Source: Tsuneonella amylolytica (lineage in GTDB: Bacteria > Pseudomonadota > Alphaproteobacteria > Sphingomonadales > Sphingomonadaceae). Taken from it: 64,000 nt of DNA. Every line of letters starts with the position of its first letter. Within the stretch, counting starts at the first letter, position 1. Shown here piece after piece: positions 1 to 64,000 of this stretch. Where the stretch lies: NCBI RefSeq assembly GCF_003626915.1, contig NZ_CP032570.1, positions 744,001 through 808,000 of the forward strand, written 5' to 3'. A program made the position numbers and the translations under genes. The notes beneath the pieces were generated by a model. The model was not told where the DNA came from, searched no databases, and saw nothing but the letters and a program-made list of their open reading frames with translations.

Positions 1-1
1 C

Positions 2-643
2 GATGCGCTCGGCATCGAGACGTTCACGATCCTCGGCCACGATTGGGGCGGCGCGATCGCCTGGGGCACCGCGTTGGCGGGGCAAATGAACGGTCGCGTG
101 ACCCGCGCAGTGATCGCCAACGCGCCGCATCCCGCGATCTTCCAGGAACTGCTCTACACCAACCCGCACCAGCGCGAATCAAGTCAGTACATGCGCGGCT
201 TCCGCGATCCGGCGAACGATGCGCTGGTGAGCGAGCACGGGCTCGGCGGCATCCTGTTGCAGGAAATCAAGTGGGACAGCGGCGACGTCATGCCGCCCGA
301 AGAACGCGCCCGCCTGCTGGAAGACTGGCAGGACCGCGACGCCGCCTTCGCCATGCTCAACTGGTACCGCGCCAGCCCGATCGACGTGCCGCCGATGGAC
401 GCGCCCTTCGCGGTGCCCGAAGGCTGGACCCGCCCGCCGCTGCCCAACCTCGCCATCTCCACGCTGGTCCTCTGGGGCATGGACGACCTCGCCCTGCCGC
501 CGGACAACATCGAAGGGCTGGCGGACGTGGTCGACGACCTAACGCTGTTCGAGGTGCCGGGCAGCGGCCACTTCGTGACGTGGGAAGCGCCGGACGCGGT
601 CAACGCGGCCATCTCTCAATTTCTGGACCGGACCGGCGGTTAG
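2..643 (+). CDS. Alpha/beta hydrolase, epoxide-hydrolase-like (5' truncated)
   Basis: The gene runs in from the left edge, so the N-terminus, including any HGxP oxyanion motif, is missing. The first visible residues contain the nucleophile elbow GHDWGG, with Asp as the expected nucleophile. Further on are LNWYRA, a lid/cap motif typical of soluble epoxide hydrolases, WGMDDLALP carrying the likely charge-relay acid, and GSGHFVTWE with the catalytic His near the C-terminus. Order and spacing fit the epoxide hydrolase/haloalkane dehalogenase branch, whose members open epoxides or hydrolyse related substrates through an Asp ester. The exact substrate cannot be read from sequence. It faces the next gene tail to tail across a shared terminator. 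Confidence 0.85.
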   Translation, partial: DALGIETFTILGHDWGGAIAWGTALAGQMNGRVTRAVIANAPHPAIFQELLYTNPHQRESSQYMRGFRDPANDALVSEHGLGGILLQEIKWDSGDVMPPEERARLLEDWQDRDAAFAMLNWYRASPIDVPPMDAPFAVPEGWTRPPLPNLAISTLVLWGMDDLALPPDNIEGLADVVDDLTLFEVPGSGHFVTWEAPDAVNAAISQFLDRTGG

Positions 644-721
644 GGGACCGGCGGGCCGAACCGTCCGCCCGGCATACCTAACCGTCGGTCGGCGCGGCGC
701 TGCTTCAAAGCAACCAACGAA

Positions 722-749
722 AAAGGGCGCCCCCGCGGAGGCGCCCTTT
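722..749. terminator. Bidirectional intrinsic terminator
   Basis: A perfect 10-bp stem (AAAGGGCGCC paired with GGCGCCCTTT) encloses the 8-nt loop at 732-739. A/T runs on both flanks let it serve the upstream plus-strand hydrolase gene and the minus-strand beta-barrel gene. Confidence 0.9.
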
Positions 750-779
750 CCTCGATTTCGACCGAAAGGCCGGATCGCG

Positions 780-1613
780 TCAGAAGCGGAAGCCGGCAGT
801 CACCCGGAACGAGTGGCTGTCGAGCTTCGTGTCGGCGGGGCGCAGGTTGGTGCCGCCGCCGTTCAGCAGGAACGGGTTGGTCGCCGGCGCGGTGCCCGGT
901 CCGACCGCTACGAAGGCGTCCTCGTCCTTGTAGTTCGAATACAGGTACTCGAGACCGATCGTGAACGAGTTGCCCAGCAGGATCTCGCCGCCGCCGCCGA
1001 CCTGGTAGCCGAACTGCATGTCGTCGTTGCCGTCGGGCGTGAACGAGTTGGCGCCGTTCGTGGTCGTGAAGGTACGGTCGATGTCGGCGTAGGCTACGCC
1101 GCCGGTCGCGTACAGCAGGCCGCGACCGTCGCCCGGCGAGATGCCGAGACGCGCGCGGGCGGCGACCGAGTAATCGACACCGCGGGTGTAGGTGTAGCTG
1201 GCGGGCGTGGTGCTGAAGCTGGTCTGGCTCTCGACCGCATCGCTCTTCGCGCCTTCGACCAGCACGCCGCCGACGAACATGCCGAAGCGCTTGTCGAAGC
1301 CGACGCGCACGGCGTAGCCGAGGTCGTCGCTGTCGTTGTCGCAGCCGGCACCCGGCGCGTTGCCGTTCGCCGCGCCGACGCAGAAGCCGGGCGAGAAGGC
1401 GTTGGCGCCGGTGGTCGTGCGCACGACGTCGCCGAACGTGCCGTCACGGTTGGTGTCGAACTCCAGACCCGGACGGCCGGTGTCCACGGCGTCGAGGCCG
1501 ACGGCACCCGAAACGTAGAGGCCGTCGAACGTGGTGGGGGTGTCCTGGGCGAGCGTCGGGGTCGCCACGAGGGCGAGCGAAAGAACCGAGGCCGAAGCCA
1601 GCATCTTGATCAT
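780..1613 (-). CDS. Outer membrane beta-barrel protein
   Basis: A 277-residue exported protein. The chosen ATG at 1613 follows an AGGA ribosome site and gives a clean signal peptide (MIKMLASASVLSLALVATP, cleaved after TLAQ). An upstream in-frame start would add 33 unlikely residues. The mature part alternates polar and aromatic/hydrophobic residues with Gly/Asn/Asp-rich turns and ends in FRVTAGFRF, a terminal Phe that is the usual BAM recognition signal. Length and pattern fit the OmpA-like/OprF-type 8-10-strand barrels. Function (porin or structural protein) is not determined. The upstream region at 1614-1772 holds a 12-bp motif shared with the other porin gene in the window. Confidence 0.8.
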   Translation of the reverse strand: MIKMLASASVLSLALVATPTLAQDTPTTFDGLYVSGAVGLDAVDTGRPGLEFDTNRDGTFGDVVRTTTGANAFSPGFCVGAANGNAPGAGCDNDSDDLGYAVRVGFDKRFGMFVGGVLVEGAKSDAVESQTSFSTTPASYTYTRGVDYSVAARARLGISPGDGRGLLYATGGVAYADIDRTFTTTNGANSFTPDGNDDMQFGYQVGGGGEILLGNSFTIGLEYLYSNYKDEDAFVAVGPGTAPATNPFLLNGGGTNLRPADTKLDSHSFRVTAGFRF

Positions 1614-1707
1614 GGGAATTCCTGCAAAAGGGGTTGCGACTTTAGAACCTCCAGAACCACCCTTGGTGATACCGGTTCCGCTGCAAATGCGAACTACCGG
1701 ACGATGT

Positions 1708-1719
1708 TGCATTGCAGCA
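1708..1719 (-). promoter_or_regulatory. 12-bp motif shared with TorF-porin upstream region
   Basis: TGCTGCAATGCA on the minus strand lies about 95-106 bases upstream of the beta-barrel start. The same 12-mer, in the opposite orientation relative to the gene, lies about 108-119 bases upstream of the TorF-type porin. Here it sits in a wider inverted repeat (GTTGC-N6-GCAAC). It loosely resembles the CTGC-N3/4-GCAG sites of PhaR-type regulators, but no regulator is identified. Confidence 0.35.
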
Positions 1720-1772
1720 ACAGGGGCGGCTCGTTCACCGAGCGGGCGGCCCGGCGTCGTCTCGATGCGCTT

Positions 1773-2873
1773 TCAGGCCAGCCAGTCGATGTCCGCCCCG
1801 TGGGGATGCGACCAGGTGAGCTGGATCGCTTCCTCGCCGCCGGGCCAGTAGCGGACCTTCGTGCCGTGGCGATGCACGGTCCGGTCGGCCTCGACCGCGA
1901 TCCAGGCGAGCGGCTTGTCGGGCGTCGCCCTGGCGCCGGCGGCCTCCATCGCGGCGGTGACGCGGTCCTGCTGATCCGCCGGCACGTACTGCCAGACGAT
2001 CGAGTGCATGAGCACCCGCGTCGTTTCGGCAGCCTGCGGTCTGGCGAGCTCGGTTTCGATGAATTCGGCAGCGTTTTGGGCGCCGATTTTCGGCGGCTGC
2101 ACGTGCGCGGCGGCGATAGCGGCCTCCAGCCGTTCGAACCGGACGGTGTGCTCGGGCCAGATGTAGGCCTTCAGCCGCAACGCCTGCGCCGGGTCGGTGA
2201 GATCGACCGGGGCGATGTCGCAGCCCTTCAGGCCGGCGATCCGCACCAGCCGGTCGGGCGGCGGCGGGCCGTGCCATTCGGGTTCGAACCGCATCACCGG
2301 ATCGATCGGCCCCGCCCACACCCCGCCGAGATTGTAGGCATAGCGGTCCATCATCAGGTTGATCCCCGCGCTCGATCCGATCTCGAGACAGTCGAACACC
2401 GCCGGCAGTCCCCGGTCCGCCAGCCACAACATCGCCGCCATGAAGTTGCTCGATCGCCCCGCCTCGTTCGTCTGCGGCGGCCCGGCCAGCCAGGCCATCA
2501 GCGGCGCCTCGTGCGCGGCAATCGCGTCGCGGACCAGAGCGACATCGTCCTGCGCGGACCCGTTCGCTTTTGGCCCGCGATAGATCGGGCCGAGTTCGGG
2601 CTGCGCCCGGCTCAGCCACAGCGAGTGGATGCCGCCTGCGATCCTGAGCGGCAGCGCATCGGCGAGCGGCGCGCCCTGCCACTTGCGGATGCGATCGAGC
2701 AGCGCGCCGGGTTCGTCGCTTTCCACCAGCCGGCGCAAGGCATCCACCACCCGCGCGGTGATCGGGGCGTTGGCGGCGGTGCAATAGGCGACTTGGTTCT
2801 CGAACGAGCGGGCGACCGCGCCCTCGCCGCTCATGCCGATGTCGACCAATTCGTATTTCGGCCGCTCGTTCAT
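1773..2873 (-). CDS. DUF2332 family protein
   Basis: 366 residues starting at MNERPKYELVDIG. It is recognised by the family signature EIGSSAGINLMMDRYAYNLGG in the middle, which resembles a Rossmann methyltransferase glycine loop, and by the RVLMHSIVWQYVP segment nearer the C-terminus. Members of DUF2332 are cytosolic, about 330-370 residues, and have no established function. An SAM-dependent methyltransferase-like fold is an inference from the GxSxGxN motif only. It is divergent from hisG, with 33 bases between the two starts, so both promoters must be compressed or overlap. Confidence 0.8.
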   Translation of the reverse strand: MNERPKYELVDIGMSGEGAVARSFENQVAYCTAANAPITARVVDALRRLVESDEPGALLDRIRKWQGAPLADALPLRIAGGIHSLWLSRAQPELGPIYRGPKANGSAQDDVALVRDAIAAHEAPLMAWLAGPPQTNEAGRSSNFMAAMLWLADRGLPAVFDCLEIGSSAGINLMMDRYAYNLGGVWAGPIDPVMRFEPEWHGPPPPDRLVRIAGLKGCDIAPVDLTDPAQALRLKAYIWPEHTVRFERLEAAIAAAHVQPPKIGAQNAAEFIETELARPQAAETTRVLMHSIVWQYVPADQQDRVTAAMEAAGARATPDKPLAWIAVEADRTVHRHGTKVRYWPGGEEAIQLTWSHPHGADIDWLA

Positions 2874-2906
2874 CCTTGCGTTGCCCTTTCGCTGCCCGCG
2901 CCCTAG

Positions 2907-3563
2907 ATGCGCCGCGCCGTGCAAAACCCGCCGCTGACCTTCGCCGTGCCCAAGGGGCGCATCCTCGACGAGGCGCTGCCGTTGATGGCGCGCGCAGGTC
3001 TGGTGCCCGAAGCCGGCTTTCACGACAAGGCCGACCGACGCCTCGCCTTCGCTACCGCCGACGGTGCCGCCCGCATCATCCGCGTGCGCGCGTTCGACGT
3101 CGCCACTTTCGTCGCCCACGGCGCGGCGCAGGCGGGCATCGTGGGTGCCGACGTGGTCGAGGAATTCGATTACTCCGACCTCTACGCGCCGGTGGACCTC
3201 AGCATCGGATACTGCCGCCTGTCGGTCGCGGAGCCGGCCGCCGGGGCCGCGAGCATCGACGGCAGCACGCACGTGCGCGTGGCGACCAAGTACCCCAACC
3301 TCACCCGCCGTCACTTCGAGGCGAAGGGCGTGCAGGCCGAATGCGTGAAGCTCAACGGAGCGATGGAGATCGCCCCCGAACTCGGGCTCGCAGGCCGCAT
3401 CGTCGATCTCGTATCGAGCGGCCAGACGCTGAAGGACAACGGGCTCGTCGAAACGGCGCGGATCATGGAGATCACCGCCCGGCTGATCGTCAACCGCGCC
3501 GCGCTCAAGACCGATCCGCGCGTCGGTGCACTCGTCGAACGCTTCCGCGAGTTGGCCGCATGA
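2907..3563 (+). CDS. hisG: ATP phosphoribosyltransferase, short form
   Basis: Catalyses the first step of histidine synthesis, joining ATP and PRPP to give phosphoribosyl-ATP. At 218 residues it is the short HisG(S) form, lacking the C-terminal regulatory domain. This form normally works as a hetero-octamer with HisZ, which is not in this window. The N-terminal [17 protein letters not shown] and the periplasmic-binding-protein-like body are typical. Near the C-terminus is the conserved [15 protein letters not shown], part of the PRPP loop region. Its stop codon overlaps the hisD start by 4 bases (ATGA), so the two are probably translationally coupled. Confidence 0.95.
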
Positions 3564-4849
3564 AGCGCCTCGACATCACCGATCCCGGCTTCGCGACGGC
3601 CTTCCGCCGGATCGTCGAGGACCGGCGCACCAGCGACGACGGCGTAGCGCAGGGCGTGACCGACATCCTCGCGCGCGTCCGCGCCCGGGGCGATGCCGCG
3701 CTCGCCGAATACACCCAGCGGTTCGACGACCACCAGCTGACCCACGAAGGCGACTGGCGGATCGATCTCGCCGAATGCCGCACCGCGTTCGAGGGGCTGG
3801 AGCCGATCTTGCGCGATGCGCTCGTCCTCGCCGCGGACCGCATCCGCGCCTTCCACGAAGGGCAGTTGCCGCAGGACCGCGACATGACCGACACTGCCGG
3901 CGTGCGGCTCGGCTCGCGCTGGCGGCCGGTGGATGCCGCCGGCCTTTACGTGCCCGGCGGACGGGCGGCCTATCCCTCCTCGCTGCTCATGAACGCTATC
4001 CCCGCCAAGGTCGCCGGGGTCGAGCGGCTGGCCGTCGTCACCCCCACCCCGCGCGGGGTGACCAATCCGCTGGTGCTGGCCGCCGCGCACGTCGTGGGCG
4101 TGGACGAGATCTGGTGCATCGGCGGGGCGCAGGCGGTGGCCGCGCTCGCCTACGGCACCGAACGCATCGCCCGCGTCGACGTGATCACCGGCCCCGGCAA
4201 CGCCTGGGTGGCGGAGGCCAAGCGCCAGCTTTACGGCGTGGTCGGCATCGACATGGTCGCCGGCCCCAGCGAAATCCTCGTCATCGCGGACGGCCTGAAC
4301 GATCCCGACTGGATCGCCGCCGACCTGCTGAGCCAGGCCGAGCACGACCCCGACGCGCAATCGATCCTCATCACCGACGATGCCGCCTTCGCCGAGCAGG
4401 TGGAGGATCGCGTGGACGTCACTTGCGCGATGCTGTCGACCGGCAAGGTTGCGCGCCAGAGTTGGGACGATCACGGCGTGATGATCGTCGTCGAACGGCT
4501 GGAACAGGCGGTGGAACTCGCCAACGCGCTTGCCGCCGAACACATCGAGCTGGCGGTCGCCGAGCCCGCGCCGTTCGTGGACGGTATCCGCCACGCAGGC
4601 TCGATCTTCGTCGGGCGGATGGCGCCCGAGGCGGTCGGCGATTACGTCGCCGGGCCCAACCACGTCCTTCCGACCGGGCGCCGCGCGCGCTTTTCCAGCG
4701 GGCTGTCGGTGCTCGACTTCATGAAGCGTACGAGCGTGATCGAGCCGGGCGAGGCAGGCTTCCGCGCCATCGGTCCCGCCGCCGCCGCGCTCGCGCATGC
4801 CGAGGGTCTGCCCGCCCACGCCCTTTCCATCGAGACACGACTGAAATGA
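3560..4849 (+). CDS. hisD: Histidinol dehydrogenase
   Basis: Catalyses the last two NAD-dependent oxidations, L-histidinol to L-histidine. 429 residues, the normal length. Visible family blocks are [14 protein letters not shown], the glycine-rich [31 protein letters not shown], and the zinc/catalytic region [13 protein letters not shown]. The C-terminal block [14 protein letters not shown] is also conserved. The start ATG at 3560 overlaps the hisG stop, and its own stop overlaps the nusB start by the same ATGA arrangement. No other his genes are nearby; hisG-hisD-nusB is a recurrent alphaproteobacterial arrangement. Confidence 0.96.
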
Positions 4850-5301
4850 ACAGCAACCTCCGCTCACAGGCCCGCTCGACCGCGCGCCTTGCCGCCGTCC
4901 AGGCGCTTTACCAGCAGCAGATGGAAGGCACCGGTACCGCGCGCCTGCTCGACGAGTTTCACCTCCACCGGCTCGGCATGGAAGACGAGGAGACCGAAGC
5001 CGAATTCGCGGACGCCGAAGTCGATTTCTTCGACGATCTGGTGACCGGCACCCTCGCCCGGCGCGACGAGATCGACGCGCTCGTCGGCGGCAAGCTTGCC
5101 AGCGGCTGGACCGTCGCCCGCCTCGACAAGACGATGCTGCAGATCCTGCGGGGCGGCACCTACGAACTCATCGCCCGGCCCGACGTGCCGGTCGCCGCCG
5201 CGATCAGCGAGTGGGTGGACGTGGCCAAGGCGTTCTTCGACGACCGCGAGGCGAAGTTCGTGAACGGCGTGCTCGACGCGGTGGCCAAGAGCGCTCGCTG
5301 A
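4846..5301 (+). CDS. nusB: Transcription antitermination protein NusB
   Basis: 151 residues, all-helical RNA-binding factor that with NusE (S10) binds boxA to prevent premature termination on rRNA operons. Hallmarks: the basic N-terminus SQARSTARLAAVQALYQQQ, and the C-terminal SEWVDVAKAFFDDREAKFVNGVLDAVA, the conserved NusB helix pair. It carries a mid-protein acidic stretch (DEETEAEFADAEVDFFDD) common in alphaproteobacterial NusB. It overlaps hisD at its start and the presumed thiL start at its end, so it sits in the middle of a four-gene coupled unit. Confidence 0.95.
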   Translation: MNSNLRSQARSTARLAAVQALYQQQMEGTGTARLLDEFHLHRLGMEDEETEAEFADAEVDFFDDLVTGTLARRDEIDALVGGKLASGWTVARLDKTMLQILRGGTYELIARPDVPVAAAISEWVDVAKAFFDDREAKFVNGVLDAVAKSAR

Positions 5302-6176
5302 ACGGCGAGTTCGCCTTCGTCAAGGCGCTGCGCCGTCTCGCGGCGCATCCGGCGGCGCGCAACCTCGACGACGATGCCGCGGTCCTCGAGATCGGCGCCG
5401 AGACCCTCGTCCTCACCCACGATGCGATGGTCGAAGGCGTCCACTGGCTGCCCGGACAGGACATGGCCGACGTCGCGTGGAAGCTCGTCGCCACGAACCT
5501 GTCGGATCTGGCGGCCAAGGGGGCGATGCCGGTGGGCGTGCTGCTCGGCCATATGCTGGGCGACGGGGACGACCGCTTCCTGGCAGGGATCGAAGAGGTG
5601 CTGGGCGAATACGATGTCCCGCTGCTGGGCGGCGACACGGTGTCCGGCGGCCCGCCGCGCGCACTGGGGTTGACCGCCATCGGGCGCGCCAACCACATCC
5701 CGGTTCCGTCGCGCGCCGGTGCGATGCCCGGAGACGATCTTTGGCTAGCCGGCAGCGTCGGTGCTGCGATGCTTGGGTTCGAAGTCCTCCGCAGCGGAGG
5801 CGGCGACGACAGCACCGCCTATCGCCGCCCCCGCCCGCTCCTGACGGAAGGGCATGCGCTCGCTCCGCTGGTTACGGCGATGATGGACGTGTCCGACGGG
5901 TTGCTGCTCGACGCGTCCCGACTCGCACATGCGAGCGGGGCGACGATCGACCTCGACCGCGGCGCTGTTCCCCTCGCCTGTCCCGAAGAGCGCCGCGACG
6001 ACGCGCTGCGCTGGGGCGACGATTACGCGCTGCTGTTTACCCTTCCCCCCGGTACCATCCCGCCGGTCGCGGCGCATCGGATCGGCAGCGTTGGACCCTC
6101 GTCCGGGCACCGGCTTCTGATCGACGGAAAGCCGCCCGCGCCGGGCGACCGGCTCGGCTACAGCCACGCGGGCTGA
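5298..6176 (+). CDS. thiL: Thiamine-monophosphate kinase
   Basis: Phosphorylates thiamine monophosphate to the cofactor thiamine pyrophosphate. It shows the PurM-like fold motifs NLDDDAAVLEIG near the N-terminus, LTHDAMVEGVHW, TNLSDLAAKGAMP, LLGGDTVSG and MDVSDGLLLDASRL. Homologues begin essentially at the LNGEFAFVKALRR segment. The only in-frame start there is CTG at 5298, overlapping the nusB stop as CTGA, the same geometry as the two ATGA junctions upstream. The alternative GTG at 5211 would add 29 Arg/Gly-rich residues read out of frame through nusB. I therefore favour a rare CTG start giving about 292 residues. The product call is firm, the start is inferred. Confidence 0.9.
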   Translation: MNGEFAFVKALRRLAAHPAARNLDDDAAVLEIGAETLVLTHDAMVEGVHWLPGQDMADVAWKLVATNLSDLAAKGAMPVGVLLGHMLGDGDDRFLAGIEEVLGEYDVPLLGGDTVSGGPPRALGLTAIGRANHIPVPSRAGAMPGDDLWLAGSVGAAMLGFEVLRSGGGDDSTAYRRPRPLLTEGHALAPLVTAMMDVSDGLLLDASRLAHASGATIDLDRGAVPLACPEERRDDALRWGDDYALLFTLPPGTIPPVAAHRIGSVGPSSGHRLLIDGKPPAPGDRLGYSHAG

Positions 6177-6290
6177 CCCCTTTCACAGCCCTTCGGTTTG
6201 GCACTTGCCAGTCCGACTCGCCGCCTTATACCTTTCGCATTACGCTGCCCGTCAGAGGCGGCGATCATCAGGGAATGGGAGGGGACGTTC

Positions 6291-8447
6291 GTGGACCTTG
6301 TTCTGATTTCAATTGTCCTGGGGGCGCTGGCGGTCGTTTACGGTTTCGTCACCAGCCGCCAGGTGCTGGGCGCAAGCGCCGGCAACGCGAAAATGCAGGA
6401 AATCGCCGCCGCCATCCAGGAAGGCGCGCAGGCCTACCTCAAGCGGCAATACACCACGATCGCCATCGTCGGCGTCGTCGTCGCGGTGCTCGTCGGGCTG
6501 TTCCTCGGGCCGATCTCGGCCATCGGCTTCGTGCTCGGCGCAATCCTGTCGGGCGTGGCGGGCTTCATCGGCATGAACATCTCCGTACGCTCAAACGTCC
6601 GCACCGCGCAGGCCGCCTCGACCGGGCTGCAGGAAGGCCTGACGATGGCGTTCCGCGCGGGCGCGATCACCGGCATGCTGGTGGCGGGCCTCGCACTGCT
6701 CGCGATCGCCGTGTTCTTCTGGGTCCTCGTCAACGCGATGGGGCTGGCGGCGAACAGCCGTGCGGTGGTCGACGCGCTCGTCGCGCTGGCCTTCGGTGCC
6801 TCGCTCATCTCGATCTTCGCGCGCCTGGGCGGCGGCATCTTCACCAAGGCCGCCGACGTCGGCGCCGACCTCGTGGGCAAGGTGGAAGCCGGCATTCCCG
6901 AAGACGATCCGCGCAACCCGGCGGTCATCGCGGACAACGTGGGCGACAACGTCGGCGACTGCGCCGGCATGGCGGCCGACCTGTTCGAGACCTACGTCGT
7001 GACCGTGGGCGCCACGATGGTGCTCACCGCGCTGCTCCTCAAGGGCCTCGGCGACCTGTTGCTGCCGATGATGAGCCTGCCGCTGCTGATCGGCGGCGCG
7101 TGCATCCTGACATCGATCATCGGCACGTATTTCGTCCGCCTCGGCGGGGGCAAGAACGTGATGGGCGCGATGTACAAGGGCTTCCTCGTCACCGCGGTCC
7201 TTTCGATCCCGCTGATCTGGCTCTGCATCGAGACCGCGATCGGCACTGGCACGGAAATCACCCGCAGCCTCGCGGATGTCAGCGCCGGTCAGCCAACCGC
7301 GGAAGAAGGCCTCGCCGAACAGGTCGTCACCTTCACCGGCATGGACCTGTTCTGGTGCTCGCTGCTCGGCCTCGTCATCACCGGGCTGATCATCTGGATC
7401 ACCGAGTATTACACCGGCACCAATTACCGCCCGGTGCGCTCGATCGCCAAGTCGTCGGAAACCGGCCACGGCACCAACGTGATCCAGGGCCTCGCGATCA
7501 GCATGGAAGCGACCGCGCTGCCCACGCTGGTGATCGTGGCGGGCATCGTCATCGCCTACCAGCTCGCCGGCCTCATCGGCATCGCCTACGCGGCGACCGC
7601 GATGCTGGCGCTCGCGGGCATGGTCGTGGCGCTCGACGCCTACGGCCCGGTCACCGACAACGCCGGAGGCATCGCCGAAATGGCGGGCCTCGACGACAGC
7701 GTGCGCGAGAAGACCGACCTGCTCGACGCGGTGGGGAACACCACCAAGGCGGTGACCAAGGGCTACGCGATCGGATCGGCCGGCCTCGCCGCGCTGGTGC
7801 TGTTCGCCGCCTACACCACCGACCTCGGCGAGTTCTTCCCGAACCTCGACGTCGATTTCAGCCTGGAGAACCCATACGTCATCGTCGGTCTCCTGCTGGG
7901 CGCGCTGCTGCCCTACCTGTTCGGTTCGATGGGTATGACCGCCGTCGGCCGTGCGGCGGGCGACGTCGTCGTCGATGTGCGCGAACAGTTCAAAGCGAAC
8001 CCGGGCATCATGACCTACGAGACGAAGCCCGACTATGCGCGCACTGTCGACCTCGTCACCAAGGCGGCAATCAAGGAGATGATCGTCCCCTCGATGCTGC
8101 CGGTGCTGGCGCCGATCGTGGTCTACTTCGTCATCACCGCGATCGCGGGCCAGGCCAACGGCTTCGCGGCGCTGGGCGCGCTACTGCTGGGCGTGATCGT
8201 GGGCGGGCTGTTCGTCGCGCTGTCGATGACCGCCGGCGGCGGCGCGTGGGACAATGCGAAGAAGTACATCGAGGACGGCAACCACGGCGGCAAGGGCTCC
8301 GAAGCCCACAAGGCCGCGGTGACCGGCGATACCGTGGGCGATCCCTACAAGGACACCGCGGGCCCGGCCGTGAACCCGATGATCAAGATCACCAACATCG
8401 TGGCCCTGTTGTTGCTGGCGGCACTGGCCGCCGGCGGCGCCGGCTGA
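6291..8447 (+). CDS. hppA: Membrane-bound proton-translocating pyrophosphatase
   Basis: 718 residues, polytopic (about 16 helices), pumping H+ across the membrane at the cost of pyrophosphate. The GTG start at 6291 has a strong GGGAGGGG ribosome site; a longer frame to 6198 lacks one. The pyrophosphate site is visible as [20 protein letters not shown] followed by [13 protein letters not shown], and the C-terminal acidic/lysine motif as [18 protein letters not shown]. The subtype marker reads [10 protein letters not shown] with Lys486 and Thr489, the residues characteristic of K+-independent H+-PPases; K+-dependent enzymes have Ala at the first position. It sits 114 bases after thiL and is closed by a strong terminator, so probably has its own promoter. 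Confidence 0.97.
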
Positions 8448-8477
8448 CACACGCACCAGTCGTTCACGGATAACGCG

Positions 8478-8509
8478 AGGCCCGTCCCGTTTTCGAACGG
8501 GGCGGGCCT
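8478..8509 (+). terminator. Intrinsic terminator after hppA
   Basis: 14-bp stem (8478-8491 with 8496-8509, one G-U pair) and a TTCG tetraloop, followed by TTTGC. It lies 31 bases after the hppA stop. Confidence 0.88.
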
Positions 8510-8562
8510 TTGCATGTGCGCGTTAAATCTTCCCTCAGCGATATGCCGTATGGGCGGCCGCG

Positions 8563-9696
8563 ATGGAGCATCCGGTCCGGCCATACGACGTGCGTGATCC
8601 GCGGGCGGACCTTCTCGAGGTGCGCCCGTGGCGCTCGCCGCCCGGCGGCTCCGGATGGGATGGGCTCGCGGTCCGCGCTTCCGAACCCAACCCGTTCGCC
8701 GAACGATGGTGCCTGGCGCCCGCACTCGCGGCGTTCGACGCGGCGGGCGGCGCGATGCTGGCGCACTACACCGTCGGCGGCGAGACCACGGGCATCGTCC
8801 CCCTCGCCCGGTCGGCCCGTTACGACCGCTATCCGCTGCCGCACATCGGAAACTGGCTGCATGCCAACGCCTTCCTCGGCACCCCGCTCGTCGCCGCGGG
8901 GCACGAGCACGGGTTCTGGCAGGCGCTGCTGCAATGGGCCGACGACAACGCCGGTCGCGCGCTGTTCCTTCATTTCGAAGGGCTCGCCGCCGAAGGTCCG
9001 CTGTTTGCCGCCTTGCGCGACGTATGCACCGCACAGGGGCGGGCCCGGGCCATCGTCCACCGTCACGACCGCGCGCTTCTGCGATCCGATCTTTCGCCCG
9101 AGGCCTATTTCGAAGGATCGATGAGCGCGAAGAAGCGCAAGGAACTGCGCCGCCAGGCCAACCGCCTGGCCGACGAAGGGACCGTTGCCTTCGAGCGCCG
9201 GGAGGATGCCGCCGGGCTCGATCGCTGGACCGCCGAATTCCTCGCGCTCGAGGCGGCGGGGTGGAAAGGGGCCCAAGGCTCGGCAATGGCGAGCGATCCC
9301 GCCAAGGCCCGCTTCTTCGCCGATGCGCTCGCCGGTGCCGCCGCCGCCGGCAAACTGGAACGGATCGCGATCCGGCTCGACGGCCGGCCGATCGCGATGC
9401 TGGCCAATTTCCTCGCCCCGCCCGGCGCGTTCAGTTTCAAGACCGCCTACGACGAAGGGCTCGCGCGGTTTTCGCCCGGCGTCCTCCTGCAGCGCGAGAA
9501 CCTCGCGTTGCTCTCCCGCCGCGATATCGCGTGGACCGATAGCTGCGCCGCGCCCGACCACCCGATGATCGAGCGCATCTGGCGGGAAAAGCGCACGATC
9601 GTGCGCACCAGCATCGCCATCGGCGGCCGCGGCCGCCGCGCGCTCGCATCCGCTATCTTCGCCGCCGAGACGCGCGGCCAATCCCGGGGACAGTAA
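8563..9696 (+). CDS. GNAT family N-acetyltransferase, BioF2/CelD-like
   Basis: 377 residues, soluble. The central and C-terminal part (from SMSAKKRKELRRQANRL to the GVLLQRENLALLSRR segment) matches the Acetyltransf_6 type of GNAT domain found in cellulose-biosynthesis CelD-like and FemAB-like proteins. The pieces FLALEAAGWKG, RFFADAL, ERIAIRLDGRPIAML and FKTAYDEGLARFSPG occur in the expected order. These enzymes move an acyl group from CoA to an amine, but the acceptor is unknown. It is separated by only 5 bases from the JmjC-like gene and the two probably form an operon. Confidence 0.8.
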   Translation: MEHPVRPYDVRDPRADLLEVRPWRSPPGGSGWDGLAVRASEPNPFAERWCLAPALAAFDAAGGAMLAHYTVGGETTGIVPLARSARYDRYPLPHIGNWLHANAFLGTPLVAAGHEHGFWQALLQWADDNAGRALFLHFEGLAAEGPLFAALRDVCTAQGRARAIVHRHDRALLRSDLSPEAYFEGSMSAKKRKELRRQANRLADEGTVAFERREDAAGLDRWTAEFLALEAAGWKGAQGSAMASDPAKARFFADALAGAAAAGKLERIAIRLDGRPIAMLANFLAPPGAFSFKTAYDEGLARFSPGVLLQRENLALLSRRDIAWTDSCAAPDHPMIERIWREKRTIVRTSIAIGGRGRRALASAIFAAETRGQSRGQ

Positions 9697-9701
9697 CACC
9701 G

Positions 9702-10574
9702 ATGGACGCCCAGACCGGCTTCACCGCGACCGACACCGCCGTCTTCGACGCCGATGCCCGCGCGCATTTCGCCGCCGCCTATCCCGAAACGCCCGGCGTC
9801 ATCCGCCACAATCTGGCCGACAGCCCCCTGATGACGCTCGACGCGCTTGCCGGCCTCGCCGGTCGGCTGCCCCCCGCGTCGATCGAATACAACCGCGGCG
9901 ACCTGCCGATCGGGGTAGACGGCAAGCCGGGCGGCACCAGCGTGGGGATCGAGGATACGATCCGCCACATCGCCATCAGCAACAGCTGGGCGGTGCTGAA
10001 GAACATCGAACAGGTGCCCGCCTACCGCAACCTGCTGCTGGCGCTGTTGGGCGAACTGCAGCCTCTCATCGAGGCGAAGACGGGCGCGATGCTGCGCCCA
10101 CAGGGGTTCGTGTTCATCTCCAGCCCGGACGCGGTGACGCCGTATCATTTTGACCCCGAACATAATATTCTGCTGCAGCTGGTCGGCAGCAAGACGATGA
10201 CCCAGTTCCCCGCCGGGGTCGACCGGTTCGCGCCCGATACCCTACACGAAGGGTATCACATCGGCGGGCCGCGCGAATTGCAATGGCGCCATGATCTTGC
10301 CGACGGGGGCACCGCGTTCGCGATCGCGGCGGGCGAGGCGGTGATGGTGCCGGTCATGGCCCCGCACCACGTCAAAAACGGCCCCGCCAGCTCGATCTCG
10401 CTGTCGATCACCTGGCGCAGCGACTGGTCCTTTGCTGAGGCCGATGCGCGCTGCTGGAACGGCGTACTCCGCCGCTGGGGCCTCAACCCCCGCCCGCCCG
10501 GCCGCTTCCCGGCGACCAATCGCGCCAAGGCGGCCGCGTGGCGCATATGGCGGCGGCTGCCGAGCACGAATTGA
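9702..10574 (+). CDS. Cupin-like/JmjC-type domain protein
   Basis: 290 residues. A double-stranded beta-helix oxygenase fold is suggested by the metal-binding triad pattern: YHFDPEHN supplies His-x-Asp and VMAPHHVKNG supplies the distal His. The beta-rich stretch LLQLVGSKTMTQF lies between. Proteins of this type are Fe(II)/2-oxoglutarate hydroxylase candidates acting on proteins; some databases label them transcriptional regulators without evidence. The N-terminal 60 residues (ARAHFAAAYPETPGVIRHNL) are typical of the family. The co-transcribed acetyltransferase suggests a shared target, which is unknown. The C-terminal 35 residues are basic. Confidence 0.75.
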   Translation: MDAQTGFTATDTAVFDADARAHFAAAYPETPGVIRHNLADSPLMTLDALAGLAGRLPPASIEYNRGDLPIGVDGKPGGTSVGIEDTIRHIAISNSWAVLKNIEQVPAYRNLLLALLGELQPLIEAKTGAMLRPQGFVFISSPDAVTPYHFDPEHNILLQLVGSKTMTQFPAGVDRFAPDTLHEGYHIGGPRELQWRHDLADGGTAFAIAAGEAVMVPVMAPHHVKNGPASSISLSITWRSDWSFAEADARCWNGVLRRWGLNPRPPGRFPATNRAKAAAWRIWRRLPSTN

Positions 10575-10606
10575 CGCGCGCGTAAGGCTGCCCCAAGGGC
10601 GTGGAC

Positions 10607-11521
10607 ATGACCGATACCCCCGCCCAGCTCACCGACGAAAGCCTCGTCGCCGACCTCGTCGCCCTGCTCGATCCCGCACCGCTCGGCGACGACCGGTTCG
10701 AAGGCGCGCGCAAGAAGGGCGGTCACGGCCGCGTCTTCGGCGGGCAGGTGATCGCGCAGGCGCTGATCGCCGCCGAACGCACCGTGGACGAGGACCGCGC
10801 GGCCCACTCGCTCCATGCCTATTTCCTGCGCGGCGGCAGCGAGGACCATCCGATCACCCTGGAAGTAGATCGCCAGCTCGACGGCGGCAGCTTTTCCAAT
10901 CGCCGGGTCGTCGCCAGCCAGCCCGACGATAACGGGACGATGCGCCCGATCCTGAACCTTGCGGCGAGCTTCCAGAAGCATCAGCCCGGCCTCGAACACG
11001 AGCGGGTCGACATTCCCGCAGTCCCCGGCCCCGAGGAACTGCGCAGCGACGAGGAACTGCGCAACGAGATCGCCCCCTCGTTGCCCGAGCGGGTCCGCCG
11101 CGTGTTCGCCGAGCCGCGCCCGATCGAGATCCGGGCCACCACCGGCCGTCACTGGCTGAGCGAGGGGCCGCAGGAGCCGGTGCAGAATTCGTGGTTCCGC
11201 GTGCGCGCTCCCCTGCCCGACGATCCGCGCATCCACCGCGCGGCGCTGGCCTACCTCAGCGATATGCAGTTGCTCGGCACCAGCATCATGCCGCACGGGC
11301 TTAGCTGGATGCGCGGCGAGGTGAAAAGCGCCAGCCTCGACCACGCAATCTGGTTCCACGCGCCGTTCCGCGCGGACGAATGGATGCTCTACCACTGCGA
11401 CAGCCCGTGGTCCGGCGGCAGCCGCGGCTTCAACCGCGGGGCGATCTTCCAGGACGGCCGGCTGATCGCCAGCGTGGCGCAGGAAGGCATGATCCGCCGG
11501 AACGAGCCCCGCACGCGCTGA
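10607..11521 (+). CDS. tesB: Acyl-CoA thioesterase II
   Basis: Hydrolyses medium/long-chain acyl-CoA to free acid and CoA. 304 residues, two tandem hot-dog domains. Visible blocks: GRVFGGQVIAQALIAAERTV, LHAYFLRGGSEDHPITLEV and DGGSFSNRRVVASQ in the first domain. The second has SLDHAIWFHAPFRADEW, SRGFNRGAIF and VAQEGMIR, which carry the Asp, Ser/Thr and Gln expected for the catalytic set. ATG at 10607 is preferred because AAGGG lies 7 bases upstream; a GTG two codons earlier has no room for a ribosome site. Confidence 0.94.
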   Translation: MTDTPAQLTDESLVADLVALLDPAPLGDDRFEGARKKGGHGRVFGGQVIAQALIAAERTVDEDRAAHSLHAYFLRGGSEDHPITLEVDRQLDGGSFSNRRVVASQPDDNGTMRPILNLAASFQKHQPGLEHERVDIPAVPGPEELRSDEELRNEIAPSLPERVRRVFAEPRPIEIRATTGRHWLSEGPQEPVQNSWFRVRAPLPDDPRIHRAALAYLSDMQLLGTSIMPHGLSWMRGEVKSASLDHAIWFHAPFRADEWMLYHCDSPWSGGSRGFNRGAIFQDGRLIASVAQEGMIRRNEPRTR

Positions 11522-11534
11522 AACCTTTCGGAAA

Positions 11535-11549
11535 CTAACCGAGTCTTAA
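11535..11549 (+). promoter_or_regulatory. CtrA-like box upstream of the PilZ-HTH gene
   Basis: CTAA-N7-TTAA, one mismatch from the CtrA full site TTAA-N7-TTAA, 47 bases upstream of the GTG start. The window also encodes ChpT, which feeds phosphate to CtrA, so such sites are expected in this genome. One site alone is weak evidence. Confidence 0.4.
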
Positions 11550-11595
11550 CCCCGCTCCCCGACTGTTTCCCCACCATAAGGGGAGCGCAATCACA

Positions 11596-12222
11596 GTGGC
11601 CATCGACGCGGTATTTCAACAGGACGACGAACGCGGCAATGCGCGGCGCACGCTGCGCCTCGGCGTCGGCGGGCGGCTCGGCGATGCGAGCGCGATCGCG
11701 GTCACCGTCCGCAACATCTCGGCCAGCGGATTGCTGATCGACACCCCCGCCCAGCTCGCGGACGGGGACCGCTTTGCGCTCGACCTGCCCGAAGCGCCCG
11801 ATGCCGTCGCCACGGTCGTGTGGTCCGACGGAAGCCTCTTCGGCTGCCGCTTCGATACTCCCCTGTCGTCCGCCGCCCTCAGCGCAGCCGAACTGCGCGG
11901 CGAGCCGACCGATCCCGACGGGCAGGCGAGCGAGGACTTCGGGGAGCGCATCCACCGCCTGCGCATCGAGCGCGGACTGTCGCTGGCCGATATCGCCCAG
12001 CGCCTGGGTGTGTCGAAGCCGACGGTGTGGGCGTGGGAACACGGCAAGGCGCGCCCGGTCGATCGCCGCCTCCCGGACCTTGCCCAGGCGCTCGGCGTGA
12101 CACCCGGCGGCCTCGAGCCGGCCATCAGCGGCCCGCCCGAAGTCCTCGAGCGCAGCCGCCGCAAGATCGCCGAAGCCTACGGCGTCGATGCGGCCAAGGT
12201 CCGCATCATGATCGAACTCTGA
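11596..12222 (+). CDS. PilZ domain - XRE helix-turn-helix fusion regulator
   Basis: 208 residues. Residues about 15-100 form a PilZ domain with an intact c-di-GMP motif pair: RRTLR (Arg17/Arg21) and NISASGLLI, the D/N-x-S-x-x-G motif. Residues about 115-170 are an XRE/Cro-type helix-turn-helix (RIHRLRIERGLSLADIAQRL, then GVSKPTVWAWEHGKARP). A short C-terminal helix follows. This architecture predicts a DNA-binding protein gated by c-di-GMP. The GTG start is supported by AAGGGGAG upstream. A CtrA-like box precedes it and a degenerate GGDEF gene follows on the same strand. Targets are unknown. Confidence 0.85.
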   Translation: MAIDAVFQQDDERGNARRTLRLGVGGRLGDASAIAVTVRNISASGLLIDTPAQLADGDRFALDLPEAPDAVATVVWSDGSLFGCRFDTPLSSAALSAAELRGEPTDPDGQASEDFGERIHRLRIERGLSLADIAQRLGVSKPTVWAWEHGKARPVDRRLPDLAQALGVTPGGLEPAISGPPEVLERSRRKIAEAYGVDAAKVRIMIEL

Positions 12223-12274
12223 CACGCGAAACCGCTTGCCATCTTAACTCGGAATCGAGCAGGACGAGAACGTG

Positions 12275-12420
12275 GTTAACGAATCGTTTCTGTTGATAAA
12301 TCAATTCGTTAGTTTGGACTAACGAAAAACGGAACGACCGTCGCTACACCGCCGGGGGCTACCGCCTCTGTTCGCCGTCTCGCATTAGGGCATTGGTGCG
12401 GGACAGGGGGTTTCGTTAGT
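12275..12420. promoter_or_regulatory. Cluster of TTCGTTAGT repeats upstream of the GGDEF gene
   Basis: The 266-base gap between the PilZ-HTH and GGDEF genes holds the 9-mer TTCGTTAGT at 12305-12313 and 12412-12420 and its inverse ACTAACGAA at 12318-12326. The first two form a perfect inverted repeat with a 4-base TTGG spacer. A related GTTAACGAA lies at 12275-12283. The surroundings (12274-12330) are markedly AT-richer than the rest of the window. The arrangement looks like a multi-site operator. A hairpin terminator for the PilZ gene is possible but there is no T-run after it. Confidence 0.5.
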
Positions 12421-12488
12421 TTTCCGGGTTTCGCGAATCGGGTTCCGATCGCATGCCCGGAAGACGCCATAGGGGGCGTCGGAAGCGA

Positions 12489-13394
12489 ATGAGGGGCACT
12501 TTCTCGCCGGGTGAATACTCGGCGCTCTATGAGCTCGTGGCGGGCAGTCCGACCGATCTCGTTCTCAAGACCGATCCGCGCGGGCACATCGTCCATGCCA
12601 CTCCGGCGAGTGCGCGGCTGGGCCTTGCCTTCGCGGGCGATCCGGTCGGCCGCCACCTGCTCGAACTGCTGCACCCGTCGTGCGCCGAGATCGTCATTGC
12701 CGAGCACGGCGCAGCGGTCGCCGGACGGACGGGTACCGGCTGGATCGAGGTTCTGGCGATCGCGCAGGACGGGGCGCAGCGCTGGCTCGAGATGAAGCTG
12801 GGCCCGCTTCCTGCCGGACGGGGGGCGCTGGGGCTCCTGCGGTCGATCGAGGATCGCAGGTCCCTGGAGGACCGGCTCTTCACCGCCGAGATGACCGACC
12901 CGCTGACCCGGCTCACCAACCGCGACGCGTTCACCCGCATGCTGGCGCACCTCGTGGAGCGCGGAGCGGCCGGGCACCTCGCGCTGTTCGATCTCGACCA
13001 CTTCCGTTCGATCAACTTGCGCCACGGACACAGCGGCGGGGACCGCGTGCTGGTTGCTTGCGCCCGGCTCATGCGGGCGCTGCTGGGGCCCGACGACATC
13101 ATCTCGCGCACCGGCGGCGGCAGTTTCGGCGTTCTCCTGCCGGGGGCCGACGCGGGCGGAGCGCGGTCGGCCTGTGAGAGCGTGGTCGCGGCGCTGCGCG
13201 AACTGGGCGCCGAAGTGCCGCGCGGCCTTCGCCTGACCGCCAGCGCCGGCCTCGCCCGGATTGCCGGAAGCGCCGATGCCGCCCTGCGCAATGCCGAACT
13301 CGCGCTGCTCGCCGCCAAATCGCGCGGCCGGGCCCGGGTCGTGTGCGCCGAAGGGGCCGCAAGCCCGTGGTCGCTCGGCAAGAGCTGCCACTGA
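12489..13394 (+). CDS. PAS-GGDEF protein with degenerate catalytic motif
   Basis: 301 residues from the ATG at 12489, which has GGAAG 3 bases upstream; an earlier ATG at 12453 lacks a ribosome site. Residues about 12-115 resemble a PAS fold (YELVAGSPTDLVLKTDPRG). From about residue 128 a GGDEF domain follows (TDPLTRLTNRDAF, LFDLDHFRSINLRHGHSGGD). The signature GG(D/E)EF reads GGGSF, and the usual ND after the DxD helix reads LR, so cyclase activity is unlikely. The A-site Asp (FDLD) remains. It is better viewed as a GTP- or partner-binding sensor than a c-di-GMP synthase. It sits just downstream of the PilZ-HTH gene. Confidence 0.85.
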   Translation: MRGTFSPGEYSALYELVAGSPTDLVLKTDPRGHIVHATPASARLGLAFAGDPVGRHLLELLHPSCAEIVIAEHGAAVAGRTGTGWIEVLAIAQDGAQRWLEMKLGPLPAGRGALGLLRSIEDRRSLEDRLFTAEMTDPLTRLTNRDAFTRMLAHLVERGAAGHLALFDLDHFRSINLRHGHSGGDRVLVACARLMRALLGPDDIISRTGGGSFGVLLPGADAGGARSACESVVAALRELGAEVPRGLRLTASAGLARIAGSADAALRNAELALLAAKSRGRARVVCAEGAASPWSLGKSCH

Positions 13395-13397
13395 GCG

Positions 13398-13422
13398 GCC
13401 GTTTCGCACGCGCCGAAACGGC
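13398..13422. terminator. Hairpin between convergent GGDEF and gatB genes
   Basis: 9-bp perfect stem (GCCGTTTCG with CGAAACGGC) and a 7-base loop, without a T-run. It lies between two convergent genes and is probably a weak or factor-assisted terminator. Confidence 0.5.
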
Positions 13423-13463
13423 GCTGCGGAACGGCTATTCGGCGGAATCCGGTTCGCCCGGCG

Positions 13464-14956
<1,493 letters not shown>

Positions 14957-14966
<10 letters not shown>

Positions 14967-16441
14967 TTCTCCGGCTTGGCGTTGAACTGCGCGTGGCTCT
15001 CGATCGCGAGTCCGGCGTTGAGCACGCCTTGCTCGTCGAAGGCGCGGCCGATGATCTGGAGGCCCAACGGCAGCCCTTCGGAGTTCAGCCCGGCCGGCAC
15101 GCTCATCGCGGGCAATCCCGCCAACGAAGCGGGCACGGCGAAGACATCGTTGAGGTACATCGCCAGCGGATCGTCAACCTTGTCGCCGAGCGGGAAGCTG
15201 GCGGTCGGCGTCGTGGGTGCGAGGATTACGTCGCACTGCCCGAACGCGGCCGCGAAGTCGTTCGCGATCAGTGTGCGGACGCGCTGCGCCTGATTGTAAT
15301 AGGCATCGTAGAAGCCTGCCGACAGCACGTAAGTGCCGATCATGATCCGGCGCTTCACCTCGTCGCCGAAACCGGCGGCGCGGGTGGCGGCGTACATGTC
15401 CTGCAGGTTCGCGCCGTCCGGCAGGTCGCGCAGGCCGTACCGCACGCCGTCGTAACGGGCGAGGTTGCTCGAAGCTTCGGCAGGGGCGACGATGTAATAA
15501 GCGGGCAGCGCGTACTTGGTGTGTGGCAGGCTCACCTCGACGATCTCGGCGCCTGCGTCCTTCAGCCAGGCAATGCCGTCGTCCCAGCTCTTGAGGATGT
15601 CCGCGTCGGTGCCGTCCATCCGGTATTCGCGCGGGATGCCGACCTTCTTGCCGCGGAGGTCGGGATCGAGGCCCGCTTCCCACTGCGGCACCGGCATGTC
15701 GAGGCTGGTCGAATCCTTGGCATCGAAGCCGGCCATCGCCTCCAGCATGATCGCGCAATCGGTGACGTCGCGCGCCATCGGGCCCGCCTGATCGAGGCTG
15801 CTGGCGAAGGCCACGATGCCCCATCGGCTGCAGCGGCCGTAAGTCGGCTTGATCCCGGCGATGCCGGTGAACGCGGCCGGCTGGCGGATCGAGCCGCCGG
15901 TGTCGGTGCCGGTCGCCGCCGGGCACAGCCGCGCCGCGACCGCGGCCGAGCTGCCGCCCGAGGAGCCGCCGGGGGCGAGGCCGGCATTGGCCCCGTCCTT
16001 GCGCCACGGCGAGATCACGTTGCCGAAATAGCTCGTCTCGTTCGACGAACCCATCGCGAACTGGTCGAGGTTGAGCTTGCCCAGCATGCCCGCGCCCGCA
16101 TTCCACAGGTTCGCCGACACGGTGCTTTCGTACTCGGGCACGAAGCCTTCAAGGATGTGGCTCGCCGCGGTGGTCTGCACGCCCCTGGTGGCGAACAGGT
16201 CCTTCATTCCGATGGGCACGCCGGCGAGCTTGCCGAGGTCCCTGCCCGCCGCGCGGTCCGCATCGACGGCCCGTGCGGCCTCGACCGCCAGATCGGGTGT
16301 GGCGACGATGAAGGCGTTGAGCGCGTCCTGCGCGGCAGCGACGTTGGCGTTGAAGCCTTCCGCCACCTCCACCGCGGTGAAGTCGCCGGCGCGCACCCCG
16401 TCGCGGATTTCCTTGACGCCGAGTTCGGTCAGGTCGGTCAT
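14957..16441 (-). CDS. gatA: Asp/Glu-tRNA(Asn/Gln) amidotransferase subunit A
   Basis: 494 residues, an amidase-signature enzyme that hydrolyses glutamine to deliver ammonia to GatB. The Ser-cisSer-Lys catalytic set is visible: Lys in [10 protein letters not shown], the Ser residues in the glycine/serine-rich [15 protein letters not shown] and the nucleophile in [13 protein letters not shown]. Starts directly after the gatC stop with 0 bases between. Presence of GatCAB implies an indirect route for Gln- and/or Asn-tRNA. Confidence 0.97.
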
Positions 16442-16744
16442 TTACTCGATCACCTTGGGCACGCCGAAGAAGCCGTGTTCGGGCGCGGGGGCGTTGGCCA
16501 GCACCGCGTCGCGCACGCCGCCGCCGGTCAGCGGGTCTGCATCGATCACGTCGTCGCGCAGGCGCTGGTGGTTCGGGATCACCGCGGTCATCGGCTCGAC
16601 GCCGCTGGTGTCCACCTCGCCGAGCTGTTCGACCCAGGCGAGAATGTTGTTGAATTCGGGCACCAGCCGGTCGAGCGCGGCATCATCCATCCGGATGCGC
16701 GCGAGCGAAGCGATCTTGGCCACTGTTTTGCGGTCTACTGACAT
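16442..16744 (-). CDS. gatC: Asp/Glu-tRNA(Asn/Gln) amidotransferase subunit C
   Basis: 100 residues; the small belt subunit that wraps GatA and GatB. Starts at [17 protein letters not shown], the family's usual N-terminus; a 12-residue upstream extension is rejected. [21 protein letters not shown] and the C-terminal FFGVPKVIE are characteristic. First gene of gatCAB. The upstream DUF4153 gene ends 10 bases away on the same strand, so it may share a transcript. Confidence 0.95.
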
Positions 16745-16754
16745 GGCCCGGGCC

Positions 16755-18476
16755 CTAGCGACCGGTCGGGGCCCCTTCAAGCGCCCTTGCGGGATCGAGC
16801 ACCTCGATCGGCTTGCCGTTCACGAAGAGCGTCTTGCGCGGGACCGTGCGAACCTCGACCGTGTCGCCGTGCCGGTAGAGCGTGGTCTGGGCCCGCAGGT
16901 CCGTTTCGATGTCGGGTTCGAACTGGCCTTCGGCATCGATTATCACCACGTTCGCCGTGATGCCGCCCAGTATGGCGAACCGACGGCCGCCGCGCGCGGG
17001 GCCCAGATCGATGACATAGCACCCCTGCGCGCAGCGATAGCCGTCGGTGGCGAGGTTGCGATAGACCCGGTCCTTCACGGCGGGATCGGCGGTGCGGACG
17101 ACGATGAGGCCGCGGTCGGTCCGGCGCGGTTCCACCTGTGTGACGCGCCTGTCGCGCAAGGCCAGCCGCGCCAGCCGAGCGACCTGGGGCCGGTCGCTTC
17201 GCCCTAGGGCTGCAAGCGCCTTGCGCCCCGCATCTCCGAACTCCCAGCGCAGCGCCTCGTAGTCGAATGCCTCCGCGCTGACCGTGCCGCGTTCCAGCCG
17301 CGCCACCTGCTGGCGCGCGCCGATCGCCCCGAAGTCGAAGATCGGCAGGGCCAAAAACAGCGCCACGGCCGACACAAGCACCGCCAGGTTCAGGTTCGCG
17401 CGGCGCAGGTTCTCCTGCCATCCGTGCCGCCGGCCCCGCACCGCCGCCACGAACCATGCAAGGCCGCAGGCGGTCGCCACCGCGATCGCGACGATGCCCC
17501 ACAGCCGTTCCGGGCTGAGCCCGTGCTGGGCCACCCGCGTCCCCATCGACACCGCGGCGAAGACGGTGAGCGGCAGGATGCTGAGCGCAAGGACGCGCGC
17601 CGCCAAACGCAGGGCCCGGTTACCGCTGCTCTCGCCATCGTCCTCGCGCAGGATCGCATTGGCCAGCACCCATGCGCCGGCCGCGCAGGCGAGCAGGACC
17701 GGCGTCGCACTGCGTGTCGCTTCCCACAGGACGTCGGGGCCCGAGACGATCATCGCAGCGAGGAACAGCGCGAGCCCCGCCGCCAGCGGCACGGCAAGGA
17801 TCGACAGGACGGCCATCACGACCGTGCGCAGCGTGCCGATGATCCCGATCTCGTTGCGCAGCGTGCCGAGAGCCGCACCCAGCGCCGCGCCGGAGAATGT
17901 CGCACCGAACCACCCCTCGCGCATCAGGTCGCGCAGCACCTCGATCTTCAGCAGGTGGAACAGTTCGGACAGCAGCGACAGCAGCAACCACGACGCACCC
18001 AGGAACACTACGCTGCCGGCAAGGCAGATGGCATCGTCCCAGACCTGTCGGTGGATACGCGCGTACGGGGTGGCGAAACGGGTGCGGTGAAACCCGGCCT
18101 GGAACAGCGGCAGAGCGATGCCGGTCGCGGCCAGTCCGGCGAGGAACCCGTATTCAGACCCCGCATGCGCATCGCCCGAACCGACAGCGCGCCACGCGAG
18201 GCCTGCCATGACGAGGCCCGCCAGCGCGGCGAAGGCAAGCGGCCCCCGCCACCGGTCCCGCTCGAGCGAGAATGCGAACGCGCCTGCACCGAAGAACACG
18301 AATGCTCCGAGCGCGGCGCGCCAGCCTTCCTTCGTGTCGGGACCGTCGCCGCCGGTCGCGGCCCATATCGCGAGACCGGCAAGCGCGAGCAGTCCGGCCA
18401 GCAGCCACGGCCGCACGGGCCAGCGCGAACCCGTAACTGCGTCACCGCTCGCCGGGTCGATCGTTTGCTCGGTCAT
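16755..18476 (-). CDS. DUF4153 domain membrane protein
   Basis: 573 residues from [11 protein letters not shown]. About 10-12 hydrophobic helices fill residues 20-400 (for example [52 protein letters not shown]). A soluble C-terminal domain of about 160 residues is rich in beta strands and ends in a short forkhead-like stretch ([21 protein letters not shown]). The membrane half matches DUF4153, whose function is unknown. An alternative start 13 codons upstream exists. It lies directly upstream of gatC on the same strand, which may only reflect packing. Confidence 0.75.
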
Positions 18477-18566
18477 CGTCCACTTCGCCTGTTCGGGGTC
18501 GACGATAGCTGGCACGGCGCGCCGCTCAAAGCATGAGCGGGAGGTGAGTAAACGCTGAAAAGCGCC

Positions 18567-19133
18567 TTACTGCTGCGGCGCGGGCGGGCCTGCCGGAGCC
18601 TCGGCGCCGCCCTGCTGAGCCTGCATCATCTGCTGCAGCGCCTGGAACCGCTGGGTCGCCTCGGCTTCGCTCATGAAGTCGACCATCTCGACATCGAACG
18701 TCAGGTTCGCGTTCGGCGGAATCGGCGAATTCGGCGGCGGGGCGTCGCCATAGGCGTCCTTGGCCGGGATATTGACGACGTACTTGCCGCCCTTCTGCAT
18801 TTGCTGCAGACCTTCGGCGAAGCCGGGGACCACGCCCGAAACCTGCATCGGCATCCCATCGGGGATGATGCCGCCGGTCGGGAACGGCAGTTCCTTCGAA
18901 CGGTCGAACTCGGTCCCGTCGGCCAGCGTGCCGACGTATTTGATGAAGACGACGTCCGACGGACCCGGGCGCGGCCCGGTGCCTTCGGTGATCGTGTCCA
19001 CGGTCACTCCGTCGGGCACGCTGGCGAAGGCGATACCCGCACCCAGCAGCACGGCGACGACGACACCGAGCCAGAGCTTGGTCAGCGACCCCTTGGCGAT
19101 CGGCTGAAGGGGAACGCGGGTGATCTCGGTCAT
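18567..19133 (-). CDS. FKBP-type peptidyl-prolyl isomerase, membrane-anchored
   Basis: 188 residues. One N-terminal transmembrane helix (LWLGVVVAVLLGAGIAFA, about residues 20-37) places the rest in the periplasm. An FKBP domain follows: VFIKYVGTLADGTEFDRS, then GGIIPDGMPMQVSGVVPGFA, IPAKDAYGDAPPPNSPIPPN and NLTFDVEMVDF. The C-terminal 30 residues are Gln/Ala/Pro-rich and probably disordered. It catalyses prolyl cis/trans isomerisation during folding of exported proteins. A ribosome site AGGA precedes ATG at 19133. Confidence 0.92.
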   Translation of the reverse strand: MTEITRVPLQPIAKGSLTKLWLGVVVAVLLGAGIAFASVPDGVTVDTITEGTGPRPGPSDVVFIKYVGTLADGTEFDRSKELPFPTGGIIPDGMPMQVSGVVPGFAEGLQQMQKGGKYVVNIPAKDAYGDAPPPNSPIPPNANLTFDVEMVDFMSEAEATQRFQALQQMMQAQQGGAEAPAGPPAPQQ

Positions 19134-19193
19134 CGTGATATCCTGAAAGGGCCCGGAACGACGAAAGGCGAACTGCTAAGGGCGAACGACAAA

Positions 19194-19215
19194 GGGCGCG
19201 GATTGCTCCGCGCCC
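19194..19215 (-). terminator. Intrinsic terminator after rpsU
   Basis: 9-bp perfect stem (GGGCGCGGA with TCCGCGCCC, loop at 19203-19206). On the minus strand it is followed by TTTG. It separates rpsU from the FKBP gene. Confidence 0.8.
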
Positions 19216-19249
19216 CGATGCCTTATCGTGATGTGTCGTGCAAGGAGCC

Positions 19250-19456
19250 TTACTTGACCCCGTCGCGCTCCATCCGCTTGCGCTCCATCTTGCGGGCGCG
19301 GCGCACGGCGGCGGCCTTTTCACGGGCGCGCTTCTCGCTCGGCTTCTCGTAGTGGCGACGCAGCTTCATTTCGCGATAGACACCCTCGCGCTGCAGCTTC
19401 TTCTTGAGCGCGCGCAGGGCCTGATCGACATTGTTATCGCGAACCATGATCTGCAT
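19250..19456 (-). CDS. rpsU: 30S ribosomal protein S21
   Basis: 68 residues, highly basic. [20 protein letters not shown] is the standard alphaproteobacterial N-terminus, followed by [20 protein letters not shown] and a lysine/arginine C-terminal helix. Part of the small subunit platform near the anti-Shine-Dalgarno region. A TATACA-like -10 on the minus strand lies at 19519-19524 with only a weak -35. The terminator just downstream makes it monocistronic. Confidence 0.97.
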
Positions 19457-19653
19457 AAAAAGTCCAACACCTCACTGCAAAAGCCCAGAGCCCGCATCGA
19501 ATGGCGGGGTAACGCCCTTGTATACATACGAAAAAAGCGGCGCATCCGTTCCCGGACGCGTCCGAACCGGGGCGCCCTTAACCGTGCACGGGCGATTCTG
19601 CAACCCTTACGGGCACTTTGCACGAGGGCTCCGGCCCCGCTAAGGGCTGCTCG

Positions 19654-20061
19654 ATGACAGCTCCCAGTCCCCTGACGGCCAGCGCAATGGTTTTCGCCGG
19701 AGGCGGAGCGGGCGCCGTGCTCCGCTATCAGCTCGGCCGTGCGATGACCGGCGCGCTGGGCCCCGCCGCCGTATCCGCCTTTCCATGGGCCACGCTGGCC
19801 GTGAATGTAATCGGGAGCCTGGCGATGGGCCTCCTGGCGGGCTGGCTGGCTAAGGCGGGGCCCGGTGCGGGGGAAACCTGGCGGCTCGTCGTGGGCGTAG
19901 GTTTTTTGGGGGGCTTCACGACGTTTTCCGCCTTCAGCCTCGAGCTGATGCTGCTGATCGAGCGCGGACAGGCGGGAAGCGCGTTCGCCTATGCCGCGGT
20001 CTCGGTGCTGGCGGGGCTCACCGGCCTCTACATCGGCCTCATCGCGATGCGGCTCGCTTGA
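19654..20061 (+). CDS. crcB: Fluoride channel CrcB/Fluc
   Basis: 135 residues with four hydrophobic helices, functioning as a dual-topology dimer that exports F-. Signatures: GGGAGAVLRYQLGR near the N-terminus, FPWATLAVNVIGSLAMGLLAG, and VGFLGGFTTFSAFSLE, with the Phe/Thr/Ser residues of the fluoride path. ATG at 19654 is preceded by AAGG. No fluoride riboswitch is visible upstream. Its TGA overlaps the next gene's ATG by one base, the first link of a six-gene coupled run to 23376. Confidence 0.95.
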   Translation: MTAPSPLTASAMVFAGGGAGAVLRYQLGRAMTGALGPAAVSAFPWATLAVNVIGSLAMGLLAGWLAKAGPGAGETWRLVVGVGFLGGFTTFSAFSLELMLLIERGQAGSAFAYAAVSVLAGLTGLYIGLIAMRLA

Positions 20062-21185
20062 TGACCGACCAGAGCACCGACAACGTCCGCCAGTTCACCG
20101 TCGGGTCCGACGACGAAGGCATCCGGCTCGACCGCTGGTTCAAGCGGCACCTGCCGCAGATCGGCTTCGCCACCGTCAGCCGCTGGGCCCGCACCGGGCA
20201 GGTCCGCGTTGACGGCAAGCGTGCCAAGCCGGAAGACCGGCTTGCCGCGGGCCAGGTGCTGCGCGTACCGCCGGGCGGCGACGTGCCGCGCAGCAAGGCG
20301 GCCCCCGCGCGGCGCGAGCTCTCCCCCGAACAGATCGCCGAGGCCGAGGCCATGGTGCTGGTGCAGGACCGTGCGGCGATCGTGCTCAACAAGCCGCCCG
20401 GCCTCGCGACCCAGGGCGGCACCAAGACAACCGCCCACGTCGACGGCCTGCTCGATGCCTTCGTGGAGGATGGCGGTCCGCGCCCGCGGCTCGTCCACCG
20501 GCTCGACAAGGATACCAGCGGCGTCCTGCTGATCGCCCGCACCCCGGGCAGCGCGGCGTTCTTTTCCAAGCGGTTCTCGGGCCGAAGCGCGAAGAAGGTC
20601 TACTGGGCGCTCGTCATGGGCATTCCGGAGGTCGGGCACGGCCTCATCGAAGCGCCGCTCGCCAAGCAGCCGGGCACCGGCGGCGAGAAGATGCACGTCG
20701 ACGAGGAAAACGGCCAGCCGGCCCGCACCCGCTACCGCGTGATCGACCGCGCTGGCAACCGCGCCGCCTGGGTGGAGCTCGAACCGCTGACGGGGCGCAC
20801 GCACCAGCTGCGCGCCCATATGGAAGCGATCGGCCACCCGATCGTGGGCGACGGCAAGTACGGCGGCCGCGAGGCGTTCCTGACCGGCAGCATCAGCCGC
20901 AAAATGCACCTTCATGCCCGGCGGTTGATCATCGATCACCCCGACAAGACGAAGCTCGACGTCACAGCCCCGCTGCCCGAACACTTCGCCGCGAGCATGG
21001 AGCAGCTGGGCTTCGACGAAACCCTGAGCGACGCCTCGCCCACCGAAGGCCCGCCGGAACGGACGAAGGACGAGAAGAAGCAGGCCGCGCGCCAGCATGC
21101 CAAGCAGCTTCGCAAGTCCAAGCCCACCCGTCGCGGGCGGGCCGAAACGCGTAAATCCATGGGGCCAAAGAAGGGCAAGCGCTGA
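20061..21185 (+). CDS. RluA-family rRNA pseudouridine synthase (RluC-like)
   Basis: 374 residues. N-terminal S4 RNA-binding domain (RLDRWFKRHLPQIGFATVSR, then VRVDGKRAKPEDRLAAGQVL), then the catalytic domain with HRLDKDTSGVLLIAR carrying the active-site Asp, and GRTHQLRAHMEAIGHPIVGD. Domain layout and crcB linkage fit RluC, which modifies 23S rRNA U955/2504/2580 in E. coli; target not proven here. The last about 50 residues are a Lys/Arg-rich tail (DEKKQAARQHAKQLRKSKP). A second paralogue, rluD, lies at 49 kb. Confidence 0.93.
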   Translation: MTDQSTDNVRQFTVGSDDEGIRLDRWFKRHLPQIGFATVSRWARTGQVRVDGKRAKPEDRLAAGQVLRVPPGGDVPRSKAAPARRELSPEQIAEAEAMVLVQDRAAIVLNKPPGLATQGGTKTTAHVDGLLDAFVEDGGPRPRLVHRLDKDTSGVLLIARTPGSAAFFSKRFSGRSAKKVYWALVMGIPEVGHGLIEAPLAKQPGTGGEKMHVDEENGQPARTRYRVIDRAGNRAAWVELEPLTGRTHQLRAHMEAIGHPIVGDGKYGGREAFLTGSISRKMHLHARRLIIDHPDKTKLDVTAPLPEHFAASMEQLGFDETLSDASPTEGPPERTKDEKKQAARQHAKQLRKSKPTRRGRAETRKSMGPKKGKR

Positions 21186-21784
21186 TGCACCCGAACCCGC
21201 TGTTCCGCAGCGAGGATCGCGGCCTGTTCGAAGCCCTGATCGACCAAATCGGCTTCGGCATGGTCTTCGCCGGCACCCCCGATGGCCCGCGCGTGGCGCA
21301 CACACCGCTCGTGAGCACCGGTGACGGGGCGATCCAGTTTCACCTATCGCGCGGCAATGCGCTGACGAAATGGCTGGACGGGGAGACCGCGCTGTTCACC
21401 GTCAACGGACCCGACGCCTACGTCAGCCCGCGCTGGTACGCCGACCGGGCGACGGTCCCCACATGGGACTACGTCGCGCTGGAAATGGAAGGGCGTGTTC
21501 GGCGAATGGAGCGGGAGGGACTGGAAGCCCTGCTCCATACCTTCATCGAAAAGCATGAAACGCGACTGGGCGGTGAGAAATGGTCCGCCGACGAGACTCC
21601 CGCCGCGATGTGGGACAAGCTGCTCGGTGGCATCGTGGGGTTCGAGATGGAGGTGCAGGCCTGGCGCCCTACCTTCAAGCTTAGCCAGAAACAGCCCGCC
21701 GAGGTTCGCGAGACCATCGCCGAGGGGCACGAGGCGAACGGTGCCCCCGCGCTGGCCGCTCTCATGCGGAGCCTCGCGCCATGA
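21185..21784 (+). CDS. FMN-binding negative regulator, PaiB family
   Basis: 199 residues. The split-barrel flavin-binding fold is indicated by HPNPLFRSEDRGLFEALI, FTVNGPDAYVSPRWYADR, VPTWDYVALEMEGRVRR and the C-terminal FEMEVQAWRPTFKLSQKQP, all hallmarks of PaiB-like proteins. Despite the historical name, based on Bacillus subtilis PaiB, DNA binding is not evident; a pyridoxamine-oxidase-like flavoprotein role is possible. Overlaps both neighbours by 1 and 4 bases. Confidence 0.88.
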   Translation: MHPNPLFRSEDRGLFEALIDQIGFGMVFAGTPDGPRVAHTPLVSTGDGAIQFHLSRGNALTKWLDGETALFTVNGPDAYVSPRWYADRATVPTWDYVALEMEGRVRRMEREGLEALLHTFIEKHETRLGGEKWSADETPAAMWDKLLGGIVGFEMEVQAWRPTFKLSQKQPAEVRETIAEGHEANGAPALAALMRSLAP

Positions 21785-22431
21785 AGCTGGCGGTGTTCGA
21801 TTGCGACGGCACCCTCGTCGACGGGCAGGCCCCGGTCTGCGATGCGATGGAGGCAGCCTTCGCCCAAGCCGGCCTGCCCGCGCCGGGTCGCCACGCGGTA
21901 CGCCGCATCGTCGGGCTCAGCCTGCCGCAGGCAGTGCGCGCGCTCGCACCCGATGCCGATCCGGGCCGGCAGGCCGCGGCGGTCGATGCCTACAAGATCG
22001 CTTTCCGTGCGGCGCGGGAGGAGGGACGGCTGGAAGAACCGCTGTTCGCCGGCATCGCCGACCTTCTCGGCCGCCTCGTCGATGGCGGCTGGACCCTCGC
22101 CGTCGCCACGGGCAAGTCCGACCGCGGGCTGACCGGCTGTCTCGCGGGGCACGGCATCGAAGGGCATTTCGCCTCGCTGCAGACCGCCGACCGGCATCCG
22201 TCGAAGCCCCACCCCGCCATGCTGGAGGCCGCGCTGTTCGAGACCGGCGCGCGTGCGGAAGAGGCAGTGATGATCGGCGACACGACGTTCGACATGGCGA
22301 TGGCCCGCGCGGCGGGCGTGCGCGCGGTCGGTGTCGCATGGGGCTATCACGCCGCAACCGAACTGCGCACAGCGGGGGCCGAAGCCGTCGCTGCCGACGC
22401 CGAAGAACTGGAGACCTTTCTACATGGCTAG
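21781..22431 (+). CDS. HAD-superfamily hydrolase, phosphoglycolate-phosphatase-like
   Basis: 216 residues. Motif I VFDCDGTLVD holds the nucleophile Asp7 and Asp9; motif II is LAVATGKSDRG, motif III the Lys in HPSKPHPAML, motif IV GDTTFDMAMARAAG. The inserted alpha-helical cap between motifs I and II marks subfamily IA (Gph-like). Substrate unknown. In alphaproteobacteria this gene is often found between a RluC-type gene and the ATP12 gene, as here. Confidence 0.9.
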   Translation: MKLAVFDCDGTLVDGQAPVCDAMEAAFAQAGLPAPGRHAVRRIVGLSLPQAVRALAPDADPGRQAAAVDAYKIAFRAAREEGRLEEPLFAGIADLLGRLVDGGWTLAVATGKSDRGLTGCLAGHGIEGHFASLQTADRHPSKPHPAMLEAALFETGARAEEAVMIGDTTFDMAMARAAGVRAVGVAWGYHAATELRTAGAEAVAADAEELETFLHG

Positions 22432-22684
22432 CCGCCCTCCCGAACACAGCACCGAAGGCCGGATGGAGCCGACCCCTCCCACCAATCAGGAGCGTGTCCG
22501 GTTCGCCTTCATATCCATCCACCGGCTCGTCGGGGCTGCGCTGATCGTGCTCGGCATCCTCGTTTTGCAGGGGGGGATCGACTGGTCGCAGAAGGTCGGG
22601 TGGGTCCTCCTTGTCGTGGGCCTGCTGGACTTCTTCATCGCGCCCCTGGCATTCGCGCGGTTGTGGAGGACACGGCCGGAATGA
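22424..22684 (+). CDS. Small two-helix membrane protein
   Basis: 86 residues starting at MASRPPEHSTEGRME, overlapping the HAD gene by 8 bases. After a polar 30-residue N-terminus come two hydrophobic segments, LVGAALIVLGILVLQG and VGWVLLVVGLLDFFIAPLAF, separated by a short loop (GIDWSQK). No family recognised. The 4-base overlap with ATP12 and placement in a conserved run argue that it is expressed. A second ATG at 22463 is possible. Confidence 0.7.
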   Translation: MASRPPEHSTEGRMEPTPPTNQERVRFAFISIHRLVGAALIVLGILVLQGGIDWSQKVGWVLLVVGLLDFFIAPLAFARLWRTRPE

Positions 22685-23376
22685 AGCGGTTCTGGAAGGA
22701 CGCGACTGTCGAGGAGCGCGACGGCGGATGGCGGGTGCTGCTCGACGGGCGGCCGATCCGGACGCAGGCGACCGGCGCGCCGCAGGTGCTGCCCACGCCG
22801 GCGCTGGCCGAGATGCTCGCGGCGGAATGGCGCGCGCAGGGCGAGGACATCGATCCTGCGACTTTCCCGGCGCGCGACATGGCCGACTATGCGATCGATG
22901 CGGTCGCCGCCGACCCGGGCCGGACGATCGATACCGTGCTGCGCTATGCCGAGACCGACACCCTTTGCTACCGCGCCGATCCGGACGAGCCGCTGTGGAA
23001 GCGGCAGCAGGAGGTCTGGGAGCCGATCCTCGCCGCGTTCGAGGCGCGCGAAGGGCTGCGGATGGAGCGGGCCAGCGGAATTCTCCACCGCCCGCTCGCA
23101 CCCGAGACGCTGGCGACTTTGCGCGACCGGCTGACCGGGCTCGATCCGCTGACGCTCGCCGCGCTGGAGACGATAACCGCGCTCGCCGCGTCGCTGGTCA
23201 CCGGCTTGTCCGCACTGGAGGTAGATGCCGATCCGGCCGCGCTGTGGGCGGCTGCCGAACTGGAGGAAGCCTGGCAGGCGGAGCAGTGGGGCAGCGATTC
23301 CGAAGCGGAGGCGCGGCGCACCAAACGCGCGCAGGCGTTCCTACAGGCTCACGCGTTCGCGCATGCGATAAGGTGA
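22681..23376 (+). CDS. ATP12-family F1-ATPase assembly chaperone
   Basis: 231 residues. Begins with MKRFWKDATVEERDGGWRVL, continuing LDGRPIRTQATGAPQVLPTP and AAEWRAQGEDIDPATFPARD, all diagnostic of the ATP12 family. This protein holds the F1 alpha subunit before hexamer assembly in mitochondria and alphaproteobacteria. Further conserved pieces: RYAETDTLCYRADP and ELEEAWQAEQWGSDSEAEAR. Last gene of the overlapping crcB run; a weak hairpin follows. Confidence 0.93.
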   Translation: MKRFWKDATVEERDGGWRVLLDGRPIRTQATGAPQVLPTPALAEMLAAEWRAQGEDIDPATFPARDMADYAIDAVAADPGRTIDTVLRYAETDTLCYRADPDEPLWKRQQEVWEPILAAFEAREGLRMERASGILHRPLAPETLATLRDRLTGLDPLTLAALETITALAASLVTGLSALEVDADPAALWAAAELEEAWQAEQWGSDSEAEARRTKRAQAFLQAHAFAHAIR

Positions 23377-23393
23377 TCGCGGCGCGCCGGCAT

Positions 23394-23413
23394 TTCGCCT
23401 AAGCAAAGGCGAA
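23394..23413 (+). terminator. Possible weak terminator after ATP12
   Basis: 7-bp stem TTCGCCT/AGGCGAA with a 6-base loop, 17 bases after the stop. No T-run. Confidence 0.35.
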
Positions 23414-23474
23414 TCGACCGCAAGAACGGTCAGGGATCGCACAGTCCAGGCTTACCGATCCAAGGGGTATCCCC

Positions 23475-24071
23475 ATGCCGCGCAGCGTACCGGAATTCAT
23501 CGATTTCTACGAGGTTCTGCACGTCGATCCCGGCTGCTCCCAGCGCGAGCTCGAGGTCGCGTTCCATCTTCTCGCCAAGCGGTTCCATCCGGATTCGCCC
23601 GACACGACCGACATCGACCGGTTCGATGAAGTCACTGCCGCTTACCGTGTGCTGCGCGATCCGGTCGCCCGCAAGGAGTACGACGACCGCTTCTTCCCGA
23701 ACCGGCAAGAGACGATCACGAACGGCCGGTGCGACGACGCGGACGCGCTCGACGAACGGACCGCGGTGTCCGATGCCGAGATGCATTCGCGCATCCTGCT
23801 CGCGCTCTACAAGCGGCGGCGCGCGCACCCCACCGATGCCAGCGTCGGGCAGTGGCACCTGCAGCAAGCGATCGGGTGTTCGCCGGACTCGTTCGATTTT
23901 CACATGTGGTACCTGAAGTCGAAGGGCTTCGTCGAAGTCGCCGAGGACTCGGGCTTTGTCATCACGATCGGCGGCGTAGACGAGGTAATCTCGCAAAGCC
24001 GGGCGCACCGTGCCGAACGGCTGCTGCTGACACTCGCCGATCCGGACGAGGAAAACGGCGGCTCGCGCTAG
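23475..24071 (+). CDS. J-domain protein with C-terminal winged-helix-like region
   Basis: 198 residues. Residues about 9-75 are a J domain with the obligatory HPD at 38-40 (KRFHPDSPD) and the helix IV segment VARKEYDDRFF, so it should stimulate a DnaK ATPase. It lacks the Gly/Phe, zinc-finger and substrate domains of DnaJ. The C-terminal 100 residues (EMHSRILLALYKRRR, VGQWHLQQAIGCSPDSFDFH, YLKSKGFVEVAEDSGFVITI) read like a winged-helix fold, suggesting a nucleic-acid or protein docking module. Fold is inferred only. Confidence 0.8.
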   Translation: MPRSVPEFIDFYEVLHVDPGCSQRELEVAFHLLAKRFHPDSPDTTDIDRFDEVTAAYRVLRDPVARKEYDDRFFPNRQETITNGRCDDADALDERTAVSDAEMHSRILLALYKRRRAHPTDASVGQWHLQQAIGCSPDSFDFHMWYLKSKGFVEVAEDSGFVITIGGVDEVISQSRAHRAERLLLTLADPDEENGGSR

Positions 24072-24131
24072 GTCCCGCTCGCACCCGGCCGATCGCGCCG
24101 CTAAGGGGCGGCGGCAACCCGGGAACTTCCG

Positions 24132-24935
24132 ATGGACCGATCGCTCCTCATCATCTGCGTGCTGACCGCGATCATCAATCTGATCGGCGCGCTGGCCTAC
24201 GCCGCGCGCATCGCCGGTGTGCGGACCCGCAAGATCGCCATGAGCTTCGCGCTGTTCAACGCGCTGGTGCTGGTATCGCGGCTGTCGAACGGCTTCCTGG
24301 CGCCGCTGATCGCCAAGCGGGTCGAGAACGCCTTGGCGCGAGGGGCGGGCGCGCACCTGCAGGCCGACTTCCGCATCATCCTGCTGGCGACGACGCTGGG
24401 CGTGGTAGTGGGAATCGCGTTGGTCCCGGCGGCACAGAGGCTGATGGCGCGGGTGATCGAGGGAATGCAGCATCGCCGCTCGCTCGCCCGGGTGGCCTTG
24501 CGCACGTTCACGCCCGGCGGCCTTCGGACCCTGCGTGACTCGGCGACCCTGCCGAAGGTGCGCCGCCCGATGTCGCTGAAGCCGCCACGCGAGGTGGGCT
24601 GGAGCGTGCTCGCCGCCAACTGTTTCGCGCAGGCGATCCTCGTCGTCGGCGTCCTGGCGTCGATCTACGCCGGGTATGTCGAGCCGCAGTTCCGCGTCAC
24701 CGCCTCGCAGCTGTCGGCATTGATAAACGGGTTCGCGACGATCCTGCTGTTCCTCGTGATCGACCCGCAGCTCTCGCTGCTCACCGACGACGTGATCGAC
24801 GGCAAGACGAGCGAGGCGGCCTATCGCCGGTCAATCGTGTGGATATCGGGCAGCCGACTGGTGGGCACGATCCTGGCGCAGGCGCTGTTCCTGCCGGCCG
24901 CGCTCGCCATCGCGTGGGTCGCGGCGCGGATTTGA
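24132..24935 (+). CDS. Amj-family lipid II flippase
   Basis: 267 residues, 6-7 hydrophobic helices. Recognised by the N-terminal AYAARIAGVRTRKIAMSFAL and LFNALVLVSRLSNGFLAPLI, characteristic of the family (formerly DUF2837) founded by Bacillus subtilis Amj (YdaH), an alternate to MurJ that flips lipid-linked peptidoglycan precursor. Further conserved parts: DFRIILLATTLGVVVGIALVP and the C-terminal SQLSALINGFATILLFLVIDP. Whether MurJ is also present cannot be told from this window. Confidence 0.82.
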   Translation: MDRSLLIICVLTAIINLIGALAYAARIAGVRTRKIAMSFALFNALVLVSRLSNGFLAPLIAKRVENALARGAGAHLQADFRIILLATTLGVVVGIALVPAAQRLMARVIEGMQHRRSLARVALRTFTPGGLRTLRDSATLPKVRRPMSLKPPREVGWSVLAANCFAQAILVVGVLASIYAGYVEPQFRVTASQLSALINGFATILLFLVIDPQLSLLTDDVIDGKTSEAAYRRSIVWISGSRLVGTILAQALFLPAALAIAWVAARI

Positions 24936-24960
24936 ACCCGCCGCGCCGCCACGAAACCGG

Positions 24961-25545
24961 TCAGCGGACCCAGTCGGCAACCTGGCCTGCGACGTCGTTG
25001 GCCGCCATGTTGAGCGCTATGCCGACGGGCGCGGCTTCGGCCACGACACCGGGCACTTCGGCCGTGAAGCGGCGCGTGGTCACCTGGGTGCCGTTGACGT
25101 CGCGCACCGCGTCGAACGTCACGCGCACGCTTCCGGTCCGCGCGTCGTAGCCGAAGTCTTGCAGCGTGCCCCGCAGCTGGTTCGTGGGGGTCAGCGCCGG
25201 ATCGTCGTAATCGATCACGAGCCGGCCGGTCTTGGCGCGGATGGTTTCGCCCAGCAGCTTGCGGAACAAACGCGTCGGTCGGTCGGCCCAGACGGCGTTT
25301 TCGACATAGGCGATATTGCTGTCGTCGATCTGCACCGGCACGCGCGTGACCGCCAGCTTCGCCGGGGCGTCGGGCTCGTTTATATGCAGCGCGCTGGCGA
25401 CGTCGCCGTTGATCGTGGTGCCCGCCGGTACCGACGCCGTAGGGGTCAGGTTCAGCAGGCTTTCGGGCGTCTTCGGACCGAAGCTGATGCAGGCCGACAG
25501 CATCAGGACCGAGGCCGAGGCGAGTGCGATACGGGTCATGGTCAT
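24961..25545 (-). CDS. ABC-transport auxiliary lipoprotein (PqiC/DUF330-like)
   Basis: 194 residues from the ATG at 25545; a GTG 4 codons upstream is also possible. Lipobox VLMLSAC marks signal peptidase II cleavage and lipid attachment. The mature part (LAVTRVPVQIDDSNIAYVEN, FRKLLGETIRAKTGRLVIDY) matches the auxiliary lipoproteins linked to MCE systems. It probably sits on the inner face of the outer membrane and works with MlaD/E/F, filling the place of MlaC or MlaA. Last gene of the operon. Confidence 0.87.
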   Translation of the reverse strand: MTMTRIALASASVLMLSACISFGPKTPESLLNLTPTASVPAGTTINGDVASALHINEPDAPAKLAVTRVPVQIDDSNIAYVENAVWADRPTRLFRKLLGETIRAKTGRLVIDYDDPALTPTNQLRGTLQDFGYDARTGSVRVTFDAVRDVNGTQVTTRRFTAEVPGVVAEAAPVGIALNMAANDVAGQVADWVR

Positions 25546-25582
25546 GGCGATACTCACTCGCTCGGGGTCGTTTGGGTGGACG

Positions 25583-26533
25583 TCACTTGGGCTTGTAGTC
25601 GGGCAGCTTCTGGCCGCCGATCAGGCCGCCTGCGCCCTGGCTGTTGATCTTTTCGGTCACTTCGCGGAGCGACTTGCTGGTTTCGCGCAGGTCCCGGATC
25701 GTCGCCTCGGCAGCGGGCAGCGTGCTTTCGGACAGCTGGCGGGCGGCCGGTCGCGCGTCCTCGAGGGTGGTCGACAGCGACTTGGCCGCGTTATCCGCGG
25801 ACTGCAGCGTGGTGCGCATCTGCGCCGCCAGGCTCTGCCCTTCCCTGTTGAGGAGGGTGTCCGCCGATCCCATGACCTTTTCGAACTGGTCAAGTGCCTG
25901 GCTCGCCTCGCCCAGCGTGACCTGCAGTTCGGCCATCGTGCGCTGGACCTGCGGGGTCGCCTGCGCAAGGTCGGCGGTCATACGGTTGGTGTTGTCGAGG
26001 ATACCCGCGATCGAGGCCTGGTTGCGGTCGCCCAGCAGCAGCGTCAGCCGTTCGGTCAGCGTCGCCAGCCGCTCGAGTAGCAGCGGCGCGTTCGACAGCA
26101 GTTCGCCCAGCCCGCCGGGCTTGGGCGGGATGACCGGCGCGCCTTCGGGGCAGGCCGTGGTCTCGCACGTGATCGGCTTGGCGCCCTTGCGCGCGCCGTC
26201 GAGCAGGATGGTGGAAACGCCGGTGAACGAGCCCTGCATCGTGGCGGTGGTGCCGACGAGGATGGGCACGTTGTCGTCGATCTTCACCCGCACGCGGACG
26301 AATTCGGGGTCCTTCTCCCACAGCTTGATCTCGCTGACCTGCCCCGCGGGCACGCCCGCGAAGCTGACCGCGGACCCCTTGGCAAGGCCGGCGACCGACT
26401 GCTTGAAGAAGATGTCGTACTCTTCCTGTTCGCCCTTGTTGAGGTTCGACAGCCAGACGAAGAACAGCGCAAGAGCCGCCAGCAGCGCCAGCGTGACCGC
26501 CCCCACCCAGACATTATTGGCCCTGGTTTCCAT
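25583..26533 (-). CDS. MlaD-type MCE-domain lipid transport protein
   Basis: 316 residues. One N-terminal transmembrane helix (VGAVTLALLAALALFFVWL, about 10-28), then an MCE domain (EYDIFFKQSVAGLAKGSAV, SFAGVPAGQVSEIKLW, MQGSFTGVSTILLDG). A long C-terminal coiled-coil-like region of about 170 residues follows. Substrate-binding periplasmic subunit that hexamerises on the permease. The C-terminal helix is longer than in E. coli MlaD, closer to the Mce proteins of alphaproteobacteria. Confidence 0.93.
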   Translation of the reverse strand: METRANNVWVGAVTLALLAALALFFVWLSNLNKGEQEEYDIFFKQSVAGLAKGSAVSFAGVPAGQVSEIKLWEKDPEFVRVRVKIDDNVPILVGTTATMQGSFTGVSTILLDGARKGAKPITCETTACPEGAPVIPPKPGGLGELLSNAPLLLERLATLTERLTLLLGDRNQASIAGILDNTNRMTADLAQATPQVQRTMAELQVTLGEASQALDQFEKVMGSADTLLNREGQSLAAQMRTTLQSADNAAKSLSTTLEDARPAARQLSESTLPAAEATIRDLRETSKSLREVTEKINSQGAGGLIGGQKLPDYKPK

Positions 26534-26542
26534 TCGCCTCGC

Positions 26543-27535
26543 CTATGCCTTCTTGCTTGGTGGATTGTCCAACGCTTTGACGGCGTTGAGCGCCACCGGC
26601 TGGTCCATGTGCTTGCGCAGCGTATCAAGCGCCTGCGCGGTGAGCGAAGCCCGCCCGCGCGGCCCGTTGAAGTATTCCTGGATCCACGGGTGATCGAGCT
26701 TCATCAGGTTGGGTACGGTATCGACCGCGATCACCTTCTTGTCGGCGATCACCGCCACCCGGTCGCATATCTCGTGAAGGGTATCGAGATCGTGGGTGAT
26801 GAGGAAAACGGTCAGCCCCATCGTGTGCTGCAGTTCCAGCGTCAGCTGGTCGAACGCCGCCGCGCCGATCGGATCGAGGCCCGCAGTCGGCTCGTCGAGG
26901 AACAGGAGCTCGGGATCGAGCGCCAGCGCCCGGGCGAGGCCGGCGCGCTTCTTCATGCCGCCGGACAGTTCGCTCGGATACTTCGCCGCCGCTTCGGCCG
27001 GGAGGCCCGAGAGCATGATCTTGTAGCGCGCGATCTCGTGCATGAGGTCGGGTTCGATGTCGGGGTAGAACTGCTTGAGCGGCACCTCGACGTTCTCGCC
27101 CACCGTCAGGGTGGAGAACAGCGCGCCGCCCTGGAACAGGACGCCCCAGCGGTTGCGCACGCCGATCACGTCGTCGGGTTCGCCATCTGTGATCGAGCGG
27201 CCGAACACGTCGATGTGCCCCTCGTCGGGTATCTGCAGCCCGATAATCGAGCGCATCAGGACCGACTTGCCGGTGCCGGACCCCCCTACCACGCCGAGGA
27301 TTTCACCCCGCTTGACCTTCAGCGACAGGTTCTCGTGGATCACCTGGTCGCCGAAGCTGTTCCTGAGCCCCTCGATGACGATCGGGTATTCGCCGCGAAA
27401 CCGCTCGTACGGGCGGTTGACGTCGGGATCGCCGAGATCTTCCGCGCGGGCCGTGGCCGCGCCGTTCTCGGCCGCGACCGCGGCGGCATCGTCTTCGGCC
27501 GGCGGGGCCTGGGGTTCGGTCTCGTCGGCCATCAT
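26543..27535 (-). CDS. MlaF-type ABC transporter ATP-binding protein
   Basis: 330 residues. Walker A GGSGTGKS at 84-91, Q-loop in [19 protein letters not shown], signature [15 protein letters not shown], Walker [14 protein letters not shown], switch His in [17 protein letters not shown]. The C-terminal region [14 protein letters not shown] is typical of MlaF. An Ala/Glu-rich 50-residue N-terminal extension precedes the ABC domain. Start overlaps the mlaE stop (ATGA). Confidence 0.94.
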
Positions 27536-28641
27536 GCCCAGCCCACCTGCGTGAAGAATACCGCGAAGAACGCATCGAGCACGATCACCGTGAAGATCGC
27601 GACGACCACCGCCTTCGTTGTCCGCAGGCCCACTTCCTCCGAATTGCCGGAGACCTGCAGCCCCTGGTAGCACCCGGTCATTCCCACAATGAGGCCGAAG
27701 ACCGGCGCCTTCACGAGGCCCACGTACAGGTCGTAGATCGGCACCACTTCCTTGATCCGGCTGAGGAAGCTGGTGAACGGGATGCCGAGCATGAGGTCGC
27801 CGATCACCGCACCGCCGATGATCGCCATGACCGATGCGTAGAAACCCAAGAGGATCATCATCAGCGTGACCGCGAGGACCCGCGGCAACACGAGCGCTTC
27901 CATCGGCGAAATGCCGATCGTGCGCATCGCATCGATCTCTTCGGTCAGCTTCATCGTGCCGAGTTGCGCGGCGAACGCACTGCCCGAACGGCCGGCGACC
28001 ATGATCGCGGTCATCAGCACGCCCAGTTCGCGCAAGGTGATCCGCCCGACGAGGTTGACCGTCAGCGTCTCGGCGCCGAACTGCTGCAACTGCACCGCAC
28101 CCTGCTGCGCGATGACGATGCCGATGAGGAAGCTCATCAGCCCTACGATCGCGAGTGCCTGGACCGCGACGAGTTCGACCTGGTGGACGAACGCCTTCGT
28201 CCGGAAACGGCGCGGATGGCGGATGATCGAAACCGCCGCCGAAATGAAGCCGCCGAGGAAGGAGACCCCGTTGACCGTGCCGCGGCGCATTCCGCCCACG
28301 CGTTCGCCGGCGGCGGAGAGGACGCGGACGTACGCTGGCGGGCGTTCGGGCGTCACCGTCCCGCCGCTTTCCGCGTTCTTCAGCGAATCCATCAGCCGCT
28401 GCGCGCGCTCGCTGGCACCGACGACCGCTCCGCCGGTATTGCGGGCGAGCCCGAGGACGATCCACGCGCCCAGCGTGTCGATCTCGTCGATGCCGCCGAT
28501 GTCGATCTCGGACACCGGCTCGTCGATGGCGCGCAGGTCCTGGTCGACCGGGCCCAGCGTGGACACCAGATAGTTGCCCGACAGCACCAGCCGCCGGTTG
28601 CCGCCCTCGCCGCCGAATTCGAAGTCCGCCCCGTCGCTCAT
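27532..28641 (-). CDS. MlaE-type permease with N-terminal STAS domain
   Basis: 369 residues. The first about 100 residues form a STAS-like domain ([39 protein letters not shown]), corresponding to a separate MlaB in E. coli but fused here. From about 120 on is the MlaE permease with 5-6 helices: [80 protein letters not shown]. First gene of the lipid-transport operon and divergent from valS. Confidence 0.94.
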
Positions 28642-28737
28642 CTAGGCGCGCATATGCGGCGAAAACCGCGCCGCGACAAGCGGATGCTGATACGCGTGTT
28701 GCGCCTGCGAAACGGCGCTGGCATGGCACCGGCCGAT

Positions 28738-31494
28738 ATGGCCACCGAACTCGACAAGACATTCGACCCCGCCGCGATCGAAACGCGCTGGTACCGCCAC
28801 TGGGAACAGGCCGGGCTGTTCCGCCCCGAGCGCGCGGACGCCACGCCCTTCACCATCGTCAATCCCCCGCCCAACGTCACCGGTTCGCTCCACATCGGCC
28901 ACGCCCTCGACAACACGTTGCAGGACGTCGTGGTGCGATACGAGCGGATGCGGGGCAAGGATGCACTGTGGGTGGTCGGCACCGACCACGCCGGCATCGC
29001 GACGCAGATGGTCGTCGAACGGCAGATGGCCGAACGGCAGGACCGGCGCACGAACTACAGCCGCGAGGAATTCGTAGGCAAGGTGTGGGAGTGGAAGGAG
29101 GAAAGCGGCGGCACGATCACCGGCCAGCTCCGCCGCCTCGGCTGCTCGATGGACTGGTCGCGCGAGCAGTTCACCATGGACCCGCACTTCAGCGCGGCGG
29201 TGACCAAGGTCTTCGTCGACCTCTACAACCAGGGGCTGATCTACCGCGACAAGCGGCTGGTGAACTGGGATCCGGCATTGAAGACCGCGATCAGCGACCT
29301 CGAGGTCGAGACGCAGGACGTGAAGGGCGGCTTCTGGCACTTCCGCTATCCGCTGGCGGACGGTGCGACGACCGATGCCGGCGCCGATCACCTCGTCGTC
29401 GCGACGACCCGGCCCGAAACGATGCTGGCCGACATGGCCGTGGCCGTGCATCCGTCCGACGAACGCTATGCCGGCGTGGTGGGCAAGGAGATCGTCCAGC
29501 CGATCACCGGCCGCCGCTTCCGGGTGGTGGCCGACGAGCACGCCGATCCCGAACTCGGCAGCGGTGTCGTCAAGATCACCCCGGGGCACGACTTCAACGA
29601 CTTCGAGGTCGGCAAGCGCGCCGGGATTGAGCCGGGCGACATGCTCAACATGCTCGATGCCGAGGCGAAGGTGGTCCAGACCGCCGACGGACTGGTGCCC
29701 GAAAGCTACCTCGGCATGGACCGCTTCGACGCGCGGGCGAAGGTCGTCGCGGAGATGAAAGACCTGGGCTTCCTCATCCCCCACGTCGACAAGGATGGCG
29801 AGGAACACGACGCCGAACCGCGCACGATTGCCACCCCCTTCGGCGACCGCGGCGGCGTAGTGATCGAACCTTGGCTGACCGACCAGTGGTACGTCGATGC
29901 CGAGAAGTTGGCGCAGGCCCCGATCCAGGCGGTGAAGGACGGCCGGATCGAGATCGTCCCCAAGACCTGGGAGAAGACCTTCTTCAACTGGATGGAGAAC
30001 ATCCAGCCGTGGTGCGTCAGCCGCCAGCTCTGGTGGGGGCACCGCATCCCGGCGTGGTATGCCGACGACGGGCAGGTCTATGTCGCGCCGACCGAGGCCG
30101 AGGCGCAGGCCCTCGCCGGCGAAGGCGTGGTGCTTACCCGCGACGAAGACGTGCTCGACACGTGGTTCTCCAGCGCGCTGTGGCCCTTCGCCACGCTCGG
30201 CTGGCCGGAGGAGACGGACCTCCTCGCCAAGCACTACCCCAACGACCTGCTGATCTCGGGCTTCGATATCCTGTTCTTCTGGGACGCGCGGATGGCGATG
30301 CAGGGGATGCATTTCCTCGGCGAAGTACCGTGGAAGCGGCTCTATCTCCACGGGCTCGTGCGCGCCGCCGACGGCGCGAAGATGTCGAAGTCCAAGGGCA
30401 ACGTCGTCGACCCGCTGGGCCTGATCGACAAGTACGGGGCCGACGCGCTGCGCTTTTTCATGTGCGCCATGGAAAGCCAGGGCCGCGACGTGAAGATGGA
30501 CGAGGCGCGGGTCGAGGGATACCGCAACTTCGCCACCAAGCTGTGGAACGCGACCCGCTTCTGCCAGGCCAACGGTATCGGGGCTTCGCAGACGCTGCAC
30601 GCGCCGCAAGCCACCCATGCGGTCAACAAGTGGATCGTCGGCGAGGTGGTCGATACCCTTGGCGCAATCGACAAGGCGATGGCCGACCTGCGATTCGACG
30701 CGGCGGCGAACGCGATCTACCGCTTCGCGTGGGACACGTTCTGCGACTGGTACCTCGAACTGATCAAGGGACAGGTCGACGACGAGACGAAGGCCGTCGC
30801 CGGCTGGGTTCTCGATCAGATCCTCGTCATGCTCCACCCGTTCATGCCCTTCGTGACCGAAGAGCTGTGGAACGCGCAGGCACGATTCCAGGGGGGCGAG
30901 CGGCCCTACGAACTCATCGTCGCCAAATGGCCCGAACCTGGTGCGTCGGGCGATGCCGCCGCCAAGGCCGAGGTTGAGTGGCTCATTGGGCTCATTTCCG
31001 AGGTCCGTGCGACCAAAGCCGGTTTGGAAGCGAGCGCCAAGCGATTGACCGTAGGCGTTACGCTGATTGATGACCCTTACCGGCGGTGGCTTAAGAACAA
31101 CCGCGCTGCATTTTTCCGCATGGTGCGCGCGGACGCGTTATGGATTTCAGATGCTCGCGATATGGGTTTCTGGGGTGATGCTAGCGACTTCACACAAGTA
31201 GCCGAGCGCGACCTTGCGGACATGGGACTGCTTGGAGAGGTCCAACTGACATTCGCGGGCATCGAGGGTCGACTTGATTTCCACGGTGCTGTGGACACCG
31301 CAGGAGCAAGGGAGCGATGGAAGAAGGCGCTGGCCCTGTCGGAGAAGGAAGCCGCGAGCCTCGCGGGCCGGCTTTCGAATGCGAACTTCGTCGAGCGCGC
31401 GAAGCCCGAGGCGGTCGAAAAGGCCCGCGCGGACCACGCCCATCACGCGGCGGAAGCCGAACGGCTGAAGGCGGCGCTGGCACGGCTGGGATAG
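28738..31494 (+). CDS. valS: Valyl-tRNA synthetase
   Basis: 918 residues starting at [19 protein letters not shown]; an ATG 5 codons earlier is possible. Class I signatures: [12 protein letters not shown] with HIGH at 52-55, and KMSKS at 548-552 in [17 protein letters not shown]. The editing domain has [18 protein letters not shown]. The anticodon-binding domain has [17 protein letters not shown], and the C-terminal coiled coil has [20 protein letters not shown]. Residues about 745-859 (30970-31315) differ from neighbours: the DNA there is lower in G+C (about 58% over 31021-31320 by hand count) and uses codons such as TTA, CTT, GAT and ATT that are rare elsewhere. The usual family pattern is hard to see there. 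The frame stays open. Confidence 0.96.
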
Positions 31495-31575
31495 GTGGCG
31501 CGCGAAGCGTTTTCCTACCCCGCCGTGTTGTGCCAAGGCACGGCGATGCCCGCCGCCCGCCCCTCGCACCGTTCG

Positions 31576-31659
31576 CAAGGCGACATGATCCTGCGACAAG
31601 GCGACGCCCTGCCCCTGCAAGGCGACGCCCCGGCCCGCCAAGGCGACACTTTCCCCTCT
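31576..31659 (+). repeat. 21-bp tandem repeat between valS and queE
   Basis: CAAGGCGAC recurs exactly every 21 bases at 31576, 31597, 31618 and 31639. A variant CAAGGCACG at 31534 falls on the same 21-base phase (42 bases earlier). In one frame the unit reads as a heptad beginning QGD. That frame is open from a GTG directly after the valS stop (31495) to a TGA that overlaps the queE ATG (31699-31701). A 68-residue repeat protein is conceivable but has no ribosome site and no recognised family. Confidence 0.85.
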
Positions 31660-31683
31660 GGACACTGTGACAGGTGTGACACG
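31660..31683 (+). repeat. 24-nt dispersed leader element, copy 1
   Basis: Begins GGACACTGTGACAGGTGTGA and ends CACG. An identical copy lies at 48555-48578 in the same orientation relative to its downstream gene. It contains two adjacent 9-bp palindromes, CTGTGACAG and GTGTGACAC. It ends 14 bases before the queE start codon. Confidence 0.85.
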
Positions 31684-31697
31684 CCCTCGGTGAGCGC

Positions 31698-32432
31698 ATG
31701 AACCTGACCCTCGCCACCGACGACACCGGCGAACCGGAGATCTTCGCCTCGCTACAGGGCGAAGGGCTGTCGGCGGGGGTGCCGTGCACGTTCGTCCGCC
31801 TCAGCCGGTGCAACCTCGCTTGCGTCTGGTGCGACACTGCCTACACCTGGCACTTCGATGGCGACGCGCGCCCGCATCGCGGCGGCAAGACCTACGACCG
31901 CAAGGCGAACCAGGTCGCCCTGTCCCCGCTCGAGGCCGCCCGCACGATCGACCGCCTCCCGCCGCGCCGCCTCGTCGTGACCGGGGGTGAGCCGCTGCTG
32001 CAGGCCACGGCTCTGGCGGAGATGGCCGCTCTCCTCCCCGATCACGCGATCGAGGTGGAGACCAACGGCACGGTCGAGCCCCCCGCAAGGTTCGACGCCT
32101 TCGTCGGGCACTATACCGTCAGTCCGAAGCTCGCGCACAGCGGCAACGCGGCGGAACTCGCCCTGCCCCCTGCCCGTCTCGCGGCCTGGGCCGCAGACCC
32201 GCGCGCCTGGTTCAAGTTCGTCGTCGCCGCCCCGGCCGACGTGACGCAGGTTCTCGCGCTGCAGGCCGGCTTCGGCATCACGGCGGACCGCATCTTCCTG
32301 ATGCCGGAAGGGACCGACACCCCCACCCTGCGTGCGCGCGAAGAATGGCTCGCCCCGCTCTGCGTCGAGCACGGCTTCCGCATGAGCGACCGGCTGCACA
32401 TCCACCTCTACGGCGACACGCGCGGAACATGA
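31698..32432 (+). CDS. queE: 7-carboxy-7-deazaguanine synthase (radical SAM)
   Basis: 244 residues. Converts 6-carboxytetrahydropterin to 7-carboxy-7-deazaguanine in queuosine precursor synthesis. Signature EIFASLQGEGLSAGVPCTFVR then the CX3CX2C cluster motif CNLACVWC (Cys38, 42, 45) followed by DTAYTW, which is distinctive for QueE. VVTGGEPLLQ and VETNGT contact SAM and substrate. No queC or queD gene is adjacent. Its stop overlaps the MATE gene start by 4 bases. Upstream sequence carries the 21-bp repeats and 24-nt element. Confidence 0.95.
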   Translation: MNLTLATDDTGEPEIFASLQGEGLSAGVPCTFVRLSRCNLACVWCDTAYTWHFDGDARPHRGGKTYDRKANQVALSPLEAARTIDRLPPRRLVVTGGEPLLQATALAEMAALLPDHAIEVETNGTVEPPARFDAFVGHYTVSPKLAHSGNAAELALPPARLAAWAADPRAWFKFVVAAPADVTQVLALQAGFGITADRIFLMPEGTDTPTLRAREEWLAPLCVEHGFRMSDRLHIHLYGDTRGT

Positions 32433-33928
32433 GCGAGACCGAAGCCCCGCCTGCCCCGATCCCCGGCCCAGCCCCGGCCGTCGGCATGCCGCGCCGCAAG
32501 GGTACCCGCGACCTGACCAGTGGCCCCGTATTCAAGACGCTGGTTCTGTTCGCATTGCCGACACTGGGCTCGAACCTGCTCCAGTCACTGAATGGTACGG
32601 TCAATTCGATCTGGGTCGGCCGGCTGATCGGCGAGGCCGCGCTGGCCGCGACCGCGAACGCCAACATCGTCATGTTCCTCGTGTTCTCGACCGTCTTCGG
32701 CTTCGGCATGGCGGCGACGGTCAAGATGGGGCAGTTCTTCGGCGCGGGGCAGGAGGATGCCGCCCGGCGGACCTTCGGTAGCGCGCTCGGCCTGTGCCTG
32801 GCGATGGCGGTGCTGGTGGCGACGCTCGGCTGGATATTCGCGCCCGCGTTGCTCGGAGCGCTCGGTACGCCCGGCGCATCCTACGCACTGGCTCTCGATT
32901 ACCTGCGGATCATCTTCGTCTCGATCCCCGGCGGCATCGTCACCGTGATGATCGCGATGGGGCTGCGCGGTGCGGGCGACAGCCGCACCCCGTTCCTGTT
33001 CATGATCCTGACCGTCGTCATCGACGTCGCGCTCAACCCCCTGCTGATCGCCGGGATCGGGCCGTTCCCCCGGCTCGGCATCGCGGGGTCGGCCACGGCG
33101 ACCGCGATCGCGAACTACGTCTCGCTCGCCGCGCTCGTGACCTATGTCTATGCCCGCGACCTGCCCTTGCGGCTGCGCGGAAGCGAGATCGGCTATCTGG
33201 TGCCGCGGCGGCAGGAACTCGGCTACATCGTCGGCAAGGGGTTGCCGATGGGCGCGCAGATGCTGCTGGTGTCGTCGGCCGGCATCGTCTTCATCGGTCT
33301 CGTCAACCGCGAAGGGCTGCTGGCGGCGGCGGCATACGGCGCGGCGCTGCAGCTGTGGACCTACATCCAGATGCCCGCGATGGCGATCGGTGCTGCGAAC
33401 AGCGCGATGGCCGCGCAGGCGATCGGTGCGCGTCTGCCCGGTCGGCTCGACCAGATCAGCCGCGCCGGCATCATCGCCAACCTTGCCATGACCGGCACGA
33501 TCACCGCTCTGATGCTGCTGTTCGACAGGGCCGCGCTGGTGCTATTCCTGGGACCTGATAGCCCGGCGGTCCCGCTTGCCCGGCATATCCAGTTCCTCGC
33601 CAGCTGGAGCTTCATCCTGTTCGGCGTCACCATCGTCCTGTTCGGCACGATGCGGGCCGGCGGCGTCGTGTGGGTGCCACTGATCGTGCTCGCCGTCGCG
33701 ATGTTCCCGGCGCGGCTCGGCTTCTACTACGGCTTTCGCGACATGCTCGGCCAGGACGCGCTGTGGCTCGCCTTTCCGTTCGGCTCGAGCGTGTCGATGC
33801 TGCTCGCGATCTGGTTTTACCGGCGCAAGGGGTGGCGCGAGAAAGGCCTCGCCATCAGCCCCGAGCGCGCGGCCGAAGAATGCCACACCGACGGCGACGC
33901 CGCCGGGCGCTTCAAGCCGGAGATGTAA
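32429..33928 (+). CDS. MATE-family multidrug/toxin exporter
   Basis: 499 residues, 12 predicted helices in two homologous halves. Begins at MSETEAPPAP with a Pro-rich cytosolic N-terminus. Typical MATE segments: LVLFALPTLGSNLLQSLNGT, VGRLIGEAALAATANANIV, GQFFGAGQEDAARRTFG, and in the second half KGLPMGAQMLLVSSAGIVF and NSAMAAQAIGARLPGRLDQI. Exports cationic compounds in exchange for Na+ or H+. ATGA overlap with queE suggests co-expression, though the functions are not obviously related. Confidence 0.92.
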   Translation: MSETEAPPAPIPGPAPAVGMPRRKGTRDLTSGPVFKTLVLFALPTLGSNLLQSLNGTVNSIWVGRLIGEAALAATANANIVMFLVFSTVFGFGMAATVKMGQFFGAGQEDAARRTFGSALGLCLAMAVLVATLGWIFAPALLGALGTPGASYALALDYLRIIFVSIPGGIVTVMIAMGLRGAGDSRTPFLFMILTVVIDVALNPLLIAGIGPFPRLGIAGSATATAIANYVSLAALVTYVYARDLPLRLRGSEIGYLVPRRQELGYIVGKGLPMGAQMLLVSSAGIVFIGLVNREGLLAAAAYGAALQLWTYIQMPAMAIGAANSAMAAQAIGARLPGRLDQISRAGIIANLAMTGTITALMLLFDRAALVLFLGPDSPAVPLARHIQFLASWSFILFGVTIVLFGTMRAGGVVWVPLIVLAVAMFPARLGFYYGFRDMLGQDALWLAFPFGSSVSMLLAIWFYRRKGWREKGLAISPERAAEECHTDGDAAGRFKPEM

Positions 33929-33932
33929 CCCC

Positions 33933-35615
33933 TTACTTGCCCTGGGAGCGCCAGCGCTGGACGATCCGGTGGACCCGGTCCTCCTCGCCGCCCGACTGGC
34001 GCCACAGCTCGACGAAGCTGGGATCGTCGGATGCCGGGCGCTTCTGCTCTTCCAGGTTGTCGAAGCTGACCCGGATCGGGATCGCCACGCCTTCGCCGCA
34101 GATGATGCACTCGCGGTTGCGAAGCGCCGGGATGCTGTCGAGGAAACCGCGCGCGCCCTCGGGCATGGCGGCCTTCACGAACGCCTGGTCGCGGTCGTTG
34201 TTGAGGCGCATCGAGATGATCGTGCCGCACTGGCTCAGCACGCCTTCCGCAAGGTCCGACGGACGCTGGGTGATGAGGCCGAGGCTGATGCCGTACTTGC
34301 GCCCTTCCTTTGCGATCCGGCTGAGGATGGTGCCCACGCTGGAGCCGTCGGCGTTCTTCTCGTTGGGGACGTAGCGGTGCGCTTCCTCGCAGACGAGCAG
34401 CACCGGGCGGGTCTTCTCCTCCCGTCCCCAGATGGCGAAGTCGAACACCAACCGGCTGAGCACCGCGACGACCGTGCTGGTGATGTCGCTCGGCACGCCC
34501 GACACGTCAATGATCGCGATGGGCTTGCCGCTCGAGGGCATGCGGAAGATCTTGGCGAGAAAATCCGCCATCGTGTCGCCCACGAGCATGCCGGAGAACA
34601 TGAACTGGTAGCGCGGATCGCTCTTCAGTTCTTCCAGCTTGGTCTTGATCCGCTGGTACGGCGCGGTGTTGGTCGCCTTGTCCAGCTTACCCATCTCGTT
34701 CTGGATCTCGTTCGACAGGTCCGACAGGAGATAGGGAATCGGCGAGTCGACGGTGATCTTGCCCATCGTTTCGGCCAGCCGGTTCTTGGCGCGCGCGCGC
34801 AACAGGCACTTGGCGAGGATGTCGGCATCGATCTGGCGATCGTTGCCGTTGGTCGTGAGCAGCACCTCGCAGTGCTCTTCGAAATTCATCAGCCAGTACG
34901 GCATCTGCAGATTGCTGACGTCGAGGATCAGGCCCGTCGTCCGGAACGCGGCGGAATATTCGCCGTGCGGGTCGATCATCAGGATGTGCCCGTCGGGCGC
35001 CGCCTCGCAGATGCGGTGGAGGATCAGCGCGGCGCTGGTCGACTTGCCGGTACCGGTCGAGCCGAGCAGCGCGAAGTGCTTGCCGAGCATCGCGTCGATG
35101 TAGAGGCCGGCGCGAATATCCCGGGTGGGATAGACCGTTCCGATCTGGATGTTGCTGCGTCCGTCGCTGGCGTAGATCTGCCTGAGGTCCGCGGTGGTCG
35201 CGGGATAGATAAGGGCACCGGGCACCGGATAGCGCGTGACGCCGCGGCGGAAGCCGTGGATGCGCCCCGTCAGCTTCTCCTCGTTGCCTTCGCCTAGGAA
35301 GTCGATGTTGGCGAGCACGCCGCCGCCCGCGCGCCGGTCCTGCTTCTGGTTGCGGACGCTGGCGAGCAGCCAAGAATTGCCGACACGAATCTTGACCTGG
35401 CTGCCGACCTGTCCGGCGAGCGCGATCGACGGGTCCTCGTCCGCCATGCACTCGTTGAGACGTTCGAGATCGAGCGCGATCTGCGATCCCGAGCCGGCGA
35501 TCTCGAGCACCACCCCGATGGGCTGCATCGCGTTGTCCGGGCCGGTATCGCCGCCCGCGGTCACGGCCTCCTGCGGCTGGAAGCTGTTGAAAGTCTGCCG
35601 GTCCATATCGCCCAT
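33933..35615 (-). CDS. HerA-like ATPase (DUF87)
   Basis: 560 residues. N-terminal HAS-barrel-like region (about 30-130), Walker A GSTGTGKS at 185-192, then ILMIDPHGEYSAAFRTTG, Walker B VLLVCEEAHRYVPNE, a sensor-like ISLGLITQRPSDLAEGVLSQ and the arginine region IISMRLNNDRDQAFV. These define the HerA/FtsK-superfamily hexameric translocases, usually paired with NurA nuclease in archaea. No nuclease gene adjoins. Likely DNA translocation in repair or conflict, not proven. A second ATG 3 codons in is possible. Confidence 0.9.
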   Translation of the reverse strand: MGDMDRQTFNSFQPQEAVTAGGDTGPDNAMQPIGVVLEIAGSGSQIALDLERLNECMADEDPSIALAGQVGSQVKIRVGNSWLLASVRNQKQDRRAGGGVLANIDFLGEGNEEKLTGRIHGFRRGVTRYPVPGALIYPATTADLRQIYASDGRSNIQIGTVYPTRDIRAGLYIDAMLGKHFALLGSTGTGKSTSAALILHRICEAAPDGHILMIDPHGEYSAAFRTTGLILDVSNLQMPYWLMNFEEHCEVLLTTNGNDRQIDADILAKCLLRARAKNRLAETMGKITVDSPIPYLLSDLSNEIQNEMGKLDKATNTAPYQRIKTKLEELKSDPRYQFMFSGMLVGDTMADFLAKIFRMPSSGKPIAIIDVSGVPSDITSTVVAVLSRLVFDFAIWGREEKTRPVLLVCEEAHRYVPNEKNADGSSVGTILSRIAKEGRKYGISLGLITQRPSDLAEGVLSQCGTIISMRLNNDRDQAFVKAAMPEGARGFLDSIPALRNRECIICGEGVAIPIRVSFDNLEEQKRPASDDPSFVELWRQSGGEEDRVHRIVQRWRSQGK

Positions 35616-35710
35616 GACGGGTGCGCCCCTCGATTAATCCCGGGGGGCGTGATGAAGCCGGTGCGGTTAAGATCGCGTCAACGCTATGGCAGGCGGAACC
35701 GCCGGCAGCG

Positions 35711-36481
35711 TCAGATCAGAGCGAACAGGCGACCCGCCATCCAGCCCATGCCGATCGACAGCCCGATCGCCATCAGCCCGTACCAGAACGCCTGGGCACG
35801 CGAGAACACCTCGACGAAGCGCTCGAACCCGACCTTGGCGACCTCGACCTCGGCCACCGCGGACGAAACCACACGCCCGTTGCTGACGGCGAAGGTTTCC
35901 GCGGTGTAGGTTCCCGTCGTGACGTTGGAGGGAAGCGCGATGCGCGCCTGGTAGAGCACCTGTTCACTGATGGAGACGCCGCGATCGTCCGACTTGTACA
36001 GGCCCTGCCGTTCCTTGAGGTCCACAAGCCCGGCAGTAAACCGCGCCTGCTCGGCCGGATCGATCTCCCCGGTGGGGGAAAGCTGGATGAAGTTCGTGCC
36101 GAACTCGTAGATCGCGGCGGTCTTGTCGTCGACGATCTCGGCGATCGGACGCGACGACGCGACCGCGAAGAACGACGGCGCGGAGCGGAAATCGGTACTT
36201 GCCGCGTTAATCCAGACGCCGCCGACCTTACTCTTCTCGCGAAGACGGATGGGTTCGGTCGGCCCCTTCAGCACGACGACCACATCGTATCCTCGCGCCG
36301 CCCGGGTGCCTTGCGGGTCGAGGATCGCGCCGAACAGGAGCAGTTCGGTACCGGTGAATCCCTGCCGCACGCGCACCTCGTGCTGGCTGACTTCGGGCAC
36401 GAGAATGGGATCGCGCTGCGCGTCCGCCGCCGCTGGCAACATCGCGGCTAGCATCGCGATGAAGGCGAGCAGCACCCTCAC
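35711..36481 (-). CDS. TIGR02186 family membrane-anchored protein
   Basis: 256 residues from a GTG that overlaps the upstream TauE stop (GTGA). Signal peptide VRVLLAFIAMLAAMLPAAA, then an exported beta-rich domain (ILVPEVSQHEVRVRQGFTG, ELLLFGAILDPQGTRAARGY) and one C-terminal transmembrane helix (FWYGLMAIGLSIGMGWMAG). The family is specific to alphaproteobacteria and regularly follows a TauE/SafE permease, as here. It is proposed to assist anion export. No enzymatic motif seen. Confidence 0.85.
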   Translation of the reverse strand: MRVLLAFIAMLAAMLPAAADAQRDPILVPEVSQHEVRVRQGFTGTELLLFGAILDPQGTRAARGYDVVVVLKGPTEPIRLREKSKVGGVWINAASTDFRSAPSFFAVASSRPIAEIVDDKTAAIYEFGTNFIQLSPTGEIDPAEQARFTAGLVDLKERQGLYKSDDRGVSISEQVLYQARIALPSNVTTGTYTAETFAVSNGRVVSSAVAEVEVAKVGFERFVEVFSRAQAFWYGLMAIGLSIGMGWMAGRLFALI

Positions 36482-37392
36482 AGCGGCGCGATCGTATAGA
36501 TTTCGTCGGGTCTGACCCCCAGGCCCCACAGCATTCGCAAGGCGATCGCCAGGACGATCGCGGCGAGGATGAGGCGGAGCTGTTCGGGCTTCGCCTTCTG
36601 CGCCAGCTGGTCGCCGATTTGCGCACCCGAAACCGAGCCCAGCAACAACAGACCGGCGAGAACGATGTCGACCGCATGGGTCGTCAACGCATGCATCATC
36701 GTGGTGACCATCGTCACGAACAGGATATTGAACAGGCTCGTGCCGACGACCACCCCAGCGCTCATGCCGAGGATATAGAGCATAGCGGGAACGAGGATGA
36801 ACCCGCCGCCCACGCCCATCAGCATCGTCAGGATGCCGACGCCGACACCAAGCAGCAAGGGTGCGAGCGGCGAGATGTAGAGGCCGGACCGGTAGAACCG
36901 CCAGCGCCCGGGCAAGGCGGCGACGAGCGGGTGGTGACGGCGCTTGGCCGCGCGCGGCTTGTCGCCGCTCCGGGACGCCCGGATGGAGGCCCATGCCTCG
37001 CGCGCCATCAGCGTGCCGATAGTGCCGAGCATCATCACGTAGAGGAAGTTGATGACCGTATCGATCTGGCCGATCGACTGGAAAAACCGGAAGAGGAGCG
37101 CGCCGATGCCGCTGCCCACGAAGCCTCCCGCGATGGTGACCCCGCCCAGCTTGTAGTCGACCCCGCCCCGGCGGTTGTGGGCGAGCACGCCCGACACGCT
37201 CGCCCCGGTCACCTGGGTCGAGGCGGATGCAGCAGCCACCGTCGGCGGGACGCCGTAGAAAATCAGCAGCGGCGTCGTCAGAAACCCGCCGCCGACCCCG
37301 AACAGGCCCGACAGGACCCCGGTCAGCGCGCCCAGCGCGATAATTACCAGCCCGTTCACCGAGAGGTTCGCGATGGGCAGGTAAACGTCCAT
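36478..37392 (-). CDS. TauE/SafE-family permease (TSUP)
   Basis: 304 residues, 7-8 helices. Characteristic glycine-rich repeats in both halves: GVLSGLFGVGGGFLTTPLLI and LTMLMGVGGGFILVPAMLYI, the TSUP hallmark. Probably exports sulfite, sulfonate or a similar organic anion; exact substrate unknown. Coupled to the TIGR02186 gene. Confidence 0.93.
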   Translation of the reverse strand: MDVYLPIANLSVNGLVIIALGALTGVLSGLFGVGGGFLTTPLLIFYGVPPTVAAASASTQVTGASVSGVLAHNRRGGVDYKLGGVTIAGGFVGSGIGALLFRFFQSIGQIDTVINFLYVMMLGTIGTLMAREAWASIRASRSGDKPRAAKRRHHPLVAALPGRWRFYRSGLYISPLAPLLLGVGVGILTMLMGVGGGFILVPAMLYILGMSAGVVVGTSLFNILFVTMVTTMMHALTTHAVDIVLAGLLLLGSVSGAQIGDQLAQKAKPEQLRLILAAIVLAIALRMLWGLGVRPDEIYTIAPL

Positions 37393-37438
37393 GGCCAGCC
37401 CCTATGCCAGCCGCGCCCCGATAGGAAGCGGCGCGTCG

Positions 37439-38557
37439 TTAGAAGCCCGTCGCAACCGTCACCGCGACCCCGCCGCCCGGCCGTGCGTTTCCGGCAACCG
37501 GCACGCGGTAATCCACACTCACACGCGCCGGCACGCCGGCTTCCTGCAGGTCGAGCGTCAGGGATGGTCCCAAGTCGAGCCTGCCGGCAAAGCGCTGCGC
37601 CCCGCCCCATGCGCCCGCGCCGAGCCGGACTTGCGCGCCGCCGACATTTGCGACGGCCCGGTCGAGCCTGGCCTGCCCGTCGACGAAGCCGGTGGCGTAG
37701 CGTCCACCAACCCAACCCGCCTGACCGTACCCTTCGAGCCGGAACCCCGCGGGCAGGTCGATCGGGGCGAGTTCCGAAACCGCGATCAGCGCGGGTCGGA
37801 TTTCCGTCTCGCCTCCGATACGGGTCGCGCGCGCTTCGGCTTGAAGCCGCACTGGTATCCGCGGGATGGGCCGCGCCGATATTCCTGCTGCGAGGTCGCT
37901 CTGCGCGAACAGCCCGGGTGCGTGCGTCGCCCGGACGTAGAGGCCTGGCGCCACGCCGCCCTTCGCTATGTCGAAGCGGACGACCGCCCCGCCCTGCGTG
38001 CCGCCATACACGGTCGGCGCAGGTCCGCCGGTCGCGACCCGCCCGATGCCGCTGCCCGGTCGCCACGCGAACCACGCGTCGGCATGAAACCGCCCCGGCT
38101 TTTTGAGCGACATCGAAACACCAGCCGGAACGAGCGGCGAACTCGCGGCGCGAGAAGCCGGATGATCGGCCATGCGGCGATCCGGCGATGGTTGCCCCAA
38201 CCCATTGGACGGCAAAGCCGACAAACCGGTCGGCGGACCGAGAAAGACCGAGGGCGTGAAGCTTTCCGGCCTTTCGACCGTCGGACGGTGGGCGGGCCTC
38301 GTGAGCTTTTCCGCCCATCGAACCGACCCAACCTGTGATATCGGCTCGGCTGTGTGCGAAGCGATCCAAGCCGGGGCGGTCGAACCCGCGGGCGATCCGA
38401 CCGGAACTGTATAGGTGTCACGCAAAGCCTCGGCGGGGAGAAACGGCGTTTCCCACACCATCGCCCTGACCCCGGCCCATCCCGCTAGCAGAAGCAGCAG
38501 CGCCGCCAGCGGCTCCCCACGCCGCCGTGCCCCGAGGCCTGCCGCCGGACCGTTCAC
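37439..38557 (-). CDS. Beta-barrel protein paired with NfrB-like glycosyltransferase (NfrA C-terminal-like)
   Basis: 372 residues from a GTG overlapping the upstream stop (GTGA). Residues about 16-38 are a hydrophobic helix or uncleaved signal (PLAALLLLLAGWAGVRAMVW). A Pro/Ser-rich linker runs to about 150. Then about 220 residues of alternating beta strands follow (ADAWFAWRPGSGIGRVATG, LEGYGQAGWVGGRYATGFV, RLGAGAWGGAQRFAGRLDLG), ending VAVTVATGF with a terminal Phe, the BAM signal. This resembles the outer-membrane barrel of NfrA, which with NfrB secretes a glycan. It lacks the TPR part of NfrA. Homology is a judgement from pattern and context. Confidence 0.65.
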   Translation of the reverse strand: MNGPAAGLGARRRGEPLAALLLLLAGWAGVRAMVWETPFLPAEALRDTYTVPVGSPAGSTAPAWIASHTAEPISQVGSVRWAEKLTRPAHRPTVERPESFTPSVFLGPPTGLSALPSNGLGQPSPDRRMADHPASRAASSPLVPAGVSMSLKKPGRFHADAWFAWRPGSGIGRVATGGPAPTVYGGTQGGAVVRFDIAKGGVAPGLYVRATHAPGLFAQSDLAAGISARPIPRIPVRLQAEARATRIGGETEIRPALIAVSELAPIDLPAGFRLEGYGQAGWVGGRYATGFVDGQARLDRAVANVGGAQVRLGAGAWGGAQRFAGRLDLGPSLTLDLQEAGVPARVSVDYRVPVAGNARPGGGVAVTVATGF

Positions 38558-39954
38558 GTCGCCTGCTCGCTCGCGGCGATGGCCGGATGGACCAAGTGGC
38601 GCGTCTTGTCCCACCGCGGCGCACGTCCGCTCAGGGTGGCGATATATCCGGTGAACGCGCGCCGCCCCGCCATGATCGCGATGATGTTGGCGACCGGTAT
38701 TCGCAGGACCGACCGCAACCCTTCGGCCCAGCCGTATTCCCGCGCCGTGAAAGCGAAGCGCCAGGCCGCGCGCCAGACGAAGCTTGCGAGGTTGAAGACA
38801 AGCAGGGCCCAAATCCATGGCGACGGTTCGAGCGCGGCGCCCACCCCGATCCATTCGAGCGCCAGACCGATGGCGACAAGGGCGAGAAGCAAATAAGCGG
38901 ACGCCAGTACGAGCGCGGTCAACGGGCCGCGCCGGTCGCGCAATCGCATCCAGGTATCGATCACGCTGTCGCTCCAGCCCAGCCGGTCCCACGACTGCAA
39001 GGCGATTCCGTGCACCCAGCGCGTCTTCTGCCGGACGGCCCAGTCGATCCGGTGCGGAAACACGGCGCGCGTCGCAACCAGCCGTCCGTCCGCGTGGCGC
39101 ACGCGCACGAACCGGGTCCGTCCTCCCAGGTCGGCGATGCCGAGCCCGAGTTCGTAGTCTTCCGTCAGGCACTCGGCGGCGAAGGGACCGTCGCCATCGC
39201 GCCGGCGCGCCAGCCAGCCGAGCGCACGCCGCGATATCGCGCAACCGACCCCTGCGGTCGGCAACCCCGCACCGAGCGCATCGCGAACGACCATCGCCTT
39301 GCCGTGGGCTTCCGCGAATTCCTCGCAATAATGCGATGCGATCCAGCGCGACCGCGCGATGGGTTCGGGCAGCACCGGCAACTGGACGAGATCGGCGACG
39401 GCCAGTCCCTGATCGAGCAGTCCCAGCGCTGCGGGATCGACCATGTCCTCGGCGTCGTGCATCACGATCATCCGGAGCGCCCGACCGGAGCGGCGCTCGT
39501 CCTGCTCGATCGCGCGGTACAGCCGGTTGAGACAATCCGCCTTCGTGGTGGGTCCGTCGCGATCGTGTATGACGAGACGCACGCGGGGATCGCCGTCTGC
39601 CGCGACCGCGACGGCTTCGATCGAGGCAGGATCGTTGCGGTAGCATCCGACATAGACCGCCAGATCGGCGTGCGGCCAGGCGCCGAGCATATGGCGCACC
39701 GTCGCGCCGATCACGCCCGCTTCCCGCCACGCCGGCACGATCACTGCTGCCGGTCCGGACAGGGGCGCATCAGCATCGTGCCCGTGCGAAAGCCGCCCGG
39801 TTCGCGCGCGGCCCGTTAGCCGGAGCCAAATCCACGCAAAATCGATTGCGAGTTCGTCTATCGCCCCGACCAAAAAGAAGATACCGGCGAACAGCAACAG
39901 TTCGTGCTGCACCAGCACGAGCCATTCGGCAGGTGAAAATCCCCCGTTCGGCAA
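38554..39954 (-). CDS. NfrB-like glycosyltransferase, family 2
   Basis: About 466 residues. An N-terminal helix (LLLFAGIFFLVGAIDELAID) precedes a GT2 domain: AVIVPAWREAGVIGATVRHM, VYVGCYRNDP, the DxD-like VMHDAEDMVDP, ECLTEDYELGLGIADLGGR and the QxxRW-type RQKTRWVHGIALQSWDRLGW. Two to three C-terminal helices follow. The match is to NfrB (phage N4 adsorption protein B), but the C-terminal MshEN c-di-GMP-binding domain of E. coli NfrB is absent. The start is uncertain: no ATG, and the TTG at 39954 has GGGGG 7 bases upstream. A TTG at 40014 is the outer limit. Confidence 0.85.
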   Translation of the reverse strand: MPNGGFSPAEWLVLVQHELLLFAGIFFLVGAIDELAIDFAWIWLRLTGRARTGRLSHGHDADAPLSGPAAVIVPAWREAGVIGATVRHMLGAWPHADLAVYVGCYRNDPASIEAVAVAADGDPRVRLVIHDRDGPTTKADCLNRLYRAIEQDERRSGRALRMIVMHDAEDMVDPAALGLLDQGLAVADLVQLPVLPEPIARSRWIASHYCEEFAEAHGKAMVVRDALGAGLPTAGVGCAISRRALGWLARRRDGDGPFAAECLTEDYELGLGIADLGGRTRFVRVRHADGRLVATRAVFPHRIDWAVRQKTRWVHGIALQSWDRLGWSDSVIDTWMRLRDRRGPLTALVLASAYLLLALVAIGLALEWIGVGAALEPSPWIWALLVFNLASFVWRAAWRFAFTAREYGWAEGLRSVLRIPVANIIAIMAGRRAFTGYIATLSGRAPRWDKTRHLVHPAIAASEQAT

Positions 39955-40041
39955 GTTGGCGACCCCCGTATTGCCCCTTAGGTGTCGACTAACGAGGGAA
40001 GTAGCGGCTGGCAACGCAAACTATCGATTGAGAATAACGGA

Positions 40042-41247
40042 ATGACGCAGACGAAATCGCCACTGAGAATAGCCATCGCTCCAGTCCGGGCTTTGTTCGT
40101 GTCGGATGCGCGCGAAGGGCTGCTTTTGATGGCGGTGGCGGTGTTGGCCCTGATCGTCGCCAATTCGGCATTCTCCGAGGCGTACGAGGGTTTGCTACAC
40201 GGAACCCTGCCCTGGTCCCCGGTCCCGAAGCTGTCAAATATTCACCTGTGGATCAACGACGGACTGATGGCGCTGTTCTTCTTCGTCGTCGGACTCGAGG
40301 TGAAACGCGAACTCGTAGAAGGCGATCTGGCCGACCGACAGGCCCGCCGCTTGCCAGTCATGACCGCCGCGGCGGGCATGATCGTACCGGCCGCCGTGTT
40401 CATATCCTTGGTAAACGGCAACCCCGAGCTCGATCGTGGCTGGGCCATTCCGGCGGCGACCGATATTGCCTTCGCGATGGGCGTCGTCGGCCTTCTTGGC
40501 AACCGGGTTCCGGCCGCTTTGCGTTTGTTCCTCCTCACCGTCGCGATCGTCGACGATATCGGCGCCGTCATCGTCATCGCCGTGTTCTACACCGCAAAGG
40601 TCAAGGCTGCGTGGGCGATCGGCGCAGTCGCCGCCGCTTCGGTTCTCGCGCTGTTCAATATGCGCCGGATCGACAGCATCTGGCCCTATGCGATCGTCGC
40701 CGTCGCCCTGTGGTTCTGCGTCCTGCATTCGGGGATCCACGCGACCGTCGCCGGCGTGGTCGCGGCACTGTGCGTCCCGATGCGCAAGCGCGACGACACG
40801 CCGCTGCTTGCTCCGCTGGAGCACCGGTTGACGCCGTGGAACGCCTATTTCGTCGTGCCGCTGTTCGCACTCGCCAATGCGGGGGTCGATCTGCGCGGCG
40901 CGAATCTCGATACGTTCCTCGCACCTCTGCCGCTGGCGGTGGCTGCGGGACTCGTGATCGGCAAGCAGGCGGGCATCATGGGAGCGATCTTCGCAGCGAC
41001 CAAGCTGGGGATCGCGCAGCGCCCGCGCGGAACGACCTGGCTGCAGGTGTGGGGCGTTTCGGTCCTGTGCGGGATCGGCTTCACGATGAGCCTATTCATC
41101 GGCACAATGGCCTTCGCGGGCGTTCCCGAACTCTACGAACAGGCAAAGATCGGCGTGCTGACCGGTACGTTCATCTCACTGGTGATGGGTTACCTGATCC
41201 TGCGCTTCGCTCGGCCGGCGGCAGCATCGAGCGAGATACCGACCTAG
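40042..41247 (+). CDS. nhaA: Na+/H+ antiporter NhaA
   Basis: 401 residues, 12 helices. Electrogenic exchange of Na+ for 2 H+. The cation-binding Asp pair is Asp171-Asp172 in VAIVDDIGAV, with Asp141 in IPAATDIAFAMG. Other hallmarks: INDGLMALFFFVVGLEVKRE, GIHATVAGVVAAL and the C-terminal CGIGFTMSLFIGTMAF with its conserved Lys/Gly region upstream. ATG at 40042 chosen by homologue length. The 5' region is AT-richer than average. Confidence 0.96.
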   Translation: MTQTKSPLRIAIAPVRALFVSDAREGLLLMAVAVLALIVANSAFSEAYEGLLHGTLPWSPVPKLSNIHLWINDGLMALFFFVVGLEVKRELVEGDLADRQARRLPVMTAAAGMIVPAAVFISLVNGNPELDRGWAIPAATDIAFAMGVVGLLGNRVPAALRLFLLTVAIVDDIGAVIVIAVFYTAKVKAAWAIGAVAAASVLALFNMRRIDSIWPYAIVAVALWFCVLHSGIHATVAGVVAALCVPMRKRDDTPLLAPLEHRLTPWNAYFVVPLFALANAGVDLRGANLDTFLAPLPLAVAAGLVIGKQAGIMGAIFAATKLGIAQRPRGTTWLQVWGVSVLCGIGFTMSLFIGTMAFAGVPELYEQAKIGVLTGTFISLVMGYLILRFARPAAASSEIPT

Positions 41248-41434
41248 CAAGTCGTACCGCCAGGGCTGTCGCCTTCGAGGAACGCTGGCGACGGATCGTT
41301 CCGCCGAAGCGCCTGAGCGCATCGATGGTCTTGCCAGCGCCCGTCAGAACAATGGCGGCGCTCGGCGTGTGGTCCGGCCGCCCGGGGAGGGGCAGGAAGG
41401 TCGGGACGGACGGATCCGCCTGCCCGTTCCCGTC
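41248..41434. other. 187-base gap between nhaA and the TorF-type porin
   Basis: Convergent genes flank it. A long open frame without a start runs through it on the minus strand (TFLPLPGRPDHTPSAAIVL and onward). I cannot link it to a family; it could be a decayed gene end or chance. A 7-bp inverted repeat GGGCAGG/CCTGCCC near its right end may act in termination. Confidence 0.3.
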
Positions 41435-42196
41435 TCAGAAACTCGCCCCCAGCGAGAACACGACCGCGTCGTCGGTGAAACCGTCGATCGATGGCCCTTC
41501 CGTGCCGACGTAGCTGACGCCGAGCGTCAGGCTGCCGAGCACCGTGGCGCTGGCGCCCAGCGACCAATCGAATCCGGTCCTGTCGCCCGTGCCGGCCAGA
41601 AACGACGGAGCGAGCGCGCCGTCGGTGTAACCGAGATGCGCCGACAGGCTCACCGGCGTGTTCGGGATGGCGGTGCCCAGTTCGGTGTGGATGTAGAGGT
41701 TGTCGTCGCCGCCCAGCGAATCCTGCTTCCACGCGTAGTTCGCGCCCAGCTTCGCCTCGACCGGGCCGAGAGTCGTCGAAACCGTGGCGTAGGGTTCCCA
41801 GTACTGCGCCTTCACGCCCTTCGCGTTCGTGGGATAGGCATAGAGGAGCACACCGACATCGATGCCGACCCCCTCGGCCACGTCGCCCGACCAGCCCCCG
41901 AACAGGTCGAGTTCCATGTCGCCGTACACGTCGGTACCGCCGTCATCGATCGAGGAGGCCCAGGTGCCGGCGTAAAAGCCGCTGTCGTGGGTGACCGTGA
42001 CGCCACCCTGGATCGCCGGGTCACCGCCGGACAGCGAGACACCGCGAAAGCGATAGTCGGATACGAGCGTAACGCTTCCCGAAACGGTGAGGCCGTCGGA
42101 CGAAGCGGTTTCGTCCTGCGCGAAAGCGGGGGCGGCCGAGAGGGCTGCGAACGACAGAAACGATGCGGCGGCAAAGCCGCGGATGGACGTGAGCAT
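41435..42196 (-). CDS. TorF-family putative porin (TIGR02001)
   Basis: 253 residues. Strong AAGGAG ribosome site 7 bases before the ATG at 42196 fixes the start. Signal peptide MLTSIRGFAAASFLSFAALS with cleavage after APAFA. TIGR02001 features: the early GSVTLVSDYRFRGVSLSGGD and PAIQGGVTVTHDSGFYAGTW, and a C-terminal VVFSLGASF with terminal Phe. Outer-membrane channel of unknown specificity. Its upstream region shares a 12-bp motif with the beta-barrel gene at 780-1613. Confidence 0.88.
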   Translation of the reverse strand: MLTSIRGFAAASFLSFAALSAAPAFAQDETASSDGLTVSGSVTLVSDYRFRGVSLSGGDPAIQGGVTVTHDSGFYAGTWASSIDDGGTDVYGDMELDLFGGWSGDVAEGVGIDVGVLLYAYPTNAKGVKAQYWEPYATVSTTLGPVEAKLGANYAWKQDSLGGDDNLYIHTELGTAIPNTPVSLSAHLGYTDGALAPSFLAGTGDRTGFDWSLGASATVLGSLTLGVSYVGTEGPSIDGFTDDAVVFSLGASF

Positions 42197-42303
42197 GGCA
42201 AACTCCTTGGGGTTTGTGCTGTCGTCCCACCTGCGCACACGCCGGGGGTTCGTCGTTATTGCGAACCGTCTTCCGGCATATGCGCAACTTTCTTGCCAAG
42301 TCA

Positions 42304-42315
42304 TGCTGCAATGCA
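42304..42315 (+). promoter_or_regulatory. 12-bp motif shared with the beta-barrel upstream region
   Basis: TGCTGCAATGCA on the plus strand, 108-119 bases upstream of the TorF-type porin start; second copy at 1708-1719. See that entry for the comparison. Confidence 0.35.
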
Positions 42316-42467
42316 CAAGATAAAAATGCCGGTTGGCGTAAACAGTCTTTCGGGTGTTGGATTTGAGCATCACCGGCCTGCAATTAAGCCGCCGCTCATC
42401 GTTTGCCGAGCATTGCGCGGTCGCCTATGCGGCCCCTCTCCCATGGAAATCGACCTCTAGCTCCGAC

Positions 42468-43271
42468 ATGTTCGCTTCTCTTCGCAACATCTTCAACGCG
42501 CGTCCCGTTGCCCCGCCTCCGGCCGTTCCGGACGGCACGCGGTATTACGCGGTGGGAGACATCCACGGTCGCTGCGATCTGTTCGAAGCGCTGGCCGATG
42601 CCATCGACGAAGACGACCGCCGCGCCGGACCTGCGCGGACGACGGTCGTCCTGCTCGGGGACCTCGTCGATCGCGGACCCGACAGCGCGGGCGTGATCGC
42701 GCGCGCCCGGCGTTGGGGTGACGAGCGCAAGGTCGAACTGCTGGTGGGCAATCATGAAGAGATGTTCCTCGACTCGTTCGAGGACACCGGCATCCTGCGC
42801 CACTTCCTGCGACACGGCGGGCGCCAGACCGTGCTCAGCTACGGCATTCCGCAGCAAGTCTACGACGAAGCCACACTCGAGGAACTGCAGGAGCTGATGG
42901 CAGCGCGGGTCCCCCGGGAGGACCGAGCCTATCTTGCCGCCGGGCGCGACTATCTCGTCGCAGGAGACTACCTGTTCGTCCATGCCGGCATCGCCCCCGA
43001 TGTCGCGCTGGACCAGCAGTCCAGCCATCACATGCGCTGGATCCGCGAGCCGTTCCTCGATCACGCCGATCCGCACGAACATTTCGTCGTTCACGGCCAT
43101 ACCATCACCGACGGTATCGACGGGCGTATCAACCGGGTGGGAATCGACACCGGCGCATACCGTTCGGGCAGGTTGACCGCGCTGGTGCTGGAGGGCACGG
43201 AGCGCCGCACGATCCAAGCTGTCGAGACCGACGGTACGATCGCCATCGAAACGGGGGCAGTGGCCGCATGA
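42468..43271 (+). CDS. Serine/threonine-type metallophosphoesterase
   Basis: 267 residues. Dinuclear-metal signatures in order: GDIHGR at 30-35, GDLVDRG at 64-70, GNHE at 94-97, then LFVHAG and VHGHT. The order and length fit bacterial PrpA/ApaH-like phosphatases (PPP superfamily). Substrate not predictable. Its TGA overlaps the next gene's ATG by 4 bases, coupling it to the UDP-glucose dehydrogenase. Confidence 0.9.
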   Translation: MFASLRNIFNARPVAPPPAVPDGTRYYAVGDIHGRCDLFEALADAIDEDDRRAGPARTTVVLLGDLVDRGPDSAGVIARARRWGDERKVELLVGNHEEMFLDSFEDTGILRHFLRHGGRQTVLSYGIPQQVYDEATLEELQELMAARVPREDRAYLAAGRDYLVAGDYLFVHAGIAPDVALDQQSSHHMRWIREPFLDHADPHEHFVVHGHTITDGIDGRINRVGIDTGAYRSGRLTALVLEGTERRTIQAVETDGTIAIETGAVAA

Positions 43272-44578
43272 AGATCGCCATGGTGGGTTCGGGTTACGTC
43301 GGGCTGGTGTCGGGGGCGTGCTTCGCCGACTTCGGTCACGATGTCGTCTGCATCGACAAGGACCAGACCAAGATCGACAGGCTGCACGACGGCGTCATGC
43401 CGATCTACGAGCCGGGGCTCGACGCGCTGGTCGAGACCAACGTCGAGGCCGGTCGCCTCACCTTCACGACCGATCTGGCCGAAGGTATCCGCGGCGCCGC
43501 GGCGATCTTCATCGCGGTCGGCACGCCGAGCCGCCGCGGCGACGGACACGCCGATCTCACCTACGTCCACGCTGTCGCGAAGGAAGTGGGCGAGACGCTG
43601 GAGCACGACTGCGTGGTGGTCACCAAGTCGACCGTGCCGGTCGGCACCGGCGACGAGGTCGAGCGCATCATCGCCGACACCGGCTGCGCGCACCGGGTAT
43701 CGGTGGTCTCGAACCCGGAATTCCTGCGCGAAGGCGCTGCGATCGGCGATTTCAAGCGGCCCGACCGCATCGTGATCGGGGCGGAGGACGAATTCGGGCG
43801 CGAAACGATGCGGCAGGTCTATCGCCCGCTGCATCTTAACCAGTCGCCCATCCTGTTCACCAACCGGCGCACGAGTGAGCTCATCAAGTACGCCGCCAAC
43901 GCCTTCCTCGCGACCAAGATCACCTTCATCAACGAGATGGCGGATCTGTGCGAGAAGGTCGGGGCAGATGTCCAGGACGTCAGCCGCGGGATCGGCATGG
44001 ACGGGCGCATCGGACCCAAGTTCCTCCATGCCGGCCCCGGCTACGGCGGCAGTTGCTTTCCCAAGGATACCCTGGCCCTGCTCAAGACGGCCGAGGATGC
44101 GGGCGCGCCGAGCCGGATCGTCGAGGCGGTGGTCAAGGTCAACGACAGCCGCAAGCGCGCGATGGGCCGCAAGGTGCTCGACGCGCTGGGCGGACCCGAG
44201 GCGGCACGTGGCAAGACCGCGGCGCTTCTCGGATTGACCTTCAAGCCCAACACCGACGACATGCGCGACAGCCCGGCCATCGCGGTCGCGCAGGCGCTCG
44301 ATGACGCGGGCGTGGCTGTGAAGGCCTACGACCCCGAAGGCATGGAACTCGCCGCGCCGTTGATGCCGGGCGTGACTATGTGCACCAGCGCCTACGACGC
44401 TATCGAGGGTGCCGACGCGGTCGTCATCGTGACCGAGTGGGACGCCTTTCGTGCGCTCGACCTCGCCAGGGTCAAGGACCTCGCCAATGCGCCGGTCCTG
44501 GTCGACCTGCGCAACGTCTATCGGCCCGGCGAAGTGCGCGCGGCGGGCTTCGAGTATTCGAGCATCGGCCGCGCCTGA
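43268..44578 (+). CDS. ugd: UDP-glucose 6-dehydrogenase
   Basis: 436 residues. Oxidises UDP-glucose to UDP-glucuronate with two NAD+. GSGYVGL nucleotide-binding loop at 7-13; STVPVGTGDEVE; SNPEFLREGAAIGDF; the catalytic Cys263 in GYGGSCFPKDTLALL; and LGLTFKPNTDDMRDSPAI. The family also includes GDP-mannose dehydrogenase, but length and motifs favour UDP-glucose. Provides uronic acid for exopolysaccharide or glycolipid synthesis (sphingomonads use glucuronosyl lipids). Confidence 0.94.
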   Translation: MKIAMVGSGYVGLVSGACFADFGHDVVCIDKDQTKIDRLHDGVMPIYEPGLDALVETNVEAGRLTFTTDLAEGIRGAAAIFIAVGTPSRRGDGHADLTYVHAVAKEVGETLEHDCVVVTKSTVPVGTGDEVERIIADTGCAHRVSVVSNPEFLREGAAIGDFKRPDRIVIGAEDEFGRETMRQVYRPLHLNQSPILFTNRRTSELIKYAANAFLATKITFINEMADLCEKVGADVQDVSRGIGMDGRIGPKFLHAGPGYGGSCFPKDTLALLKTAEDAGAPSRIVEAVVKVNDSRKRAMGRKVLDALGGPEAARGKTAALLGLTFKPNTDDMRDSPAIAVAQALDDAGVAVKAYDPEGMELAAPLMPGVTMCTSAYDAIEGADAVVIVTEWDAFRALDLARVKDLANAPVLVDLRNVYRPGEVRAAGFEYSSIGRA

Positions 44579-44592
44579 TCGCAGCCGGCAAT

Positions 44593-44621
44593 GGCGGCGC
44601 CGGGTCCTCCCCGGCGCCGCC
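44593..44621. terminator. Hairpin between convergent ugd and S46 peptidase genes
   Basis: 12-bp GC-only stem (GGCGGCGCCGGG with CCCGGCGCCGCC) and a 5-base loop. No T-run, but stability and placement between convergent stops support a two-way terminator. Confidence 0.65.
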
Positions 44622-44626
44622 TCGCA

Positions 44627-46675
44627 TCACTTGGCCGCCAGTTCCTTGACCAGGGCCGGTGCCGGGTAGATCTTCTCGAGCGCTTCCTGCACCGCGTCGG
44701 TCGAGACCACGACGGTGCGGTTGAGCGTGCCGTCGTAGCCGTAGTTGCCGCCCAGCGAATGGATGTTGCCGTCGAACGCGGCACCGATCACCGTGCCCGC
44801 GCGGTCGATCACCGGCGAGCCCGAGTTGCCGCCGATGATGTCGTTCGTGGTGACGAAATCGTAGGTGGCGGCGGGGTCGATCCGGTTCTTGCGAGCGGCG
44901 AAGGCTGGCGCGACGTCGTATGGCGCGTTGCCGGTCGCGCGATCGAAAGTGCCGCCCATCGTGGTCTGGTAAGGCACCTGGTTGCCGCGCTCGGTCCACC
45001 CGGCGACCTTGCCGTAGCTGATCCGCAGGGTGAACGTCGCATCGGGGTACAGCGTGTCGCCGTAGGCGGCGAACCGCGCGTCGGCGAGCTGGCTGCCAGC
45101 GATCGCCAGCGGGCCGGAGTAGGCGGCATCGGTCGCCTTCTTGAGCTCACGCTGCCGGTCGGCGAGGCGCAGGGCGTACACGATCATCGGATCGTCCGAT
45201 GCGCGCACGGCCTTCATGCCCCCGTCCCACAGGGCCTTGCGGACCGCCGGATCGGCAAGCTTGCTGCCCTCGACCAGCGACTTGGCGAGGCCTTCGGGGC
45301 TCGCCTTGCCGAGCAGCAGCTTGGTGTCCGGATCGTCGGCGCCGAGGTACTCGCGCGCTTTCGACAGGCTCCATTCCAGCGTCAGCTCGTCGAGCCACGG
45401 GTAGATCGGCCGCTCGTCGAGCAGGCGCTTCTCGGTCAGCGGCAGGGCGCTGTCGGTGAAACCGGGCAGGCGTTCGCCATTGGGCTTGTCCCGTTCCTGC
45501 GCCGCATAGACCAGCGTCTGGGCGTACCCGTAAAGATCGCTCGAAGGCTGGAGGAACCGGGCCGGCAGGTACAGCTTGCGATATTCGGCCACCGCCCCAT
45601 CCACCGTGGTCCACGGATCGCCGACGGCGGGATTGTTGGCGCTCTGCGTTTTGAGCGCGGTTTCGTTGGCGGCGAGCTGACCTGTGAAAGCCGGGTCGTT
45701 GAGCGCCTTGGTCCGGCCGATATAGACCTTGAGGCTGTTTTCGATCCCGTTGAGGGTGTCGAGGCCCTCCCGCTCGTGCTGGGGGCTCTCGTCCATCGCG
45801 CGGATGAGGCGCCCGCGCAGTTCGGACATCGTCGCCAGCGTCGTGGGCAGGCGCACCTCGCGTTCGAAGGCGATCTGGCTGCCGGTCCACAGGCGGCTCG
45901 TCGAACCAGGGTTGCCGACCACGAAAGTGACTTCGCCTTCCTTCGGCGGACGCGGGTTCCACTTGAGATGGTTGGGCGTCGAGATCGGCTTGCCGTTCTC
46001 GTAGGCGCGCAGGAAGCTGGCATCCATCGAGTAGCGCGGGAAGTTGAAGTTGTCCGGATCGCCGCCGAACGTGGCCGCGCGGTCTTCGGGTGCCCAGACG
46101 AGGCGAACGTCGGAATACTTGCGATACGTGTAGAGCTTGTACTGGCCGCCGCCGAACAGCGTGACCACCTGACAGCGGGTTGTGGCGAGGTCGGTGCAGT
46201 TCGCCTTCTCGATCTCGGCGATCTTGGCATCGCGTGCCTTGGTCAGCGCCTCACCGGTAAAGTTGCCGAAGGCACCTTTCACGTCGCTCGTGACATCGGT
46301 GATCTTTGTGACGACTTCGGCTTGCTGGCCCGGACACTTCAGTTCCATCTCGCGCCGGTCGGAAATGAAGCCGCGATCGAGGTAGTCATTTGCATCGCTC
46401 GAATTGTCGAACAGACAACTGGCGATACAGTGGTGGTTGGTGAGGATGAGGCCCGAGTTCGAGACGAAGCTTGCCGAGCAGCCGCCGGTCAGGCGCACGG
46501 CGGCGCCCTGGACCCGGTCGAGCCACGCCTGGTCGGGCGCCCAGCCGTATTCCGCCCGCATCTTGGCCGCGGGGAAGCCGTCGAACGTCCACATCCCCTC
46601 GTCCGCGGCGGCGGGGGCGGCAAGGCCCAGTCCGGCGATCGCGGCGGCGGAGGTCAAGAGACCGATTCGAAGCAT
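44627..46675 (-). CDS. S46-family dipeptidyl-peptidase (DPP7/DPP11-like)
   Basis: 682 residues. Start at 46675 with AGGAG 7 bases upstream; signal peptide MLRIGLLTSAAAIAGLGLAA then PAAADEG. Catalytic triad signatures: His in LILTNHHCIASC (residues about 77-88), Asp in ATFGGDPDNFNFPRYS, Ser in GGNSGSPVIDRAG. The position that discriminates P1 specificity appears as Gly in AAFDGNIHSL, suggesting a DPP7-like preference for hydrophobic P1 residues, an inference from family knowledge. Periplasmic enzyme releasing dipeptides from peptide N-termini. Confidence 0.93.
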   Translation of the reverse strand: MLRIGLLTSAAAIAGLGLAAPAAADEGMWTFDGFPAAKMRAEYGWAPDQAWLDRVQGAAVRLTGGCSASFVSNSGLILTNHHCIASCLFDNSSDANDYLDRGFISDRREMELKCPGQQAEVVTKITDVTSDVKGAFGNFTGEALTKARDAKIAEIEKANCTDLATTRCQVVTLFGGGQYKLYTYRKYSDVRLVWAPEDRAATFGGDPDNFNFPRYSMDASFLRAYENGKPISTPNHLKWNPRPPKEGEVTFVVGNPGSTSRLWTGSQIAFEREVRLPTTLATMSELRGRLIRAMDESPQHEREGLDTLNGIENSLKVYIGRTKALNDPAFTGQLAANETALKTQSANNPAVGDPWTTVDGAVAEYRKLYLPARFLQPSSDLYGYAQTLVYAAQERDKPNGERLPGFTDSALPLTEKRLLDERPIYPWLDELTLEWSLSKAREYLGADDPDTKLLLGKASPEGLAKSLVEGSKLADPAVRKALWDGGMKAVRASDDPMIVYALRLADRQRELKKATDAAYSGPLAIAGSQLADARFAAYGDTLYPDATFTLRISYGKVAGWTERGNQVPYQTTMGGTFDRATGNAPYDVAPAFAARKNRIDPAATYDFVTTNDIIGGNSGSPVIDRAGTVIGAAFDGNIHSLGGNYGYDGTLNRTVVVSTDAVQEALEKIYPAPALVKELAAK

Positions 46676-46750
46676 GCATACTCTCCTGGTTACGTTTGCA
46701 ACCGGGTATGCCGCGGGCGATCCAAAAGTCCATGCAGTCTGTCGAGTCAA

Positions 46751-47172
46751 ATTGCCAGGAGGCCTGTAAGCCGGGTTCTGTCCGGCGGCCGGTTTCCTTT
46801 TGGACCCTCGCCGCCGGGGCAGCCATTCATCTCGGCGACGGATCGCTCCGTGCGCTCGAGCAGCCAACCCGGGCCTCTCGGGACGAAACGTCCCTGCCAC
46901 CTGTCCGAAGACACATGGCACGAGGCCCCTATTTGGCCTTGCTCCGGGTGGGGTTTACCTTGCCGCTTGCCGTTGCCGGAAGCGCGGTGCGCTCTTACCG
47001 CACCCTTTCAGCCTTACCTCGAGCCCAATCAGATCGGGTGAGGCGGTCTACTCTCTGTGGCACTGTCCCTATGGTTGCCCACGGCGGGCGTTACCCGCCA
47101 CCCTTGTTTCGTGGAGCCCGGACTTTCCTCGAACACCCGAAGGTGCACGCGGCTGCCCGGCCTCCTGGCAAA
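46751..47172 (-). ncRNA. rnpB: RNase P RNA
   Basis: Read on the minus strand the 5' end GCCAGGAGGCCGGGCAGCCG and the 3' end GGCCTCCTGGC close helix P1. The universally conserved GAGGAAAGTCCGGGC lies about 40 bases in, and ACAGTGCCACAGAGAGTAGA (CR II/III-like region) further along. Bacterial type A of about 420 nt. Matures the 5' ends of tRNAs. Its 5' end lies only about 4 bases beyond the stop codon of the amidase gene, so its promoter must be inside that gene or it is processed from the amidase transcript. Confidence 0.95.
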
Positions 47173-47175
47173 TCG

Positions 47176-47883
47176 CTATCTAGTCCGTCCCTGGTCGCGA
47201 TCCAAGAGCAACTGGAACAGTATCGCGCGAACCTGCCCATCGATCTCGCCGTCGATCTTCTCGGGCCGCCAGCGGCGCTGGAACGCCTCCACCGCCTTGT
47301 GCCCGTCGGTCACGTCGTATCCGTAGCGCTCCAGCGCGAGGTAGAACGAGGCGTCGTTGTCGAACGGGTCGCCCTGTTCGAGTTTTTCCGGCCGGGGAAG
47401 GCAGAGTCCGTATCCGGCCAGCCGCTCCCACGGGAAAAGCTCGCCCGGGTCAATCTTGCGCGCGGGCGCCACGTCGGAATGGCCGACCACGTTGGCGCGC
47501 GGAATGTCGTGGTCCTTCACGATTCGCGCCAGTAGCGGAACCAGCGCCTCGAACTGCGCATCGGAGAACGCGCGGTATCCACCCGCATGGCCGGGATGAT
47601 CGAGCTCTATGCCGATCGAGGCGGAATTCACGTCCGGATGCCCGCGCCAGTAGCTGATGCCCGCATGCCAGGCCCGCTTGTCCTCGTCGACCAGACGGAT
47701 CACCTCGCCCGCCTCGGTAATCAGGTAGTGCGCGCTGACCTTGGCTTCGGGATCGGTGAGCTTTTCAAGCGCGGTCTCGACCGGCTGCATCTCGGTATAG
47801 TGGATCACCACCATGCTGATCGGCAGCGCGCGCTCGTCCCAGTTGGGCGACGGTTGGTGGCGGTGGACCAGTTCGTCGCGCAT
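47176..47883 (-). CDS. N-acetylmuramoyl-L-alanine amidase (AmpD/AmiD type)
   Basis: 235 residues, no signal peptide visible. Amidase_2 domain: MVVIHYTEMQPVETALEKLT with the zinc His, VSAHYLITEAGEVIRLV, WHAGISYWRGHPDVNSASIG with the second His, and the distal VVGHSDVAPARKIDPGELFP, where the third His and Asp/Lys complete the site. A C-terminal peptidoglycan-binding-like region (YGYDVTDGHKAVEAFQRRW) follows. Cleaves the amide between muramic acid and L-Ala; without a signal peptide it may act in muropeptide recycling. Four bases separate it from chpT upstream. Confidence 0.93.
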   Translation of the reverse strand: MRDELVHRHQPSPNWDERALPISMVVIHYTEMQPVETALEKLTDPEAKVSAHYLITEAGEVIRLVDEDKRAWHAGISYWRGHPDVNSASIGIELDHPGHAGGYRAFSDAQFEALVPLLARIVKDHDIPRANVVGHSDVAPARKIDPGELFPWERLAGYGLCLPRPEKLEQGDPFDNDASFYLALERYGYDVTDGHKAVEAFQRRWRPEKIDGEIDGQVRAILFQLLLDRDQGRTR

Positions 47884-47887
47884 GATT

Positions 47888-48532
47888 TCAGCCTTCGGGA
47901 AGGACCGCGCCGAGGACCAGCGCGTCTGCGGACAGCATGTATTGCAGGCCGCCGCCCGCCTGCCGGGCGACGAGGCTGAGCATGTGCGCGGCTGCGGTGC
48001 GGCTCGACAGTTCGCCCGCGGGCAGGCTGCCCTCCAGCGCGCGGCCGATCGTCTCGTCGAAGGCAATGCGCGGACCGACGGCGCGTACGACGATCTCGCT
48101 CGCCCCGCCGCGGCTCTCGGCGCCGACGTCGAGCGTGCCGCCGCGGACCAGCGCGTCGAGGCCCATCTGCGCGAAGTTGAGCAGCACCTTCACCGCGCCT
48201 TTCGGCATGCGGGGTTCGGCCAGCGCCCAGTTGAGCTCGACCCGCTTGGCCCCGGCGACCAGCGCTTCGACAACCGAGCGGGCTTCGTCCACCGGCACGC
48301 TTTCGCCGAAGCCGCCCGCCGCACCGAAGGCGAGGCGAAAGAACTTGAGCTTGTCGGCGCTCGCCTTCGCGCTCTGTTCGAGCAGTTCGAGGCAGCGCTG
48401 CCGCATCTCGGGATCGCGCTCGTCGGCGAGCAGTTCGAGCCCGTTGGTCATCGCGCCGACTGGCGACAGGAGATCGTGGCAGAGGCGCGAGCAGAGGAGG
48501 GCGGCGAGATCGAGTTGGTCGGTATCGTTCAT
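47888..48532 (-). CDS. chpT: Histidine phosphotransferase ChpT
   Basis: 214 residues. Two-domain phosphotransferase that passes phosphate from CckA to CtrA and CpdR. The phospho-acceptor lies in LAALLCSRLCHDLLSPVGAM (His of CHDLLSP), followed by the helical hairpin TNGLELLADERDPEMRQRCL. The C-terminal pseudo-ATPase domain lacks an ATP lid (PKGAVKVLLNFAQMGLDALV, ELSSRTAAAHMLSLVARQ). Start at MNDTDQLDL. A 24-nt element identical to the queE leader ends 22 bases upstream. It is evidence that the CtrA pathway operates in this organism. Confidence 0.93.
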   Translation of the reverse strand: MNDTDQLDLAALLCSRLCHDLLSPVGAMTNGLELLADERDPEMRQRCLELLEQSAKASADKLKFFRLAFGAAGGFGESVPVDEARSVVEALVAGAKRVELNWALAEPRMPKGAVKVLLNFAQMGLDALVRGGTLDVGAESRGGASEIVVRAVGPRIAFDETIGRALEGSLPAGELSSRTAAAHMLSLVARQAGGGLQYMLSADALVLGAVLPEG

Positions 48533-48554
48533 CGAGGGAGTGCGGTTCCTTAAC

Positions 48555-48578
48555 CGTGTCACACCTGTCACAGTGTCC
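48555..48578 (-). repeat. 24-nt dispersed leader element, copy 2
   Basis: On the minus strand it is identical over 24 bases to 31660-31683, and ends 22 bases before the chpT ATG, in the same sense relative to the gene as in the queE leader. The reading frame differs between the two sites, so conservation is at the DNA/RNA level. Confidence 0.85.
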
Positions 48579-48658
48579 TGGAGGTAGGTCCGCAAGCCCC
48601 GCATGACCACCGCATCGTTCGGCAATCGCGAGGGTTTCGAACCGTCATTCCGGTCGTC

Positions 48659-49054
48659 CTAGCCGCCCCCGTTCCGGTAGGAAAGCGCTACGAACCCGCC
48701 CGGTGAGTCGCGCCACCACCCGACCCTCCCTTCGCCGACGATCGCCCACACCCTGCCGTCGCCCGTTCCGTGCGCGCGGTCGGTCGCCGAGGGGGCTGGC
48801 GGACCGTGCGGGTGCGAATGCCAATAGCCGATCACCTCCGGCCCGCCAGCCCTCGCTGCCCGGTGCGCGTCGACCAGCGCCTGCGGGTCGATTTCGAAAT
48901 GGGTGTCCGGGTTCGAATGGACGTTGGCGGCCAGCGTCGCGGTTTCGATCGTACCGGCCCGCCCCAGCAGCAGACCGCAGGCCTCGCGCGGGTAGGCGGC
49001 AGACGCGCGCGCGAGCATCGCCGGTTCGACCTCGCTTGAGACTTCGATCTCCAT
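48659..49054 (-). CDS. M67-family (JAMM/MPN) metallopeptidase
   Basis: 131 residues starting at MEIEVSSEVEPAML. JAMM zinc motif is complete: Glu in YPREACGLLLGR, then GYWHSHPHGPPAPSATD matching HxH-x7-SxxD. Small bacterial JAMM proteins cleave C-terminal tails of ubiquitin-like sulfur carriers (QbsD/Mec+-like) or peptides; no ThiS/MoaD gene adjoins. Divergent from rluD with only 16 bases between starts. Confidence 0.9.
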   Translation of the reverse strand: MEIEVSSEVEPAMLARASAAYPREACGLLLGRAGTIETATLAANVHSNPDTHFEIDPQALVDAHRAARAGGPEVIGYWHSHPHGPPAPSATDRAHGTGDGRVWAIVGEGRVGWWRDSPGGFVALSYRNGGG

Positions 49055-49070
49055 CGCGCATGGCCATACC

Positions 49071-50015
49071 ATGTCAGGCGGCGAAATCATCTCCGGCACC
49101 CTCCCCGCTCCCGGCCGGCTCGACAAGGTGCTGGCCGATGCCACCGGCCTGTCGCGCGAGCGGGTAAAGGCGCTGATCGGCGAACTGGCGGTCGAGGTCG
49201 CGGGGGGGACGGCGTCGAGCGCCTCGGCGAAAGTCTCCGGCGGCGAACCATTCCGCGTTTCCCTGCCCCCGCCCGCCCCGCTCGACACCCCGGCGCAGGA
49301 CATCCCGCTCGACGTGGTGTTCGAAGACGATCACCTGATCGTGGTCGACAAGCCCGCCGGCCTTGTCGTGCACCCCGCAGCAGGCAATCTCGACGGAACG
49401 CTAGTCAACGCGCTGCTGCATCACTGCGCCGGACGCTTGAGCGGCATCAACGGCACCCTGCGCCCGGGTATCGTCCACCGCATCGACAAGGATACGAGCG
49501 GATTGCTGGTCGTCGCCAAGAGCGATGCCGCGCACGAGGGACTGGCGAAGCAGTTCGCCGACCATTCGATCGAGCGCACCTATCTTGCGGTGACCGGCGG
49601 GCAGCCGAAACCGGCGGCGGGCCGGATCGAGGGGCGCATCGGTCGGTCGGATGCCAACCGCAAGAAGATGGCCGTCCTTCCCGACGGCTCCACGCGCGGG
49701 AAGCACGCTGTCACGCACTACCGCACGCTGCGCCCGCTCGGCCATGCCGCGCTGGTCGAATGCCGGCTCGAAACGGGACGCACCCACCAGGTCAGGGTTC
49801 ACCTCGCGTCAATCGGTCATCCGCTATTGGGAGACCCTGTGTACGGTCGTTCGCCCGCACCCTTGCGCACCATGCTCGCGGAAATCGGATTCCGCCGTCA
49901 GGCGCTTCATGCGGCGAGCCTCGGCTTCATCCATCCGGTCACCGGAGAACGGCTCGGCTTTTCCGCCGAACTGCCCGCCGACATGGCGGAACTTATCGAC
50001 CGGATAGATGATTGA
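49071..50015 (+). CDS. rluD: 23S rRNA pseudouridine synthase RluD
   Basis: 314 residues. S4 domain (GRLDKVLADATGLSRERVKA), then catalytic domain with HRIDKDTSGLLVVAK and GRTHQVRVHLASIGHPLLGD. The RluD-style VVHPAAGNLDGTLVNALLHH is present. Expected to modify helix 69 of 23S rRNA (positions 1911/1915/1917). Start region is crowded with the divergent JAMM gene; ATG at 49071 lacks a clear ribosome site. Distinct from the RluC-like gene at 20 kb. Confidence 0.93.
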   Translation: MSGGEIISGTLPAPGRLDKVLADATGLSRERVKALIGELAVEVAGGTASSASAKVSGGEPFRVSLPPPAPLDTPAQDIPLDVVFEDDHLIVVDKPAGLVVHPAAGNLDGTLVNALLHHCAGRLSGINGTLRPGIVHRIDKDTSGLLVVAKSDAAHEGLAKQFADHSIERTYLAVTGGQPKPAAGRIEGRIGRSDANRKKMAVLPDGSTRGKHAVTHYRTLRPLGHAALVECRLETGRTHQVRVHLASIGHPLLGDPVYGRSPAPLRTMLAEIGFRRQALHAASLGFIHPVTGERLGFSAELPADMAELIDRIDD

Positions 50016-50138
50016 AATCGACGAACTGCACTCGCACGGTCAGGGTGCCAATCCTACATATGGTGGAGCGTGCCCCACCCGAAGGATGCCCAGCAGGGGT
50101 CCCGACAACGAGGGCGACGCGAGAAAGGTCAGGGTAAA

Positions 50139-51062
50139 GTGAGCAATTCCAGTCCCAAAGTCCCGGCGCTGAGCGGTGAGCAGAGCCTCAACCGCTATCT
50201 CGCCGAGATCAAGAAATTTCCGATCCTCACGCCCGAGCAGGAATACATGCTCGCGAAGCGGTACGAGGAGCACGAGGATCCCGAAGCTGCGGCGCAGCTC
50301 GTCACCAGCCACCTGCGGCTCGTGGCCAAGATCGCCATGGGCTATCGTGGATACGGCCTGCCGGTCAGCGACCTCATCTCCGAAGGTAACGTCGGCCTCA
50401 TGCAGGGCGTCAAGAAGTTCGAGGCCGATCGCGGCTTCCGCCTTGCCACGTACGCGATGTGGTGGATCAAGGCGTCGATCCAGGAATTCATCCTGCGCAG
50501 CTGGTCGCTCGTGAAGATGGGCACCACTGCCGCGCAGAAGAAGCTGTTCTTCAACCTGCGCCGGATGAAAAAGGAGCTCGAAGCCTACGAGGACGGCGAC
50601 CTCCATCCCGACGATGTCCTGAAGATCGCAACCGATCTCGGCGTGCCCGAGCAGGAAGTGATCAACATGAATCGCCGGATGATGATGGGCGGCGACGGCT
50701 CGCTGAACACCCAGATGCGCAATGGCGAGGAAGGGTCCGGCGAGTGGCAGGACTGGCTGACCGACGATCGTCCGCTGCAGGACGAAACCACCGCCGAGGC
50801 GGAGGAAGCGCAGGTTCGCCACGAGATGCTCGTGGAAGCGATGGACAGCCTCAACGACCGCGAAAAGCACATCCTCACCGAACGGCGCCTGACGGACAAT
50901 CCGCAGACGCTTGAAGAGCTTTCGCAGGTCTACGACGTCAGCCGCGAACGTATCCGCCAGATCGAGGTGCGCGCGTTCGAGAAGCTGCAGAAGGCTATGG
51001 CCCGGATCGCCAGCGAACGCCTCGCCCCTCCGGGCAGCATCGCCGCTCTCGCGGCCGGTTGA
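50139..51062 (+). CDS. rpoH: Heat-shock sigma factor RpoH (sigma-32)
   Basis: 307 residues from the GTG at 50139, with AGGG 4 bases upstream; a GTG at 50070 would add 23 basic residues. Region 1.2/2: LNRYLAEIKKFPILTPEQEY, LVTSHLRLVAKIAMGYRGYG, LISEGNVGLMQGVKKFEADR, YAMWWIKASIQEFILRSWSL. The RpoH box is QKKLFFNLRRMKK. Region 4: LEELSQVYDVSRERIRQIEV. Directs transcription of chaperone and protease genes such as clpP and clpX, also in this window. The 5' leader contains GGTGG-N8-CCACC, too small to call a thermosensor. Confidence 0.96.
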   Translation: MSNSSPKVPALSGEQSLNRYLAEIKKFPILTPEQEYMLAKRYEEHEDPEAAAQLVTSHLRLVAKIAMGYRGYGLPVSDLISEGNVGLMQGVKKFEADRGFRLATYAMWWIKASIQEFILRSWSLVKMGTTAAQKKLFFNLRRMKKELEAYEDGDLHPDDVLKIATDLGVPEQEVINMNRRMMMGGDGSLNTQMRNGEEGSGEWQDWLTDDRPLQDETTAEAEEAQVRHEMLVEAMDSLNDREKHILTERRLTDNPQTLEELSQVYDVSRERIRQIEVRAFEKLQKAMARIASERLAPPGSIAALAAG

Positions 51063-51081
51063 TTCGAGCCGAATAGAAACG

Positions 51082-51107
51082 AAGGGCCGCCCGCGAGGGC
51101 GGCCCTT
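51082..51107. terminator. Bidirectional terminator between rpoH and SDR gene
   Basis: 11-bp perfect stem (AAGGGCCGCCC with GGGCGGCCCTT) and a GCGA loop, followed by TT on the plus strand. It is placed between convergent rpoH and the SDR gene. Confidence 0.88.
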
Positions 51108-51113
51108 TTCGCA

Positions 51114-51857
51114 TCAGCGCTGGTTGAGCATCGCGAGCATTTTCCCGAACGTCCCATCGCGTTCGGCATGGCGGAGCGGCTCGACCGGACCGGTCAGCAC
51201 TTCGCTCGGCGTCTCGTCGCCTTCGAACTGCGCCATCGTCTCGGCAATGAAGTCGGCGAGCGGCATGTACATGTCGTTGGTGGACTGGCCGGGCGTGAGA
51301 TCGGTCTGGACGCCCGGGGGCGCGACCTCGATCACCTCGACCGCGTCGCCCAGCTTCGCGCGCAGCGACACCGTGTAGCTGTGCAGCGCCGCCTTGGTGG
51401 CGGAGTAGGTCGGCGTGGCCGGCAACGGCACGAACGCAAGGCCCGACGTGACGTTCACGATTGCCGGATCGGCCCTCGTCTTCAGGTGATCGATCAGCGC
51501 ATCGGTCAGGCGGATCGGGCCGAGCAGGTTGGTGGCGATCGTCGCTTCCGCGTCGCCCAGGTCGCGGCCGGCGGTGGCATCCTCGTATTTCATGATGCCC
51601 GCATTGTTGACGAGCACGTTGAGGGCCGGAAACTCGGCCACGATCTCCCTCGCCGCCCGCTCGATGTCAGCCGGGTCGCCGACATCGAACACCATCGTGT
51701 GGAAGCCGTCCTGTCCGCCGGTCGTTTCCTCCAGTGTTTCGGGGGTTCGCCCGGCGACGATCACCGTATTGCCGTGGGCGTGCCACCAGCGGGCCATTTC
51801 GCGGCCGATGCCGCTGCCCCCGCCGGTGACGAGAATGGTGTTGCCGCTGGTCTTCAT
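51114..51857 (-). CDS. Short-chain dehydrogenase/reductase (DltE-like)
   Basis: 247 residues from MKTSGNTILVTGGGSGIGRE; GGAGA 7 bases upstream favours this ATG over one 5 codons earlier. Cofactor loop TGGGSGIG, NNAG in VLVNNAGIMKYED, and the catalytic Ser/Tyr/Lys in VNVTSGLAFVPLPATPTYSATKAAL. NAD(P)-dependent oxidoreductase; the overall pattern resembles DltE-type cytosolic SDRs. Substrate unknown. Confidence 0.92.
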   Translation of the reverse strand: MKTSGNTILVTGGGSGIGREMARWWHAHGNTVIVAGRTPETLEETTGGQDGFHTMVFDVGDPADIERAAREIVAEFPALNVLVNNAGIMKYEDATAGRDLGDAEATIATNLLGPIRLTDALIDHLKTRADPAIVNVTSGLAFVPLPATPTYSATKAALHSYTVSLRAKLGDAVEVIEVAPPGVQTDLTPGQSTNDMYMPLADFIAETMAQFEGDETPSEVLTGPVEPLRHAERDGTFGKMLAMLNQR

Positions 51858-51961
51858 GGTCGTGTTCTCCATCGTGTCGCCGCGAGGTGGGGATTGCCGG
51901 CGGTCGGCGGAAGGGGCGGTGCAATTTGCCAGCCGTCCCCGGCTCTCCTATCGCCGCCACG

Positions 51962-52630
51962 ATGTTGTGGTTAGCCAAGCTCCTCGCCAGGATCGCCGTC
52001 GGCTTCGTCGCGCTGAGCCTTGTGCTCGTCATCGTGTTCCGGTTCGTGCCGGTGTTCTACACTGCGACGATGGCGATGGATCCCAACCCCGTCGTCAGGA
52101 ACTGGGAACCGCTGTCGAGCATCGACCGCAACCTCGTGTCCGCCGTTATCGCGGCGGAGGACGGCAAGTTCTGCACCCATGACGGCTTCGACCGCGAGGC
52201 GATCGAGAACGCCATGAGGCGGAACATGGAAGGTGGTCGCATCCGCGGCGGCTCCACGATCAGCCAGCAGACGGCCAAGAACGTCTTCCTGTGGCAGGGC
52301 GGTGGCTATTTCCGGAAAGGCCTGGAGGCCTGGTTCACCTTCCTGATCGAAAAGATGTGGGGCAAGCGGCGGATCATGGAGGTCTACCTCAATGTCGCGG
52401 AGACCGGCATCGGCACGTACGGCGCGGAAGAGGGGGCGCTGCGTTACTTCCGTCATTCCGCGGACCGGCTGACCCGGACCGAAGCCGCGCGGATGGCCGC
52501 CGCGTTGCCCTCGCCCAAGACGCGATCGGTCACCAACCCGACCGGCTTCACCCGCCGCTACGGCAACACGATCGCCGCGCGTATCGGTGTGGTGCGGCGT
52601 GACGGGCTCGATTCCTGCGTCTACGAGTAG
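51962..52630 (+). CDS. mtgA: Monofunctional peptidoglycan transglycosylase
   Basis: 222 residues. One N-terminal transmembrane helix (GFVALSLVLVIVFRFVPVFY), then a GT51 domain: AVIAAEDGKFCTHDGFDREA with the catalytic Glu, RGGSTISQQTAKNVFLWQGG, KMWGKRRIMEVYLNVAETG with the second Glu, and GIGTYGAEEGALRYF. Polymerises lipid II into glycan strands without a transpeptidase domain. Followed after 4 bases by the CDF gene. Confidence 0.95.
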   Translation: MLWLAKLLARIAVGFVALSLVLVIVFRFVPVFYTATMAMDPNPVVRNWEPLSSIDRNLVSAVIAAEDGKFCTHDGFDREAIENAMRRNMEGGRIRGGSTISQQTAKNVFLWQGGGYFRKGLEAWFTFLIEKMWGKRRIMEVYLNVAETGIGTYGAEEGALRYFRHSADRLTRTEAARMAAALPSPKTRSVTNPTGFTRRYGNTIAARIGVVRRDGLDSCVYE

Positions 52631-52634
52631 GCCG

Positions 52635-53543
52635 ATGGGCGCAGGGCACTCTCACGATCATGGCGGGCATGGGCACGGCCAGCCGCCGAAGGACTTCGGC
52701 GCGGCCTTCGGCTGGGGCATCGGACTCAACCTGGCGTTCGTCGCGGTCGAGGCGTTTTACGGCTTTGTCTCGGGGTCGATGGCGCTGGTCGCCGACGCAG
52801 GCCACAACCTCAGCGATGTGCTCAGCCTCGCGCTCGCATGGGGGGCGAGCGTGCTGGCGAAGCGGCCGCCGGGCGGGCGCTACACCTACGGTTTCAAGAG
52901 CTCGACGATCCTCGCCGCGCTCGCCAACGCGGGCCTGTTGCTGGTGGCGATCGGCGGCATCGCCTTCGAGACGGTCAACCGGATGAGCGAACCGCCGGCG
53001 GTGGAGGGGCGCACGATGATCGTAGTCGCCAGCATTGGCATCGTCATCAACGCGGCCACCGCGATGCTCTTCGCGCGAGGGCGCAAGAACGACATCAACA
53101 TCCGCGGCGCGTTCCTGCACATGGCTGCCGACGCGCTGGTGAGCCTGGGGGTCGTCGTCGCGGGCGCGCTGATCCTGTGGACCGGGCAGCGGTGGATCGA
53201 CCCCGTCACCAGCCTTGTCATCGTGCTGGTCATCGCCTGGGGAACGTGGGGCCTGCTCAAGGACAGCGTGAAGCTGGGGCTCAACGCCGTGCCGGACCAT
53301 ATCGACGAGGCGGCGGTGCGTCGGCATCTGGCGGCGCTACCGGGCGTGAGCGCGGTGCACGATCTCCATATCTGGCCCATGAGCACGACCGAAGCGGCGC
53401 TCACCGCCCACTTGGTCATGCCCCGCGGGCATCCCGGCGACGTGTTCCTGCGTTCGCTGGCGCACGATCTCGAACACGACCACGCCATCGGCCACGTCAC
53501 CGTGCAGATCGAACAGTCGCGCGAATGCGCGCAAGGCTGCTAG
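52635..53543 (+). CDS. Cation diffusion facilitator (CzcD/ZitB-like zinc exporter)
   Basis: 302 residues. His-rich N-terminus HSHDHGGHGHG, six helices, and metal-site motifs MALVADAGHNLSDVLSLALA (HxxxD in helix II) and HMAADALVSLGVVVAGALIL (HxxxD in helix V). The cytosolic C-terminal domain has VHDLHIWPMSTTEAALTAHL. Proton-coupled export of Zn2+ or similar. Its stop overlaps the convergent methyltransferase stop by 4 bases (CTAG). Confidence 0.93.
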   Translation: MGAGHSHDHGGHGHGQPPKDFGAAFGWGIGLNLAFVAVEAFYGFVSGSMALVADAGHNLSDVLSLALAWGASVLAKRPPGGRYTYGFKSSTILAALANAGLLLVAIGGIAFETVNRMSEPPAVEGRTMIVVASIGIVINAATAMLFARGRKNDINIRGAFLHMAADALVSLGVVVAGALILWTGQRWIDPVTSLVIVLVIAWGTWGLLKDSVKLGLNAVPDHIDEAAVRRHLAALPGVSAVHDLHIWPMSTTEAALTAHLVMPRGHPGDVFLRSLAHDLEHDHAIGHVTVQIEQSRECAQGC

Positions 53544-54238
53544 GCGCGTTTCCTGAACAGGCCGGCCGGCCCGGTGCCCTCCACCCTGAACCCGTCAGAC
53601 CCGTAGAGACAGGTGGACGGCTCCAGCCCGCAGGTATCGACGAGTTCGTAATTCGCTCCGCCCGGGAGATCGGCCAGGCGGAAGTGCGCATGACCCCATC
53701 CGAGGTAGCCGCCGGGCGCGATAGCTGCGTCCAGCGGGGCGAAGGTCGCAGCAGCGGCGGCAAACGGCAGTATCGGGGTGCAGGTGTCCGGGCGATGGCG
53801 TTCGATTTCGCCGTGGCGGAACACCGCGAGAGCAAGCGCCGCGTCGAACGGCGCGCCCGGCGGGGGGCGGTCGCCGATGAGGTAGCACGAAAGCGGGTTC
53901 CGGTCGCGCCGGCGAGCCCGTTCGAGCGCGCGGGGGTTGACGTCGACGCCCACGATCGTCGCGTCCGGCAGGCGGCGGCGGTGTGCCCGCACCTCTTCCC
54001 CGCCAGCGCATCCGAAAGACAGGATGCGCGGGTCAGGCCGGTCGGCGAAAGCGCCGGCGACCGCGTCGAACAGCGCCGGGTAGCGCTCCTCGGAAGATGT
54101 GGTCCACGGTTGCAGCACGGCGAGATCGCTGCCGCCAGCGACCATGCGGCCGAGCGCGGCGAGATCGGGGTTGTGCAGGCGGCGGCGGAACGCGCGCAGG
54201 GCCGAGAATGGACGTAAGGCGGGCGGGACGCGCGGCAT
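53540..54238 (-). CDS. Class I SAM-dependent methyltransferase-like protein
   Basis: 232 residues. Motif I RILSFGCAGGEEVRAHRRRL, with the acidic end of beta 2 in ATIVGVDVNPRALERARRR. Then a region matching motifs post-I to IV in PFDAALALAVFRHGEIE and IAPGGYLGWG. Cofactor binding is plausible; substrate unknown. The N-terminus is unusually Arg/Pro-rich. Convergent with the CDF gene. Confidence 0.75.
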   Translation of the reverse strand: MPRVPPALRPFSALRAFRRRLHNPDLAALGRMVAGGSDLAVLQPWTTSSEERYPALFDAVAGAFADRPDPRILSFGCAGGEEVRAHRRRLPDATIVGVDVNPRALERARRRDRNPLSCYLIGDRPPPGAPFDAALALAVFRHGEIERHRPDTCTPILPFAAAAATFAPLDAAIAPGGYLGWGHAHFRLADLPGGANYELVDTCGLEPSTCLYGSDGFRVEGTGPAGLFRKRA

Positions 54239-54266
54239 GGCCGAGGCTATTCCCGCCCCGGCGATA

Positions 54267-55535
<1,269 letters not shown>

Positions 55536-55735
55536 GTCCCGTCTTTCCGAACCCGCGGCCAGCCCATGGAGAGGGTGGAGGGATTCGCCGACCCTAAGGC
55601 CGGATTCTCGATAATCAACACATTGCGCCTAGCGTGTCCGCCCTTGCGGCAAGCTGAAGCGGCACGGTTGCCGAAATGCTACGCCGACCCTGCCGAAGCG
55701 GGTCCGGCCGGCGTGCATCGCCTGTACGCCTGCGG

Positions 55736-56437
55736 TTATTCGGGCGCTCCGCCGCTGCCCGGCTCGCCGGCTTCCTCGTTCTCGGGCCGGGTCTCGAAGA
55801 CCTTGTCGACGATGCCGAAGGCCATCGCCTCGTCGGCCTCGAGGAAGGTGTCACGGTCCATCGCCTTCTCGATCTCGGTCAGCGTCTTGCCGGTGTACTT
55901 GGCATAGAGGTCGTTCATGCGGGTGCGCATGCGCAGGATCTCGCGCGCCTGGATCTCGATGTCGCTCGCCATGCCGCGCGCGCCGCCGCTGGGCTGGTGC
56001 ACCATGATCCGCGCGTTGGGCAGCGCGATGCGCATGCCGGGTTCGCCCGCCGCGAGCAGGAAGCTGCCCATCGACGCCGCCTGGCCGACGCAGACGGTCG
56101 AGACGCGCGGCTTGATGTACTGCATGGTATCGTGGATCGCCATGCCGGCCGTCACCACGCCGCCGGGCGAGTTGATGTACATGCTGATGGGCTTCGAGGG
56201 ATTCTCGCTTTCGAGAAACAGCAGCTGCGCCACGATCAGCGAGGCCATGTTGTCCTCGATCTGGTCGGTCACGAACACGATCCGCTCGCGTAGCAGGCGG
56301 CTGAAGATGTCGAAGCTGCGCTCGCCCCGGCTAGTCTGTTCGACCACCACGGGCACCAGCGCGCCGGTCACCGGATCCTGGGTGAAGCGACCCTGGCTGC
56401 CATAAACATGCTGCGATCCGCCGAACACGTCGATCAT
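55736..56437 (-). CDS. clpP: ClpP proteolytic subunit
   Basis: 233 residues. Ser protease tetradecamer subunit; Ser122 in [11 protein letters not shown], His147 in [10 protein letters not shown], Asp196 in [10 protein letters not shown]. An N-terminal extension of about 30 residues relative to the mature enzyme ([18 protein letters not shown]) is probably processed or disordered. The C-terminal 20 residues are Glu/Gly/Pro-rich. Probable RpoH-type promoter upstream at 56469-56499. Confidence 0.97.
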
Positions 56438-56468
56438 GAAAATTCCGTCCTTGTAAATATCCGGCAGC

Positions 56469-56499
56469 CTATGTCGCTAGTGGCATACAGATGTTCAAG
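56469..56499 (-). promoter_or_regulatory. Candidate RpoH/sigma-70 promoter of clpP
   Basis: Minus strand CTTGAA, 17 bases, then CGACAT, about 32 bases upstream of the ATG. This fits the relaxed alphaproteobacterial RpoH pattern (CTTG...CYTAT) and clpP is a usual RpoH target; it also partly fits sigma-70. Confidence 0.4.
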
Positions 56500-56613
56500 G
56501 GCATTAACCGAGACCATCCCCTGCATGACCTGCCGGCCCTCGATCTCCTGACGATTACACTTGTCGTTGATCGCCCAAACGATGTCGTTCGTCGAAGGAC
56601 ACGGGACGCCGCC

Positions 56614-56626
56614 GTGTCATTGACAC
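56614..56626 (+). promoter_or_regulatory. Palindrome upstream of the TonB receptor
   Basis: GTGTCA-T-TGACAC, a perfect 6-bp inverted repeat with one central base, 31 bases before the GTG start. It is a candidate operator; its second arm begins TTGACA, a -35-like hexamer with no good -10 after it. Confidence 0.45.
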
Positions 56627-56657
56627 AATACACCTTCCAGAAAAGGGAAGGAAGACC

Positions 56658-58757
56658 GTGAGCTTGCAGTCCAAACACGTCGCGCCGGTTGTAGCGGCGC
56701 TCCTCGCGTCGGTTTCAGCGCCGGCCCTGTCGCAGGATGCGCCCAGCGGCGATGCCCCGCCGCCCGATGCGCCCGAGCCCGCGAACGTCGAAGGGCGTCA
56801 AAGCTACAGCGCGGCGGATTTCGCGCGCTTCGCGCCGAAGACCGCCCTCGACATGTTGAACAACGTACCCGGCTTCCTCATTCGCGGCGACCAATCGGGC
56901 ACCCGCGGGCTGGGCAATGCCAGCGAGAACGTACTCGTCAATTCGCGGCGGCTGCCGTCGAAATCCGACGATCTGCGCGACCAGATCGCCCGTATCCCGG
57001 CGTCCAGCGTCGTTCGCATCGACATCGTGGATGGCGCCACGCTCTCGATCCCCGGCCTGTCGGGGCAGGTGGCCGACATCATCACCCGGCCCGACACCTT
57101 CACCGGCAGCTTTTCGTGGAACGGGGAGGCCCGAGTGCACTTCACCCGTCCGCGTTACACCGCGGGCGAAGTGTCGGTGAAGGGGACGCTCGGGAGGATC
57201 GAATACACCGCCGCACTTGCGAACAGCGTCGGCGGCGGCGGGTTCGGGGGGCCGTATCAGATCCTGAACGCGGATCGGTCGCTGCGCGAGATCCGCGATG
57301 GCAAGCTGGTGTCGGAATACGACGCACCCAAGCTCAGCGTCGGGTTGAAGCATACCGCCCCTAACGGGGCGATCGCGAACCTCAATGCCTCGTATCGCCG
57401 CCAGTACGAGGATTACACCGACGACGAGGTCCGGACCCCGGTGGGCGGTGTTCCGCAGTTCCGCGATCTCAGCGGCCGGTTCCGCGCATACGACTACGAG
57501 TTCGGCGGAGACTACCAGTTCCCCGTGTTCGGCGCGCAACTCAAGCTGATCGGGCTGAACCGCTTCGACCAGAGCCGGTTTCGCGAAGAGGTGGTCACTA
57601 CGTCGTCGGCTGGCGGCATCCCCGATGGCGGGCGATATGCGCAAGTCGTCGATTCGGGCGAAGTCATCGGCCGGTCCGAGCTTTCCTGGAAATGGGGCGT
57701 GGCGGACTGGCAGATCGCGGGGGAAGCTGCGTTCAACCGGCTCGACAAGAATGCCAGCCTGTTCGACCTCGCGTCCGGGGGAAGCTTCGTCGAGATCCCC
57801 TTCCCGCAAGGCGATGGCGGGGTGCGGGAAGACCGCTACGAAGCGAGCCTGAGCTACGGGCGCCCACTGACGCCGAAGCTTTCGCTGCAGGCAATTGTCG
57901 GTGCGGAGCATTCCACGATCAGCCAGACCGGTCCGACCGGGGTTTCGCGCAGCTTCCTGCGGCCCAAGGGCACGCTGAGTCTGGCCTGGCAGCCCAAGCG
58001 CGGCCTCGACCTGTCGTTCAAGCTCGAACGAGCGGTGGGCCAGCTCAACTTCAACGATTTCCTAGGCCGCGTCTTCCTCGACGATGCGAACCAGAACGAC
58101 AGCAACTTCGATCTCGTCCCGTCGCAAAGCTGGAATGTGGAGGTCGCCGGCAAGAAGGACCTCGGCCCCTGGGGGAGCACCAACTTGCGGGTGTTCTACC
58201 GGGACTTCGAGGATTACGTCGACCTTGTGCCCCTGCCCGGCGGCGGTGAAGGACGCGGGAACATCGACCGGCTGCGCCGCTACGGGTTCGAATGGACCAG
58301 CACGGTCAAGCTGGAGCCCATCGGGTTCCGTGGGGCGAAGATCGACAGCAATGTCATCCTGCAAACGTCGCGCCTGATCGATCCGTTGACCGGCGAGAAA
58401 CGCCAGATGGACAGGCTCGGCTACCGCGTCATCGAAGTCACGTTGCGACACGACATCCCCGGAAGCGACTGGGCATGGGGTGCAGGGTTCGAACATATCG
58501 ATTCGACCGAATACCATCGCATCAACGAAGTAGGCAAAGAGACCGAAGGCCCAATCTTCGATCGCTACTTCATCGAGAACAAAGACGTGTTCGGGCTGAC
58601 CGCGCGGCTCGACGTGATTAACCTGGTGGACGCAAGGCACCGCCTGTACCGCACGGTCTATACCGGACGCCGCGATACCTCGCCCGTCGCCTTCATCGAA
58701 GACCAATCCCGCTTGATCGGGCCGATCTTCCGACTGTCGCTGAAGGGCAACTTCTAG
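56658..58757 (+). CDS. TonB-dependent outer-membrane receptor
   Basis: 699 residues from a GTG with AGGGAAGG upstream. Signal peptide ending SAPALSQ, then plug domain (FAPKTALDMLNNVPGFLIRG, NVLVNSRRLPSKSDDLRDQI, RIDIVDGATLSIPGLSG). The remainder is a 22-strand-type barrel, ending PIFRLSLKGNF with a terminal Phe. Imports a large substrate with TonB energy. No siderophore, sugar or peptide genes adjoin, so substrate is unknown. It is on the opposite strand between tig and clpP. Confidence 0.9.
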   Translation: MSLQSKHVAPVVAALLASVSAPALSQDAPSGDAPPPDAPEPANVEGRQSYSAADFARFAPKTALDMLNNVPGFLIRGDQSGTRGLGNASENVLVNSRRLPSKSDDLRDQIARIPASSVVRIDIVDGATLSIPGLSGQVADIITRPDTFTGSFSWNGEARVHFTRPRYTAGEVSVKGTLGRIEYTAALANSVGGGGFGGPYQILNADRSLREIRDGKLVSEYDAPKLSVGLKHTAPNGAIANLNASYRRQYEDYTDDEVRTPVGGVPQFRDLSGRFRAYDYEFGGDYQFPVFGAQLKLIGLNRFDQSRFREEVVTTSSAGGIPDGGRYAQVVDSGEVIGRSELSWKWGVADWQIAGEAAFNRLDKNASLFDLASGGSFVEIPFPQGDGGVREDRYEASLSYGRPLTPKLSLQAIVGAEHSTISQTGPTGVSRSFLRPKGTLSLAWQPKRGLDLSFKLERAVGQLNFNDFLGRVFLDDANQNDSNFDLVPSQSWNVEVAGKKDLGPWGSTNLRVFYRDFEDYVDLVPLPGGGEGRGNIDRLRRYGFEWTSTVKLEPIGFRGAKIDSNVILQTSRLIDPLTGEKRQMDRLGYRVIEVTLRHDIPGSDWAWGAGFEHIDSTEYHRINEVGKETEGPIFDRYFIENKDVFGLTARLDVINLVDARHRLYRTVYTGRRDTSPVAFIEDQSRLIGPIFRLSLKGNF

Positions 58758-58856
58758 ACCGCACTTCGCATCGGGCGTCTTCGAGGAAGAGGGGCGGACG
58801 TATTGCCGCAAGGCGTGCAAGGCGCCGCCCCAAGGGTCTCGTTTCAAAAACCCTCG

Positions 58857-59258
58857 TCAACCTACGGATGCCGACGGCGGATCGCGAAGGGAGGAAGCGC
58901 ACTTTCGCGACTGGGCGGCATCTATCTCGCGCTGGAGGAAAAAATTGAGCGCGGTCCGGATGGTCGCGATCGCGGCCAATTGGCCGATTTCCGACCAGCT
59001 CGGCGCGACCGCCGTGCGCAGGATGTCGGCACCGAGCAGCAGTTCCAGCGCCAGTGCCAACCAACGACCGAGACGAAGGCGGATATCCTCCTTCGTGTCG
59101 TGTGCAACCTGGGCTTTGTCGGTGCCGCTGTGCAGGCGGAACGTGCCGAGAAGCCGCACGACCGCTTCGGCCACGGCATAAGCGACGATGACCGCCGAAA
59201 CACCCTCCACCACCAGCGAAGTAGTGGTGGCGACTTCGCGGATCCAATCTTCGAGCAT
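58857..59258 (-). CDS. DUF1622 family membrane protein
   Basis: 133 residues, three hydrophobic helices: TTSLVVEGVSAVIVAYAVAE, LGRWLALALELLLGADILRT and IGQLAAIATIRTALNFFLQ. The block RLRLGRWLALALELLLGADI and the C-terminal RTALNFFLQREI identify DUF1622. Function unknown. A hydrophilic 17-residue tail follows. It sits just after the tig terminator. Confidence 0.82.
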   Translation of the reverse strand: MLEDWIREVATTTSLVVEGVSAVIVAYAVAEAVVRLLGTFRLHSGTDKAQVAHDTKEDIRLRLGRWLALALELLLGADILRTAVAPSWSEIGQLAAIATIRTALNFFLQREIDAAQSRKCASSLRDPPSASVG

Positions 59259-59266
59259 GCAGCGAT

Positions 59267-59290
59267 AACCGGCGCGATCACGCGCCGGTT
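59267..59290 (-). terminator. Intrinsic terminator after tig
   Basis: 10-bp perfect stem AACCGGCGCG/CGCGCCGGTT with a 4-base loop, 15 bases downstream of the tig stop. It is followed on the minus strand by TATCG, so the T-run is short. Confidence 0.75.
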
Positions 59291-59305
59291 CCGCTGCAAC
59301 GCACC

Positions 59306-60916
59306 TTACTTCTTGGCGGCCTTCTTGGCCGGAGCCTTCTTGGCCGCAGGCTTCTTCGCCTCGGCCTTGTCGGCGGCAGGCTCTTCGGTCGCGTCCTTCT
59401 TCGCGGCAGCCTTCTTCGGAGCCGCCTTCTTGGCGGGCGCCTTCTTGGCCGGCTCGTCCGCCGCGGTTTGCTCAGCCGTATCGCCGGTGGCCGTATCGCC
59501 GGTGGCCGTATCGTCAGCATCGGGCGCGGCGCCCTTCTTGGCGGACTTTTTGGCCGGAGCTTTTTTCGCGGGCTTGGCTTCGGCGTTCTCTTCCGCCTCG
59601 ATCGCGGCCTGCAGTTCGTCGCGGGTCACTTCCCGCTCGGTCACTTCGGCCTTGTCGAACAGGAAATCGACGACCTTGTCCTCGTAGAGAGGGGCACGCA
59701 GCTGCGCGGCGGCCATGTCGTTGGTGCGGATCAGCTCCATGAACCGGTCGCGGTCTTCCGGGCGATACTGCTGGGCAGCCTGCTGGATGAGCATGCTCAT
59801 TTCCTGCTGGGTGACCTGCACGCCGTTGGCCTGGCCGATCTCCGACAGCAGCAGTCCGAGACGCACGCGGCGCTCGGCGATCGAGCGATAGTCGTCCTTC
59901 TCGCTCTCGATTTCCTTCATCGCGCCTTCGGGATCGGCATCGTTCGCGGCTTCCTGCTGGAGCTGCTGCCAGATCTGCTCGAACTCGGCATCGACCATTC
60001 CCTGCGGCACGGCGAAATCGTGGCCCGAGGCGAGCGCATCGAGCAACTGGCGCTTCATCGCGGTGCGGGTGAGGCCGCCCAACTCCTGCTCGAGCTGGCC
60101 CTTCAACAGGCCGCGCAGCTGATCGAGGCTCTCGAGGCCGAGGTTCTTCGCAAAATCCTCGTCGATCGCGGTCTCGTCTTCCACCTGCACCTTGTGCACG
60201 TGGATCGCGAACTGCGCGTCCTTGCCGGCGAGTTCCTTGGCCGGGTAATCCTCGGGGAAAGTCACGGTGATCGTCTTGTCGTCGCCCGCCTTCACGCCGG
60301 CGAGCTGTTCCTCGAAACCGGGGATGAAGCGACCGGCACCGATGACCAGCGGCGCTTCCTCGGCCTTGCCGCCTTCGAATTCGACGCCGTCGATCGAGCC
60401 GGTGAAATCGATGATGACCTGGTTGCCGTCGCCTGCCTTCTTGGTCTTGGGGGCGTCCTTCCAGCTCTTCTGCTGGCCTGCGATGTTCTGCACCGCCTCG
60501 TCGACCTCGGCGTCGGTGACGGGCACGGTCAGCTTCTCCAGCTTGATCCCGTCGGTCGAGGGCGCCTCGATCTCGGGCAGCACTTCGAGATCGACGGTCA
60601 GCGTGGCGTCCTTGCCCTGCTCGTAGCCGTCACCGAACTGCACGTTGGGCTGCATGGCGGGGCGCAGCTTCTTGTCGCGCATCAGGCCGTCGACCGCGCC
60701 CTGGATCTGGTCGTTGACGACTTGCGCGTGCAGCGCCTCGCCGTGCATCTTCTTGACCAGGTTGGCGGGTACCTTCCCGGGGCGGAAGCCGGGCATGCGC
60801 ACCTGCGGGGCGATCTTCTTCACCTCCGATTCGATGGCCGCGTCGATGTCCTTCGCCGGGATCGTGATGGAATAGCCGCGGCGCAGGCCCTCGTTGGTGG
60901 TCTCTTCGATCTTCAT
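59306..60916 (-). CDS. tig: Trigger factor with long Lys/Ala/Pro-rich C-terminal tail
   Basis: 536 residues. Ribosome-binding signature MPGFRPGKVP at 41-50, a PPIase domain (about 155-245) with GNQVIIDFTGSIDGVEFEGG and a long helical C-domain to about 440. Trigger factor normally ends near 430-450. Residues 442-536 instead form a low-complexity tail of KKAPAKK-type repeats with an acidic DTATG repeat in the middle, like the C-terminal domain of histone H1. The chaperone part holds nascent chains at the exit tunnel. What the tail does is unknown; it could bind RNA or rRNA electrostatically. Preceded by tRNA-Leu. Confidence 0.96.
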   Translation of the reverse strand: MKIEETTNEGLRRGYSITIPAKDIDAAIESEVKKIAPQVRMPGFRPGKVPANLVKKMHGEALHAQVVNDQIQGAVDGLMRDKKLRPAMQPNVQFGDGYEQGKDATLTVDLEVLPEIEAPSTDGIKLEKLTVPVTDAEVDEAVQNIAGQQKSWKDAPKTKKAGDGNQVIIDFTGSIDGVEFEGGKAEEAPLVIGAGRFIPGFEEQLAGVKAGDDKTITVTFPEDYPAKELAGKDAQFAIHVHKVQVEDETAIDEDFAKNLGLESLDQLRGLLKGQLEQELGGLTRTAMKRQLLDALASGHDFAVPQGMVDAEFEQIWQQLQQEAANDADPEGAMKEIESEKDDYRSIAERRVRLGLLLSEIGQANGVQVTQQEMSMLIQQAAQQYRPEDRDRFMELIRTNDMAAAQLRAPLYEDKVVDFLFDKAEVTEREVTRDELQAAIEAEENAEAKPAKKAPAKKSAKKGAAPDADDTATGDTATGDTAEQTAADEPAKKAPAKKAAPKKAAAKKDATEEPAADKAEAKKPAAKKAPAKKAAKK

Positions 60917-60977
60917 GGGAGGTCAAAAGCCTTCTTGAATCAAATCCATAGTGATCGCCCGGGGCGACTGCGGCGGT

Positions 60978-61062
60978 TGGTGCGGGCGAAGGGACTCGAA
61001 CCCCCACATCTTGCGATGCCAGAACCTAAATCTGGTGCGTCTACCAATTCCGCCACGCCCGC
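60978..61062 (-). tRNA. tRNA-Leu (anticodon UAG)
   Basis: Minus strand; acceptor GCGGGCG/CGCCCGC, anticodon loop TTTAGGT giving TAG, a long variable arm (GCATCGCAAGATGT) as in Leu tRNAs, T-loop GGTTCGAGTC. ACCA is encoded at the 3' end. It reads CUN codons. It lies 61 bases upstream of tig, a neighbourhood seen in other alphaproteobacteria. Confidence 0.97.
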
Positions 61063-61204
61063 TGACCCGAACGAACCCGCGCGGGCAGGCGGGCCTGCTC
61101 GCGAACAGGGGCGTGCCGTTACAGCGGGCGAAGCGAAAGGGCAAGCGGGGGAACGGGCGCGCCGGGCGGAGCGTTTGCACCACGACACGAAAGGATCGCC
61201 TACG

Positions 61205-61384
61205 ATGGCTACCCAGCCCCCGGAAACTCCCGACACCATCGACCCGACCAGCCCCGCCGAAGTGCCGCCCGTCATCACTCCGACGGAAGAACCGGCGGGT
61301 CAGCCCGACGAGGTCGCACCCACCCAGCCGGACACGATCCAGCCGGGCGAGCAGCCCGCCGAGATACCGGTGCCGAAGCAGTGA
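61205..61384 (+). CDS. Small Pro/Thr/Glu-rich protein, disordered
   Basis: 59 residues with a high content of Pro, Thr and Glu and no hydrophobic segment, so likely unstructured. AAGGA 10 bases before the ATG and a GTGA overlap with the next frame support translation. No family recognised. Expression is inferred. Confidence 0.55.
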   Translation: MATQPPETPDTIDPTSPAEVPPVITPTEEPAGQPDEVAPTQPDTIQPGEQPAEIPVPKQ

Positions 61385-61578
61385 CGACCGCTCCCGTCCC
61401 CGATCCACGGGGGAAGCCGGTTTCGTCCGACGAACTGGAGAAGGATGCGCCGCTGCCCGACGACGGTCCGCTGATCGACACCGGTCCTGCCGAGATCGAC
61501 GTCGAGCGTGAGGCGGCAGGCGTGCAGCCCGAGAAGGAACCCGGCCGGACGCCCGAAATCGAAATGCCTCCGGACTGA
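61381..61578 (+). CDS. Small acidic protein, disordered
   Basis: 65 residues, starting with the GTG that overlaps the preceding stop. Rich in Pro, Asp and Glu (DELEKDAPLPDDGPLIDTGP). No known family; the pair may be a single functional unit. Depends on the coupling argument, so moderate confidence. Confidence 0.5.
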   Translation: MTTAPVPDPRGKPVSSDELEKDAPLPDDGPLIDTGPAEIDVEREAAGVQPEKEPGRTPEIEMPPD

Positions 61579-61618
61579 TCTTGCCCGTGTCTTCCCCTCG
61601 CACTAAGGGCGCGGCCTT

Positions 61619-61900
61619 ATGAGCGACGACAAGCCCCAAACCCCGCCCGACCGCCTTTCGGTCAATCCGCGCAGCGAACATTTCGAGCAATCTGCACTCG
61701 AACGCGGCATTGGCATCCGGTTCAAGGACCGTGTGCGGACCGACGTCGAGGAGTACTCGATCTCGGAAGGCTGGATTCGCGTGCAGGCGGGCAAGACCGT
61801 CGATCGCAAGGGACAGCCGCTGACGCTCAAGCTCAACGGCCCGGTCGAAGCCTGGTTCGAGGATCTGGGCGACGACGCACCCGTCGCGAAGAAGGGCTGA
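61619..61900 (+). CDS. DUF3297 family protein
   Basis: 93 residues. Recognised by DRLSVNPRSEHFEQSALERG, then IGIRFKDRVRTDVEEYSISE and GWIRVQAGKTVDRKGQPLTL, highly conserved in Proteobacteria. Small soluble protein of unknown function; C-terminus VEAWFEDL. Convergent with the CHAP gene. Confidence 0.9.
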   Translation: MSDDKPQTPPDRLSVNPRSEHFEQSALERGIGIRFKDRVRTDVEEYSISEGWIRVQAGKTVDRKGQPLTLKLNGPVEAWFEDLGDDAPVAKKG

Positions 61901-61912
61901 CGCGGCGTCCCG

Positions 61913-62686
61913 TCAGGGATTGTAGCGCGCGATTGCCGCATCGAGCGGATCGCGCGGCGGTGCCGCAGGTATGCGAGCAGCAACCCTTTGCGCTGACACC
62001 CTGGCAAGTCGCGATGCTGAGCTCGGTACCGAACGCGCGCTTGGCGCTTCGCCCAATCCGGCGAAGGCGTTTGCGAAGGCCTTCGATGGTTTTGCGCTGA
62101 TCGGCGGCGGGGCGTAGCGTGCCGCGGCAAGAACCCGCGCGCCGCCCAGTTCGCCGCCCACTTCTCCACCCCTGGCACGATCGTTGTAGATGAAGCCCGC
62201 GACGGGCCAGACCGTCGTCCCCAGATCGCCGATGGGCGCGTACCACACGCGAACCTGGCTCCAGTCGTTGGCCGGCGAGACGTCTATCGCCCGCACGCCG
62301 CGCTCGATCTGCCCGCGGCGCCCGTTGATCGGGCTCCAATTCGCATGATCTAGCAGGACGGTACGCGAATCGACGACCCGCGAGACCGCGGCGACATGGC
62401 CGAGGACCATGCTGCCACTGGACCGGAACGCCATCACCGCCCCCGCCTTCGGACGGTTGCCGCGGGCATACCGGCCCGCCGCCTGATCCCACCACGTATG
62501 GGCATCGCCGTAGATCTGCACGCCCGATCGCTCGCGCGCATAGGGCACGCACTGGAGGTAAGGCGGCAGTTCGGCCCGGTTCTCCGCCGTATCGCCAAAC
62601 GAGAACTGTTCGGATGCGGCCGCCAGCGCGGCCCCCGGACAGGCGAGCGCACACGCTGCCGCGATGGTGATGAACCCTTCCCTCAT
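61913..62686 (-). CDS. CHAP-domain cell-wall hydrolase
   Basis: 257 residues. Signal peptide MREGFITIAAACALACPGA. The CHAP Cys/His/polar triad is Cys46 (LQCVPYARERSG), His97 (LGHVAAVSRVV) and Asn116 (LDHANWSP). Cysteine amidase or endopeptidase acting on peptidoglycan. About 100 residues after the domain are Ala/Pro/Arg-rich. A CtrA-like box lies 50 bases upstream, which would fit cell-cycle-timed wall cleavage. Confidence 0.88.
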   Translation of the reverse strand: MREGFITIAAACALACPGAALAAASEQFSFGDTAENRAELPPYLQCVPYARERSGVQIYGDAHTWWDQAAGRYARGNRPKAGAVMAFRSSGSMVLGHVAAVSRVVDSRTVLLDHANWSPINGRRGQIERGVRAIDVSPANDWSQVRVWYAPIGDLGTTVWPVAGFIYNDRARGGEVGGELGGARVLAAARYAPPPISAKPSKAFANAFAGLGEAPSARSVPSSASRLARVSAQRVAARIPAAPPRDPLDAAIARYNP

Positions 62687-62735
62687 GCAAGGTACATTTG
62701 CCCTTACAGGGTTAGGGCCGGCCTGCCGGACATGG

Positions 62736-62750
62736 TTAACGGCGCGGTAA
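62736..62750 (-). promoter_or_regulatory. CtrA-like box between CHAP gene and der
   Basis: TTAA-N7-GTAA on the plus strand, inside the 120-base divergent region, one mismatch from TTAA-N7-TTAA. It is also part of a GGTTA-N8-TAACC inverted repeat. It could control either gene. Confidence 0.4.
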
Positions 62751-62806
62751 CCGATAGCGACCGCGCTTGCCTTCGCGGCGGCAAAGCGCCACCTGCAACG
62801 GCAATT

Positions 62807-64000
62807 ATGAAACCCACCGTCATCATCATCGGCCGCCCCAACGTCGGCAAGTCGACGCTTTTCAACCGGCTCGTCGGCAAGAAGCTGGCACTGGTCGACG
62901 ATCAGCCCGGCGTTACCCGCGATCGGCGGCAGGGCGACGCTGTCATCGCCGGGCTCGAATTCACCATCGTCGACACCGCGGGCTGGGAAGACGAGGACGC
63001 GGAAACCCTCCCCGGGCGGATGCGCGCGCAGACCGAAGTCAGCATCGAAGGCGCCGACGCCGTGTTGTTCGTGATCGATGCGCGTGCCGGCCTTACCCCG
63101 CTCGACAACGAGATCGCACGGTGGCTGCGGACCGAGGACGTCCCCGTCGTCGCGGTCGCCAACAAGGCCGAGGGCAAGGCGGGCGACGGCGGCCTGTACG
63201 AAGCGTTCTCGCTCGGTTTCGGCGACCCGGTGGCCCTTTCCGCCGAACACGGCGAGGGCGTCGCCGACCTGTTCGAGGCGCTTTATCCTCTCATCGGCCA
63301 TTACGAGGCCGAACGCGAAGCCGCCGACCTTGCCGGCGAACCGGCCGACCCCGACGATCTCGCCACGGGACCGCTCAAGCTGGCGATCGTCGGGCGGCCC
63401 AACGCCGGCAAGTCCACGCTCATCAACCGGATGCTCGGGCAAGACCGCCTGCTGACCGGGCCGGAAGCCGGCATCACGCGCGATTCGATTGCGGTGGACT
63501 GGCAGTGGACCGATCCGGACGGCGAAGTGCGCGACGTCCGGCTGATCGACACCGCCGGGATGCGCAAGCGCGCTCTGGTGGTCGACAAGCTGGAAAAGCT
63601 GGCGGTCGCCGATGCCAAGCACGCGGTCGATTTCGCCGAAGTCGTCGTGCTGCTGCTCGACGCCACGCGCGGGCTGGAGCACCAGGATCTCAAGATCGCG
63701 TCCCACGTGATCGAGGAAGGCCGGGCCCTGATGGTGGCCATCAACAAATGGGATCTTGCCGGCAGCGAGGAGGTCGGCGATGCCAGCCGCCTGTTCAACG
63801 GCATCCGGGGCGCGCTGGAGGACGGATTGTCGCAGGTGAAGGGCCTGTCCGTCTTCGCGGTTTCCGCGAAGACCGGCAAGGGCATCGACCAGATGTTGAA
63901 GGCCGCTTTCGAAATTCGCGAGGCGTGGTCGAAACGCGTGCCGACTTCCGCACTCAACCGCTGGTTCGACGACGCGCTGGAAGCCAACCCCCCGCCCGCG
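62807..64000 (+). CDS. der: GTPase Der (EngA), 3' truncated
   Basis: 398 residues visible of about 450-470; the window ends inside the C-terminal KH-like domain. Two tandem GTPase domains: G1 GRPNVGKS at 9-16 with DTAGWE as G3 and ANKAEGK in the NKxD (G4) position, where the Asp is replaced by Glu; second G1 GRPNAGKS at about 196-203 with IDTAGMRKRA and NKWDL. Needed for 50S subunit assembly. The Glu in the first G4 motif may lower guanine specificity there. No clear ribosome site. Confidence 0.96.
   Translation, partial: MKPTVIIIGRPNVGKSTLFNRLVGKKLALVDDQPGVTRDRRQGDAVIAGLEFTIVDTAGWEDEDAETLPGRMRAQTEVSIEGADAVLFVIDARAGLTPLDNEIARWLRTEDVPVVAVANKAEGKAGDGGLYEAFSLGFGDPVALSAEHGEGVADLFEALYPLIGHYEAEREAADLAGEPADPDDLATGPLKLAIVGRPNAGKSTLINRMLGQDRLLTGPEAGITRDSIAVDWQWTDPDGEVRDVRLIDTAGMRKRALVVDKLEKLAVADAKHAVDFAEVVVLLLDATRGLEHQDLKIASHVIEEGRALMVAINKWDLAGSEEVGDASRLFNGIRGALEDGLSQVKGLSVFAVSAKTGKGIDQMLKAAFEIREAWSKRVPTSALNRWFDDALEANPPPA

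Follow-up and report, generated by a model that had tools for sequence, protein, structure and literature searches.

Within the 64,000 nucleotides of the Tsuneonella amylolytica chromosome analysed here (hereafter, the window), the leaders of queE and chpT carry the same 24 nucleotides, GGACACTGTGACAGGTGTGACACG, on opposite strands. What does such an element do ahead of two genes? As the first-pass annotation had noticed, the two copies agree with zero mismatches, each stands a short distance before a start codon of the same sense (Table 1), and they fall in different frames relative to queE and chpT. The match is beyond chance, as the 24-mer occurred in none of 100 dinucleotide shuffles. No third copy was found in the window with up to three mismatches, while a search of the whole genome at the same tolerance yielded eight copies, against none for a reversed-pattern control. 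The core TGTGACANNTGTGACA has 11 exact copies in the genome, and 24 matches against one for the control when two mismatches are permitted. We propose that the 24-mer is probably one copy of a putative binding site for a chromosomal helix-turn-helix (HTH) protein related to phage small terminases (TerS), which would control transcription.

The conserved parts of the site are an A/T tract, CCW, GGAC and two direct 9-mers of the form GTGnnnCAn; the tract is a run of A in some gathered sites and a run of T in others. The 9-mers had been described as abutting palindromes. They are indeed odd-length near-palindromes in the Tsuneonella genome, but this symmetry is mostly lost in relatives (GTGTGACAA, GTGTTCCAT, GTGGTCCAT), where the direct repeat of nine is retained. 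The conserved feature is the direct repeat, not the palindrome. At least five sites were found in 61 of the 397 family genomes, mostly with a single nnn word per genome. Outside the family, six of 83 genomes gave one match each, with words all unlike, and control matches appeared in three. Likeness between the sites of one genome is mostly limited to ~45-60 nt around the element, the exceptions being CAAGGCGAC arrays and some copies in genome G016, where L181, L182, L183, L186 and L190 are 75-79% alike over 131-147 nt.

Table 1. Features of the queE and chpT leaders (positions in the window)
Feature	Position	Strand	Remark
Promoter-like motif of the queE leader, TTTTCCTAC, typical upstream of most element copies	31510..31518	+	
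queE upstream ORF, 51 codons plus stop, spanning the element	31546..31701	+	
Four CAAGGCGAC units repeating every 21 nt, in the queE leader between promoter motif and element	31576..31648	+	
TTTCCCCTCT directly 5' of GGAC, comprising the element's A/T tract and its pyrimidine stretch	31650..31659	+	position-wise conservation
Element copy before queE	31660..31683	+	GGAC, direct 9-mers CTGTGACAG and GTGTGACAC, G
queE CDS, ATG 14 nt past the element	31698..32432	+	
chpT CDS, ATG 22 nt past the element	47888..48532	-	
Element copy before chpT, same letters as the queE copy	48555..48578	-	sequence search
chpT upstream ORF (L002), beginning 36 nt past the start of TTTCCTAC, ending at a TGA within the element	48568..48648	-	
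Promoter-like motif of the chpT leader, TTTCCTAC	48677..48684	-	

In a set of 113 gathered sites (10 of 11 from the Tsuneonella genome, the site before lepB being left out; 16 of 17 from G009, 17 of 18 from G010, 20 of 38 from G016, 2 of 43 from G194, 2 of 37 from G133 and 1 of 7 from G167; the reverse duplicate L169 dropped), a sense gene starts within 160 nt of 84 sites, 15 lie 3' of a sense gene and two are antisense, where the TerS-like and lysozyme classes and the mispredicted leaders L135 and L149 were assigned by hand. Ten gathered sites are inside ORFs. The start codon follows the element by 10-60 nt in 58 of the 82 leaders measured. A promoter-like motif, T[T/G]TCCTA[C/A], stands 85-240 nt upstream of 88 of the 113 sites, against none in a stretch 300-455 nt downstream, and an ATG follows this motif by 30-43 nt at 70 of the 88. 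The element often lies ~105 nt past the TTTCCTAC promoter-like motif and ~70 nt past an ATG. The downstream genes are unrelated housekeeping genes forming no coherent pathway; neither ChpT, which had been singled out as a target, nor queE is special among them.

Within the window, these two leaders contain the only two occurrences of the 8-mer TTTCCTAC. The ORF upstream of queE begins with an ATG 35 nt past the start of TTTCCTAC, its TGA overlaps the queE ATG (ATGA), and its peptide shows no conservation. In all 11 genomes of the genus the chpT leader has the element or a degenerate form of it, with differing words, and a spacing of 22-24 nt is kept in seven genomes. The element is absent from the queE leaders of the relatives G003 and G007; in G003, there is no cassette between valS and queE. 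The element before queE of G009 carries the word GTC, yet the helix of the TerS-like protein in that genome, described below, is of the TGA type.

The candidate reader of the site is encoded outside the window (G000:C1, ~297 kb), by a terS-like gene that lies between uvrA (~303 kb) and argG (~293 kb) and whose coding region includes one copy of the site. The order uvrA-TerS-argG also holds in five of the seven named loci read. All 39 chosen members (set A2) match PHROG 4044, a family of phage terminase small subunits. Pfam Sf6_terminase is matched by only six of the 39 at E ≤ 0.01 and scores below its cut-off in the one protein for which the cut-off was shown; a transposase PHROG is touched by one (E 0.00099). 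For an AlphaFold2 monomer model (mean pLDDT 79.8), the top PDB fold match is Sf6 TerS, a weak one (E 0.23, probability 0.75; none at E ≤ 0.001). A viral structure library gave a best E of 1.1e-5 and 11 models at E ≤ 0.001, of which five are named TerS, one is Gp58 and five are nameless. A PDB sequence search with the protein returned no terminase. No phage or packaging gene, large terminase included, was recognised by eye near the terS-like gene in seven loci, from the first 60 residues of the products. A phage origin was rejected: a scan of viral contigs seeded with two short peptides detected no relatives, and one phage relative (32% identity) has no period-9 repeat over the 1300 nt from its terS onward.

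An element with the genome's own word stands behind the HTH in 27 of the 30 best TerS-like loci. Among 80 named loci (the best 80 of 217, some genomes being common with the set of 30), the pattern finds the element in 45, 40 times inside the ORF and five times behind it; 17 further loci have one read by eye, most with other words, another 17 show none, and one locus is ambiguous. Since a period-9 scan of 35 loci also brought up numerous repeats of periods 12 and 15, the 17 extra loci rest on a GTG-type tandem read by eye, in most cases preceded by GGAC. Of the 13 named loci examined, 12 have the motif T[T/G]TCCTAC no more than 1 kb upstream of the HTH. At E ≤ 1e-30, a TerS-like match is present in two of 36 element-negative genomes and absent from three of 43 positive ones (G028, G300, G420), in hand-picked genome sets with a cut-off chosen afterwards and with shared ancestry as a confounder.

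The word of the site is paired with residues of the recognition helix: YR with TGA, HQ with GTC or with TAA plus GTC, RS with TGT, RA with TCT, and AQ or PQ with TTC. When 110 alignment columns were ranked by their association with the word, the top two were neighbouring recognition-helix residues (z 13.9 and 13.7 in 45 rows; 7.2 and 4.6 in the 24 rows under 75% identity). In the 45 rows the residue preceding them ranked fourth (z 9.3), and in the 24 it tied for third (z 4.3); in the full set, third place among the 110 went to column 57, which lies outside the helix. On a helix-masked tree of 65 rows, 13 word changes are needed. As read from these alignments, the site and the protein's presumptive reading helix change together between species, which argues that the TerS-like protein very probably binds the element. 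The first half-site is left unexplained, because genomes with GTC/GTC and with TAA/GTC share an identical SHQ helix.

If so, the protein would bind downstream of the transcription start site, ahead of the start codon, and would halt elongating RNA polymerase there, and the site within the terS-like gene would give feedback on that gene. We give such a role, transcription control by elongation block with own-gene feedback, about an even chance. Among the three readings that the first-pass annotation had offered (a regulator site selected as DNA, an sRNA target, a small mobile repeat), the first fares best, given the 84 of 113 sites in sense leaders and the covarying DNA-binding protein. The sites at 3' ends (15) and inside ORFs (10) are not predicted by a promoter operator. 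More broadly, the balance seems level on whether TerS-like proteins constitute a class of bacterial gene regulators, with a pac-like site in or behind their own gene and further copies of that site in tens of leaders. In such a class, a few helix residues would set the three-base word; word, helix and site set would have switched jointly many times; and paralogous systems in one cell would share the TTTCCTAC promoter and an ATG at the start site.

Alternatively, the protein binds to organise or insulate the chromosome, and downstream genes are not directly affected. We regard this as unlikely: it would suit the unrelated targets and the sites at 3' ends and inside ORFs, but not the leader position of most sites, their sense orientation or their tie to one promoter-like motif. 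It is also unlikely, slightly more so, that the protein binds for packaging, the sites being pac-like starts for a GTA or a cryptic phage that leaders merely tolerate. The protein's relatives are indeed packaging proteins (PHROG 4044 and the viral models), and P22 pac is located in the terS gene, according to a passage of PMC9611059. Nevertheless, the terS-like gene sits between uvrA and argG, with no packaging genes seen by eye in seven loci, and most sites lie past one promoter-like motif and ahead of start codons. The single GTA TerS that has been described is without an HTH, and its authors were aware of no GTA packaging sites, as stated in an excerpt of PMC6854486.

Control at the RNA level, by an sRNA or an RNA-binding protein reading the element in the mRNA leader, is very improbable. 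The sense strand and the usual distance to the start codon are compatible with it, and a hairpin before the element (z < -1.5) occurs in 22 of 78 promoter-type sites against 11% of controls. Nevertheless, the same test is positive at two of the 13 array sites and at none of the 23 others, the A/T tract comes in either orientation, the frame is not fixed, and covariation with an HTH stands against such a reader. At the gathering score, Rfam returned only RNase P and a tRNA in the window, and no family for the element; at E ≤ 1, 14 loci gave RNase P twice and two sub-cut-off matches. One of these two, an nrdJ match at a chance-level E of 0.84, overlaps the L181 element but lies on the other strand. 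Although ...GQCDKCDK... is read across the element in some upstream ORFs, a peptide reading was rejected. The frames split 34/10/26 over 70 ORFs, and at promoter-motif sites frame A is open through the element no more often than C (A 66, C 64, B 50), so that no selection on a peptide is seen. A U-run terminator was discarded as well, the pre-element hairpins being weak overall and the tract able to be an A-run, as was, by reasoning only, the idea that the 24-mer is a core promoter or sigma-factor site, since its best conserved part would then be the spacer.

A functionless selfish or mobile repeat, with helix covariation stemming from a transposase-like partner or shared ancestry, is scarcely credible: the like flanks within a genome, the cassette-free G003, the copies at 3' ends and inside ORFs and the queE leaders without the element (the last two being part of what the first-pass annotation had named as refuting) go its way, but cassette middles are mostly unalike in a genome while the ends are conserved, the chpT element keeps its spacing, and words have switched repeatedly with the helix.

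In a title-level search of mostly non-subscription literature, neither this element nor a regulator resembling a terminase turned up. A passage of PMC9611059 calls the way in which small terminases recognise DNA unclear, the exception being HK97 TerS, solved in 2024 (PMC11331095, in part). If the proposed explanation is right, there would be dozens of natural matched helix-site pairs, and a readable HTH code would therefore be directly testable. A packaging-type protein would also be acting as a chromosomal regulator, and within one family this regulator would show unusually fast drift in both its specificity and its set of sites.

REP/MITE-type interspersed repeats are short and multi-copy, with variants specific to a genome, as is the element described here. 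Unlike them, it stands in a conserved relation to a promoter-like motif, and the HTH protein that covaries with it is, judged by family match, no transposase. RcGTA gp1 offers a chromosomal TerS in an alphaproteobacterium; it is reported, in the excerpt of PMC6854486, to lack an HTH and to bind DNA non-specifically, whereas the TerS-like protein has an HTH. Phage TerS with pac or cos (P22, SPP1, Sf6, HK97) shares an HTH protein matching PHROG 4044. As P22 pac lies in the terS gene, so the candidate asymmetric short site, presumably recognised by the protein, lies in or beside the terS-like gene. HK97 TerS depends on an A/T tract and is almost indifferent to its orientation (PMC11331095, in part), and in the Tsuneonella-type site, too, such a tract adjoins specific bases. 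In contrast to phage TerS, the terS-like gene occupies a fixed housekeeping locus with no large terminase recognised alongside, and there are many chromosomal leader sites, each with two direct 9-mers and a drifting word. One-component regulators with operators past the start site, such as the LacI roadblock described at O3, share with the proposed system what is presumed to be a single DNA-binding protein, similar sites numbering in the tens, and a site in the own gene. What sets the proposed TerS-like regulator apart from them is the TerS-type match, the direct 9-bp repeats, the sense orientation with its A/T tract, and a word and helix switched many times inside one family.

The two identical 24-nt copies that the first-pass annotation had described in the window are present, 14 nt before queE and 22 nt before chpT. 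Searching the whole of the own genome (G000; one contig, 2.79 Mb), we found eight copies of the 24-mer at up to three mismatches, and 11 copies of its core, TGTGACANNTGTGACA. The 24-mer contains GGAC and two half-sites, 9-mers of the form GTGnnnCAn (nnn being hereafter the word). The word is common to six of the 11 genomes of the genus Tsuneonella, including T. troitsensis (G008), of which the chpT leader carries a degenerate element. The chpT leaders of the remaining five genomes have the same architecture but different words or a degenerate form: GGACTGTGTTCCATGTGTTCCATC in G003 and GGACTGTGGTCCATGCGGTCCACG in G005, with a nearly identical sequence in G006, whereas G001 and G004 have a poor copy. 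The generic pattern GGAYNSTGNNNCANGYGNNNCA matched in 164 of 397 genomes of the family, at least five times in 61 of those as counted from the matches listed, and control matches amounted to three or fewer in any genome; beyond the family, six of 83 genomes gave one match each, with unlike words. Among the genomes listed, the word was mostly uniform per genome (TGA, TGT, TTC, CTC or GTC), and a mixed type combines TAA in the first half-site with GTC, sometimes TAA, in the second. Conservation therefore lies in GTGnnnCAn as a direct repeat of 9-mers, with GGAC, CCW and an A/T tract before it. The tract is a run of A in some copies and of T in others. A or T occupies position -10 at 91% of 112 sites and position -9 at 89%; for the 45 copies linked to a chromosomal HTH protein that resembles phage terminase small subunits (TerS), the corresponding figures are 100 and 98%.

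Gene calls around 113 sites gathered from the own and related genomes were made with a home-made codon model, some being assigned by hand. A sense gene starts within 160 nt of the element at 84 sites. Another 15 follow the 3' end of a sense gene and have a convergent gene on their far side; seven are within the TerS-like gene and three in a lysozyme-like ORF, two are antisense, and two are other cases. The copies in the lysozyme-like ORF (loci L006, L098 and L156) encode a linker, e.g., DSVTGVT. The distance from element to start codon, measured in 82 leaders, is 10-60 nt in 58 of them (shorter in three, longer in 21) and is often conserved for a given target gene, as for chpT (22-24 nt in seven genomes) and ppdK (33, 33, 33 and 21 nt). 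The downstream genes, named by reading sequences and not by database, are unrelated: chpT, queE, ruvA, ubiA, cyoE, pdxH, nadA, lepB, ppdK, moaC, aroQ, fumC, pyrC and others. The queE leaders of G005, G009, G001 and G004 have an inverted repeat of the type GTTCAG...CTGAAC between element and start codon.

At 88 of the 113 sites a promoter-like motif, T[T/G]TCCTA[C/A], precedes the element by 85-240 nt, and none of the downstream control stretches contains it. When the range was set to 60-300 nt, 94 motifs were detected, 49 of them between -101 and -110; a weak GCYA-type box is found downstream of the motif. Because an ATG sits 30-43 nt behind it in 70 of the 88 cases, the sequence suggests that the transcript starts at its own ATG. 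In 24 of the 70, the stop of the resulting upstream ORF overlaps the start of the next gene as ATGA. This ORF does not read the element in a constant frame; the element as a selected peptide is therefore rejected, in agreement with the first-pass annotation. A search of the own genome for TTTCCTAC followed after 25-31 nt by an ATG gave 19 matches at 18 places (controls, 3), about half of them without such an element, and the two occurrences of TTTCCTAC in the window are in the queE and chpT leaders. A similar motif stands immediately before the ATG of queE, without the element, in T. litorea (G007), and queE directly follows valS, named by sequence reading, in G003.

A second leader family behind TTTCCTAC (own-genome loci L379, L380, L391, L392 and L393) has GGAAGGTGACAA..GACAC-like sequences and, further downstream, an A-run followed by C's and GTGTGACAC-like sequences; by sequence reading, the genes that follow resemble lpd, a K+ efflux protein, stomatin and hrpB. 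Three more HTH proteins of similar look (L382, L383 and L389) have an ATG start 25-31 nt behind TTTCCTAC, and L383 and L389 carry the second-family A-run and GTGACA motif right after their own stop codons. These are perhaps paralogous systems.

Coordinates of individual features (G, genome; C, contig; L, locus)
Feature	Location	Strand	Remark
CAAGGCGAC arrays	window 31576-31648		between promoter motif and element; also in leaders of G008, T. rigui (G010) and G000; variable spacers, period mostly 20-22 nt
Bacterial RNase P class A RNA	window 46751-47168	-	
tRNA	window 60981-61062	-	
GTC-type element	G009:C1:2329830-2329851	-	kept at queE; other listed G009 elements are TGA-type
nrdJ RNA (Rfam)	L181:1971-2046	+	chance-level match below cut-off, E 0.84; element on opposite strand
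HTH protein L382	G000:448336		
HTH protein L383	G000:547371		
HTH protein L389	G000:1725595		

One element lies inside the ORF of an HTH protein in all seven TGA-word genomes where the gene was examined, and this protein matches PHROG 4044, terminase small subunit. Taking the best TerS-like match per genome at E<=1e-30 in 80 hand-picked genomes, we obtained a match in 40 of 43 element-positive versus two of 36 element-negative genomes; in G006, where the elements are altered in both leaders read, the best match was at E 1.2e-4. An own-word element occurs 414-756 nt behind the HTH in 27 of the 30 best loci. Among the best 80 of 217 TerS-like loci in named genomes, the element was found by pattern in 45 and by eye in 17 more, mostly of two extra word types (SRxH with GTGTCTC, and a Novosphingobium type with GTGTCAACC); neither pattern nor eye found it in 17, and one was ambiguous. 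The own-genome gene lies between uvrA and convergent argG. As identified by sequence reading in seven named loci, both genes flank it in five (L300, L297, L329, L310 and L373), while L338 shows argG and L316 uvrA within the stretch examined.

The word changes together with the recognition helix. When 110 alignment columns of 45 named proteins were compared with the second word, the top two were adjacent recognition-helix residues (z 13.9 and 13.7); the residue preceding them ranked fourth (z 9.3), behind a column elsewhere (z 9.9). With 24 representatives below 75% identity, the three helix residues ranked 1-3 (7.2, 4.6 and 4.3, the last tied). Proteins with YR in the helix have TGA as their word; HQ is paired with GTC, on its own or combined with TAA, RS with TGT, RA with TCT, AQ or PQ (in one case RQ) following S with TTC, and RQ or PQ following A with TCA. 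These pairings have exceptions, such as the GTC-type element kept at queE of G009, whose TerS-like protein carries a TGA-type helix. In the sister proteins L321 and L312 the pairs are SRSA/TGT and SRAT/TCT, respectively. A tree with the helix residues masked, built on few columns, requires 13 word changes, the minimum possible being seven and the shuffled mean 34.8.

The TerS-like protein very probably binds the element, we propose with one subunit per 9-mer, and, once bound, could act as a one-sided obstacle to RNA polymerase. Site positions comprise the stretch from the presumed start site to the start codon, places just past the stop codons of upstream genes, and the gene of the protein itself; antisense sites are rare. 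Such an obstacle may be the common effect that fits. Alternatively, though less probably, the sites would serve DNA packaging, a rival that we keep because P22 has its pac within terS, according to PMC9611059. The new aspect would be a TerS-site pair put to use on the chromosome; among the papers listed by a literature search, with most subscription journals outside its reach, none describes the element or a terminase-like regulator. For the A/T tract of the element, which would be read by shape, the model is HK97 TerS, described in PMC11331095 as reading its A/T tract in this manner.
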